Source: an uncultured Oscillospiraceae bacterium (lineage in GTDB: Bacteria > Bacillota > Clostridia > Oscillospirales > Oscillospiraceae). Taken from it: 42,253 nt of DNA. The stretch lies in the NCBI GenBank assembly GCA_947626905.1, contig CANQUE010000015.1, positions 1 to 42,253 of the forward strand, given 5' to 3'. Within the stretch, counting starts at the first letter, position 1; each line of letters begins with the position of its first letter. This document shows, piece by piece, positions 1 through 42,253 of the stretch. The notes beneath the pieces are model-generated. The model made no database searches and was not told the origin of the DNA. It was given only the letters and a program-made list of their open reading frames with translations. The position numbers were made by a program, and so were the translations under genes.

Positions 1-866
1 AGCACCAGGCTCATGGCGTAGCCCACCGCCTGGGGCGAGCCGTTGATGAAGGTCTTCATCTTGGTGGCCAGCGTGAAGTAGCCGATCCGGTTGCCCAGGT
101 TGGCCGCCACGCCGTAGGTGCCGATGGATTTGGACAGGGTCATGATGACGGAGCTGAGCACGCTGGGCAGCACCAGGGGGATGGTGATGGACTTGAGGAT
201 CTGGACCTTATTGGCGCCGCAGATCTCGCCCATCTCCTCCAGCTCCGAGTTGATGCTCCGCAGGGCGGAGGACACGTTTATGTAAGAAAACGCGTAATAG
301 TGCAGGCTCATGCACAGCACGATGGCCACCGGGCCATAGGCCAGCCAGTCCGGGATCGGTATGCCCAGGCCCGCCAGAAAGCCCAGCGAACCGGACGTGG
401 CGTTGCGGAACACCGCCAGCCAGCTGAGGGCCTTGCACCAGGAGGGGACCATGTAGGGGATGACCACCAGCATGCCCAACAGCTTCTTTCCCGGGATGTC
501 GGACCGGACGATCAGCCAGCCCAGCACGGAGCCCAGAGGCACGGAAACCAGCACAGTGAAAAATCCCACCACCAGAGAGTTCTTCAGCGGACCCCACAGA
601 GTGGCGCTGGCCATGCCGCTGGTCAGGATGTATTTCCAGTAGTACAGCGTGAAGTCGCCCACCTCCGCGCCGCGGATACGGCGCAGCTCGCCCTTGGCCA
701 CAGTGAAGGTGGTGGCGATCATCTGCAGCAGGGGAATGACGATCAGGCAGAACAGGACCACCAGACTGACGGCCACGATCATGTTGAACGGGTTTTTCAC
801 CACGTTCAGGATCTGGTTCTTCAGCCGGATGGGATTGAACGGCCTGCGCTCTCTCTTCCTTTTCAC
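1..866 (-). CDS. ABC transporter permease, iron/thiamine/spermidine type (3' end outside window)
   Basis: This is an inner-membrane permease of an ABC importer. The translation shows a basic N-terminus, a first membrane helix near residues 25-45, and several more helices. The EAA-type loop (EEMGEICGANK...ITIPL, about residues 210-230) is where the ATPase docks. Spacing and helix order resemble the Fe3+, thiamine or polyamine/phosphonate importer permeases. The substrate cannot be told. I chose the GTG start at 866 because AGGAG lies 9 bases upstream. An in-frame ATG at 891-893 has no good ribosome site. The gene runs off the left edge, and its ATPase and binding protein must lie further left. 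Confidence 0.85.
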   Translation of the reverse strand, partial: MKRKRERRPFNPIRLKNQILNVVKNPFNMIVAVSLVVLFCLIVIPLLQMIATTFTVAKGELRRIRGAEVGDFTLYYWKYILTSGMASATLWGPLKNSLVVGFFTVLVSVPLGSVLGWLIVRSDIPGKKLLGMLVVIPYMVPSWCKALSWLAVFRNATSGSLGFLAGLGIPIPDWLAYGPVAIVLCMSLHYYAFSYINVSSALRSINSELEEMGEICGANKVQILKSITIPLVLPSVLSSVIMTLSKSIGTYGVAANLGNRIGYFTLATKMKTFINGSPQAVGYAMSLV

Positions 867-925
867 ATTGGGACTCTCCTTTCGCTTAGACATCGGACAC
901 GTTTCCGTTGTCCAATACGCACAAA

Positions 926-954
926 ATTATATCAAGGCATTGACTTTTCGTCAA
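926..954 (-). promoter_or_regulatory. Sigma-A-type promoter for the left-edge permease operon, with overlapping inverted repeat
   Basis: On the minus strand, TTGACG (949-954) and TATAAT (926-931) are 17 bases apart, close to the vegetative consensus. A 6-bp inverted repeat, ATTGAC-5-GTCAAT (939-955), overlaps the -35 box and is a candidate operator. The surrounding 870-1089 stretch is AT-rich and holds no gene. Confidence 0.7.
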
Positions 955-1089
955 TCATTTTGCCCCAGAAATCAGATTTTCAGCATTTTCTACATTTCGA
1001 ACTTTTTAAAATTGTGAGATTTGAGAGGCCAGTCCCTTTTGCGCTTCGGAAATTTCCGGAAAGTTTTTCGCCGTCTTTACGAAAATTTA

Positions 1090-2463
1090 TCAATTTTCAT
1101 TCAAATTTTCGTTCGGCCGGGTGACGGAGCGCACCCATTTGAAGCTGTGCAGGCGGATCGCCACGGGGATGATCTTATACAGTTGATCCCATTTCAGCAG
1201 GAAAAATACCGCCGCCGCGGGCAGCTTCCACCAGAAGGCCGCCATGGCCGCCAGGGGCACCACGATCAGCCACATGGAGATCAGGTTCATCCTGGCGCTG
1301 AAGGCGGTGTCGCCCCCGCCCCGGATGATGCCGTTGTCGCAGGCCATCTGATAGGCCGTGCCCACGGTGCACAAAGCCAGGATGGCGATGAACTGCTTCG
1401 CCAGCGCCCGGGCCGGGCCGGTGAGGCTCCCGCCCATGAGGGCCAGCAGCGGCCGCCCCGCCAGGAGGATGGCTCCCCCGGACGCCAAGCCGATGGCGAT
1501 GAACAGCGCCTGCAGCGTGTTCACCAGCGGCCGCAGCCGCTCCCGCTGTCCCGCGCCCACGGTCTTGCCCACCAGGATCGCCGCGGCGGAGGCCGCGCCG
1601 TAGCATATCACGCTCAGCACCTGGAACAGCTGTACCGCCAGGGCGTTGGCGGCGGTGGCGTCCCCTCCCAGGTGTCCCAGGATGCCGGTCTGGACCATCT
1701 GCGCCACGCCCCACATGGCCTGGTTGACCAGCACCGGGGCGCACACCCGGAAATAGTCCCCCCGATAGCTCTTATCGGGAAAGGCCAGCTTTCTCCCCGT
1801 CAGGTCCAGTTTCTTCTCCCGGAATTTCAGATAATACGCCACGATCCCCAGCTCCACCGTCCGGCTCACCAGGGTGGCCACGGCCGCGCCCCGGACCCCC
1901 AGCTCCGGAAAGCCCAGCCGGCCGTAGATCAAAAGCCAGTTGAGCCCCACGTTGATGCACAGGGTGGAAAAGCTGATCACATACCCGATGCGGACCACCC
2001 CCACGGAGCGCAGGCTGGCCGCCAGGATATTGGTGACGGTGAAGAGGATATAGGTCCATCGGATGATGCGGAAATAGGCCGCGCCCTGGGCGATCACCGC
2101 CTCGTCGCTGGAGAGCAGGCGCAGTATCCCCATGGGAAAGACCGACACGGCGATGAACAGCGCCGCCGCCAGCGCCACGCCGCAGCGCAGCGCCACGCCG
2201 ATGATATGGGGGATCGGCTCCAGCCGGTCCTGGCCCCAGTACTGGCTGCCCAGCACCACGACCCCCTCCCCCGCGCCCACCACCAGCATCTGCAGGAGAA
2301 ACTGGATCTGGTTGCAAAGGCTCACGCCGCTCATGGCCTGCTGGCTGTACCGGCCCAGCATCAGCGTGTCCATCATATTCACGCCGTGGGTCAGCAGATT
2401 TTGCAGCGCCAACGCCAGGGCCAGGGAGAAAAAGGTGCGGTAAAAGCTCTTGTCCCGGATCAT
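1090..2463 (-). CDS. MATE-family multidrug efflux transporter
   Basis: A 457-residue integral membrane protein with about 12 hydrophobic segments, the usual MATE size. The N-terminal half carries the family pattern (ALQNLL...VNMMDTLMLGRYS...GQ) in which the first helix and the following loop line the cation/drug path. Proteins of this family export drugs or metabolites by Na+ or H+ antiport across the cytoplasmic membrane. The ATG at 2463 is preceded by GAGG 7 bases away. A TTG five codons upstream is also in frame but lacks a better site. The gene appears monocistronic with its own promoter. The substrate is unknown. Confidence 0.88.
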   Translation of the reverse strand: MIRDKSFYRTFFSLALALALQNLLTHGVNMMDTLMLGRYSQQAMSGVSLCNQIQFLLQMLVVGAGEGVVVLGSQYWGQDRLEPIPHIIGVALRCGVALAAALFIAVSVFPMGILRLLSSDEAVIAQGAAYFRIIRWTYILFTVTNILAASLRSVGVVRIGYVISFSTLCINVGLNWLLIYGRLGFPELGVRGAAVATLVSRTVELGIVAYYLKFREKKLDLTGRKLAFPDKSYRGDYFRVCAPVLVNQAMWGVAQMVQTGILGHLGGDATAANALAVQLFQVLSVICYGAASAAAILVGKTVGAGQRERLRPLVNTLQALFIAIGLASGGAILLAGRPLLALMGGSLTGPARALAKQFIAILALCTVGTAYQMACDNGIIRGGGDTAFSARMNLISMWLIVVPLAAMAAFWWKLPAAAVFFLLKWDQLYKIIPVAIRLHSFKWVRSVTRPNENLNEN

Positions 2464-2489
2464 GTCTACGCCTCGCAAGGTTTTTCTGT

Positions 2490-2519
2490 ATCATAGCGCG
2501 TTTGCCCGCCGCCGCGCAA
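2490..2519 (-). promoter_or_regulatory. Candidate promoter for the MATE gene at 1090-2463
   Basis: Minus-strand TTGCGC (2514-2519) and TATGAT (2490-2495) have an 18-base spacer. The -10 box is good and the -35 box moderate. It lies 27 bases upstream of the ATG. Confidence 0.45.
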
Positions 2520-2564
2520 GAGCAAATGCCGCAGAAAGTATCGTCGGCGCTCTCTGCAGCGGTA

Positions 2565-2613
2565 CCGCCGCCCGCGCAAACTCGCTTACGCTCGTTAACA
2601 CGCGGTGCGGCGG
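2565..2613 (-). terminator. GC-rich stem-loop downstream of the transporter/dehydrogenase operon
   Basis: CCGCCG and CCGCG (2565-2576) pair with CGCGG and CGGCGG (2601-2613). This gives an 11-bp stem with one small bulge and a 24-base loop containing the phrase CGAGCGTAAGCGAG (minus strand). It sits just after the stop codon at 2644. No T-tract follows, so termination may be Rho-dependent or the stem may protect the 3' end. Confidence 0.4.
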
Positions 2614-2643
2614 CACTGTTTCGCCAATGTGTGCTGTGTTTCT

Positions 2644-3660
2644 TTATCCGATCTTCACGGCCTTGCCGGTCTTCCAGGATTCGGTGGTGGCGTAGCCAAT
2701 GAGGGTGGACTTTGTGCCGTCATAGACGCTCACGCCGGGCTGCCGGCCCTCCAGGGCGCAGCTGACGAATTCCTCCAGCTCTGCCAGATAAGCGTCCGCG
2801 AACCGCTCCGGGAACCCCTGCACGCACTCGGTGCACACGCCGTTGGCATTGTACAGCCGGGCCAGATTCTTCTCCGGCACGGCGGAGATGCGGATGGTGC
2901 CCTCGGTGCCCACGATCTCGGTCTCTACATGGTAGCCGTGGGGGGCGGTGCGGCCCACATGGGTGATGCCCATGGCGCCGTTTTCAAACTTATAGACCGC
3001 CACGCCGGTCTCGTCGTCGCCGGCTTCCTTAAACTCCGGGTGCTTGAAGGTGGCGCCCATGGCGTACACCTCCGTGGCCTCGCTGCCCAAAAACCACCGC
3101 ATCAGATCGATGTCGTGGATGGCCATGTCCAGAAAGATGCCGCCGGAGGTCTTGGCGAAGCGTATCGCCCCCTGGACGGCTGCCTCCGGGTCGATGCCCG
3201 TGGCTTTCACCAGGTAAGGGGTGCCGATCTCGCCGGCGTCTATCTTCTTCTTGGCGTAGGCATAGGAGGCGTCGTACCGGCGCATGAAGCCCAGCATGAA
3301 GGTGCGGTCGGGGTGGCGCTCCACGGCGGCCTCCGCCTGCTTGCACTGTGCCACGTCCACTCCCAGGGGTTTCTCGGAGAAGACGTGTTTGCCCGCGTCC
3401 AGGGCGGCCTCGATCTGCCAACAGTGCTCCGAGGAGGTGGTGACGATGACCACCGCGTCGATGTCCGCCTTGGCCAGCATCTCCTTATAGTCGGTGTACA
3501 CGTCCGTGACGCCCAGCTCCGCCTTGGCGTATTCCAGCTCCGCGGGCACGATGGAGCAGGCGGCCGTCAGCTCGGCGTTGGATATCTTGTAGGCGATGTT
3601 GGCAGCATGGACCTTGCCCAGCCGGCCCAGGCCCACGATGCCTATTTTCAGTTTTTTCAT
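2644..3660 (-). CDS. Gfo/Idh/MocA-family dehydrogenase, probable inositol 2-dehydrogenase paralogue
   Basis: A 338-residue NAD(P)-dependent oxidoreductase. The N-terminal Rossmann motif GIVGLGRLG (7-15) binds the cofactor. The family's EKP motif (Lys97) and the D-x-x-x-H pair (Asp178, His182) in the catalytic helix are intact. Enzymes of this type oxidise a ring or chain hydroxyl, for example myo-, scyllo- or chiro-inositol. The start at 3660 has AAGGAG 10 bases upstream. It is the last gene of the minus-strand sugar-importer operon and faces the iol operon, so a second inositol isomer is the most likely substrate. It is less like Bacillus IolG than the enzyme at 11738-12775. Confidence 0.85.
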   Translation of the reverse strand: MKKLKIGIVGLGRLGKVHAANIAYKISNAELTAACSIVPAELEYAKAELGVTDVYTDYKEMLAKADIDAVVIVTTSSEHCWQIEAALDAGKHVFSEKPLGVDVAQCKQAEAAVERHPDRTFMLGFMRRYDASYAYAKKKIDAGEIGTPYLVKATGIDPEAAVQGAIRFAKTSGGIFLDMAIHDIDLMRWFLGSEATEVYAMGATFKHPEFKEAGDDETGVAVYKFENGAMGITHVGRTAPHGYHVETEIVGTEGTIRISAVPEKNLARLYNANGVCTECVQGFPERFADAYLAELEEFVSCALEGRQPGVSVYDGTKSTLIGYATTESWKTGKAVKIG

Positions 3661-3681
3661 GGCGTTCTCCTTACTATCAGA

Positions 3682-3713
3682 AGGGCTCGGCGTGAGCATT
3701 CACACCGAGCCCT
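3682..3713 (-). other. Intercistronic stem-loop between permease and dehydrogenase genes
   Basis: AGGGCTCGG (3682-3690) pairs perfectly with CCGAGCCCT (3705-3713), and GTGA/TCAC extends the stem inside it. There is no T-tract. The hairpin lies between two genes of one operon and could stabilise the upstream transport mRNA. Confidence 0.6.
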
Positions 3714-3748
3714 CGGTCTTGTTTGCTTTGTTCGTGCCGGGAGAGGGT

Positions 3749-4727
3749 TCACTTGCCGGCGGCCAGACGGCGGCGCTTGGCCTCCATCCGGGCGCGGATC
3801 ACGTCCATCAGCACGGCCATAATGATCACCAGGCCGAGAACGATGTTCTGGACGGAGGAGTCGATGGCCAGCAGGGTGAAGCCGTTGCGCAGCACGGCAA
3901 TGATCAGGCAGCCCAGCATGGTGCCGAACATGGTGCCCTTGCCGCCGGTGAAGGAGGCGCCGCCGATGATGCAGGCCGCGATGGCGTCCGTATCATAGGG
4001 CTGGGTAGCATTGGCGCCGTTGCAGATGCCGGACCGACCAATGGAGTAGATGCCGGCCAGAGCGGCCATCACGCCGGACATGGTATAGCAGAAGGTCAGA
4101 ACGTTGGCGGTATTGATACCGGACAGACGGGTGGCCTCCATGTTGCCGCCGGCGCAGTAGATGGAGCGGCCCAGCGAGGTGCGGCTCAAAAAGATGTGCA
4201 TGACGACGTACACCACCAGCACTACGATGAAGCCCACGGGGAAACCGCCGCCCCAGCTGCCGATGGTCTGCTTGCCCAGAAACTGCACGGAATTGGGGAA
4301 GTTGTTGATCATTTTGCTGCCGGTGACCACCAGGGCCAGGCCCCAGAGCACGTTCTTCATGCCCAGGGTGGACACGAAGGGGTGCGGCAGGTGCAGGCGG
4401 GTGAGCAGGGTGCCGTTGATGAAGCCGATCAAGCCGCCGGCGACGATGGCGATGAGCATCAGCAGGATGCCGTTGTTCACGCCCATCTCCTTCAGCGCGC
4501 CCATCAGGCAGGCGCAGAACACCGCGTTGGCGCCCACGGACAGGTCGATGCCCGCAGTGATCAGGCACAGCAGCATGCCCGTGGCCAAAAAGGCATTGAA
4601 GGCCGTCTGCTTCAGGATGCTCATGATATTGCTGGCATTGTAAAAGTTCTTGTTGGTGATGGCCAGGAAAGCGCACATGATGATCAACGCCAGGATGGTG
4701 CCCAGTTGCAGGCCGCCGCTCTTTTTC

Positions 4728-4741
<14 letters not shown>
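3749..4741 (-). CDS. Sugar-type ABC importer permease (RbsC/XylH family)
   Basis: A 330-residue membrane permease of the ribose/xylose/inositol class. It has about 8-10 hydrophobic segments. The family signature region GIDLSVGANAVFCACLMGAL (residues about 63-82) and GGNMEATRLSGI (about 197-208, the ATPase-contact region) are present. It would form the channel for the sugar or cyclitol delivered by the binding protein at 6430-7419. The ATG overlaps the end of the ATPase gene by 14 bases, which indicates translational coupling. Transport of inositol is inferred from the divergent iol genes. Confidence 0.9.
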
Positions 4742-6242
<1,501 letters not shown>

Positions 6243-6301
6243 CTTGTGGGTTCACCTCCTCTTCTTTCTCGCCGGGGAAGGGAGGACCTCCCGGGGCGGA
6301 T

Positions 6302-6386
6302 GGGCGGGCCTGGGGTCCGCCCGCCGGGCCGCCTGGGGCCCGGATAAGGCAGAGGACCCCACCCCAGATGCTCCGGGATGGGGCCC
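6302..6386 (-). other. Two tandem GC-rich stem-loops between binding-protein and ATPase genes
   Basis: 6354-6365 pairs with 6375-6386 (12 positions, with G-U wobble in the minus-strand RNA). GGGCGG at 6302-6307 pairs with CCGCCC at 6317-6322. Such hairpins after a binding-protein gene commonly give partial termination or mRNA protection, so that the binding protein is made in excess over the membrane parts. That role is inferred. Confidence 0.5.
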
Positions 6387-6429
6387 GACCTTATGTCAGT
6401 CGCTTATAGGGATATGTTTTGCCAGGGGA

Positions 6430-7419
6430 TCACTTGAGGTAGCTCTGGAGCAGCTCCAGACGCTCCTGGGCGGTGTCGGGGTCGACGATGCTGGCGCCGG
6501 CGTCGATGAACTCCTCCAGGGTCTCGCCCTGCAGGGCGCGGACCACGGCGTCCACGGAGTTGTAGCCCATCTCATAGCCCTGCTGGCAGACGCTCATGGT
6601 CTCCTCACCGGCCAGGATGGAGTTGCAGGCGGACTGGATGCCGTCGAAGCCCAGGAACACGGTGTTGGCATAAGCCTCGTTGCCGGCAGCGGCACGGGCA
6701 GCGGCCATGGCCATGTCGTCGTTGTTGGCGCAGATGACGGCGATGCCCTCGGGATGGTTCTGCATGATGGCTTCCATGCAGGTGGTAGCCTGGTCGGCCA
6801 CGGCGTTGGCGTACTGGACCTCGTCGGACAGGAAGGTGCCGCCGGCGGCCTCGATGCCAGCCTTATAGCCGGCCATACGGGCCTCGTTGGTGGAGTCGCC
6901 CTGCACGCCGGCGATCTCGATGCAGTAGATCTCTTCCCAGCCGCGCTCCTTGGCCAGCTCCGCAGCGGCCTGGCCGCCCAGCTTGCCGGCGGCCTCGTTG
7001 CCGGTGCCCACGAAGGACAGAACCTCGGGAGCGTCGATGTCGGTGTCCACAGCCACGATGGGCTTGGTCTGGCCGGCGATCATGTTGGCGACCATGTCCG
7101 CCTGCAGGGGGGCGATGACGTAGCCGTCGATGTCCGCGTTGGCCATATCGGTCTCGATCATGTTCTGCTGCTCGTCATAAGCGGTCTCGGAGGTAGCGCC
7201 CTTGACCTCGACGTGCACATTGGGGTGGTCCTTCATATAGGCGTTGGCGCCGGCGACCACATAGCCCCAGTACTCGGAGGCGGTGGTCTTCAGGATGACG
7301 GAGATGTTGTACTCCTCCCCTTCGGCCGCCGGTTCCTTGGACTCAGACCCACCGCCGCCGCAGGCGGCCAGGGACAGGACCATCAGCAGGGCCAGCATCA
7401 GTGCAAGGATCTTTTTCAT
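6430..7419 (-). CDS. Sugar/inositol ABC transporter substrate-binding lipoprotein (RbsB-like)
   Basis: A 329-residue extracytoplasmic binding protein. The N-terminus is a lipoprotein signal peptide: MKK, a hydrophobic stretch, then the lipobox LAAC with the lipidated Cys at position 20. A Gly/Ser/Glu-rich linker follows, then a periplasmic-binding fold of the ribose/galactose class (about 40-329). It would capture a sugar or cyclitol and hand it to the permease. It is the first gene of the minus-strand operon, with AAAGGAG 11 bases before the ATG and a strong promoter upstream. The shared control region with the iol operon makes myo-inositol or a related isomer the likely ligand. Confidence 0.92.
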   Translation of the reverse strand: MKKILALMLALLMVLSLAACGGGGSESKEPAAEGEEYNISVILKTTASEYWGYVVAGANAYMKDHPNVHVEVKGATSETAYDEQQNMIETDMANADIDGYVIAPLQADMVANMIAGQTKPIVAVDTDIDAPEVLSFVGTGNEAAGKLGGQAAAELAKERGWEEIYCIEIAGVQGDSTNEARMAGYKAGIEAAGGTFLSDEVQYANAVADQATTCMEAIMQNHPEGIAVICANNDDMAMAAARAAAGNEAYANTVFLGFDGIQSACNSILAGEETMSVCQQGYEMGYNSVDAVVRALQGETLEEFIDAGASIVDPDTAQERLELLQSYLK

Positions 7420-7468
7420 GTTTTCTTCTTCTCCTTTACGGATAAATATCCGGAAAAACCCTCAAATC

Positions 7469-7478
7469 TTTGCGCAAA
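7469..7478. promoter_or_regulatory. Candidate operator, perfect palindrome TTTGCGCAAA
   Basis: A 10-bp perfect palindrome in the leader of the binding-protein gene. It resembles the sites at 7585-7592 (TTGCACAA), 7648-7661 (GTTTTG-TG-CAAAAC) and the half-matching TTTGCGCATAA at 7695-7705. Repetition of one dyad through the shared intergenic region points to one regulator of both operons. Confidence 0.45.
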
Positions 7479-7573
7479 AAACCGTGCCATATCTTTTCCG
7501 CCTGGCCGCGGGCGGTCGCGCCCGCAAACGGTTTTTTCCACCTCTGAGCGGCTGTTTCCGGTAAGTTGGGGTC

Positions 7574-7602
7574 ATTTTATCACATTGCACAACTGAAATC
7601 AA
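7574..7602 (-). promoter_or_regulatory. Promoter of the sugar/inositol importer operon
   Basis: Minus-strand TTGATT (7597-7602), a 17-base spacer and TAAAAT (7574-7579). The spacer contains TTGCACAA (7585-7592), one of the repeated dyads, so a repressor bound there would cover the polymerase site. The leader to the ATG at 7419 would be about 150 bases long. Confidence 0.7.
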
Positions 7603-7647
7603 TACGAACTTGCATTTCTGTACGCTTTTCACCAAGCCAGATTTCCT

Positions 7648-7661
7648 GTTTTGTGCAAAAC
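7648..7661. promoter_or_regulatory. Candidate operator GTTTTG-TG-CAAAAC
   Basis: Perfect 6-bp inverted arms around a 2-base centre. It is the strongest member of the TTTGNNCAAA group, about 60-75 bases upstream of the leftward promoter boxes. Confidence 0.45.
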
Positions 7662-7776
7662 ATCCAGTTTCCCTCCCTTTTTCTCCGGGTCCGATTTGCG
7701 CATAATTTAATGCAATATTTTTGTGCTGTTTCGTCCCGCCCAGCGGCGCAGCCGTCCCCGGCGCTCTCCAAAAAAT

Positions 7777-7801
7777 AAATTCTGTGCATATGACAGAATT
7801 T
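7777..7801. promoter_or_regulatory. 25-bp interrupted palindrome, candidate operator of the inositol operon
   Basis: AAATTCTGT (7777-7785) and ACAGAATTT (7793-7801) are perfect 9-bp inverted arms around GCATATG. It lies about 200 bases before iolE. Size and symmetry suit a dimeric regulator; the sequence differs from the TTTGNNCAAA sites. Which regulator binds is unknown. Confidence 0.45.
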
Positions 7802-7994
7802 TCGCCTGTCCCTTTGGCTAAATCGTAAAAAATGTGGGGCGGGATATAAAAACCGTTGCTTTTTCAGGGGGCGCGGTGGTATTTTTATCGTGTATAAAAA
7901 CGTCCGTTCCGGTAGGCCCTCATACCTGCCGGCAGCGGAGCGCCGTCCGCCTGTGGAGTGGACACACCCTATCCATATAAGGAGGCAGATCCCA

Positions 7995-8897
7995 ATGTTC
8001 GACCCCAAGACCGTTTCTCTGGGCATCGCGCCCATCGGCTGGTGCAACGACGATATGCCGGAGCTGGGCGCGGAGAACACGTTCAAGCAGACCGTCAGCG
8101 AGATGGCCCTGGCCGGGTTCACCGGCTGCGAGATCGGCAACAAGTACCCCAAGGACCCGGCGGAGCTGAAAAAGGCTCTGGACCTGCGGGGCATGCGCAT
8201 CGCCAGCCGCTGGTACTCGTCCTTCATCCTGACCCGCCCCATGGAGGAGGAGATCGCGGACTTTACCGCCAATCTGGACTTCCTGTCCGCCGTGGGCGCC
8301 AACCGGATCAACGTCAGCGAACAGAGCTATTCCATCCAGGGCAAAATGGACGTGCCCATCCTCACCGGCGGACACAAGCATGTGATGGATGACGGCGAGT
8401 GGGACCGTTTCTGCGCCGGATTGAACACCCTGGGCAAGATCGCGGCGGACCGGGGCTTCAAGCTGTGCTTCCACCACCATATGGGCACCGTGGTGCAGAC
8501 CAGCGCCGAGACCGACCGGATGATGGCCAACACCGATCCCCGGTACGTCTTCCTGTGCTATGACACCGGCCATTTCACCTTCGCCGGCGAGGACCCTCTG
8601 GCCATGCTGAAAAAGTATGTGGACCGGGTGGGCCACGTGCATCTGAAGGATATGCGCCTGCCGGTGGTAGCCGAGGTGAAGAGCAAGGGCCTGAGTTTCC
8701 TGCAGGCGGTGCGCAGCGGCGCTTTCACCGTCCCCGGGGACGGGGACGTGGACTTTGATCCCGTGTTCCAGGTGCTGGCCCAGGCCGGCTATCAGGGGTG
8801 GCTGCTGGTGGAGGCCGAGCAGGACCCGGCCAAGGCCGAGCCGCTGGAGTACGCCATCAAGGGCCGCAGATACATCCACGAGCATACAGGGCTTTAA
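7995..8897 (+). CDS. iolE: Inosose dehydratase (myo-inosose-2 dehydratase)
   Basis: A 300-residue TIM-barrel enzyme of the xylose-isomerase-like superfamily. It removes water from scyllo-inosose to give 3D-trihydroxycyclohexane-1,2-dione, the second step of inositol breakdown. Family motifs are clear: GIAPIGWCNDDMPELG near the start, HHHMGT, DTGH, HVHLKD and EAEQDP, which carry the metal-binding His/Glu/Asp residues. Length matches Bacillus IolE. The ATG at 7995 has AAGGAGG 9 bases upstream; upstream in-frame codons lack such a site. First gene of the 13-gene operon, 11 bases ahead of iolB. Confidence 0.95.
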   Translation: MFDPKTVSLGIAPIGWCNDDMPELGAENTFKQTVSEMALAGFTGCEIGNKYPKDPAELKKALDLRGMRIASRWYSSFILTRPMEEEIADFTANLDFLSAVGANRINVSEQSYSIQGKMDVPILTGGHKHVMDDGEWDRFCAGLNTLGKIAADRGFKLCFHHHMGTVVQTSAETDRMMANTDPRYVFLCYDTGHFTFAGEDPLAMLKKYVDRVGHVHLKDMRLPVVAEVKSKGLSFLQAVRSGAFTVPGDGDVDFDPVFQVLAQAGYQGWLLVEAEQDPAKAEPLEYAIKGRRYIHEHTGL

Positions 8898-8908
8898 AGG
8901 AGGCCGGC

Positions 8909-9709
8909 ATGAGTTATTTCAATAAGAACGCGGAACTGAAGCGCGGCTACAACGCCTACATCGACGCGGCCGCGGACGACATGGGCACCCAGATGGACGT
9001 GGGCCTGCTCCTCCTGGAACCGGGCGACACCTATGTGATCGACGAGGCGGAAAAGGAGACCGCCGTGCTGCTGTTCGAGGGGGACGTGACCTATGAATGG
9101 GCCGGCCGCACCGTGGAGGCCCACCGGCCCGACTGCTTCCATTACGAGGCCTTCTGCCTGCTGGCGCCCCGGCGCACCCGGATCGTTCTCACCGCCCACG
9201 GCCACAGCGAGCTGTACATCCAGCAGACCGTGAACGGCACGGACTACGCCCCCGTCATGTACGCCCCCGAGGACGTGCAGGTGCAGCATGCCGGCGCCAG
9301 CGGGGAGCTGATGGGCTGCATGCGCCGGGAGATCAAGACCTTCTTTGATTACGACAACGCCCCCTTCTCCAACATGGTCCTGGGCGAGGTGCTCAACTTC
9401 CCCGGCAAGTGGTCCTCCTATCCCCCCCACCACCATCCCCAGCCGGAGGTGTATTTCTACCGCTTCGACTATCCCGACGGCTTCGGCGCGGGCTTTGCCA
9501 ATGGGGAGATCTTCCGGACCGGCCACAACGGCTGCGCCGTCATCAACCACGGCTTCCACTCCCAGGCCGCCGCGCCGGGCTACGCCATGTGCTACGCCTG
9601 GGGCATCCGGCACCTGGACGGGGACCCCTGGCTGAAGACCCGGATCGACGACCCCGAGCACGCCTGGCTTTGGAAGCCGGACGCCAACGAGCATATCTTC
9701 CAGGGCTGA
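8909..9709 (+). CDS. iolB: 5-deoxy-glucuronate isomerase
   Basis: A 266-residue double-cupin protein. It isomerises 5-deoxy-D-glucuronate, the IolD product, to 2-deoxy-5-keto-D-gluconate. The metal-binding cupin motif HHHPQPEVYFYRF in the second half is the IolB hallmark, followed by YPDGFG. Length is normal for the family. AAAGGAGG precedes the ATG by about 5 bases. In classical pathways its product goes to the IolC kinase, which is absent from this window. Here the product may instead be the donor for the transketolase encoded four genes downstream. Confidence 0.94.
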   Translation: MSYFNKNAELKRGYNAYIDAAADDMGTQMDVGLLLLEPGDTYVIDEAEKETAVLLFEGDVTYEWAGRTVEAHRPDCFHYEAFCLLAPRRTRIVLTAHGHSELYIQQTVNGTDYAPVMYAPEDVQVQHAGASGELMGCMRREIKTFFDYDNAPFSNMVLGEVLNFPGKWSSYPPHHHPQPEVYFYRFDYPDGFGAGFANGEIFRTGHNGCAVINHGFHSQAAAPGYAMCYAWGIRHLDGDPWLKTRIDDPEHAWLWKPDANEHIFQG

Positions 9710-9758
9710 GGCCCTTCACGTGAACCCTAATTATATTTTTATATAAGGAGGTATCCCA

Positions 9759-11690
9759 GTGAAAACCGTTCGTTTGACTATGGCCCAGGCGCTGGTACGG
9801 TTTTTGGAAAACCAGTACATCGACGTGGACGGCGTCCAGAGCCGTTTCGTCCGGGGCGTGTTCATGATCCCCGGCCACGGAAACGTAGTGGGCCTTGGCC
9901 AGGCGCTGAGCCAGGAGGCCAAGCATCTGGAGATCTACCAGGGCAAGAACGAGCAGGGCATGGCCCAGGCCGCCGTGGCCTTCGCCAAGCAGATGAAGCG
10001 CAAGCAGATCTTCGCCGTCACCAGCTCCATCGGCCCCGGCGCGGCCAACATGGTCACCGCCTGCGGCACCGCCACCGCCAACAACATCCCCGTTCTGGTG
10101 CTGCCCGGCGACACCTATGCCTGCCGCCAGCCCGATCCGGTGCTCCAGCAGGTGGAGCATACCTACAACCTCTCTATCTCCACCAACGACGCGTTCAAGG
10201 CCGTGTGCCGCTACTGGGACCGCATCGTCCGGCCCGAGCAGCTGATGAGCGCCATGATCTCCGCGTTCCGCACCCTCACCGACCCGGCCAACACCGGCGC
10301 GGTGTGCGTCGCCATGCCCCAGGACGTGGAGGGCGAGGCCTACGACTATCCTGTCAGCTTCTTCGCCAAGCGGGTCTGGCGCCTGGAGCGCCGGCCGGCC
10401 ACCGAGGCGGCGCTGGACGAGGCGGCGGCGGCCATCCAAAATGCCAAGCGCCCCCTGCTGGTATGCGGCGGCGGCGTGCGCTACTCCGAGGCCCATGAGG
10501 AATTCCGCGCCTTTGCCGAGGCCACCGGCATCCCCTTCGCCGAGACCCAGGCCGGCAAGAGCGCCATCGAGTGGACCCACCCCCTGAACCTGGGCGGCCT
10601 GGGCGTCACCGGCGGCTCCGCCGCCAACGAGATCGCCAAGAAGGCGGATCTGGTCATCGGCGTGGGCACCCGCTATACCGACTTCACCACCAGCTCCAAG
10701 TGGCTTTTCAAGGATAACTGCAAGTTCGTCAACATCAACGTCAGCCAGTTCCAGGCCCTGAAGATGGAGGCCGTCCCCGTGGTGGCCGACGCCAAGGACG
10801 CCCTGCCCCGGCTGCTGAAAAAGCTGGGCGGCTACAAGGCCCCCTACACCGACGAGGTGAAGAAGGCCCAGGCCAAGTGGTTCAAGGAGCTGGAGCGGCT
10901 GGACGGCATCCGCTTCGAGGACAAGGACTCCTGGAAGCCGGAGATCAACGACGCCAACGCCGGCTCCGCCCGGCGCTTCGCCCATGACCTGCACACGGAG
11001 CTGACCCAGACCGCCGCTCTGGGATACATCAACGCCGTCATGGACGACGAGGACGTGGCCATCGGCGCGGCCGGCTCCCTGCCCGGCGACATGCAGCGCA
11101 TGTGGCGGGCCGTGGGCCGGGACACCTACAACATGGAATACGGCTACTCCACCATGGGCTACGAGGTCGCCGGCGCTCTGGGCGTCAAGCTGGCCGTGGG
11201 CCCCGAGCACGAGGTCTACTCCTTCTGCGGCGACGGCAGCTTCAACATGCTCCACGGGGAGCTCATCACCGCCGTGCAGGAGCACAAGAAGATCGTGGTG
11301 TGCCTGTTCGACAACGCCAGCTTCGGCTGCATCAACAACCTGCAGGTGGGCCACGGCAACAAGACCCTGGTCACGGAGCTGCGCAGCCGCAGCAAGGACG
11401 GCGGTCTGAACGGCCCGTTCATGGACATCAACTACGCCAAGGTGGCGGAGGCCTATGGCTGCGTCAGCTTCCAGGCCCGGACCATGGCCGAGCTTGCGGA
11501 CGCGGTGGAGGCGGCCAAGAAGGTGAAGAACGTCCCCGTGCTCATCGACATCAAGGTCCTCCCCAAGACCATGACCGACGGCTATGGCTCCTGGTGGCGG
11601 GTAGGCGACACCGAGGTCTCCCAGCGGCCGGAGAACGTGGCGGCCTACGCCGACCATCTGGCCCACGTGAAGGACGCGCGCAAGTTCTGA
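9759..11690 (+). CDS. iolD: 3D-(3,5/4)-trihydroxycyclohexane-1,2-dione hydrolase
   Basis: A 643-residue thiamine-diphosphate enzyme of the acetolactate-synthase superfamily. It opens the cyclohexane-dione ring by hydrolysis to give 5-deoxy-D-glucuronate. The N-terminal Glu region (YQGKNEQGMAQAAVAFAK) activates the cofactor. The C-terminal thiamine-diphosphate motif runs from GDGSFNM to DNASFGCINN (about 487-530) and binds Mg2+ and the diphosphate. Length fits IolD. The start is GTG with an ideal AAGGAGG 7 bases upstream. It is placed between iolB and iolG in the operon, with gaps under 50 bases. Confidence 0.95.
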   Translation: MKTVRLTMAQALVRFLENQYIDVDGVQSRFVRGVFMIPGHGNVVGLGQALSQEAKHLEIYQGKNEQGMAQAAVAFAKQMKRKQIFAVTSSIGPGAANMVTACGTATANNIPVLVLPGDTYACRQPDPVLQQVEHTYNLSISTNDAFKAVCRYWDRIVRPEQLMSAMISAFRTLTDPANTGAVCVAMPQDVEGEAYDYPVSFFAKRVWRLERRPATEAALDEAAAAIQNAKRPLLVCGGGVRYSEAHEEFRAFAEATGIPFAETQAGKSAIEWTHPLNLGGLGVTGGSAANEIAKKADLVIGVGTRYTDFTTSSKWLFKDNCKFVNINVSQFQALKMEAVPVVADAKDALPRLLKKLGGYKAPYTDEVKKAQAKWFKELERLDGIRFEDKDSWKPEINDANAGSARRFAHDLHTELTQTAALGYINAVMDDEDVAIGAAGSLPGDMQRMWRAVGRDTYNMEYGYSTMGYEVAGALGVKLAVGPEHEVYSFCGDGSFNMLHGELITAVQEHKKIVVCLFDNASFGCINNLQVGHGNKTLVTELRSRSKDGGLNGPFMDINYAKVAEAYGCVSFQARTMAELADAVEAAKKVKNVPVLIDIKVLPKTMTDGYGSWWRVGDTEVSQRPENVAAYADHLAHVKDARKF

Positions 11691-11737
11691 TATCCCTGAA
11701 AATCTACATATCATATATAATGAAGGAAGGCTCAAAC

Positions 11738-12775
11738 ATGGATAAAGTTTTGAAGATCGGCATCATCGGCTGCGGCGCCATTGGCAAGGATCATTGCCGC
11801 CGCATCATCGAGACCGTCCCCGGCGCCACCGTGGTGGCCGTCAGCGACTATGTGGCCGCCGCCGCGGACGACACCGCCGCGAAATACGGCATCCGCTCCT
11901 TTGGCAGCGACTGCGACGGCATGATCAAGGACCCGGAGGTGGAGGCCGTCATGATCACCTCCATCGACCCCACCCACCACGACTACGTGATGAAGACCCT
12001 GGCCGAGGAGAAGTGGTGCTTCTGCGAAAAGCCCCTGAGCCAGAACGCCGCCGACTGCGAGGACATCATCCGCCGGGAGCTGGAGATCGGCCAGCGGAAG
12101 GTCCAGGTGGGCTTCATGCGCCACTATGACCGGGGCTATGCCGAGATGAAGCGGATCATCGAATCCGGCGAGCTGGGCGCGCCCCTGCTCATCAAGGCCT
12201 GCCACCGCAACGTCTCCCAGGGCCCGGGCTTCAAGACCGAAAACGGCGTCACCAACGTGGCCATCCATGAGCTGGACATCTGCCGGTGGCTGCTGGACGA
12301 CGAGTATGAGGACGTGCAGTGCGTAAAGGTGCGCCAGTCCGCCAACTCCAACAAGGGCTACGACAACCCCCAGGTCATGCTCATGCGCACCAAGAAGGGC
12401 TGCTTCATCGACGTGGAGGTCCAGGTGGCCGACGGCTACGGCTACGATATCCAGTGCGAGGTGGTCTGCGAAAACGGCACCGTGAAGCTGCCCGACCCCT
12501 ACGCGGTGGTCTGCCGCTCCCGTCCCTCCGGCTGGGACAGCGTCCGGCCCGCCGAATCCATGCCCATCATGACCGACTGGAAAGAGCGGTTCATCGAGGC
12601 GTACGACATCGAGATGATCAAGTGGGTGGAGTCCGTCCACGCCGGGAAGCTCACCGGTCCCTCCGCCTGGGACGGCTATGTGGCCTGCGTGGCGGGCGAC
12701 GCGCTGAACGCCTCCCGCGGCACCTCCCAGTTCTACAAAGTGGAGGCCATGGACAAGCCCGCGCTGTATATGTGA
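11738..12775 (+). CDS. iolG: myo-inositol 2-dehydrogenase
   Basis: A 345-residue Gfo/Idh/MocA oxidoreductase that oxidises myo-inositol to scyllo-inosose with NAD+. The sequence follows Bacillus IolG closely: GIIGCGAIGKDH (8-19, cofactor), CEKPL (Lys98), QVGFMRHYD, GYGYDIQCE, and SGPTAWDGY-like GPSAWDGY near the end. One point is odd. The residue four before the catalytic His177 is Asn173, whereas IolG, as I recall it, has the catalytic Asp there. The start at 11738 has GAAGGAAGG 7 bases upstream; an earlier in-frame ATG at 11720 overlaps that site. It is the only operon member of its family; the second paralogue is at 2644-3660. Confidence 0.93.
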   Translation: MDKVLKIGIIGCGAIGKDHCRRIIETVPGATVVAVSDYVAAAADDTAAKYGIRSFGSDCDGMIKDPEVEAVMITSIDPTHHDYVMKTLAEEKWCFCEKPLSQNAADCEDIIRRELEIGQRKVQVGFMRHYDRGYAEMKRIIESGELGAPLLIKACHRNVSQGPGFKTENGVTNVAIHELDICRWLLDDEYEDVQCVKVRQSANSNKGYDNPQVMLMRTKKGCFIDVEVQVADGYGYDIQCEVVCENGTVKLPDPYAVVCRSRPSGWDSVRPAESMPIMTDWKERFIEAYDIEMIKWVESVHAGKLTGPSAWDGYVACVAGDALNASRGTSQFYKVEAMDKPALYM

Positions 12776-12823
12776 TCCACCCGCTCAACGACTTTGCGGC
12801 CCGGCCGCAGAAGGAAGGATTGT

Positions 12824-13666
12824 ATGAAAGATCTGAACGTAAAGCAGCTCAATATCCTGGCGGCCCAGATCCGGCTGGAAACCTTGAAGGTCATCCACTC
12901 CCGGGGCTTCGGCCACGTGGGCGGCTCGGTGGATCTGGCGGAGATGCTGGCGGTGCTGTACGGCGCGGCCATGCGCTTCGATCCCAAGGACCCCCGCTGG
13001 CCCGACCGGGACTGGCTCGTTCTCTCCAAGGGCCACGCGGGGCCGGCGGCTTACGCCACCTTCGGCCTGATGGGCTATTACCCCCTGGAGCAGGCCTATA
13101 CCCTCAACCATCCCCACACCCGCTTCCCCAGCCACACCGACCGGCTGCTGACCCCCGGCGTGGATCTGACCACCGGCTCTCTGGGCCAGGGGGCCTCCAG
13201 CGCCATGGGCGCCGCCCTGGGCAACAAGCTGGACGGCCGTGACAGCCGGGTCTACCTAGTGGTGGGCGACGGCGAGGCCGACGAGGGCCAGGTCTGGGAA
13301 GCGTTCCACTTTGCCGCGGCCCACAAGCTGGACAACGTGGTGGTGTTCCTGGACATGAACGGCTACCAGCTGGACGGCCCCACCGCCGAGATCCTGGACC
13401 ACGGCGACCTGCCCGGAAAGGTAGCGGCCTTCGGCCTGTATACCCAGCAGGTGGACGGCCACGACGTGGCGGCCATCTATCACGCCTTGGAAGCCGCCCT
13501 GGCCCATAAGGGCTCCCCCAGCTGCATCGTGCTGAACACCTGCAAGGGCAAGGGAGCCACCTTCGCCGAGAGCAGCCACGCCCACAGCTCCCAGCCCAAC
13601 GAGGAACAGTGGGCCGAGGCCCTTCAGGCGGCGGAGCAGGCCCTGGAAGCGGCCAGGCAGGCGTAA
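12824..13666 (+). CDS. Transketolase, N-terminal subunit (thiamine-diphosphate binding)
   Basis: A 280-residue half-transketolase. Split N and C subunits are common in Firmicutes and archaea. It carries SRGFGHVGGSVDLAE, the pyrophosphate/Mg motif GDGEADEGQVWEA followed by LDMNGYQLDG (about 147-182), and HAHSSQPNEEQ near the end. With the next gene it would move a two-carbon ketol unit from a ketose to an aldose. Its place right after iolG and before a 4-carbon semialdehyde reductase suggests that the donor is 2-deoxy-5-keto-D-gluconate from IolB. The ordinary alternative is a pentose-phosphate role. AAGGAAGG lies 5 bases upstream of the ATG. Confidence 0.92.
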   Translation: MKDLNVKQLNILAAQIRLETLKVIHSRGFGHVGGSVDLAEMLAVLYGAAMRFDPKDPRWPDRDWLVLSKGHAGPAAYATFGLMGYYPLEQAYTLNHPHTRFPSHTDRLLTPGVDLTTGSLGQGASSAMGAALGNKLDGRDSRVYLVVGDGEADEGQVWEAFHFAAAHKLDNVVVFLDMNGYQLDGPTAEILDHGDLPGKVAAFGLYTQQVDGHDVAAIYHALEAALAHKGSPSCIVLNTCKGKGATFAESSHAHSSQPNEEQWAEALQAAEQALEAARQA

Positions 13667-13680
13667 AGGAGGGCATGAAT

Positions 13681-14655
13681 ATGAACATCAAGCTGATCGC
13701 GAAGCATGAAAAGGACGCCCGGGCCAGTCGGGACGCCATCGTCACCACCCTGGAGGAGCTGATGGACGCCGATCCGTCGGTCTGCTACGTGGACTGCGAC
13801 CTGATGGGTTGTCTGAATACCAAGGGCCTGTGGAAAAAGCATCCCGACCGGGCCATCCAGGCCGGCATCGCCGAGGCCAACGCCGCCGGGGTCTGCGCGG
13901 GTCTGGCCGCCACGGGCAAGAACGTGTTTTTCCACTCCTTCGGCACCTTCTCCTCCCGCCGGTGCTATGACCAGATCTATATGTCCGCGGCCTACGCGGG
14001 CCTGACCGTGCACGTGCTGGGCTCCGACGCGGGCGTCACCGCCGCGTTCAACGGCGGCACCCATATGCCTCTGGAGGACGCGGGGATGTATCTGTCCATC
14101 CCCCAGACCACGGTGATCGACGCCTGCGACTATGACCAGCTGTACAGCGTCATGCACAGCCTCGCCCACACCCAGGGCGTCAGCTATACCCGCTTCGTCC
14201 GCAAGGACGTGATCCAGGTCTATGCCCCGGGCTCCCAGTTTGAGATCGGCAAGGGCGTGGTGCTGCACGAAAGCGGCGAGGACGCCTGCGCCGTCATCTG
14301 CTCGGGCATCATGGTGGACGAGGCCCTAAAGGCATACGAATCCCTTCAGGCCCAGGGCATAACGATCCGGGTGATCGATATGTTCACCTGGAAGCCCCTG
14401 GACGAGGCCCTGGTCCGCAAGGCCGCCGCCGAGACCGGCTGCGTCGTCACGGCGGAGAACCACAACGTCACCTGCGGCCTGGGCGCCGCGGTGGCCAGCT
14501 GCCTGGCCAAGGACCATCCCGTGCCCCAGGAGTTCGTGGGCGTACAGGACCGGTTCGGCCAGGTGGGTCCCCAGAGTTTTCTGATGGATGAATACGGCCT
14601 GCGGGCCGCCGACATCGAGGCCGCTGTGAAGCGCGCCATCGCCCGCAAATCATAA
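13681..14655 (+). CDS. Transketolase, C-terminal subunit (pyrimidine-binding and C domains)
   Basis: A 324-residue partner of the preceding gene. The GIAEANAAGVCAGLA motif holds Glu65, which contacts the thiamine aminopyrimidine. The C-terminal domain reads GIVV-like ICSGIMVDEAL, VIDMFTWKPLD and VVTAENHNVTCGLG. I chose ATG 13681 because AAAGGAGGG sits 7 bases away. ATG 13675 is in frame but almost touches that site. The 14-base gap to the N subunit indicates co-translation. The heterodimer's donor in this operon is proposed to be an inositol-derived deoxy-keto acid (inference). Confidence 0.92.
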   Translation: MNIKLIAKHEKDARASRDAIVTTLEELMDADPSVCYVDCDLMGCLNTKGLWKKHPDRAIQAGIAEANAAGVCAGLAATGKNVFFHSFGTFSSRRCYDQIYMSAAYAGLTVHVLGSDAGVTAAFNGGTHMPLEDAGMYLSIPQTTVIDACDYDQLYSVMHSLAHTQGVSYTRFVRKDVIQVYAPGSQFEIGKGVVLHESGEDACAVICSGIMVDEALKAYESLQAQGITIRVIDMFTWKPLDEALVRKAAAETGCVVTAENHNVTCGLGAAVASCLAKDHPVPQEFVGVQDRFGQVGPQSFLMDEYGLRAADIEAAVKRAIARKS

Positions 14656-14670
14656 TCAGGAGGATCATCA

Positions 14671-15852
14671 ATGGCTATGGACGCATTTTCCGCCGCTCTG
14701 ATGGCGGACAAGAGAGAGATCATCTTCGCCCCCACCGTGTACAAGTTCGGCACCTTCGCCCAGATGGCGGAGCAGTTCAAGCTCAACGAGCGGGACGTGG
14801 TGCTCACCAACGAGTTCATCTATCACCCCTTCATGGAGGAGCTGGGCCTGCCCTGCCAGTACGTCTTCCAAGAGAAGTTCGGCGCCGGCGAACCCAGCGA
14901 GGCCATGATCCAGACCATGTACGACGCCATCCCCTACGACAGCTATGACCGGGTCATCGCCGTGGGCGGCGGCGCCATCATGGATCTGTGCAAGCTGCTG
15001 GGCTGCAAGCGGCCCGACACGGTACATAACCTGTATTTCAAGCGCTTCCCCGTGATCCATGAGAAGGACGTCATCGCCGTGCCCACCACCTGCGGCACCG
15101 GCTCCGAGTGCACCAACATCTCCGTGGCCATCGTCAAGGACGAGAAGGACGGCGTGCTCACCGGCGGCGAGACCAAGCTGGGCCTGGTCTCCGACGACAT
15201 CATCCCCAACAAGGTCTGCCTGATCCCGGATCTGCTGCGGACCCTGCCCTACAAGCCCTTTGCCTGCTCCGCCATCGACGCGCTGGTCCACGCCACCGAG
15301 TCCTTCCTCTCCCCCCACCGGAAGACCATGACTTCGGAGCTGTTCTCCGTCAAGGCCATGGAGCTGATCCTCAAGGGCTTCAAGCTGCTGGACGAGAAGG
15401 GCCAGGAGGCCCGGTTCGAGTACATGGACCAGTTCGTCACCGCCTCCTTCTACGCGGGCATCGCCTTCCTGAAGGCCGGCTGCGGCCCGGTGCACGGCAT
15501 GAGCTTCCCTCTGGGCGGCACCTATCACGTGCCCCACGGCGAGAGCAACTATATGCTCTTCGGCGCCATCCTGGACTACTATGACGAGCACAACCCCGAC
15601 GGGGAGATCATGAAGTTCAAGGAGCTGATCGCCTCCATCGTGGGATGCGAAGCGAAGGACGCCATCCCGACGCTGAACGCGCTGCTGCAGCGGATCCTGC
15701 CTCTGCGGCCGCTGCGGGACTGCGGCTTCACCGAGGCCGATTTCAAGGCCTTCCCCCTGTCTGTGGAGGCCAATCAGCAGCGGCTGATGACCAACGCCTA
15801 CTATCCCTTTGACCTGGCCAGCGAAGAGGCCATCTACCGCAAGTGCTACTGA
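14671..15852 (+). CDS. 4-hydroxybutyrate dehydrogenase-like iron alcohol dehydrogenase (semialdehyde reductase)
   Basis: A 393-residue group-III alcohol dehydrogenase. It closely resembles clostridial 4-hydroxybutyrate dehydrogenase along its length (VYKF start, LTNEF, QEKFGAGEPS, HATESFLSPH, GGTYHVPHGESNY). The nucleotide motif GGGAIMD is at 99-105. The metal ligands Asp203, His207, His275 and His289 follow the family spacing. The known enzyme interconverts succinic semialdehyde and 4-hydroxybutyrate with NAD(H). Following a transketolase, the likely substrate here is the 3-hydroxylated analogue 3-hydroxy-4-oxobutanoate, giving 3,4-dihydroxybutyrate. AGGAGG is 8 bases before the ATG. Confidence 0.9.
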   Translation: MAMDAFSAALMADKREIIFAPTVYKFGTFAQMAEQFKLNERDVVLTNEFIYHPFMEELGLPCQYVFQEKFGAGEPSEAMIQTMYDAIPYDSYDRVIAVGGGAIMDLCKLLGCKRPDTVHNLYFKRFPVIHEKDVIAVPTTCGTGSECTNISVAIVKDEKDGVLTGGETKLGLVSDDIIPNKVCLIPDLLRTLPYKPFACSAIDALVHATESFLSPHRKTMTSELFSVKAMELILKGFKLLDEKGQEARFEYMDQFVTASFYAGIAFLKAGCGPVHGMSFPLGGTYHVPHGESNYMLFGAILDYYDEHNPDGEIMKFKELIASIVGCEAKDAIPTLNALLQRILPLRPLRDCGFTEADFKAFPLSVEANQQRLMTNAYYPFDLASEEAIYRKCY

Positions 15853-15864
15853 GCTGTTAAAACC

Positions 15865-15900
15865 GGAAGGATATGACCGCGCCCGCTGTCATATCCTTCC
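15865..15900 (+). other. Intra-operon hairpin after the semialdehyde reductase gene
   Basis: GGAAGGATATGAC (15865-15877) pairs perfectly with GTCATATCCTTCC (15888-15900), a 13-bp stem with a 10-base loop. There is no T-tract, and the next ribosome site starts 13 bases later. It may be an RNA processing or stability element that sets different levels for the sugar-acid and acyl-CoA halves of the operon. Confidence 0.6.
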
Positions 15901-15927
15901 CCGCATCTATAATAAGGAGGAAGCATC

Positions 15928-16728
15928 ATGTATACCACCATCCGCTATGAAAAGCAGGACAATATCGGCATCCTTACCATCGACCGGCCCAAGGCCCTGA
16001 ACGCGCTGAACTCCACGGTCATCGCCGAGCTGGAGCAGGCCGTCACCGAGATCGAGCAGGACGCCGGGCTGGGCGCGCTGATCATCACCGGCGAGGGCCG
16101 CTCCTTCGTGGCCGGCGCCGACATCGGCGAGCAGTACCCCATGGATGTGGCCGCCGGCCGCGCCTGGGGCCGCCGGGGCAGCGCCCTGATGCGCCGCATC
16201 GAGAAGCTGGAGATCCCCACCATCGCCGCTGTGAACGGCTTCGCCCTGGGCGGCGGCTGCGAGCTGGCCATGAGCTGCGATATCATCCTGGCCGCCGGCC
16301 CCAACGCCGAGGGCAAGGGCGGCGCCAAGTTCGGCCAGCCGGAAGTGGGACTGGGCATCACCCCGGGCTTCTCCGGCACCCAGCGCCTTCCCCGCCGGGT
16401 GGGCGTCGCCAAGGCCAAGGAGCTGATCTTCTCCGGCAGGACCATCGGCGCGGAGGAGGCCGTACAGATCGGGCTGGCCAACGCCGTGTATCCCCCCGAG
16501 GAGCTGATCAGCGGCGCCATCGCCATGGCCAAGAGCTTCACCGCCAACGCCCCCATCGCCGTAAAGTATGCCAAGGCCTGCATCGACCGGGGCATGCAGA
16601 TGGACATCGACGACGGCATCGCCTTGGAGAACGAGCTGTTCGCCATGTGCTACGCCACCGCCGACCAGAAAGAGGGCATGGGCGCGTTTTTGGAAAAGCG
16701 GAAGGAAAAGCACTTCCAGAATAAATAA
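15928..16728 (+). CDS. Enoyl-CoA hydratase (crotonase family)
   Basis: A 266-residue crotonase-fold enzyme that adds or removes water at the 2,3 position of acyl-CoA. The oxyanion-hole and catalytic regions are intact: AGADIGE (63-69), GFALGGGCELAMSCD with Glu112, and GQPEVGLGITPG with Glu139. Both catalytic glutamates of true hydratases are present. Between them is a short Gly-rich extension (GPNAEGKGGAKFGQPE), about five residues longer than usual. In the proposed route it would dehydrate 3,4-dihydroxybutyryl-CoA to 4-hydroxycrotonyl-CoA. The standard alternative is 3-hydroxybutyryl-CoA. TAAGGAGG precedes the ATG. Confidence 0.92.
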   Translation: MYTTIRYEKQDNIGILTIDRPKALNALNSTVIAELEQAVTEIEQDAGLGALIITGEGRSFVAGADIGEQYPMDVAAGRAWGRRGSALMRRIEKLEIPTIAAVNGFALGGGCELAMSCDIILAAGPNAEGKGGAKFGQPEVGLGITPGFSGTQRLPRRVGVAKAKELIFSGRTIGAEEAVQIGLANAVYPPEELISGAIAMAKSFTANAPIAVKYAKACIDRGMQMDIDDGIALENELFAMCYATADQKEGMGAFLEKRKEKHFQNK

Positions 16729-16744
16729 GCAAGGGGAACGAGGC

Positions 16745-18301
16745 ATGAAGAGAGTAAAAGTCATCACCGCCGAGGAAGCGGCGCTGATGGTCAACGACGG
16801 CGACACCATCTCCACCGGCGGATTCGTCAGCTGCGCCTGCCCGGAGGCGCTGAGCAAGGCTCTGGAAGAGCGCTTCCTCCAGACCGGCCACCCCCGGGAT
16901 CTGACGCTGTTCTTCGCGGCCGGCCAGGGCCACCGGGACGGCACAGGCGGCGACCACTACGGCCATGAGGGCATGGTCAAGCGGGTGGTGGGCGGCCACT
17001 GGGACCGGGCTCCCAAGCTGGGCGACCTGGCCCTTGCCAACAAGATCGAGGCATACAACCTGCCCCAGGGCGTCATCACCCACATGTACCGGGACATCGC
17101 CGCCCATAACATCGGCACCATCACCCATGTGGGGCTGTACACCTTTGCCGACCCCCGCAACGGCGGCGGCAAGCTGAACAGCTTCACCAAGGAGGATCTG
17201 GTGAAGCTCATCGAGATCGAGGGCGAGGAGCGGCTGCTGTACAAGGGCTTCCCCATCAACGTCTGCTTCGTGCGCGGCTCCTATGCCGACGAGTACGGCA
17301 ACTGCACCGTACACCGGGAGATCGGCCCTCTGGACGTGACCGCCCAGTGCCAGGCCACCAAAAACTCCGGCGGCAAGGTCATCGTTCAGGTGGAAAAGAT
17401 CGTCCAGGGCGGCACCCTGGACCCCAAGCTGGTGAAGATCCCCGGCATCTATGTGGACGCCATCGTGGTGGGCTCCGACGAGGACAACATGCAGTGTCTG
17501 GGCATGCCCTATGACGGGGCGCTGACAGGCGAGTTCCGCATCCCTGTGGACGCCATCCCCCCCATCCCCCTGGACGCCAAGAAGATCATCGCCCGCCGGG
17601 CCGCCATGGAGCTGCCCCAGGACGCCATCGTGAACCTGGGCACCGGCGCGCCGGAGAAGATCGCCAACGTGGCGGCCGAGGAGGGCATCTCCGACAAGAT
17701 GACCCTGACCGTGGAGGCCGGCTCCATCGCCGGCGTTCCCTACGGCGGCACCCAGTTCGGCGCGGCGGCCAACTCCATGGCCATTCTGGACCACAATGTG
17801 CAGTTCGACTTCTACCAGGGCGGCGGCCTGGACGTGGCGTTCCTGGGCCTGGCGGAGACCGCGCCCAACGGGGATCTGAACGTGTCCAAGTTCGGCACCC
17901 GCCTGGCCGGCGCCGGCGGCTTCATCGACATCACCCAGAACGCGAAGAAGGTGGTCTATTGCGGCACCTTTACGGCCAAGGGCCTGAAGACCGAGTGCCG
18001 GGACGGCAAGCTGGTCATCACCCAGGAGGGCGCAAAGAAGAAATTCGTCAACCAGGTGGAGCACATCACCTTCTCCGGCGTCTACGCCAATAAGGTCCAT
18101 CAGCCGGTGCTGTACATCACCGAGCGGGCGGTGTTCCAGCTGCGCCCCGAGGGCGTGACCCTCATCGAGATCGCCCCCGGCGTAGATCTTCAGAAGGACA
18201 TTCTCGACCAGATGGAGTTCGTGCCCCAGATCGCGGAGGACCTGAAGGAAATGGACGGCCGCATCTTCCGGGACGAGCTCATGGGCCTGGCAAACGACTG
18301 A
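16745..18301 (+). CDS. Family I acyl-CoA:acetate CoA-transferase (propionate CoA-transferase/YdiF type)
   Basis: A 518-residue fused alpha-beta CoA-transferase. Glu324 in TVEAGSIAGVPYGG occupies the place of the catalytic glutamate that forms the glutamyl-CoA thioester. GGGLDVAFLGLAE and FIDITQNAKKVVYCGTF are family motifs. Members move CoA between acetyl-, propionyl-, butyryl- and hydroxyacyl-CoA. Here it would activate a C4 hydroxy acid at the expense of butyryl- or acetyl-CoA and release butyrate or acetate, closing the cycle without ATP. It lies 16 bases after the hydratase gene. The ATG at 16745 is preceded by a modest GGGGAACGAGG site. Confidence 0.9.
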   Translation: MKRVKVITAEEAALMVNDGDTISTGGFVSCACPEALSKALEERFLQTGHPRDLTLFFAAGQGHRDGTGGDHYGHEGMVKRVVGGHWDRAPKLGDLALANKIEAYNLPQGVITHMYRDIAAHNIGTITHVGLYTFADPRNGGGKLNSFTKEDLVKLIEIEGEERLLYKGFPINVCFVRGSYADEYGNCTVHREIGPLDVTAQCQATKNSGGKVIVQVEKIVQGGTLDPKLVKIPGIYVDAIVVGSDEDNMQCLGMPYDGALTGEFRIPVDAIPPIPLDAKKIIARRAAMELPQDAIVNLGTGAPEKIANVAAEEGISDKMTLTVEAGSIAGVPYGGTQFGAAANSMAILDHNVQFDFYQGGGLDVAFLGLAETAPNGDLNVSKFGTRLAGAGGFIDITQNAKKVVYCGTFTAKGLKTECRDGKLVITQEGAKKKFVNQVEHITFSGVYANKVHQPVLYITERAVFQLRPEGVTLIEIAPGVDLQKDILDQMEFVPQIAEDLKEMDGRIFRDELMGLAND

Positions 18302-18316
18302 AAAGGAGACGGGCGT

Positions 18317-19795
18317 ATGGCACTGATGACAGCGAAAGAATACATTGAAAGCCTCCGGAAACTGCACACCCGGGTATATATGTTCGGGGAAAAGATCGAA
18401 AACTGGGTGGATCATCCCATGATCCGCCCCAGCGTCAACTGCGTGGCCATGACCTACGCTCTGGCGCAGGAGCCGGAATATGAAGATCTGATGACCGCCA
18501 CCAGCAGCCTCACCGGCCACAAGATCAACCGCTTCACCCACCTGCACCAGTCCGCGGAGGATCTGGTGAAGAAGGTGAAGATGCAGCGGCTTCTGGGCCA
18601 GAAGACCGCCAGCTGCTTCCAGCGCTGCGTGGGCATGGACGCGTTCAACGCCGTATACTCCTCCACCTACGAGATCGATGAGAAATACGGCACCCACTAT
18701 CACGAGAATTTCAAGAAATTCCTCACCTTTGTCCAGGACAACGACCTGACCGTGGACGGCGCCATGACCGACCCCAAGGGCGACCGGTCCAAGGCCCCCC
18801 ACGCCCAGGCGGACCCGGATATGTACGTGCACGTGGTGGAGCGCCGGCCCGACGGCATCGTGGTCTGCGGCGCCAAGTGCCACCAGACCGGTTCCATCAA
18901 CTCTCACTGGCACATCTTCATGCCCACCATCGCCATGGGCCCGGAGGACGCCGACTGGGCGGTGAGCTTCGCCTGCCCCTCCGACGCGGATGGCCTTTAC
19001 ATGATCTACGGCCGCCAGAGCTGCGACACCCGCAAGATGGAGCAGGGCTGCCTGATCGACGTGGGCAACGCCAAGTTCGGCGGCCAGGAGGCCCTGGTGG
19101 TGCTGGATCACGTGTTCATCCCCAACGAGTACATCTTCCTCAACGGCGAGACCGAATTCGCCGGCATGATCGTGGAGCGCTTCGCCGGCTACCACCGCCA
19201 GAGCTACGGCGGCTGCAAGGTGGGCGTGGGCGACGTGGTCATCGGCGCCGCCGCCCTGGCCGCGGAGTACAACGGCGTGGAGAAGGCCTCAGCGGTGAAG
19301 GATAAGCTCATCGAGATGACCCACCTGAACGAGACCCTCTACTGCTGCGGCGTGGCCTGCTCCTGCGAGGGCTGCCCCACCAAGGCGGGCAACTACCAGA
19401 TCGACCTGCTGCTGGCCAACGTGTGCAAGCAGAACGTGACCCGCTTCCCCTACGAGATCGTGCGCCTGGCGGAGGACATCGCCGGCGGGCTCATGGTCAC
19501 CATGCCCAGCCAGAAGGACTTCCAGTCCGATCTGCCCGTGGGCCGGGAGGGGGAGACCATCGGCCAGATCTGCCAGAAGTATTTCGCCGCCCGGGAGGGC
19601 GTCAGCACCGAGGACCGGCAGCGGATCATGCGGTTTTTGGAGAACATGTGCCTGGGCGCGGCGGCCGTCGGCTACCGCACCGAGTCGATGCACGGCGCCG
19701 GCTCCCCCCAGGCCCAGCGGATCATGATCTCCCGCCAGGGCAATATCCAGGGCAAGAAGCAGCTCGCCAAATCCGTCGCGGGCATCAAGGAATGA
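18317..19795 (+). CDS. abfD: 4-hydroxybutyryl-CoA dehydratase / vinylacetyl-CoA isomerase
   Basis: A 492-residue flavin and [4Fe-4S] enzyme. It dehydrates 4-hydroxybutyryl-CoA to crotonyl-CoA through a ketyl radical and is oxygen-sensitive. Cluster ligands known from Clostridium aminobutyricum (Cys99, Cys103, His292, Cys299) are matched with a one-residue offset by Cys100, Cys104, His293 and Cys300 (motifs ASCFQRCVGMDA and GYHRQSYGGC). Length is normal. Its presence after inositol genes is the strongest clue that a 4-hydroxyacyl-CoA is an intermediate. AAAGGAG precedes the ATG by about 8 bases. Confidence 0.95.
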   Translation: MALMTAKEYIESLRKLHTRVYMFGEKIENWVDHPMIRPSVNCVAMTYALAQEPEYEDLMTATSSLTGHKINRFTHLHQSAEDLVKKVKMQRLLGQKTASCFQRCVGMDAFNAVYSSTYEIDEKYGTHYHENFKKFLTFVQDNDLTVDGAMTDPKGDRSKAPHAQADPDMYVHVVERRPDGIVVCGAKCHQTGSINSHWHIFMPTIAMGPEDADWAVSFACPSDADGLYMIYGRQSCDTRKMEQGCLIDVGNAKFGGQEALVVLDHVFIPNEYIFLNGETEFAGMIVERFAGYHRQSYGGCKVGVGDVVIGAAALAAEYNGVEKASAVKDKLIEMTHLNETLYCCGVACSCEGCPTKAGNYQIDLLLANVCKQNVTRFPYEIVRLAEDIAGGLMVTMPSQKDFQSDLPVGREGETIGQICQKYFAAREGVSTEDRQRIMRFLENMCLGAAAVGYRTESMHGAGSPQAQRIMISRQGNIQGKKQLAKSVAGIKE

Positions 19796-19811
19796 AAAGG
19801 AGAAAGGGACT

Positions 19812-20951
19812 ATGGACTTTGAACTGAGCCGTGAGCACAAACTGCTCCAGAAGATGATGGCCGACTTCACCGAGCATGAGGTCAAGCCCATCGCGGCGGA
19901 GACGGACAAGACCTGCCAGTATCCCGCCGAGAACATCGCAAAGCTGTTCGACCTGGGCGTGATGGGCATCTGCGTGCCGAAAGAATACGGCGGCGTGGGC
20001 GCGGACGCCCTGGCCAGCGCCATCTGCGTGGAGGAGATCAGCAAGCAGTGCGCCTCCACCGGCGACATCGTGGCCACCCACAACGGCCTGTGCTGCGCCC
20101 CCATCCTGGAGCACGGCACCGACGAGCAGAAGGCCAAGTATCTGCCCATGCTCACCACCGGCCGCCACGTGGGCGCCTTCGCCCTGACCGAGCCCAACGC
20201 CGGTTCCGACGCCTCCAAGGGCCAGACCGAGGCCAAGCTGGAGGGCGACCACTATGTGATGAACGGCTCCAAGATCTTCATCACCAACGGCTATGTGGCG
20301 GATGTGTTCGTGGTCTTCGCCATGACCGACAAGTCCAAGGGCACCCGGGGCATCTCCGCGTTCATCGTGGAGAAGAGCTTCCCCGGCTTCTCCGTGGGCA
20401 AGCACGAGGAGAAGATGGGCCTGCACGGCTCCCCCACCGCCGAGATCGTGTTCCAGGACTGCATCGTGCCCAAGGAAAACCTGCTGGGTCCCGAGGGCAA
20501 GGGCTTCAAGATCGCTATGATGACCCTGGACGGCGGCCGCATCGGCATCGCCGCCCAATCTCTGGGCATCGCCGAGGGCGCTTTGGCCGAGGCCGTCAAC
20601 TATACCAAGGGCCGCGTCCAGTTCGGCAAACCCATCAGCAAATTCCAGAACACCCAGTTCACCCTGGCGGATATGCACCTGGGCTGCGAGGCCGGCAAGC
20701 TTTTGACTTACAGGGCCGCCTGGAAAAAAGACCAGGGCCAGCGCTACACCGTAGACGCTGCCATGGCCAAGCTGTTCTGCTCCGAACACGCCATGAAGGT
20801 CACCACCAAGGCCCTGCAGATGTTCGGCGGCTACGGCTATACCAAGGATTATCCCATGGAGCGCATGATGCGCGACGCGAAGATCACGGAGATCTATGAA
20901 GGCACTTCCGAGGTCCAGCGCATGGTCATCTCGGGCAATATGGGCCTGTAA
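19812..20951 (+). CDS. Acyl-CoA dehydrogenase, butyryl-CoA dehydrogenase type
   Basis: A 379-residue FAD enzyme that, with Etf, reduces crotonyl-CoA to butyryl-CoA. It has the classical domains: N-terminal helices, a middle beta domain (FALTEPNAGSDAS, FITNGYVADVF) and a C-terminal bundle. The catalytic base is Glu363 in IYEGTSEVQR. Its genes for EtfB and EtfA follow directly, as in bifurcating complexes. In the proposed pathway it may act twice, on 4-hydroxycrotonyl-CoA and on crotonyl-CoA, since no second acyl-CoA dehydrogenase is in the operon. AAAGGAGAAAGGG lies upstream of the ATG. Confidence 0.93.
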   Translation: MDFELSREHKLLQKMMADFTEHEVKPIAAETDKTCQYPAENIAKLFDLGVMGICVPKEYGGVGADALASAICVEEISKQCASTGDIVATHNGLCCAPILEHGTDEQKAKYLPMLTTGRHVGAFALTEPNAGSDASKGQTEAKLEGDHYVMNGSKIFITNGYVADVFVVFAMTDKSKGTRGISAFIVEKSFPGFSVGKHEEKMGLHGSPTAEIVFQDCIVPKENLLGPEGKGFKIAMMTLDGGRIGIAAQSLGIAEGALAEAVNYTKGRVQFGKPISKFQNTQFTLADMHLGCEAGKLLTYRAAWKKDQGQRYTVDAAMAKLFCSEHAMKVTTKALQMFGGYGYTKDYPMERMMRDAKITEIYEGTSEVQRMVISGNMGL

Positions 20952-20963
20952 GGAGGACGCAAA

Positions 20964-21764
20964 ATGAAAGTGATCGTATGTGTGAAGCAGGTGCCGGACA
21001 CCTCCGGCAAGGTAGCGGTGAATCCGGACGGCACGCTGAACCGTGCCAGCATGGAGACCATCACCAACCCGGACGACATGAACGCGGTAGAGGCGGCCCT
21101 GAAGCTGAAGGACGCCACGGGCTGCAAGGTGATCGTGGTGACCATGGGTCCTCCCCCCGCGGAGGGGATGCTGCGTGAGCTGCTGGCCATGGGCGCGGAC
21201 GAGGGCTATCTGATCTCCGGCCGGGAGTTCGGCGGCTCGGATACGTACGCCACCAGCCAGATCGTGGCGGCGGGCGTGAACAAGATCGGCGTGGAGAAGG
21301 GCGACATCGTGATGTGCGGGCGCCAGGCGATCGACGGCGACACGGCGCAGGTGGGCCCGCAGATCGCGGAGAAGCTGCATCTGCCGCAGGTGACGTACGC
21401 GGCGGACATCCAGGTAGACGGCGAGGACATCACGGTGAAGCGGATGCTGGAAGACGGGTACATGACGATCAAGGTCAAGACGCCGTGCCTGCTGACGTGC
21501 ATCAAGGAGCTGAACCAGCCGCGGTATATGAGCGTAGGAGGGATCTTCGAGGCGTACAGCAAGCCGGTGACGGTGCTGGACTATGAGGCGCTGAAGGACG
21601 ATCCGCTGATCGACGCGACGACGATCGGGCTGAAGGGGTCGCCGACGAACATTCTGGTGTCGTTCACGCCGCCGCAGAAGGGCGCGGGAATGATGCTGGA
21701 AGGCGCGGATATGGGGACGTGCGAGAAGCTGGCAGGGATCCTGGCCGGCAAGCACATCATCTGA
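20964..21764 (+). CDS. etfB: Electron transfer flavoprotein, beta subunit
   Basis: A 266-residue EtfB. CVKQVPDT at the start and GRQAIDGDTAQVGPQIAE (about 115-132) are the usual nucleotide/FAD contacts. The latter pattern is typical of the clostridial, electron-bifurcating group. It passes electrons from NADH to the acyl-CoA dehydrogenase and to ferredoxin. Codon use changes inside this gene. The first 280 bases mix GCC/ACC and GCG/ACG, while from about 21240 Ala, Thr and Pro are nearly all GCG, ACG and CCG. GGAGG lies 7 bases before the ATG. Confidence 0.95.
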   Translation: MKVIVCVKQVPDTSGKVAVNPDGTLNRASMETITNPDDMNAVEAALKLKDATGCKVIVVTMGPPPAEGMLRELLAMGADEGYLISGREFGGSDTYATSQIVAAGVNKIGVEKGDIVMCGRQAIDGDTAQVGPQIAEKLHLPQVTYAADIQVDGEDITVKRMLEDGYMTIKVKTPCLLTCIKELNQPRYMSVGGIFEAYSKPVTVLDYEALKDDPLIDATTIGLKGSPTNILVSFTPPQKGAGMMLEGADMGTCEKLAGILAGKHII

Positions 21765-21781
21765 GAGAGGAGAACGAGGAA

Positions 21782-22915
21782 ATGGGATTTAACAATACGG
21801 ATCTGGCAGCGTTCAAGGATGTGTGGGTCTTCTGCGAGCAGCGAGATGGGAAGCTGATGCCGACGGACCTGGAGCTGATGAGCGAGGGACGCCGGCTGGC
21901 GGACGAGCTGGGCGTGGACCTGTGCGGACTGCTGCTGGGGGACGGAGTAGAGAGCCTGGCGAAGGAGCTGGGCGGCTACGGCGCGGACAAGGTATATGTG
22001 TGCGAGCATCCGCTGCTGAAGGTATATACCACGGACGCGTACGCGAAGGTGATCTGCCAGGTGATCGAGGAGCTGAAGCCGGAGGCGTTCCTGATCGGAG
22101 CGACGAACATCGGGCGGGACCTGGGCCCGCGGTGCGCGGCGCGTCTGCACACGGGCCTGTGCGCGGACTGCACGCATCTGGACGTGGACATGGGGATCTA
22201 CAAGCAATTCCTGCATGAGGCGAGCACGCTGGAGGACGGACGGATCGAGGGACTGAACACGGCGATGGTGCTGGGCGAGCGGCACGACGTGAGCCGGGAC
22301 CTGAAGATGACGCGGCCGGCGTTTGGCGGCCACCTGATGGCGAGCATTATCTGCCCGCGGTTCCGTCCGACGATGGCGACGGTGCGACCGGGCGTGATGA
22401 AGAAGCGTCCCTATGACGAGGCGAAGGCGGCGGCGTGCCAGATCGTGAAGCCGGCGTTCGAGCTGAGCGAGGCGGACATGCAGACGGAAGTCACCGAGGT
22501 AGTGAAGGCGGCGAAGAAGCTGGTGGATCTGATCGGAGCGGACTTCATCGTGAGCGTGGGCCGGGGGATCAGCAAGGACGTAGAAGGCGGGATCAAGCTG
22601 GCGGAGGAGCTGGCGGAAGAGCTGGGCGGCGTCGTAGGCGGCAGCCGCGCGGTGATCGACTCTGGGTGGCTGAGCGCGGACCACCAGGTGGGCCAGACGG
22701 GCAAGACGGTGCATCCGAAGGTATACATCGCGCTGGGCATTTCGGGAGCGATCCAGCACAAGGCGGGGATGCAGGACAGCGAGTGCATCATCGCGGTGAA
22801 CAAGAACGAGACCGCGCCGATCTTCGAGATCGCGGACTATGGCATCTGCGGGGACCTGTTCAAGGTGACACCCATGCTGACGGAGGCCATTCGCGCCGCC
22901 AAGGCCGCCAAGTAA
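21782..22915 (+). CDS. etfA: Electron transfer flavoprotein, alpha subunit
   Basis: A 377-residue EtfA, partner of etfB. The C-terminal FAD domain shows GGSRAVIDSGW, GQTGKTVHPKVYIALGISGAIQH and NKNETAPIFEIADYG. There is no N-terminal ferredoxin domain. The ATG at 21782 follows a GAGGAGAACGAGGA purine stretch. Codons are strongly GCG/ACG/CCG throughout, unlike the GCC/ACC/CCC of the upstream operon genes. They return to GCC in the last 15 or so codons. It is the final gene of the operon; a terminator follows at 23014-23050. Confidence 0.95.
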   Translation: MGFNNTDLAAFKDVWVFCEQRDGKLMPTDLELMSEGRRLADELGVDLCGLLLGDGVESLAKELGGYGADKVYVCEHPLLKVYTTDAYAKVICQVIEELKPEAFLIGATNIGRDLGPRCAARLHTGLCADCTHLDVDMGIYKQFLHEASTLEDGRIEGLNTAMVLGERHDVSRDLKMTRPAFGGHLMASIICPRFRPTMATVRPGVMKKRPYDEAKAAACQIVKPAFELSEADMQTEVTEVVKAAKKLVDLIGADFIVSVGRGISKDVEGGIKLAEELAEELGGVVGGSRAVIDSGWLSADHQVGQTGKTVHPKVYIALGISGAIQHKAGMQDSECIIAVNKNETAPIFEIADYGICGDLFKVTPMLTEAIRAAKAAK

Positions 22916-23013
22916 GGCAAGATCCACATAAAAACACCGCCGGTCTCCGGGCTGGTCATAAAACAGCGTATTGTTTGAGCCTTTCTTTAAGACAGGCATG
23001 GACAACGGAAAGG

Positions 23014-23050
23014 AACGCTCCGGGCGAGGACAAAATCACCGGAGCGTTTT
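23014..23050 (+). terminator. Rho-independent terminator of the inositol operon
   Basis: AACGCTCCGG (23014-23023) pairs with CCGGAGCGTT (23039-23048), followed by TTTTCT. It lies 98 bases after etfA and before the orphan gene at 23112. Confidence 0.8.
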
Positions 23051-23111
23051 CTGCTCGATGTTGTCGAGTGGGTCGCTGTTCGACAAATCGGCAATTATGG
23101 ATGGAGGTCAT

Positions 23112-23627
23112 ATGCTATATCACGGAACACCGATAGGCGGACTGAATATTATCAAGGCTAACGCTAAATCCCATACGACAGGTAAGACGGTGGCCTACTT
23201 TACCGAGGATAGATGCTATGCACTCGTCTGTTGCAGAAGCCCTAATGAAGATTTTGTTACCATGGGTCCCGGCAAGGATGGCAGGCAGCATTACTTCGAG
23301 CGATTTCCTGATCAGTTACGCACGATTTACAGCGGAAAGCGTGGATATTTATACCTTTTGGAGAGCAGGGCTGGTTTGAACCGCGGGAAAGGTCATAGCT
23401 GGGAAAGCGAAACGGATGTGCCCGTTTGCCAATGTGAAGTCATAGATGATGTTTATGCCGAGATTTTGAAAGAAGAGCAACTGGGCAACATGGTCATTCA
23501 CAGATATTCTGAAATCGACCCCGCCGAACAGAAACAGGCCGCAAACGATATAAAGGAATATAAGGAAACCGTATCGGAGGAAATGAAGAAGTTTTATATA
23601 GAGCATTTTTCCTCTCTGTGGGATTGA
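23112..23627 (+). CDS. Orphan protein with HGT motif, possibly ADP-ribosyltransferase-like fold
   Basis: A 171-residue soluble protein of unknown function. It begins MLYHGTPIGGLNIIKA. An early Y-H-G-T followed by a conserved Ile and a YFTEDRCYAL segment recalls the fold of ADP-ribosyltransferase-like and DUF families with an HGT/HGS motif. This is weak evidence and no catalytic Glu can be assigned. The C-terminal third is charged and helical. GGAGG lies 4 bases before the ATG. Base composition is clearly more AT-rich than all neighbours, which suggests recent transfer. It stands between two terminators as a single-gene unit. Confidence 0.65.
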   Translation: MLYHGTPIGGLNIIKANAKSHTTGKTVAYFTEDRCYALVCCRSPNEDFVTMGPGKDGRQHYFERFPDQLRTIYSGKRGYLYLLESRAGLNRGKGHSWESETDVPVCQCEVIDDVYAEILKEEQLGNMVIHRYSEIDPAEQKQAANDIKEYKETVSEEMKKFYIEHFSSLWD

Positions 23628-23664
23628 ATGAACAGATCCCTTCTTGTTAAGAAATTGAATATCG

Positions 23665-23715
23665 AAAAAGACCGTTGACACTCCGGCTTCCCGGTAAAGA
23701 GTCAACGGTCTTTTT
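23665..23715. terminator. Bidirectional terminator between orphan gene and pyruvate kinase
   Basis: AAAAAGACCGTTGAC (23665-23679) and GTCAACGGTCTTTTT (23701-23715) are perfect 15-bp arms with A- and T-runs on the outer sides. It serves the convergent genes at 23112-23627 and 23732-25165. Confidence 0.9.
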
Positions 23716-23731
23716 ATTACTGTTCTATTGT

Positions 23732-25165
23732 TTACAGCAGATCGTCATCGTCGATCACATGGGCCTTCAGAAGGTTGGTCTCCCCCGCCCGGCCCAGGGG
23801 GACGCCTGCGGTGATCACCACCGTGTCCCCTTTCTTGACCAGATTTTCCTTCAGCGCCATCTCGCAGGCCATGGCCATGATCCGGTCCGTGGAGGTCACC
23901 TCTCCCGTCAGCACCGGGGCCACGCCCCAGCACAGGGCCAGCTGACGCCGGACCTTCTCATGCATGGTCAGCGCCACCACAGGGCAGCCAGGCCGGAAGC
24001 GGGAGATCATCCGCGCCGTGTGGCCGGAGGCCGTGGCGGTGAGGATGGCCGCGGCGTTCAGATCCTTGGCCGTAAGGCAGCTGGTGTGGGTGATGGCGTC
24101 GTTGATGCTGGGGGCGGGGACCAGTTTGAATTCCTCAAACTGCTTCCAGTGCGGCGCGGAGGCCTCCGCCTCCAGGACGATGTCCCGCATGGCGGTGATG
24201 GCCTCGATGGGATATTTCCCGCTGGCGGTTTCGCCGGAGAGCATGACGCAGCTGGTGCCGTCGAACACCGCGTTGGCCACGTCGGACACCTCCGCCCGGG
24301 TGGGACGGGGGTTGCGGATCATGGAGTCCAGCATCTGGGTGGCGGTGATCACCGGCTTTCCCTCCAGAAGGCACTTATGGATCATGCGCTTTTGGATGAT
24401 GGGCACCCGGGCCGCGGGTATCTCCACGCCCAGATCGCCCCGGGCCACCATCACGCCGTCGGAGGCCATGATGATCTCATCCAGATTGTCCACGCCCTCC
24501 TGGTTCTCGATCTTGGCGATGATCTTCACCCGGTCGCCGCCGCAATCGTGGAGCACCTGGCGGATCTGCTCCACGTCGCTGGCCTTGCGGACGAAAGAAG
24601 CGGCGATAAAGTCGAAATCGTTCTCCACGCCGAAGCGGATGTCCGCCACGTCCTTCTCCGTGATGGCAGGCAGATGGATCTGCGCGCCGGGGATGTTGAT
24701 GGACTTGTGGTTGGACAGCGTACCGCCGTTCTCCACCACGCAGTGGATGTTCCGGCCCTCGATCTTCTCCACCCGCATGGCCACCAGTCCGTCGTCGATC
24801 AGGATCACCTGATCCACAGAAACCTCCTCGTGTAGGTTGACATAACTCACAGATACTCTGTTCTGATCCCCGGGCACGTCCTCGGTGGTGAGGACGAAGG
24901 GATCGCCCGCCGACAGGGTGATGGGCCCCTCGGCAAAGGTGCGGATACGGATCTCCGGGCCCTTGGTGTCCAGAATGGTGGCTACCGGGCGGCGGATGGA
25001 GTCCCGGACGGCGTTCAGCCGGTGCAGCCGCTCCAAATGCTCCTCATGGGTGCCGTGGGAGAAGTTGAATCGGGCCGCGTCCATTCCCGCGCGGATGAGC
25101 CCGCGGATCATTTCCTCGCTGTCCACCGCCGGGCCAAGGGTGCAGATGATCTTTGTTCTTCTCAT
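23732..25165 (-). CDS. pyk: Pyruvate kinase
   Basis: A 477-residue glycolytic enzyme that converts phosphoenolpyruvate and ADP to pyruvate and ATP. Motifs include KIICTLGPA (5-13), ARFNFSHG, ILDTKGPEIR, and the active-site block MVARGDLGVEIP, which holds the general catalytic region. The length is that of the short form, without the extra C-terminal PEP-utiliser-like domain found in Bacillus. AGGAGG lies about 6 bases before the ATG, and a promoter with a consensus -10 box is upstream. It is a single-gene unit. Confidence 0.97.
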   Translation of the reverse strand: MRRTKIICTLGPAVDSEEMIRGLIRAGMDAARFNFSHGTHEEHLERLHRLNAVRDSIRRPVATILDTKGPEIRIRTFAEGPITLSAGDPFVLTTEDVPGDQNRVSVSYVNLHEEVSVDQVILIDDGLVAMRVEKIEGRNIHCVVENGGTLSNHKSINIPGAQIHLPAITEKDVADIRFGVENDFDFIAASFVRKASDVEQIRQVLHDCGGDRVKIIAKIENQEGVDNLDEIIMASDGVMVARGDLGVEIPAARVPIIQKRMIHKCLLEGKPVITATQMLDSMIRNPRPTRAEVSDVANAVFDGTSCVMLSGETASGKYPIEAITAMRDIVLEAEASAPHWKQFEEFKLVPAPSINDAITHTSCLTAKDLNAAAILTATASGHTARMISRFRPGCPVVALTMHEKVRRQLALCWGVAPVLTGEVTSTDRIMAMACEMALKENLVKKGDTVVITAGVPLGRAGETNLLKAHVIDDDDLL

Positions 25166-25203
25166 GGTGCGCCTCCTGTTTGTCGAAAAATATCGTTGTT
25201 TGC

Positions 25204-25232
25204 ATTATACAATATTTTTCCGCTCTTTTCCA
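25204..25232 (-). promoter_or_regulatory. Promoter of pyk
   Basis: Minus-strand TATAAT (25204-25209), a 17-base spacer and TGGAAA (25227-25232). The -10 box is perfect and the -35 box matches at 4 of 6 positions. The leader is about 30 bases. Confidence 0.65.
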
Positions 25233-25277
25233 TAGCCCGCGCCTCAATTCTCCTTCGACCGGTGATTTTTCCCCCGC

Positions 25278-25323
25278 CGGCCGACAAAAATTGCCTATCA
25301 TAACGGCAGGGAAAATGCAGAAC
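25278..25323 (+). repeat. 46-base direct repeat, copy A
   Basis: The 46 bases starting CGGCCGACAAAAATTG and ending AATGCAGAAC are identical to 27724-27769. Each copy ends with a small purine-rich site and an ATG CAG AAC. Copy A abuts the broken ubiX exactly where homology to UbiX begins. The two copies bracket a 2.4-kb segment. Confidence 0.9.
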
Positions 25324-25572
25324 GACGTGTGCCTGAAGGAGCGGCGGAAGCTGGTGCTGGCGGCCCGGGAATCGCCTCTGTCCACCGTCCACCTGCGCAA
25401 TCTCTACGAGGCCAGCCGGCTGGGCGCGGTCATCGTGCCGCCCATGCTGACCTGTTACGACCACCCGGCCTCCCTGGCCGACTGCACCCGCCGGGCCGCG
25501 GACCGCATCCTGGCCCAGTTCGGCTTGGAGGGGGACAGCTATGAATGGGAGGGCATGGATGAACCGGTTTGA
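25315..25572 (+). pseudogene. ubiX: C-terminal fragment of flavin prenyltransferase UbiX
   Basis: An 85-residue frame whose sequence from residue 4 (DVCLKERRKLVLAARESPLS, then HLRN and VIVPPM) matches the C-terminal half of UbiX. UbiX makes prenylated FMN for UbiD decarboxylases. A full enzyme has about 190 residues; the N-terminal half with the FMN-binding GxSG motif is absent. The missing part is replaced by the 46-base repeat, which supplies ATG CAG AAC in frame. It is almost certainly non-functional. Its stop codon overlaps the start of the next gene. Confidence 0.8.
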
Positions 25573-25918
25573 GCTGCGCCGCGCCTATCGAGGGCGGAAT
25601 ATCACTGCCCTCGTGCTGCGAACAGAAGCGGGCGTATCCGTCACCCTCTCCGGCGGCGGCCGGCCCCACATCAACTATACCTACATCCTCCGCTGCAAGG
25701 ACGGCTCGCTGTATACCGGCTGGACCAACGACCTGGAAAAACGCGTCGCGGCCCACAACGCCGGCGCCGGGAGCAAGTACACCAGGTCCCGCCGCCCGGT
25801 GGCGCTCGTATATTATGAGTCCTTCCCCACCAAGAGCGAAGCCATGCGCCGGGAAGCGCAGATCAAGCGCCTGACCCGCGGCGAAAAGCTGCGCCTCATC
25901 GCCGGTTCCGGGCCATGA
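25559..25918 (+). CDS. GIY-YIG nuclease-domain protein (UPF0213/YhbQ-like)
   Basis: A 119-residue protein. From about residue 42 it is a single compact GIY-YIG domain: YTYILRC, SLYTGWT, RVAAHN and the helix SEAMRREAQIKRL with the metal-binding Glu. Small stand-alone proteins of this type are common in bacteria, and some act on DNA during repair. The 40 extra N-terminal residues are unusual and may be read-through of the ubiX remnant. The true start could be inside. GGAGGG precedes the ATG by about 7 bases and overlaps the ubiX fragment. Confidence 0.8.
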   Translation: MNRFELRRAYRGRNITALVLRTEAGVSVTLSGGGRPHINYTYILRCKDGSLYTGWTNDLEKRVAAHNAGAGSKYTRSRRPVALVYYESFPTKSEAMRREAQIKRLTRGEKLRLIAGSGP

Positions 25919-25931
25919 GGAAAACCTCCCA

Positions 25932-25951
25932 ACGCGCATGGCGTCTTTTTT
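25932..25951 (+). terminator. Weak terminator after the GIY-YIG gene
   Basis: ACGC (25932-25935) and GCGT (25941-25944) form a short stem, followed by C and six T residues. Confidence 0.4.
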
Positions 25952-25965
25952 GTGCAACATCGCCT

Positions 25966-25995
25966 TTGACGCCGGGCCCGTCCGGCGGGTATAAT
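25966..25995 (+). promoter_or_regulatory. Promoter upstream of the second MATE gene
   Basis: TTGACG (25966-25971), an 18-base spacer and TATAAT (25990-25995). The predicted RNA start at about 26002 coincides with the foot of the hairpin at 26002-26050. Confidence 0.75.
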
Positions 25996-26001
25996 AAAGC
26001 T

Positions 26002-26056
26002 ACAACGTGTGGCACCCAATGCGTAAATCCGGTTGGGTGCCGCACGTTGTTTTTTT
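26002..26056 (+). terminator. Leader terminator/attenuator directly after the promoter
   Basis: ACAACGTG...GGCACCCAA (26002-26019) pairs with TTGGGTGCC...CACGTTGT (26033-26050) through 18 pairs with a single G-U wobble and a 13-base loop. Seven T residues follow. The RNA would begin at the hairpin itself, so most transcripts should stop after about 55 bases unless the stem is prevented. The MATE ribosome site is about 10 bases beyond. Confidence 0.75.
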
Positions 26057-26076
26057 ATGTGTGAAAGGAACTCGAA

Positions 26077-27516
26077 ATGGAAAAAGAAGCAAACCGCTTC
26101 CTGGGCGACGCGCCCATCGGAAAGCTCATGGGAAAATACGCCGTGCCCTGCATCATCTCCCTGTTAGTTGGGGCACTCTATAATATCGTAGACCAGATCT
26201 TCATCGCCAACGCCGCCTATCTGGGCTCCTACGGCAACGCCGCCAATACGGTGGTGTTCCCCCTGACGGTCATCGCCCTGGCCGTGGCCGTGATGATCGG
26301 GGACGGCTGCTGCGCCTTCGTGAGCCTGAGCCTGGGGAAAAACCAGATGGCGGACGCCAAAAAGAGCGTGGGCAACGCGGTGGTCATGACCGTAGCCAGC
26401 GGCATCGCGCTGTGCGCGGTGTATCTTCTCTTCGCCGACAAGCTCATCGCTCTGTTCGGCGGCACGGTGAACGAGGAAACCTTCCGGTATTCGCAGGAGT
26501 ATTTCTTCTATATCAGTCTGGGCATCCCCTTTTATATGTTTGGCCAGGCCATGAACCCCATCATCCGGGCGGACGGCTCTCCCCGGTTCGCCATGGTGTC
26601 CACCCTGCTGGGCGCACTAGTTAACATAATTCTTGATCCTCTGTTCATCTTCCCCCTCCGCTGGGGGATGATGGGCGCGGCGGTTGCCACGGTGCTGGGC
26701 CAGATGGTCACGGCGGCGCTGTCGCTGTGGTATCTGGCGCACATGCGCCTGGTCCGCCCGGCGAGGGGCGACTGCCGCCTGGATCGTCATATCGCCGGGC
26801 GCACCCTGACCCTGGGCGTCACCAGCTTCCTGTCCCAGATCTCCTTGGTGGCCTCCATGGCCGCCGTGAACAACATGCTGCGCCGGTACGGCGCGGCGGA
26901 CCCGATCTTCGGTCAGGCCCAGTACGCCCAGATCCCCATGGCGGTGGTGGGCATCGTGATGAAGTTCTTCCAGATCGTCATCTCCGTGGTGGTGGGCATG
27001 GCGGCAGGGTGCATCCCCATCGCCGGGTACAACATGGGCGCGAGGCTCACCGGCCGGGTGCGCAGCCTCTTTTCCCGCCTGCTGGCCGCCGAGGCGGCGG
27101 TGGGCGCGGCGGCCCTCATCGTCGTGGAGTGCTTCCCGGGCCAGCTCATCGCCATCTTCGGCGCGGCCAACGAGAGCGTGTACTATACCGCCTTTGCCCT
27201 CCGGTCCTTCCGCATATACCTGTGCATGGTGATCTTCGCCTGCGTGAACAAGGCCTGCTTCATCTTCCTGCAGGCCATGGGCAAGGCCCTGGCCTCCACG
27301 GCGCTCTCCATGGTGCGGGAGGTCGCCTTCGGCGTGGGCTTTGCGCTGCTGCTGCCCCGGTTCTTCGGCCTGGATGGGGTGCTCTGGTCCATGCCCGTGT
27401 CCGACGCGCTCACCTTCCTCATCGCCGCGGCGCTGATCGCGGGGACCTATAAAGAACTGGGCCGCGAGGAGCGTCCTCATGTGCAGACAAGCGCCCGGGC
27501 TCTGTCCAAGGCCTGA
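26077..27516 (+). CDS. MATE-family efflux transporter (second copy)
   Basis: A 479-residue integral membrane protein with 12 predicted helices. It has family landmarks MGKYAVPCIISLLVGALYNIVDQIFIAN (helix 1 region) and GQAMNPIIRADGSPRFAM. It is of the DinF/NorM/MepA-like kind and exports cationic or other small compounds by ion antiport. It is only distantly similar to the MATE protein at 1090-2463. The ATG has AAAGGAAC about 6 bases upstream. A strong promoter followed by a terminator-like hairpin lies just before it, which suggests induction by antitermination. A perfect terminator ends the unit. The gene lies inside the segment bracketed by the 46-base repeats. Confidence 0.9.
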   Translation: MEKEANRFLGDAPIGKLMGKYAVPCIISLLVGALYNIVDQIFIANAAYLGSYGNAANTVVFPLTVIALAVAVMIGDGCCAFVSLSLGKNQMADAKKSVGNAVVMTVASGIALCAVYLLFADKLIALFGGTVNEETFRYSQEYFFYISLGIPFYMFGQAMNPIIRADGSPRFAMVSTLLGALVNIILDPLFIFPLRWGMMGAAVATVLGQMVTAALSLWYLAHMRLVRPARGDCRLDRHIAGRTLTLGVTSFLSQISLVASMAAVNNMLRRYGAADPIFGQAQYAQIPMAVVGIVMKFFQIVISVVVGMAAGCIPIAGYNMGARLTGRVRSLFSRLLAAEAAVGAAALIVVECFPGQLIAIFGAANESVYYTAFALRSFRIYLCMVIFACVNKACFIFLQAMGKALASTALSMVREVAFGVGFALLLPRFFGLDGVLWSMPVSDALTFLIAAALIAGTYKELGREERPHVQTSARALSKA

Positions 27517-27525
27517 GACACCGAA

Positions 27526-27562
27526 CAGCAAAACGCCCTGGAAAAGCCAGGGCGTTTTGCTG
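27526..27562 (+). terminator. Terminator of the second MATE gene
   Basis: CAGCAAAACGCCCTGG (27526-27541) pairs perfectly with CCAGGGCGTTTTGCTG (27547-27562) around AAAAG, 16 bp, with the T-run inside the right arm. Confidence 0.85.
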
Positions 27563-27652
27563 CATCTGTAACGGTTTTCCTTCGTAACAGGTCTTTAGGA
27601 TCAAACGCGCCGCAAAAGACGCCGTTATCACATTTTTATAGACATTTCAATG

Positions 27653-27681
27653 GTATCTTATCACACATTTATTGCATCATA
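27653..27681 (+). promoter_or_regulatory. Candidate sigma-G promoter for the spore-protein gene
   Basis: GTATC (27653-27657), a 17-base gap and CATCATA (27675-27681) resemble the forespore pattern GNATR and CATNNTA; the last -35 base deviates. It lies about 190 bases before the coding region, with the 46-base repeat in between. The rest of the 354-base gap (27517-27870) holds only the terminator and this repeat. Confidence 0.35.
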
Positions 27682-27723
27682 TGCCAGATCCTATACAAAA
27701 GCAACGGATCATTCCCGTTTGCA

Positions 27724-27769
27724 CGGCCGACAAAAATTGCCTATCATAACGGCAGGGAAAATGCAGAAC
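27724..27769 (+). repeat. 46-base direct repeat, copy B
   Basis: Identical to 25278-25323. The short frame entered by its ATG CAG AAC runs 36 codons to about 27871 and shows no recognisable homology. Homology between the two sites stops sharply on both sides. Confidence 0.9.
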
Positions 27770-27870
27770 ATAGTGTCGGACCATTCAAAAGGGCGGCATT
27801 GCGAGATGGCGTCCCGCCGTCTTGGACAGCCGATCCTTCCGGTCCAATGCAACGGAAAGGAGTTAGAATA

Positions 27871-28068
27871 ATGGCTAAGAATTCCAACCAGCTCGTGAAC
27901 CCCAACGCCCGCGAGGCGATGAACCGGTTCAAGATGGAAGCCGCTTCTGAAGTCGGCGTCAGCCTGAAGCAGGGTTACAACGGCGACCTGACCAGCCGTC
28001 AGGCCGGTTCCGTCGGCGGCCAGATGGTCAAAAAGATGATCGAGGCCTACGAGAACGGCATGAAGTAA
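27871..28068 (+). CDS. Alpha/beta-type small acid-soluble spore protein
   Basis: A 65-residue DNA-binding spore protein. NPNAREAMNRFKMEAASEVGV holds the region cleaved by the germination protease GPR (around MEAASEVGV). TSRQAGSVGGQMVKKMI is the conserved DNA-binding helix pair. These proteins coat forespore DNA and protect it from UV and heat, then supply amino acids on outgrowth. AAAGGAG precedes the ATG by about 8 bases. Expression is expected in the forespore under sigma-G. It is direct evidence of a spore-forming lineage. Confidence 0.95.
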   Translation: MAKNSNQLVNPNAREAMNRFKMEAASEVGVSLKQGYNGDLTSRQAGSVGGQMVKKMIEAYENGMK

Positions 28069-28090
28069 GCTCCGCTGTAAAGCATGGCGA

Positions 28091-28120
28091 CGCGGCAGGA
28101 AACTGCCGCGCCGCTTTTTT
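28091..28120 (+). terminator. Terminator of the spore-protein gene
   Basis: CGCGGCAG (28091-28098), loop GAAA, CTGCCGCG (28103-28110), then CCGC and six T residues. Confidence 0.85.
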
Positions 28121-28187
28121 CCCACACGCAGAGTAACGCCGGCGGCCAAACGATCAAAATATTATGTTAATCAAAACATAGAGCTAT

Positions 28188-28213
28188 AGCCTTCTTTCCG
28201 CGGAAAGAAGGCT
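28188..28213. other. Perfect 26-bp palindrome downstream of rpe
   Basis: AGCCTTCTTTCCG at 28188-28200 is followed immediately by its reverse complement at 28201-28213, with no loop base. It lies 17 bases after the rpe stop. It may be an RNA 3'-end stem without a T-run, or a protein site. Confidence 0.55.
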
Positions 28214-28230
28214 GTATATTATGTCTACTA

Positions 28231-28878
28231 TCACGCTTCCCGGAGCGCCCGTATAGCGGCGGCGCGGTCCTTCTGGCCGAAGATGGCGCTGCCCGCCACC
28301 AGCACATTGGCCCCGGCGGCCTTGACCCGCCCGGCATTTTGCACCGTGACGCCGCCGTCCACCTCCAGATCGCACCCGGGATTATACTTGTCCAGCAGCG
28401 CCCGCACCCGGCGCACCGTTTCCAGCTGGCTGTCGATGAGCTTCTGGCCTCCGAATCCGGGCTCCACGGTCATCACCAGCACCATATCCAGCCTGTCCAC
28501 ATAGGGCAGTATGGCCTCCGGCGCGCTGATGGGCCGCAGGGCCACCGCCCGCTTTACGCCGCAGCGCCCCATCTCGTCCAGCGCCCCGGCGATCCCCTGA
28601 TGGGTATCCGCCTCCAGATGCACGGAAATAAGGTCCGCCCCTGCCTGGGCAAACAGCTCCACATACCGCACCGGATCGTCGATCATCAGATGCACGTCCA
28701 GCGTCATGTCGGTGAACGCCCGCACCGATCGCAGCACCGGGATGCCAAAAGAGATGTTGGGCACGAAGTCCCCGTCCATCACGTCAAAGTGGAGCATATC
28801 TCCCTCTTTGGCCGAGTCGATATCCTCTCCCAGGCGGCAAAAATCCGCGGCCAGAATGGACGGTACGATCTTCAACAT
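28231..28878 (-). CDS. rpe: Ribulose-phosphate 3-epimerase
   Basis: A 215-residue TIM-barrel enzyme that interconverts ribulose 5-phosphate and xylulose 5-phosphate. Metal ligands are visible as His30 and Asp32 (LHFDVMDG), His63 (DVHLMI) and Asp174 (LEVDGGV). Motifs PSILAADF and EPGFGGQ are intact. GAGGAGG precedes the ATG by about 6 bases, and a good promoter lies upstream. It is a separate transcription unit. If the inositol transketolase feeds xylulose 5-phosphate into metabolism, this enzyme would be needed next, although closeness on the chromosome may be chance. Confidence 0.96.
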   Translation of the reverse strand: MLKIVPSILAADFCRLGEDIDSAKEGDMLHFDVMDGDFVPNISFGIPVLRSVRAFTDMTLDVHLMIDDPVRYVELFAQAGADLISVHLEADTHQGIAGALDEMGRCGVKRAVALRPISAPEAILPYVDRLDMVLVMTVEPGFGGQKLIDSQLETVRRVRALLDKYNPGCDLEVDGGVTVQNAGRVKAAGANVLVAGSAIFGQKDRAAAIRALREA

Positions 28879-28933
28879 GGCGCTCCTCCTCTACGGTCGG
28901 CATATCCGGCCGGGCCTGTTTATAGACCTCTTT

Positions 28934-28963
28934 ATTATATACTGCCGCCATGGGATATCGCAA
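28934..28963 (-). promoter_or_regulatory. Promoter of rpe
   Basis: Minus-strand TTGCGA (28958-28963), an 18-base spacer and TATAAT (28934-28939). Confidence 0.65.
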
Positions 28964-29054
28964 GTATGATTTCCCATTTTTTTGCCAAAAATCGCGCCCA
29001 CCGTAAAAAGCCGCCGGTCCCGCCCTTGCATATCCGTTTCCCCATCTCCACAGG

Positions 29055-30101
29055 TCATTTCGCGGCGGTAGAGTTGCGGACGATCAGCTCCGCGTCCAGG
29101 ACCTGATCGCTGACATGCTTGCCCCGGGTCAGATCCGCGATGGCCTGCACAGCCAGCCTGCCGATGGTGTAAGACTGCTGGTGCACCGCCGTGAGCGTGG
29201 GCCGGGTAGATTGGGCGAAGACGCCGTCGTCATATCCGATGATGGACACTTGATTGGGCACCTGGACGTTCTGTTCCTGCAGCGCCTGCAGCGCCCCGGC
29301 GGCCACCCTGTCCGTGGGGCATATGATCGCGTCAAACTCGCAGAGGCTGGCCAGGATCTTGTTGCAGGTTTCATAGCCGTCCTCATACTCGAACCCCGTG
29401 ATGAACACCAGCTCCGGGTCCAGGTCCAGGGAGAATTCCTTCAGGGCCATTTCATAGCCCGTGAGCCTGTCCAAAGCGGCATACAGCCCCGCGCAGTCGG
29501 ACCGGCGCATCTCCAGCAGCTTGTCCACGCTCTCCGGTTTTTCATTCCAAAAGCCCGCGAACATGGCCACGCGCCGGTGATGGTGCTGCAAAAGATATTT
29601 TGTGGCCCGGTAACAGGCGGCCACATGGTCGGTATAAATATGCGGCGCGCCGGCGAGGACGTTCCGCCGGGCCGCGATGACCACCGGGATCTGGCGGGAC
29701 GCCGCGATCTCCAGATAGTGCGCCCCCTCCATCGACACCGGGCAATAGATCAGGCCGCCGCTGAAGGAGGCCACCCTTTCCAGACACTCCACATCCCGGC
29801 GGGCCGAGCCGTTGCTGGTATAGGTGTTCAGCCGGCAGCCCAAGGAGAAGGCCTCGTCCACCGCGCCCCGCAGCATATCGGAAAAATTGACCGTGGGAAT
29901 AATGATGTTGATCGTTTCATCCGCTTTGCCCCGCATATGGCGGGCGGACGGATTCGGCGTGAACCCCAAGCTGGCCACGGCCTCGTTCACCTTTTGCGCC
30001 AGCTGGGGATCGACTTTTCCGCTGCCGTTGATGACCCGGGAAACGGTGGATATGGACACCCCCGCCAGCGCCGCCACATCGGTCACAGTCGCTCTTTTCA
30101 T
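29055..30101 (-). CDS. LacI/GalR-family transcription regulator
   Basis: A 348-residue repressor-type protein. The N-terminal helix-turn-helix TVTDVAALAGVSISTVSRVING (5-26) and hinge NPSARHMRGK are typical. They are followed by a periplasmic-binding-like ligand domain (about 60-345). I chose ATG 30101 because AGGAGG lies 9 bases upstream. An earlier in-frame start 11 codons away would include that site. It is divergent from the transporter/peptide operon at 30347. Perfect AAACGTTT-type operators lie between, so it almost certainly controls that operon and itself. The ligand is unknown. Confidence 0.92.
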   Translation of the reverse strand: MKRATVTDVAALAGVSISTVSRVINGSGKVDPQLAQKVNEAVASLGFTPNPSARHMRGKADETINIIIPTVNFSDMLRGAVDEAFSLGCRLNTYTSNGSARRDVECLERVASFSGGLIYCPVSMEGAHYLEIAASRQIPVVIAARRNVLAGAPHIYTDHVAACYRATKYLLQHHHRRVAMFAGFWNEKPESVDKLLEMRRSDCAGLYAALDRLTGYEMALKEFSLDLDPELVFITGFEYEDGYETCNKILASLCEFDAIICPTDRVAAGALQALQEQNVQVPNQVSIIGYDDGVFAQSTRPTLTAVHQQSYTIGRLAVQAIADLTRGKHVSDQVLDAELIVRNSTAAK

Positions 30102-30154
30102 CTCTTCCTGCCTCCTGTTCATAGAGCGGGCCACGAGGGCTCACAGCCCCACAA

Positions 30155-30172
30155 TAAGAAAACGTTTTCTTA
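30155..30172. promoter_or_regulatory. LacI-type operator O1, perfect 18-bp palindrome
   Basis: TAAGAAAACGTTTTCTTA with a central CG, the hallmark of LacI/GalR-family sites. It lies just upstream of the regulator gene and about 152 bases, centre to centre, from O2. Confidence 0.8.
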
Positions 30173-30254
30173 AAAATTTCTGGTTTTTTCCATGTTCAAA
30201 ATGTCAATAATTTGTGAAAATCATTAGTAAAATCGCCGAACTTGGGTCAAAACA

Positions 30255-30283
30255 TTGACAATATGACGCAAAGCGACTATATT
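30255..30283 (+). promoter_or_regulatory. Promoter of the DASS-patB-dpp-aroA-like operon
   Basis: TTGACA (30255-30260), a 17-base spacer and TATATT (30278-30283). The -35 box is perfect. O2 starts about 20 bases downstream of the expected RNA start. Confidence 0.8.
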
Positions 30284-30308
30284 ATAAGGCAGAAGCTCGC
30301 AAATGTCA

Positions 30309-30322
30309 AGAAAACGTTTTCT
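30309..30322. promoter_or_regulatory. LacI-type operator O2
   Basis: AGAAAACGTTTTCT, sharing 14 bases with O1. Placed just after the promoter, it would block polymerase; pairing with O1 would allow DNA looping. Confidence 0.8.
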
Positions 30323-30346
30323 CGGTTGGGATTGAATGGGGAGTAA

Positions 30347-31717
30347 ATGGTAGACAGGAACAGCCGCAAATCCGCCTGCGCGATCGCCCTCGCCGGTTTG
30401 GCCATCATCGTTCTATGGGCAAAGCCCTTTGACACAGACACGAAACAGGCCCTGGTGTTGGCCGCGGTCCTTGCCACCATTGGCTGCTGGACGCTGGACC
30501 TGTGCAACAAAGCCATCCCATCGGCGATCCTGGTGCTGGTCCTGCTGTTGATCCGGGCGGCGCCGGCGGAGCGCGTCTTGGCGTTCCCGCTCTCGTCGAC
30601 CTTCCTCATGATCCTGCTGTGCTATCTGTTCTCCCGGGGGATCAGCAACTCCGGCCTTGCCAAGGCCCTCATCGACCCCCTGCTCGTCCGGTACGGCAGG
30701 ACCCCCCTGCGGCTGATCCTGCTCATGATCCTGCTGCTCACCGTCACCATCCGGATCATCCCGCAGCCGTTGGTAAGGCTCATCATGCTGGCCGAGATAT
30801 TCACCGGCTTTTTGGACCGGACAGACGTCAGGCCCCGGCAAAAACAGCTGCTGCTATTCGCTCTGTTTGAGTTTTACATACTGGTGAACGCCGGCTTTCT
30901 GGAGGCGGACATCATTCTGAACACTTCCGCCGTCGGCTTCGCGGGCCTTTCGATGAGCGGCGGGGAGTGGATAAAGTTCATGCTCCCTCCCACGGCGGTC
31001 TATATCGCGGCGACCCTGGCCCTGTTTCTCTGGATGTACAGGAAAGAACTCCGTCATGTCCAGATCGGCATGGCCGGCGGCGGAGAAGCGTCCGGCCCCC
31101 AGCCGCTCGCCCCGCGGCAGAAGCTCCTTTTAGCCGTGGTGTTGGCCACCATCCTCCTGTGGGTCACGCGCTCTTTCCACGGGATCAACGAAAATCTGGT
31201 GACGCTGGTCAGCGTGGCGCTGATGTTCGCCCTGGGCTGGCTCAAGCCGGCGGATCTGAAGAGCATCGACGTTTCCACATTGACCTTTCTCACCGCCGCC
31301 TATGCCATCGGCGGCGCCATGACCGGCAGCGGCACGGCCCAGAAAATGCTCTCCGGCGCAGGGACGCTGTTCCCCGCCGAGCTCTCCGCCGGGTATATCC
31401 TGCTGATCGTGGTCATAACGATGCTGCTGCATTTTCTGCTCGGCAGCAATACCACAGCCCTGTCGGTGGCGATCCCGGGCCTGCTGATCCTCTGCGGCGG
31501 CAAACTCTCCCCGGCGGCGCTGATGTTTATCGCTTATATCAGCCTGGTGCCTCACCACTTGCTGCCCTTCCACTGTATCGGCATGGCCATCGGAGAGGGC
31601 AACGGATACTTCAAAGGGGACCTGATCGCCCGATTCGGCCTGCCCATGATGGGCATGATCGTGGCGGCGGTGTTCGGTCTGTACCTGCCCTGGTGGAGGC
31701 TTTTGGGGCTGCTATGA
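30347..31717 (+). CDS. Anion permease of the DASS/SLC13 (ArsB-NhaD) superfamily
   Basis: A 456-residue membrane protein with about 11-12 hydrophobic segments. The motif GSNTTALSVAIPG (about 365-377) matches the second Ser-Asn-Thr signature that binds the carboxylate and Na+ in dicarboxylate/citrate carriers. SLVPHHLLPFHC follows. It probably moves an organic anion across the membrane; the substrate is not evident. It is first in the LacI-controlled operon, with GGGGAG 5 bases before the ATG. The next gene begins 13 bases after its stop. An exporter for a product of the operon is also possible. Confidence 0.75.
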   Translation: MVDRNSRKSACAIALAGLAIIVLWAKPFDTDTKQALVLAAVLATIGCWTLDLCNKAIPSAILVLVLLLIRAAPAERVLAFPLSSTFLMILLCYLFSRGISNSGLAKALIDPLLVRYGRTPLRLILLMILLLTVTIRIIPQPLVRLIMLAEIFTGFLDRTDVRPRQKQLLLFALFEFYILVNAGFLEADIILNTSAVGFAGLSMSGGEWIKFMLPPTAVYIAATLALFLWMYRKELRHVQIGMAGGGEASGPQPLAPRQKLLLAVVLATILLWVTRSFHGINENLVTLVSVALMFALGWLKPADLKSIDVSTLTFLTAAYAIGGAMTGSGTAQKMLSGAGTLFPAELSAGYILLIVVITMLLHFLLGSNTTALSVAIPGLLILCGGKLSPAALMFIAYISLVPHHLLPFHCIGMAIGEGNGYFKGDLIARFGLPMMGMIVAAVFGLYLPWWRLLGLL

Positions 31718-31730
31718 AAGGAGATCTGCA

Positions 31731-32912
31731 ATGCAATATGATTTTGACGAGCTGATAGACCGGCACGGCACCCTGTGCACCAAGTGGGACAATCTTACGG
31801 AACGCATGGGCCGCAGCGACGTGCTGGCCATGTGGGTGGCCGACACGGATTTCCCCTGCGCCAAGCCCATCCAGGAGGCCATCCAGAAACGGGCGGCCCA
31901 CCCGCTGTACGGATACAGCTTCGTGCCCCCGGCGTTCTTCCAGGCCGCATGCGGCTGGATGGAAAAGCGCCACGGCTGGCACGTCGAGCCGGAAGAGGTG
32001 CGGTTCTTCCCGGGCGTGGTCCCCTTTATCGGAGTGGCCCTGCGGGCGCTGACCGCGCCCGGGGACCGGGTGCTGATCCAAAGCCCGGTATATCACCCGT
32101 TCGCCATGATGATCCGCGAAAATGGCCGGGAGGTCTGCTCCTGCCCTCTCGCCTTTGACGGAGAGCGGTACACCGTGGACTTTGAGGCCCTGGACCGCGC
32201 CCTGGCGGATGCGCATGTCACCATGATGATCCTCTGCAGCCCCCACAACCCGGTGGGCCGGGTCTACACCCGGGAGGAGCTGGAGCGCATCAGCGCCCTG
32301 TGCATACAGCACGGCGTGATCCTCCTGGCGGACGAGATCCATTCCGACGTGGTCTACAGCGGCCACAAGCACATCCCCGTGGCCTCCACGAGCCCCGAGG
32401 CGGCAATGAACACCATCACCTGCACCTCCCCCAGCAAAGCCTTCAACATCGCCGGGCTCAAGGCCTCCGGTATCATTATAATGAATCCCCTTCTCCGTGA
32501 CAAGATAGATTCAGAAATATCGCGCACCCACGTGAGCACCCCCAACGCCTTCGCGGTCGCCGCCTACATCGCCGCCTATACCCAGTGCGAGGACTATCTG
32601 GATCAAATGGTGGCCTATCTGGAGCAGAACCGCGACTGCCTGGACGGCTGGCTGCGGGCGCAGACGCCGAAGATCCGGCTGATACCCTCAGAGGGAACGT
32701 ATCTCATGTGGCTGGACTGCACCGCTCTGGGGATAAAGGGCGACGAGCTGCACCGTTTTTTCCTGGACGAGGCCCACATCGCGGTGAACAAAGGCGAGAT
32801 CTTCGGCCCGGAGGGAGCAAATTTCGTCCGTCTGAACATCGCCTGCCCCAGGCAGCTGATGGAAAAAGCGCTGGGCCAGCTCAAGCAGGCCTATGACAAG
32901 CGCTTCGCCTGA
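31731..32912 (+). CDS. patB: PatB/MalY-type pyridoxal-phosphate C-S lyase / aminotransferase
   Basis: A 393-residue fold-type I PLP enzyme of the cystathionine beta-lyase PatB/MalY group. The cofactor lysine is Lys236 in SPSKAFNIAG. Asn173 (SPHNPVGR) and Asp201 (LADEIHSD) are the usual ring contacts. MWVADTDFP near the start is the group signature. Members cleave cystathionine or other cysteine S-conjugates to pyruvate, ammonia and a thiol. AAAGGAG lies 8 bases before the ATG. Its position before a peptide importer suggests that it processes an imported cysteine-containing conjugate or peptide (inference). Confidence 0.9.
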   Translation: MQYDFDELIDRHGTLCTKWDNLTERMGRSDVLAMWVADTDFPCAKPIQEAIQKRAAHPLYGYSFVPPAFFQAACGWMEKRHGWHVEPEEVRFFPGVVPFIGVALRALTAPGDRVLIQSPVYHPFAMMIRENGREVCSCPLAFDGERYTVDFEALDRALADAHVTMMILCSPHNPVGRVYTREELERISALCIQHGVILLADEIHSDVVYSGHKHIPVASTSPEAAMNTITCTSPSKAFNIAGLKASGIIIMNPLLRDKIDSEISRTHVSTPNAFAVAAYIAAYTQCEDYLDQMVAYLEQNRDCLDGWLRAQTPKIRLIPSEGTYLMWLDCTALGIKGDELHRFFLDEAHIAVNKGEIFGPEGANFVRLNIACPRQLMEKALGQLKQAYDKRFA

Positions 32913-32956
32913 AATCTTACCTGCAAAAGCAGTAAGAAATAAAAGGAGGAAAGAAA

Positions 32957-34540
32957 ATGAAAAAAACAGTATCCCTTATCCTGGCTCTGGTACTGATGTT
33001 CACTCTGTTCGCCGGCTGTGGCAGTCAGGGACAGTCGGAGCAGGGCGAGCCGGCCGGACAGACCCAGCCGGCCGGGGAATCTGAACAGTCCGAGCAGAAG
33101 GGCGAAACGGCTCAGACCGTGACCAAGGACAACCTGGTCGTGGCTGTGTCCAGCGAGCCGGGATCTCTTGCACCCTACTCCCACAACAACCAGCAGGCCT
33201 TCATCCCGGCTACTCTGGTCTACGAGAGCCTGATCGTCAAGGATGACAACGGCGAGTATCAGCCCTGCCTGGCCACGGAATGGTCCTTCACCGACGACGT
33301 GACCCTGGAGGTCACTCTGCGCGAAGGGGTGAAGTTCCACGACGGGACGGACTTCACCGCCGAGGACGTGGTGTATTCCCTGGGCCTGATGCAGGCCAGC
33401 TCCTTCACCAGCAACCTCTTCGGATGCATCGACACCGAGAACACGGTCGCCGACGGCGATTATAAGGTCATCATCAAGCTGCAGTATCCGTTCGCGGCCC
33501 TGCTGGAGGCTCTGGCCTCTTACCGTGGCGTCATGATCAGCAAGGATTCTTACGAGTCCCTCGGTGAAGAGGGCTACGGCCACGCGGCCATCGGCACCGG
33601 CCCCCTCATGCTGGATGAGTGGGTATCCGGCGACCGTCTGGAGTTCGTCCAGTTCGACGATTACTGGGGCGAGCCCACCGCCTTCCACAGCGCCACCGTC
33701 CGCTTCATCACGGAGGCCGCCTCCCGTACCATCGAGCTGGAGACCGGCGGCGTGGATCTGGCCTTCGACCTGCAGACCACGGATTGGGACCGGATCGCCA
33801 ACGGCTCCGACACCCAGCTTATCAGCGGCGACTCCCAGAAGACCACCTTCCTGATGATCAACTGCTCCAAGGCGCCTTATGACAACGAGCTGGTGCGCAA
33901 GGCCCTGGCTTATGCCACCGACGTGGACTCCCTTGTGAACGTGGTATATCAGGGCGCCGCCTCCGTGGCCGACTGCTGGATGGCCCCCTCCATCATCGGC
34001 TACAAATCCGAAGAGCAGATCCCCTATGACGTGGAAAAGGCCAAGGAGCTGCTGGCGGAGGCCGGCGTCACCGACCTGACCGTCAAATTCGGTTCCTATG
34101 AAAACGCCACCAACCTGGCCGTGGCGGAAGTGCTGGAGAGCATGTGGGGCGCCGCCGGCATCAAGCTGGAGCTGGCGGTCACCGACCTGGCCACCTACAC
34201 CGCGGACAACAACGCCGGCGAGCTGGAGGTCTCCTATATGAACACCGCCGCCACCATTCCCGATCCCACCGCGGCGCTGCTGGTATGGCCTCTCTCCCGG
34301 ACCATCTCCCTGCGCCACAACGACCAGACCATCCAGGACTATCTGGACAAGGGCAGCCAGGAATATGACAGCGAAGCGCGCGTTGCGATCTACAATGAGC
34401 TGATGGATTACTTCAACGAGAAATACTACACCATCCCCATCGCTTTTGAGAAGGGTGCTTTCGGCGCCTCCAAGTCCATCACCAATCTTCCCTATTATCC
34501 CAGCAACGTGCCCGATCTGACCAGGATCCAGTTTGAATGA
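32957..34540 (+). CDS. Family-5 extracellular solute-binding lipoprotein (dipeptide/oligopeptide type)
   Basis: A 527-residue DppA/OppA/NikA-like binding protein. A lipoprotein signal (MKKTVSLILALVLMFTLFAGC, lipid Cys at 21) is followed by a Gln/Glu/Ser-rich linker. The fold markers LVYESLI, LREGVKFHDGTDFTAEDVVYSL (split here by position, about 115-136) and DNELVRKALAYATDVDSLV are clear. It would capture a peptide or other ligand for the downstream permeases. AAAAGGAGG precedes the ATG by about 8 bases. Codons are typical of the host. The ligand cannot be read from the sequence. Confidence 0.93.
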   Translation: MKKTVSLILALVLMFTLFAGCGSQGQSEQGEPAGQTQPAGESEQSEQKGETAQTVTKDNLVVAVSSEPGSLAPYSHNNQQAFIPATLVYESLIVKDDNGEYQPCLATEWSFTDDVTLEVTLREGVKFHDGTDFTAEDVVYSLGLMQASSFTSNLFGCIDTENTVADGDYKVIIKLQYPFAALLEALASYRGVMISKDSYESLGEEGYGHAAIGTGPLMLDEWVSGDRLEFVQFDDYWGEPTAFHSATVRFITEAASRTIELETGGVDLAFDLQTTDWDRIANGSDTQLISGDSQKTTFLMINCSKAPYDNELVRKALAYATDVDSLVNVVYQGAASVADCWMAPSIIGYKSEEQIPYDVEKAKELLAEAGVTDLTVKFGSYENATNLAVAEVLESMWGAAGIKLELAVTDLATYTADNNAGELEVSYMNTAATIPDPTAALLVWPLSRTISLRHNDQTIQDYLDKGSQEYDSEARVAIYNELMDYFNEKYYTIPIAFEKGAFGASKSITNLPYYPSNVPDLTRIQFE

Positions 34541-34580
34541 TGGGTCGCGGAATTCATAAAGCCGCGTAGTGCGATACTAT

Positions 34581-34618
34581 CGGAGGGGATAAGTAACGGA
34601 GGTTATGATGCCCCTCCG
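34581..34618 (+). other. Intercistronic hairpin between binding-protein and permease genes
   Basis: CGGAGGGG (34581-34588) pairs with CCCCTCCG (34611-34618), with an inner ATAA/TTAT. It lies between the binding-protein and first permease genes, as in many peptide operons, where it lowers downstream expression. Confidence 0.55.
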
Positions 34619-34652
34619 CTTCCTATATGACTGCACGGAAGGAGCCCTCGCT

Positions 34653-35633
34653 ATGTCAAAATTTATCATCAAACGAATACTTGTCATGATACCGGTGCTG
34701 CTGGGCGTCACCTTTGTGATCTTCACCATGATGTACTTCACAGACGGCAACCCGGCCCAGCTGATCCTCGGCGATATGGCCACCGAGGAACAGATCCATG
34801 AGCTGGAGGAAGAAATGGGTCTGAACGACCCGTTTTTCACCCGGTATCTGAACTATCTGTCCGACCTTCTCCACGGCGACCTGGGCACCTCCTATGTCAC
34901 GGGCCAGCCGGTGGCCAAGGAGATCATGGACCGGCTGCCGGTGACGGTAAGGATATCTTTCTGCTGTATGATCTTCGCCGTGGCGGTAGGCATCCCGGCG
35001 GGGATCCTGTCGGCGGTGAAGCAATACTCCATTCTGGACAACCTTTCCATGGTCCTGGCGCTGGTGGGCATTTCCCTGCCGAACTTCTGGCTGGCCCTGA
35101 TGCTGGTGCTGGTCTTTTCCGTCGGGCTCGGCCTGCTGCCGCCCTCGGGACTATACGGTTTTAAATACTACATCCTTCCGGTGGTGAGCATCAGCGCCTC
35201 CGCGGTGGCCACCATCACCCGCATGACCCGCTCCAGTATGCTGGAGGTCATCCGGGCGGATTATATCCGCACCGCCCGGGCCAAAGGGCAGAGCGAAAAC
35301 GTCGTCATCTTCCGCCACGCCCTTTTGAACGCCCTCATCCCCATCATCACCGTGGTAGGCCTGCAGTTCGCCACCACCCTCAGCGGCACCGTCGTCAACG
35401 AGCAGATCTTTGCCATCCCCGGCCTGGGCAAACTGATGGTGGACGCCATCAAAGCCCGGAATTACCCGGTGGTCCAGGGCGGCGTTTTCGTTCTGGCCTT
35501 CATTTTCAGCATCCTGAATCTGGTCATCGATCTGATATATGCCTTCGTTGACCCCCGGATCCGGTCCCAGTATGTGAGGAAGAAAAACAAACGGCAGGCC
35601 GAAACAGACAATCGGAAGGAGGTTCCGGCATGA
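34653..35633 (+). CDS. Dipeptide-type ABC permease, DppB-like
   Basis: A 326-residue inner-membrane permease with six predicted helices. The EAA loop RADYIRTARAKGQ...FRHALLNALIPI (about 205-230) contacts the ATPases. The N-terminal FIIKRILVMIPVLLGVTFVIF is the typical DppB/OppB opening. I chose ATG 34653 over an upstream in-frame ATG because AAGGAG lies 9 bases before it and the family begins there. The stop overlaps the next start as ATGA, indicating coupled translation with the DppC-like subunit. Confidence 0.93.
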   Translation: MSKFIIKRILVMIPVLLGVTFVIFTMMYFTDGNPAQLILGDMATEEQIHELEEEMGLNDPFFTRYLNYLSDLLHGDLGTSYVTGQPVAKEIMDRLPVTVRISFCCMIFAVAVGIPAGILSAVKQYSILDNLSMVLALVGISLPNFWLALMLVLVFSVGLGLLPPSGLYGFKYYILPVVSISASAVATITRMTRSSMLEVIRADYIRTARAKGQSENVVIFRHALLNALIPIITVVGLQFATTLSGTVVNEQIFAIPGLGKLMVDAIKARNYPVVQGGVFVLAFIFSILNLVIDLIYAFVDPRIRSQYVRKKNKRQAETDNRKEVPA

Positions 35634-36499
35634 GCGAAAACATACAGATCCAGGCCAGAAAACGCAGCCAATTCATAGAGGTATGGAGGCGCCTGTGCCG
35701 GAACAGGCTGGCCGTATTGGGAATGATCCTTCTGGTGGTCATCGTTCTGGTCGCCATCTTCGCGGACGTGATCGCCCCCTATCCTTACGATTTTCAGGAT
35801 TACTCCTCCGTGTTTTTGGGCCCCTGCCTTCAGCACCCCTTCGGCACGGACAACTTCGGCCGTGACATATTCAGTCGCGTGGTGTACGGTACCCGCATCT
35901 CCCTGCGCATCGCCTTCATCTCTCTGGCCGGCAGCGCCCTGGTGGGCTGCATCGTCGGCGCGATCGCCGGCTTTTTCGGCGGCATCATCGACGCCATCAT
36001 CATGCGTTTTTGCGACATCATGATGGCCATTCCCCGCATGGTCATGGCCATCTCCATCGCCACGACCCTGGGGCCGGGGCTGACGAACGCCATGATCGCC
36101 ATCGCCATCAGCTCCGTGCCCAACTTCGCCCGCGTCGTCCGGGCCTCCACCCTGACCGTCAAGGATCAGGAATACGTGGAGGCCGCTCAGTCCATCGGCT
36201 GCAGCACGGCGCGGATAATCCGCAAGTATATCTTCCCGAACATCCTGGCCCCCATCATCGTCCAGGCCACTTTGGGCGTGGGCACGGCCATCATCCTGGC
36301 CGCCTCTCTGAGCTTCCTGGGCCTTGGCGACCCGCTGGTCCCCGAGTGGGGCGCGATGGTCTCCGCCGCCAGAAGCTATATCCGGGATTATCCGCACATG
36401 ATCGCTTTCCCAGGTCTGGCGATCATGCTGTCCGTGCTGTCGCTGAACCTGTTCGGTGACGGCCTGCGGGACGCCCTGGATCCGAAGCTGAAAAAGTAG
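35630..36499 (+). CDS. Dipeptide-type ABC permease, DppC-like
   Basis: A 289-residue permease. An N-terminal cytoplasmic tail and one helix (about 33-55) precede the transport domain. PFGTDNFGRDIFSRVVYGTRISL and the EAA loop KDQEYVEAAQSIGCS...IFPNILAPI are hallmarks of DppC/OppC. It forms the channel with the preceding protein. It starts inside the previous stop codon (ATGA) after GGAGG. The next gene follows 11 bases later. Confidence 0.93.
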   Translation: MSENIQIQARKRSQFIEVWRRLCRNRLAVLGMILLVVIVLVAIFADVIAPYPYDFQDYSSVFLGPCLQHPFGTDNFGRDIFSRVVYGTRISLRIAFISLAGSALVGCIVGAIAGFFGGIIDAIIMRFCDIMMAIPRMVMAISIATTLGPGLTNAMIAIAISSVPNFARVVRASTLTVKDQEYVEAAQSIGCSTARIIRKYIFPNILAPIIVQATLGVGTAIILAASLSFLGLGDPLVPEWGAMVSAARSYIRDYPHMIAFPGLAIMLSVLSLNLFGDGLRDALDPKLKK

Positions 36500-36510
36500 G
36501 GGGAAGAGCT

Positions 36511-37509
36511 ATGAGCGTTAAGAATCCTGATATGAGACCCGAGCTTCTGCAGGTGAAGGATCTTGTGATCCAGTATGAGACCTCCGACGGGATCGTGAAA
36601 GCGGTCAACGGCGTAAACTTCAGCCTTCGGGAGGGGGAGACCCTGGGCCTCGTGGGCGAGACCGGCGCGGGAAAGACCACCACGGCCCTGGGCATCATGC
36701 GCCTGGTCCCCGATCCCCCCGGGCGCATCGTCAGCGGCCAGGTCTTCTTCGAGGGCAAGGACCTGCTGAAAGAGAACAAAGTGCAAATGCGCGCCCACCG
36801 GGGAAAAGACATCTCCATGATCTTCCAGGACCCCATGACTTCCCTGAACCCGGTGCTGACCGTAGGCGATCAGATCGCCGAGGTGGTCCGCATCCACGAG
36901 AAGCTCAGCCGGGCGGACGCGATCAAACGGGCCGCCGAGATGCTGCAGATCGTCGGCATCCCCGCCGAACGGATGAACGAGTATCCGCACCAGTTCTCCG
37001 GCGGGATGAAGCAGCGCGTGGTGATCGCCATCGCCCTGGCCTGCAGCCCGAAGCTCATCATCGCCGACGAACCTACCACCGCTTTGGATGTGACCATCCA
37101 GGCGCAGGTCCTGGACCTGATCCACAACATACAGCAAAAATACCAGACCGGTATGCTTATGATCACCCACGATCTGGGCGTCGTGGCAGAGATCTGCTCC
37201 AAGGTCGCCATCATGTACGCCGGCTATATCGTGGAATACGGCTCCATCGAGGACATCTTTGAAGACCCGAGGCACCCCTATACCAAGGGCCTGTTCGGCG
37301 CGCTGCCGAATTTGAAGAAGAAAGTCCACCGGTTGAGTCCCATCGACGGCATGATGCCTGACCCGGCGAATCTGCCCCAGGGCTGTCCCTTCGAGCCGCG
37401 CTGTCCTCACCGGACAGAAAGCTGCACCCAAAAGGTGCCGGAGGGCATAGAGGTCACGCCGGGGCATATGGTCCGCTGCATCTGCTGCGCGCAGGGAGGA
37501 GGCAAATAA
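36511..37509 (+). CDS. Dipeptide-type ABC ATPase, DppD-like
   Basis: A 332-residue ATPase. Walker A GETGAGKTT (about 49-57), Q-loop IFQDPMTSLNP, signature FSGGMKQRV, Walker B LIIADEPTTALD and the His switch ITHDLGVVAE are all present. The C-terminal GCPFEPRCPHRTESC cysteines bind the Fe-S cluster or peptide-family motif seen in OppD/DppD. It energises import together with the DppF-like partner. The next gene starts at the very next base after its stop. Confidence 0.94.
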   Translation: MSVKNPDMRPELLQVKDLVIQYETSDGIVKAVNGVNFSLREGETLGLVGETGAGKTTTALGIMRLVPDPPGRIVSGQVFFEGKDLLKENKVQMRAHRGKDISMIFQDPMTSLNPVLTVGDQIAEVVRIHEKLSRADAIKRAAEMLQIVGIPAERMNEYPHQFSGGMKQRVVIAIALACSPKLIIADEPTTALDVTIQAQVLDLIHNIQQKYQTGMLMITHDLGVVAEICSKVAIMYAGYIVEYGSIEDIFEDPRHPYTKGLFGALPNLKKKVHRLSPIDGMMPDPANLPQGCPFEPRCPHRTESCTQKVPEGIEVTPGHMVRCICCAQGGGK

Positions 37510-38466
37510 GTGGAAGAGCTGATCCAAGTAAAAAACCTGAAAAAGTATTTTGACACCCCCCGGGGAAAGCTCCACGCGGTGGATGATCTCAGCTTTACCA
37601 TCAGCCATGGCCAAACGCTGGGCGTCGTCGGCGAGTCTGGATGCGGCAAATCCACCCTCGGCCGGGTCATCATCCGGCTTTTGGACCCCACCGACGGGAC
37701 GGTCCTGTTCGAGGGAAAAGATATCACCCGGAGCAAGGACATCAAAAGCCTGCGCCGGAACCTGCAGATGATCTTTCAGGACCCGTATTCCTCGCTGAAC
37801 CCCCGTATGTCTGTCAGCGAGATCATATCCGAGCCGCTGATCGTCCACCATCTCTGCCGCGGTTCGGCCGAGATCGAGGCCCGGACCCGGCAGCTGATGG
37901 ACACGGTCGGCCTGGCGAGCCGGTTCATCAACGCCTATCCCCACGAGATGGACGGCGGCCGCCGGCAGCGGATCGGCATCGCCAGGGCCCTGGCCCTCAA
38001 CCCGAAATTCATCGTCTGTGACGAACCGGTTTCCGCCCTTGACGTTTCGATCCAGGCACAGATATTGAATCTGATGCAGGATCTGCAGGAGAGCATGGGC
38101 TTTACCTATATGTTCATCACCCACAACCTCTCGGTGGTAAAGCACATCTCCACAGACATCATGGTGATGTATCTGGGGATGATGGTGGAAAAATGCCCGG
38201 CGGACGAGCTTTTTGAGCGGACGCTCCACCCCTATTCCAAAGCGCTTCTCGCCGCCATCCCGGAACCCACGCTCAAAAAAGACCGGCAGGCCAAGCTGCT
38301 CCGGGGAGAGATCGTCTCCCCCATCGAGCCCAAGCCCGGCTGCCGCTTCGCGGCCCGGTGCGAGTTTGCCGGCCCGGCTTGCTTTGAGCGCACGCCGGAC
38401 CTGGAAGAGGTGCTCCCCGGCCACTATGTCGCCTGCCACAGGGTCAACGAGATCAACCAGCTATAA
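37510..38466 (+). CDS. Dipeptide-type ABC ATPase, DppF-like
   Basis: A 318-residue ATPase with Walker A GESGCGKST (about 38-46), Q-loop IFQDPYSSLNP, Walker B FIVCDEPVSALD and switch ITHNLSVVKH. The ABC signature reads MDGGRRQRIG rather than LSGGQRQRIG. I have the impression that this variant recurs in clostridial OppF-like proteins, so it is probably functional. The C-terminal CRFAARCEFAGPACF cysteine cluster is typical. The start is a GTG immediately after the previous stop, without its own spacer, so translation is coupled. Confidence 0.92.
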   Translation: MEELIQVKNLKKYFDTPRGKLHAVDDLSFTISHGQTLGVVGESGCGKSTLGRVIIRLLDPTDGTVLFEGKDITRSKDIKSLRRNLQMIFQDPYSSLNPRMSVSEIISEPLIVHHLCRGSAEIEARTRQLMDTVGLASRFINAYPHEMDGGRRQRIGIARALALNPKFIVCDEPVSALDVSIQAQILNLMQDLQESMGFTYMFITHNLSVVKHISTDIMVMYLGMMVEKCPADELFERTLHPYSKALLAAIPEPTLKKDRQAKLLRGEIVSPIEPKPGCRFAARCEFAGPACFERTPDLEEVLPGHYVACHRVNEINQL

Positions 38467-38500
38467 TTCTTATTCAAATGCAGGAGGAAACCACGGTTAT

Positions 38501-39802
38501 ATGGAAGTAATTGTAAAGCAAAGCAGCCTGACCGGGAGCACCCGCATCCCCGGGTCCAAAAGCCACACACTGCGAGCGGTGTTGATCGCGGCCCTGGCCA
38601 ACGGCGAGTCTGTCATCGACAATCCCCTGATCAGCCAGGACACCCTCAGCGCCGTCAACTCCGCCAGAAGCTACGGTGCGGTGTGCGATATCACCAACGC
38701 CGACGGCAAATGGCACATCATCGGCACGAACGGCCACCCCAAGACCCCGGATAACGTGATCGACTGCGGCAACTCCGGAGGCACCACCTACTTCTCAACG
38801 GCCATCGCCGCCACGGTCCCCGGCAGCGCGGTGATCACCGGAGACGAGCAGATCCGCCGCAGGCCCATCAAGCGGCTCCTGGCGGCCCTCAACGAGCTGG
38901 GGGCGGAGGCCTTTACCACCCGGGAGACCGTGGACGCGGCCCCGGTGGTGGTGAAAGGGCAGATGCACGGCGGCGTCTGCCACTTTGACGGACTGCTCTC
39001 ATCCTACATAACTGGTATGCTCATCGCCTCTCCCCTCATTGAGAACGATACGGAGATCCTCGTTGAAGACCCGAAGGAAGTCCCCTATCTGAACATCACC
39101 CTGGATTGGCTGAAGCGCCAGGGGATCGCCGCGGAGGTGTCCGACGATTACCGCCGCATCAAGGTCCCCGGCGGCCAGCGGTACGCGCCGGTCTGCCGGA
39201 CCATCCCGGGCGATTGGTCCAGCGCGGCATTCCCCCTGGTCGCCGCCATCATCACCAACTCTGAGTATATGCTCACGGAGCTGGATTACGGCGACACCCA
39301 GGGCGACAAAGAGGTCGTCAACGTTCTCCGCCGTATGGGCGCGGATATCTGCATCGACAGGGAAAACACCTGCCTGTTGGTCCGTCCCTGCGGCGGCCTG
39401 CACGGCGATATAGAGATCAATATGGAAAACATCCCGGACGCGCTGCCCGCTCTCTCGGTCGCCGCCGCGACCGCCCAGGGAAAGACCGTCTTCACCGGCG
39501 TCCGGAACGTCCGCCTCAAGGAAACAGACCGTGTCGCCGTCATGCAGAGCGAACTTACCAAGATGGGCGTTCTGGTGGAATCCGACCAGGACAGCATGAC
39601 CGTCTACGGCGGCGCGAAACTGAAAGGTTCCGTCGTGGACTCTTACGGAGATCACCGGGTGGCCATGGCGCTGATCGCCGCCGGCATGGTCGCCGAGGGA
39701 CCTACGACCGTGCTCAACGCCCAGTCCGTAGGGGTGTCCTATCCCGGCTTTATCCGCAGCATGCAGGCCTCCGGCGCCAACATCACCGAGCGCGAAGACT
39801 GA
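38501..39802 (+). CDS. EPSP-synthase-like enolpyruvyl transferase paralogue with altered active site
   Basis: A 433-residue protein with the double inverse-barrel family pattern of 3-phosphoshikimate 1-carboxyvinyltransferase (AroA). Retained are Lys20, Ser21 and Arg25 (PGSKSHTLR), RRPIK, Asp313, KETDR (340-344) and DHR (Arg386). Changed are the GNAGTAMR loop, here GNSGGTTYF with no Arg, the SSQ site (SSY, 167-169) and the C-terminal Lys, missing in SVGVSYPGF. Residue comparison is with remembered E. coli AroA. It may carry out a different reaction. It ends the LacI-controlled operon, after AGGAGG 10 bases before the ATG. Confidence 0.8.
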   Translation: MEVIVKQSSLTGSTRIPGSKSHTLRAVLIAALANGESVIDNPLISQDTLSAVNSARSYGAVCDITNADGKWHIIGTNGHPKTPDNVIDCGNSGGTTYFSTAIAATVPGSAVITGDEQIRRRPIKRLLAALNELGAEAFTTRETVDAAPVVVKGQMHGGVCHFDGLLSSYITGMLIASPLIENDTEILVEDPKEVPYLNITLDWLKRQGIAAEVSDDYRRIKVPGGQRYAPVCRTIPGDWSSAAFPLVAAIITNSEYMLTELDYGDTQGDKEVVNVLRRMGADICIDRENTCLLVRPCGGLHGDIEINMENIPDALPALSVAAATAQGKTVFTGVRNVRLKETDRVAVMQSELTKMGVLVESDQDSMTVYGGAKLKGSVVDSYGDHRVAMALIAAGMVAEGPTTVLNAQSVGVSYPGFIRSMQASGANITERED

Positions 39803-39826
39803 AACGCGCCGGGGACCGCATAGGAA

Positions 39827-39856
39827 GATCCGCCCGTTTTCACGGGCGGATCGTTT
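39827..39856 (+). terminator. Terminator of the LacI-controlled operon
   Basis: GATCCGCCCG (39827-39836) pairs with CGGGCGGATC (39843-39852) around a T-rich loop, followed by GTTT. It may also serve the convergent sigG remnant. Confidence 0.65.
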
Positions 39857-39885
39857 CATGTTGACGGCGGGGCCGGCGCTCCCCG

Positions 39886-40386
39886 TCAGGCGGGAAACAG
39901 GGCCTTCTTGATCTGGCTCACCGCGTTTTTCTCCAGGCGGGACACCTGGGCCTGGCTGATGCCGATGGCGGCGGCCACCTCCATCTGGGTGCGGCCGTCG
40001 AAAAAACGCATGGACAGGATGCGCTTTTCCCGCTCGTTCAGCTTGTCCACCGCCTCCGTGAGGGCGATGCGCTCCAGCCAGGCCGCGTCGGTGTTGCGGC
40101 TGTCGCCGATCTGGTCCATCACCGCCATGCTCTCGCCGCCGTCGTTATATACCGGCTCGAACAGGCTCACCGGGTCGGAGATGGCGTCCATGGCCATGAC
40201 CACGTCCCCCGGGGTGATGTCCAGCATTTTCGCCACGTCCTCCACCGAGGGCTCCCTCTGGTGCTCCGTCATGTAGGCCTCCTTGGCCTGCATCACCTTA
40301 TAAGCCGTATCCCGCAGGGACCGGCTCACCCGCAGGGCGCTGTTGTCCCGCAGATACCGGCGTATCTCCCCGGAGATCATCGGCAC
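39886..40386 (-). pseudogene. sigG: Sporulation sigma factor SigG, 5' part missing (interrupted gene)
   Basis: The frame encodes the last 160-odd residues of sigma-G. It begins VPMISGEIRRYLRDN (region 2.4) and runs through RVSRSLRD, DPVSLFEPVYNDGG, and LNEREKRILSMRFF to the region 4 helix-turn-helix TQMEVAAAIGISQAQVSRLEK. Full SigG has about 255-260 residues. Regions 1 to 2.3, including the core-binding helices, are absent. The codon before the homology is close to a TAG, and there is no ribosome site. Upstream DNA belongs to a different gene set. Either an element has inserted in sigG, perhaps excisable, or the gene is dead. Confidence 0.85.
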
Positions 40387-40507
40387 CGTTATCTAAAGTG
40401 GAAATGGAATGCCCTATTTCCAAGGGTTTGCGGGTTTTCTCTCCCCTGTAGATTACCGTCGAACGATGACGTGTCGTAGACAAAAAAGAAAGGCGGCGAC
40501 AAAAAAC
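40387..40507. other. Junction between sigG remnant and probable mobile element
   Basis: SigG homology stops within about 10 bases of 40387. The adjoining DNA contains an inverted repeat GGAAAT (40400-40405) and ATTTCC (40416-40421) with a 10-base gap, and further on small dyads around GTCG. This is where an attachment site would be expected. No recombinase gene is in the window. Confidence 0.5.
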
Positions 40508-41113
40508 ATGACGACTGCAAAGGCATTTCGACTGATCGTCCACTATCTGGATACCGTCGAGGGTCTCAGCGACAGCCTCCACCAGGCAAAAAATGTACTC
40601 GAAGATCTGCTGTCAGATTACCCCGGCAAGAAGTGGGACGACCTCTCCATCTGCGCGGCTGTGGAAAGCTTCATCGCAGACCACGGCAGACCCCCTACGA
40701 CCAAGGAACTTGACGCCCTCCCCGAGCTTCCCAGCCACCGCTGCGTGGAGCTGGAATTTGACATGAAGGCTGCCCAGTGGCTCCGGGAGAACTATCCCAG
40801 CAAGGACCAGCTATGGTACAAATACCGCGACGAGGACCACACGCCGGAGGAATACCGGGCGGTGTTCATCAGCGAGTATAACCGCACCCACCCCCATTCC
40901 TGTCTGGAGTATAACCGCAGGCGGGACCCCCGCTATCCCTCCTGGCAGCACACCGCCAAGGTGCTGGGCTGCCGCCTCTGGAGCGAGCTGATACATATGT
41001 GTCGGGATGAGCTGGATGTGCCCAAAAGCTGCGAACGCAGTTTCACCGTAGAATCCAGCATTCAACTCATCTGCGGCCCACTGCATGACCAGCAGGTGTA
41101 TCAGATACGGTAA
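40508..41113 (+). CDS. Element-borne protein with two HNH-endonuclease-associated-type repeats
   Basis: A 201-residue soluble protein, function unknown. Two related segments can be seen: GRPPTTKELDALPELPSHR...AAQWLRENYP (about 64-100) and HPHSCLEYNRRRDPRYPSWQHT...LWSELIHMC (about 135-175). Both have the layout of the homing-endonuclease-associated repeat, a small helical DNA-binding unit (Pro-Ser turn followed by a Trp helix). No nuclease domain is visible. I chose ATG 40508 after a GAAAGGCGG stretch; an upstream in-frame ATG would add 33 residues of low plausibility. It is next to the sigG junction and 70 bases before a ParB-like gene. Confidence 0.6.
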   Translation: MTTAKAFRLIVHYLDTVEGLSDSLHQAKNVLEDLLSDYPGKKWDDLSICAAVESFIADHGRPPTTKELDALPELPSHRCVELEFDMKAAQWLRENYPSKDQLWYKYRDEDHTPEEYRAVFISEYNRTHPHSCLEYNRRRDPRYPSWQHTAKVLGCRLWSELIHMCRDELDVPKSCERSFTVESSIQLICGPLHDQQVYQIR

Positions 41114-41183
41114 ATTAAACTGTACTTCCTGGCCGTCCACGTTTCTGTGGGCGGCTAAATTTATATCTAGGAGGAAACTATCA

Positions 41184-42110
41184 ATGTCAAAAGCAAGACC
41201 CAGTGCAGTATCCCTGCTGACCTCGCTGGACGACCTGTTCACCACCCAGGCCGAGCGGGACGAAGCCAATCTGGAACCCATCCTCGAAATCCCGCTGGAC
41301 CAGATCAGTCCCTTCCCAGGCCACCCATTCAAGGTAAAGGCTGACGGGGACCTGGCAGCCCTCGCGGATAGCATACGGGATCGCGGCGTGCTTGTGCCCG
41401 CGCTGGTGCGGCCCCTGGGCGACGGCTATCAGATGGTAGCCGGCCACCGGCGCATGGCCGCGGCAGAGCTGACGGGCGCGGAGACGCTCCCCTGCATCGT
41501 CCGCGATCTGACCGACGAGGAAGCGACTATCGTCATGGTGGACAGCAATCTCCAGCGGGAGAAGATGCTGCCCAGCGAAAAGGCGTTCGCCTACAAGATG
41601 AAGCTAGACGCCATGAAACGGCAGGGCAAGCGGACCGATCTAATTTGTGCCCCAGTGGGCGAGAAGTTGACCAGCGTGGCAAAACTGAGCAAAAGCGAAG
41701 AGGACAGCGCCCGGCAGATACACCGCTATATCCGCCTGACCAGCCTCATCCCGGAGCTGCTGAAGCTGGTGGACGATGGCAAGATCGCCATGCGGCCCGC
41801 CGTGGAGCTGTCCTACCTCACCCAGCGGGAACAGGCGTCGCTCTATGAGACCATGGTGAGCGAGAACCGCACTCCCTCCAACGCCCAAGCCGTCAAGATA
41901 CGCAAATTCTCCCAGGAGGGCCGCCTGTCCCCGGAGGTCATTCTCTCCATCATACAGGAAGAAAAGGGAGAGAAGAACAAGTATTTTACCTTCCCCAAAT
42001 CCCGTGTAGCCAGCTATTTCAAGCCGGATACACTCAATGAAATGATAGAGGACACCATCATCAAAGCCCTGGAATACTACCGCAGTTTACAGCGGGGGCA
42101 GGAAAGATAA
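41184..42110 (+). CDS. ParB/Spo0J-family partition-like protein of a mobile element
   Basis: A 308-residue ParB-like protein. The N-terminal nucleotide-binding ParB domain includes IPLDQISPFPGHPF, LADSIRDRGVLVPALVRP, and MVAGHRRMAAAEL (GxRR-like box, about 75-110). These are followed by VDSNLQREKMLPSEKAFAYK and a central helix-turn-helix (about 160-200). The C-terminus is long and variable. Such proteins are common on integrative conjugative elements and plasmids of Clostridia, where they bind centromere-like sites or act as regulators. AGGAGG is 10 bases before the ATG. No ParA is present in the window; it may lie to the right. Confidence 0.88.
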   Translation: MSKARPSAVSLLTSLDDLFTTQAERDEANLEPILEIPLDQISPFPGHPFKVKADGDLAALADSIRDRGVLVPALVRPLGDGYQMVAGHRRMAAAELTGAETLPCIVRDLTDEEATIVMVDSNLQREKMLPSEKAFAYKMKLDAMKRQGKRTDLICAPVGEKLTSVAKLSKSEEDSARQIHRYIRLTSLIPELLKLVDDGKIAMRPAVELSYLTQREQASLYETMVSENRTPSNAQAVKIRKFSQEGRLSPEVILSIIQEEKGEKNKYFTFPKSRVASYFKPDTLNEMIEDTIIKALEYYRSLQRGQER

Positions 42111-42253
42111 GCCCAAGCGAAAAAGAAAACGCCTTACTCACAAGGGCGTACCATGCCCATTGGCCTGCGGCAAACCTGCCGCCGCGCTCCCCCTCCCCAC
42201 ACCCCACCCCTGTTTACTGCCTGTACTACCCGAAAAAAGAAAACTTCCGGTGA
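42111..42253. other. Window end, no gene seen
   Basis: 143 bases after the ParB-like gene. An imperfect stem ACGCCTT...AAGGGCGT (about 42130-42149) might terminate transcription. A pyrimidine-rich stretch follows. No start codon with a credible ribosome site is visible before the edge. Confidence 0.4.

Follow-up and report, generated by a model that had tools for sequence, protein, structure and literature searches.

A split transketolase encoded in an inositol operon of an uncultured Oscillospiraceae bacterium most likely cleaves 2-deoxy-5-keto-D-gluconate (DKG), giving (R)-3-hydroxy-4-oxobutanoate and a two-carbon unit, and we put at a little over three in four the probability of a kinase-free inositol pathway in which DKG is cut in this way and the C4 product is converted to butyrate here and to pyruvate elsewhere. 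We also consider it likely, with slightly less confidence, that this represents a second general route for inositol in anaerobes: a dedicated transketolase clade would cut DKG, without kinase or aldolase, to D-malate semialdehyde, with one branch, which would be the inositol-to-butyrate route still lacking for Dysosmobacter, yielding butyrate through 3,4-dihydroxybutyryl-CoA and 4-hydroxycrotonyl-CoA as new intermediates and the other yielding D-malate and ATP by way of GAPDH/PGK-like enzymes. A preliminary description had read the operon as an inositol-to-butyrate pathway with a transketolase step, a reading now supported, from genes alone, by clusters of a second architecture (type B), the transketolase residues, the transketolase clade, the rarity with which IolC co-occurs and the gene sets of Dysosmobacter and Oscillibacter.

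The operon lies at positions 7995..22915 of the 42,253-nucleotide stretch analysed (the window). All thirteen genes of the original description were confirmed in their order and on the forward strand, separated by gaps of 8–75 nt given the start codons chosen in this analysis. The names iolE (inosose dehydratase, 7995..8897; TIGR04379, 407 bits, cut-off 290) and iolD (THcHDO hydrolase, 9759..11690; TIGR04377, 886 bits, cut-off 715) stand, but those of iolB and iolG must be qualified: the former (8909..9709) encodes a divergent 5-deoxyglucuronate isomerase-like protein with 85 bits to TIGR04378, below the cut-off of 205, and the latter (11738..12775) an inositol dehydrogenase-like protein of a second type that lies under both IolG cut-offs (356 bits to NF052679, cut-off 540). 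The N- and C-terminal halves of the transketolase, tktN (12824..13666; PF00456) and tktC (13675..14655; PF02779/PF02780), supply the TPP and pyrimidine domains and find their best match in the solved split transketolase 6yak/6yaj (232 and 211 bits, respectively). Downstream are hbd4, encoding an iron alcohol dehydrogenase resembling 4-hydroxybutyrate dehydrogenase (14671..15852; 331 bits to 30sm, Cvir-Hbd2), and genes for a crotonase (15928..16728; 281 bits to 5z7r and 338 bits to PRK05809, cut-off 394 not reached), a fused class I CoA-transferase of ydiF/FadX-like type (16745..18301; 464 bits to 2ahu and 425 bits to NF052271, below the cut-off of 750), the 4-hydroxybutyryl-CoA dehydratase AbfD (18317..19795; 898 bits to 1u8v) and an acyl-CoA dehydrogenase of the butyryl/acryloyl-CoA reductase type (19812..20951; 539 bits to NF042972, cut-off 640 not reached). 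The last two genes, etfB (20964..21764; NF042971, 498 bits, cut-off 475) and etfA (21782..22915; NF042970, 680 bits, cut-off 600), pass the NCBIfam cut-offs for the Etf of acryloyl-CoA reductase. Compared with 5z7r, the crotonase has a seven-residue insertion, present in all eight of the copies examined from genomes designated type A/A'. AbfD keeps C99, C103, E257, H292, Y296, C299 and E455, which we take to be the 4Fe–4S ligands and active-site residues of 1u8v, and these are kept in ten of ten AbfD copies.

The block iolE-B-D-G2-tktN-tktC-hbd4 is found in all eight same-genus genomes (the window's included) with IolD over the cut-off. Two of these, the window's and G020, have the complete operon and in five the contig ends earlier; the exception is G006, whose contig goes on beyond hbd4 for about 6 kb in which crt-cat-abfD is missing. 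On the reverse strand of the window are a further iolG (inositol 2-dehydrogenase, 2644..3699; TIGR04380, 363 bits, cut-off 355) and genes for a sugar/inositol ABC transporter, comprising an iatP-like permease (3749..4741) and an iatA-like ATPase (4728..6242) and an ibpA-like binding protein (6430..7419; 68 bits to its best NCBIfam model, short of any cut-off). The ibpA-like gene adjoins iolE divergently in several same-genus genomes, and the substrate of its product is presumably inositol.

From this gene set we infer each reaction that follows IolB, the identity of the C2 acceptor and the sequence of the CoA-level steps. IolG, IolE, IolD and IolB would produce DKG, carbons 5 and 6 of which the transketolase would transfer to an aldose phosphate, leaving (R)-3-hydroxy-4-oxobutanoate. 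Glyceraldehyde 3-phosphate is the probable acceptor, with xylulose 5-phosphate as product. Ribulose-phosphate 3-epimerase, encoded outside the operon by rpe (28231..28878, reverse strand; TIGR01163, 245 bits, cut-off 213), could help to recycle the xylulose 5-phosphate. The C4 aldehyde would be reduced by the Hbd4 dehydrogenase to (R)-3,4-dihydroxybutyrate and activated by the CoA-transferase, whereupon the crotonase, acting as a 3,4-dihydroxybutyryl-CoA dehydratase, would take off the 3-hydroxyl to give 4-hydroxycrotonyl-CoA. The acyl-CoA dehydrogenase with its Etf would then form 4-hydroxybutyryl-CoA, AbfD would convert this to crotonyl-CoA and the same acyl-CoA dehydrogenase and Etf would yield butyryl-CoA. 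The stereochemistry claimed at the outset survived redrawing: DKG is D-threo like fructose in ketose numbering, and (R)-3,4-dihydroxybutyryl-CoA, in our own drawing, has the geometry of (S)-3-hydroxybutyryl-CoA, so that its 3-hydroxyl suits a crotonase. That the C4 product might be cut by transketolase a second time, as happens in the sulfo-transketolase pathway, was rejected on our own reasoning that no hydroxyl would sit beside the keto group after isomerisation.

By our own count, turning all of the C4 unit into butyrate would leave a deficit of about 0.67 NADH per inositol, and the CoA-transferase gives just 24 bits to the butyryl-CoA:acetate CoA-transferase model. Both observations would fit a correct transketolase step followed by different handling of the C4 aldehyde, with 3,4-dihydroxybutyrate or 4-hydroxybutyrate partly excreted, or activation preceding reduction, and butyrate one product of several. 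We think this unlikely, as crt-cat-abfD-bcd-etf shares one operon with the transketolase and hbd4 genes in the window and forms one block in the Dysosmobacter- and Oscillibacter-named genomes described below. Alongside the proposed conversion of the C4 unit to butyrate, the window organism can probably also make butyrate from acetyl-CoA, because its genome encodes a thiolase as well as another bcd accompanied by near-identical etfBA; the two routes probably coexist.

According to PMC11659671, sugar-phosphate transketolases carry the phosphate-site motif R-S-F-H-R and the sulfofructose transketolase R-A-F-D-R. TktC of the window has neither, reading R-C-F-D-R: the Asp is common to it and the sulfofructose enzyme, but the Ala is absent. 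The other transketolase of the window's genome retains S-F-H. In each of the 51 inositol-linked transketolases examined, Asp replaces His and Asn occupies the acidic site that follows; they comprise 41 distinct TktC rows, of which 35 lie in iol clusters and six are unlinked but come from six Dysosmobacter/Oscillibacter-type genomes, and ten from a sample of the class Clostridia. The inositol-linked enzymes form one clade (support 100/94) in a tree that, like the motif table, leaves out nine of 82 TktC profile hits as Dxs-like and below 150 bits. The Asp/Asn pair is not unique to iol-linked enzymes, occurring with no iol neighbour seen in L127 (from G052, an IolD genome), L136 and L137, and in L222, L238 and L240 of the class sample. 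Since the sulfofructose enzyme is reported to carry this very His-to-Asp change (PMC11659671), the transketolase might have some other unphosphorylated ketose acid or sulfonate as its substrate, for example one resembling sulfofructose, the inositol genes belonging to a mixed polyol island. This we regard as very improbable: the clade accompanies iol genes in loci of both Bacillota and Synergistota whose gene order varies, and its Ser position is Cys or Ser, never Ala.

DKG might instead be degraded canonically, phosphorylated and cut by an unrelated, undetected kinase and aldolase, with the transketolase an ordinary pentose phosphate enzyme and the downstream genes serving 4-hydroxybutyrate/succinate or acetyl-CoA fermentation. 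PfkB-family kinases are present in the window's genome (the best scores 165 bits against the IolC model), as is the thiolase, and in some genomes the inositol-type transketolase is the sole one found. Indeed, the inositol-type enzyme may double as the transketolase of the pentose phosphate pathway, because seven genomes or more (among them G021, G048, G063, G124, G128, G134 and G138, each with one Dxs-like hit besides) yield no other transketolase to the TktC profile. IolC, IolJ and IolA had been noted as lacking from the window, and the genome-wide searches made for IolC and IolA agree. No IolC exceeds the cut-off in 119 genomes (the window's and relatives) or in 20 genomes of a further set, whereas the same search succeeds in three of 14 control genomes and 11 of 28 IolD-positive Clostridia. 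For IolA, the window's genome gives no match, and the cut-off is exceeded in one of 31 genomes (G137, which lacks the inositol-type transketolase) and in five of 14 controls. Moreover, no match to operon or type B proteins lies within the 12 kb surrounding the 165-bit kinase, the operon's thirteen genes include no CoA-dependent succinate-semialdehyde dehydrogenase, and canonical catabolism would leave the crotonase without a job, the altered phosphate site unaccounted for and the malate racemase and malic enzyme of the sister architecture unexplained. We therefore judge it improbable.

Among the 28 IolD-positive Clostridia, the inositol-type transketolase (counted at 400 bits or more, a line set after the scores were seen) is about as frequent as IolC, at 11 genomes each. 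The two rarely occur together (one-sided Fisher p = 0.016, with the window's genome left out and kinship uncorrected): seven genomes have neither and one has both, in separate clusters with an IolD in each.

Many other Clostridia and one Synergistaceae genome combine the same transketolase clade and iol genes with type-II GAPDH and PGK, mostly also with malate racemase and in some cases with malic enzyme. This type B set is what would be expected if the transketolase releases (R)-malate semialdehyde: the GAPDH/PGK paralogues would oxidise the C4 aldehyde to D-malate with ATP formation, and the D-malate would be racemised and decarboxylated to pyruvate. One such locus, L082, encodes a malate racemase LarAH6 of 564 bits (cut-off 500) and a type-II GAPDH of 394 bits (cut-off 185). 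Among the best 80 IolB loci listed, in which gene order varies, the transketolase occurs in 32, gapB and pgkB in 31 each, mar in 32 and mae in 18; of ten class-sample transketolase genomes besides the window's, nine have gapB and pgkB nearby and seven have mar (by tblastn only). Thirteen of the best 80 listed have type B genes without a transketolase in the stretch, and whole-genome searches of six such genomes gave none in G132 and only 345 and 346 bits in two Spirochaetales. The butyrate and malate gene sets are not strictly exclusive, AbfD being found in the type B genome G136 and malate racemase over the cut-off in the type A/A' genomes G024 and G128. The GAPDH/PGK genes may represent plain lower glycolysis. 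The residues of GapB near the catalytic Cys seem unlike those of the archaeal enzyme. An iPGM-like gene adjoining HAD phosphatases and the transketolase was left out of the mechanism because it is present even where the stretch has no GAPDH/PGK and because its domains are circularly permuted.

One Dysosmobacter-named and four Oscillibacter-named genomes carry the same genes as the operon, in three separate places. Together with the clostridial MAG G125 they all have iolE-B-D and, away from it, tktN-tktC-hbd4, with hbd4 92–94% identical. AbfD is present in the five named genomes and was not found by genome search in G125; crt-cat-abfD-bcd-etfB-etfA is complete in two of the five and interrupted by a contig end in the other three. 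The Dysosmobacter genome examined, the uncultured G124, has candidate genes for every proposed step. According to a 2025 review, certain gut bacteria, such as D. welbionis, appear to make butyrate from myo-inositol by a pathway not fully characterised (PMC12482443), in agreement with the preliminary description. We found no description of a transketolase-based inositol-to-butyrate pathway in the literature searched. Candidate genes can now be named for each step, and the route may explain gut bacteria with uncharacterised inositol-to-butyrate chemistry; if correct, it would provide an extra route to butyrate and an IolC-free use of inositol and phytate carbon. It also agrees with, but is not proved by, the report that a faecal culture given 13C6-phytate formed 13C4-butyrate and 13C2-acetate, with no other intermediates (PMC7618129). 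Such IolC-free organisms would be misread by a genome survey whose four core genes include IolC and which puts the lack of a core gene down to incomplete sequence, assembly error or frameshift (PMC9430895).

Several known systems invite comparison. The operon shares with the butyrate pathway from 4-aminobutyrate or succinate a 4-hydroxybutyrate dehydrogenase (here a similar enzyme), a CoA-transferase, AbfD and butyryl-CoA dehydrogenase, but lacks succinate-semialdehyde dehydrogenase and adds a crotonase and a transketolase, its C4 unit being proposed to come from inositol. With the canonical myo-inositol pathway (IolG-E-D-B-C-J-A) it has in common IolG, IolE, IolD and IolB, leading to DKG; in the Anaerostipes variant a CoA-transferase, an enoyl-CoA dehydratase and an Etf-linked reductase follow (PMC8355322). 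The window has no IolC over the cut-off, however, and we propose a C4 + C2 cut by transketolase in place of the C3 + C3 cut of the 6-phosphate, and butyrate in place of the propionate of Anaerostipes. The second architecture carries a nickel-dependent malate racemase of the LarAH6/MAR2 group over the NCBIfam cut-off; malate is the group's main substrate (PMC11770544), and word counts of that paper point to no inositol or transketolase context there. In the sulfo-transketolase pathway of sulfoquinovose, the split transketolase SqwGH moves C2 from sulfofructose onto glyceraldehyde 3-phosphate, so that xylulose 5-phosphate and a C4 aldehyde are formed (PMC11659671). Both systems have a split transketolase with Asp for the phosphate-site His, and in both the substrate, a proposed one in ours, is an unphosphorylated six-carbon ketose whose tail is acidic; they differ in that the substrate proposed here is a carboxylate derived from inositol, that at the Ser position the window has Cys and the sulfofructose enzyme Ala, and that the C4 product would be reduced to butyrate or oxidised to malate rather than undergo a second transketolase cut.

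The operon named in the preliminary description was confirmed: thirteen codirectional genes (iolE, iolB, iolD, iolG2, tktN, tktC, hbd4, crt, cat, abfD, bcd, etfB and etfA, in that order) occupy positions 7995–22915 on the plus strand, with intergenic distances of 8–75 nt (start codons being our choice). The identities proposed for the four iol products stand for IolE and IolD, which reach their NCBIfam cut-offs, but IolB (85 bits against a cut-off of 205) and the operon IolG fall below theirs. The minus strand upstream of the operon encodes an ABC transporter of the sugar type, together with an IolG that is above cut-off. TktN/TktC match the split transketolase (TK) 6yak/6yaj and Hbd4, a 4-hydroxybutyrate-dehydrogenase-like alcohol dehydrogenase, matches Cvir-Hbd2 (30sm). 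AbfD scores 898 bits against 1u8v, a solved 4-hydroxybutyryl-CoA dehydratase, and retains the cluster ligands. The crotonase carries a seven-residue insertion directly ahead of the GQPE motif, which contains the catalytic glutamate. This is seen in all eight copies examined from operons of the window's type (type A) and from Dysosmobacter/Oscillibacter-type genomes with the same genes in separate places (type A'), and is missing in alignment from 5z7r and from the copy in a relative, G106. Past the operon, a 218 amino acid ORF (22971–23627) matches neither NCBIfam nor Pfam at E 0.001.

The earlier reading of the operon as a route from inositol to butyrate by way of TK is supported by independent comparative evidence from sequence. 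IolG, IolE, IolD and IolB would convert inositol to 2-deoxy-5-keto-D-gluconate, which TK would cleave to C2-TPP and (R)-3-hydroxy-4-oxobutanoate; Hbd4, CoA-transferase, crotonase, Bcd/Etf, AbfD and Bcd/Etf would then, in turn, take the latter to butyryl-CoA. By our own count, inositol carries 24 electrons and butyrate 20, and the conversion consumes 3 NADH and produces 1 per inositol. Passage of the C2 unit via glyceraldehyde 3-phosphate to acetate yields ~1.33 NADH, leaving a shortfall of ~0.67 NADH, with a balanced limit of 2 inositol to 2 butyrate, acetate and 2 CO2. The gap would need H2, formate, further oxidation or a share of the C4 left short of full reduction. The inositol-to-butyrate pathway is called incompletely characterised in a review (PMC12482443), and the literature searched (titles and abstract openings, with few subscription papers or preprints) describes no TK step in inositol breakdown.

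The lack of iolC and iolA noted earlier for the window extends to the assembly around it (2.15 Mb, 87 contigs, 91% complete): IolC is above cut-off in none of 119 genomes, the window's and its relatives', and the search for IolA gave no match in the window's genome. Weaker PfkB-kinase matches to IolC occur in 110 of the 119, the best in the window's genome reaching 165 bits. The 12 kb around that kinase revealed no relatives of the operon or of a second architecture (type B), in which iol genes and TK are found with gapB (type II GAPDH), pgkB (PGK), mar (malate racemase) and mae (malic enzyme). Among 31 genomes, IolA is above cut-off in one (G137, Synergistaceae), which is without inositol-type TK. 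The window's genome does possess a thiolase, with a second bcd (66% identical), etfB (100%) and etfA (99.7%) on the same contig, and thus butyrate can probably be formed from acetyl-CoA as well. The two etfB/etfA pairs (window 20964–22915 and L210:986–2937, the latter beside the other bcd) point to a recent duplication or conversion.

IolD is above cut-off in 12 of the 119 genomes, eight of them (the window's included) belonging to a single genus. All eight carry iolE-B-D-G2-tktN-tktC-hbd4, and two (the window's and G020) have the full thirteen-gene set. Contig ends cut the operon after bcd in G001, after crt in G025 and in or just past hbd4 in G005, G021 and G024; G006 is an exception, its contig extending ~6 kb further without crt-cat-abfD. 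Outside the genus, G048 and G063 are of type B, iolB-iolD in G106 is separated by ~4 kb from a TK belonging to the window's clade, and the 11.5 kb read in G052 contains iolD-iolE and no TK.

The best 80 of at least 579 confirmed IolB loci include Dysosmobacter- and Oscillibacter-named iolE-B-D(-G2) clusters with no TK in the stretch. Whole-genome searches of six such genomes (Dysosmobacter-named G124, Oscillibacter-named G126–G129 and the clostridial MAG G125) found TktC in all six (621–634 bits), adjoining TktN and Hbd4; in five of them HAD phosphatases and an iPGM-like gene are also adjacent. AbfD was found in G124 and G126–G129 and not in G125; crt-cat-abfD-bcd-etfB-etfA is whole in G124 and G127 and truncated where contigs end in G126, G128 and G129. 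As the iol, TK-hbd4 and crt-to-etfA blocks are separate in these genomes, the window operon unites them. Genus name alone is a poor guide to type, L109 being an Oscillibacter-named locus of type B. The iPGM-like protein is circularly permuted (Metalloenzyme domain first, iPGM_N last; L175:5935–7503 and L179:14276–15940) and adjoins, with the HAD phosphatases, inositol-linked TK or iol genes in 15 of the best 80 of at least 579 IolB loci; it may act on inositol phosphates.

The type B locus L082 (from Christensenella sp. UBA3792) runs gapB-pgkB-tktN-tktC-mar-mae-iolE-iolB-iolD. Two of its products score above NCBIfam cut-offs, the type II GAPDH (394 bits against 185) and the nickel-dependent malate racemase LarAH6 (564 bits against 500); its PGK is PF00162, whilst malic enzyme was typed from the L032 copy (395 bits, under the cut-off of a 764-position model). 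Here TK would free (R)-malate semialdehyde, which GapB and PgkB would turn into D-malate with the formation of ATP, followed by racemisation to L-malate and conversion by malic enzyme to pyruvate. That a racemase is needed agrees with the predicted R configuration of what TK releases. GapB and PgkB may instead serve ordinary glycolysis. Among the best 80 of at least 579 IolB loci, TK is present in 32, gapB and pgkB in 31 each, mar (at 50% identity or more) in 32, mae in 18 and window-type hbd4 in six; 35 have none of these, 13 of them under 10 kb long and the others including Oscillibacter-type loci. Type B gene order is shuffled in some loci (L054, L108, L113 and L120, for example), and 13 of the same best 80 carry type B genes with no TK in the stretch. 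Six such genomes were searched whole: G133, G135 and G136 have TktC elsewhere (466–504 bits), Spirochaetales-named G122 and G130 have TktC at only 346 and 345 bits genome-wide, and G132 has none genome-wide. LarAH6 is above cut-off in 14 of the 31 genomes, namely 12 of type B, G024 and G128.

A class-wide sample of 391 Clostridia genomes has IolD above cut-off in 28, the window's included. IolC is above cut-off in 11 of the 28 (G195 falling narrowly under, 283 against 300). TktC likewise reaches 400 bits or more, a line chosen once scores were known, in 11 of the 28 (G313 has 384). One genome (G468) has both and seven have neither; for the rarity of TK/IolC co-occurrence, one-sided Fisher p = 0.016, with the window's genome left out and kinship uncorrected. 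In G468, TK (L244, G468:C4) and IolC (G468:C10) are on different contigs, each with its own IolD beside it. By tblastn only, gapB and pgkB lie around TK in nine of the ten TK genomes besides the window's and mar in seven, mar and mae adjoin the iol genes of a further one (G472), and none of gapB, pgkB, mar or mae is found in the stretch around the G468 TK. In seven of the ten, TK and the scored IolD are less than 11 kb apart, and in an eighth, G235, the start of iolD adjoins TK at a contig end.

Removing nine Dxs-like hits under 150 bits from 82 TktC profile hits left 73 sequences, 51 of them distinct. The 41 inositol-linked ones (35 in iol clusters and six unlinked, from the Dysosmobacter/Oscillibacter-type genomes) form one clade with support 100/94, comprising 15 of type A or A' (G106 included) and 26 of type B. 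With the TktC profile, the inositol-type TK is the sole transketolase besides a Dxs-like hit in at least seven genomes, and so may have a second job there. In G048 and G063 (97–98% complete), the inositol-linked TK (L182 and L181, respectively) is the lone transketolase apart from Dxs-like hits, raising the question of their pentose phosphate supply.

All 41 distinct inositol-linked sequences share the motif R/K-C-F-D and carry Asn in the acidic position that follows, and the other TK of the window's genome reads R-S-F-H. In the class sample, ten TK sequences read R/K-S-F-D-N, and A-F-D-N is found in L222 and L238 (G313) and in L240 (G246); His is retained in eight of the nine TktC sequences from IolC genomes that lack inositol-type TK, the ninth (G384) being unaligned at that site. 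Asp and Asn also occur, with Ala or Ser, in three distinct sequences outside the inositol-linked set (L127, L136 and L137), L127 coming from the IolD-bearing G052. The phosphate motif of TK is given as R-S-F-H-R, and that of sulfofructose TK as R-A-F-D-R, in a published account (PMC11659671). L127 and L136 (from G052 and G005) are split TKs with R-A-F-D, the same as the published sulfofructose TK motif.
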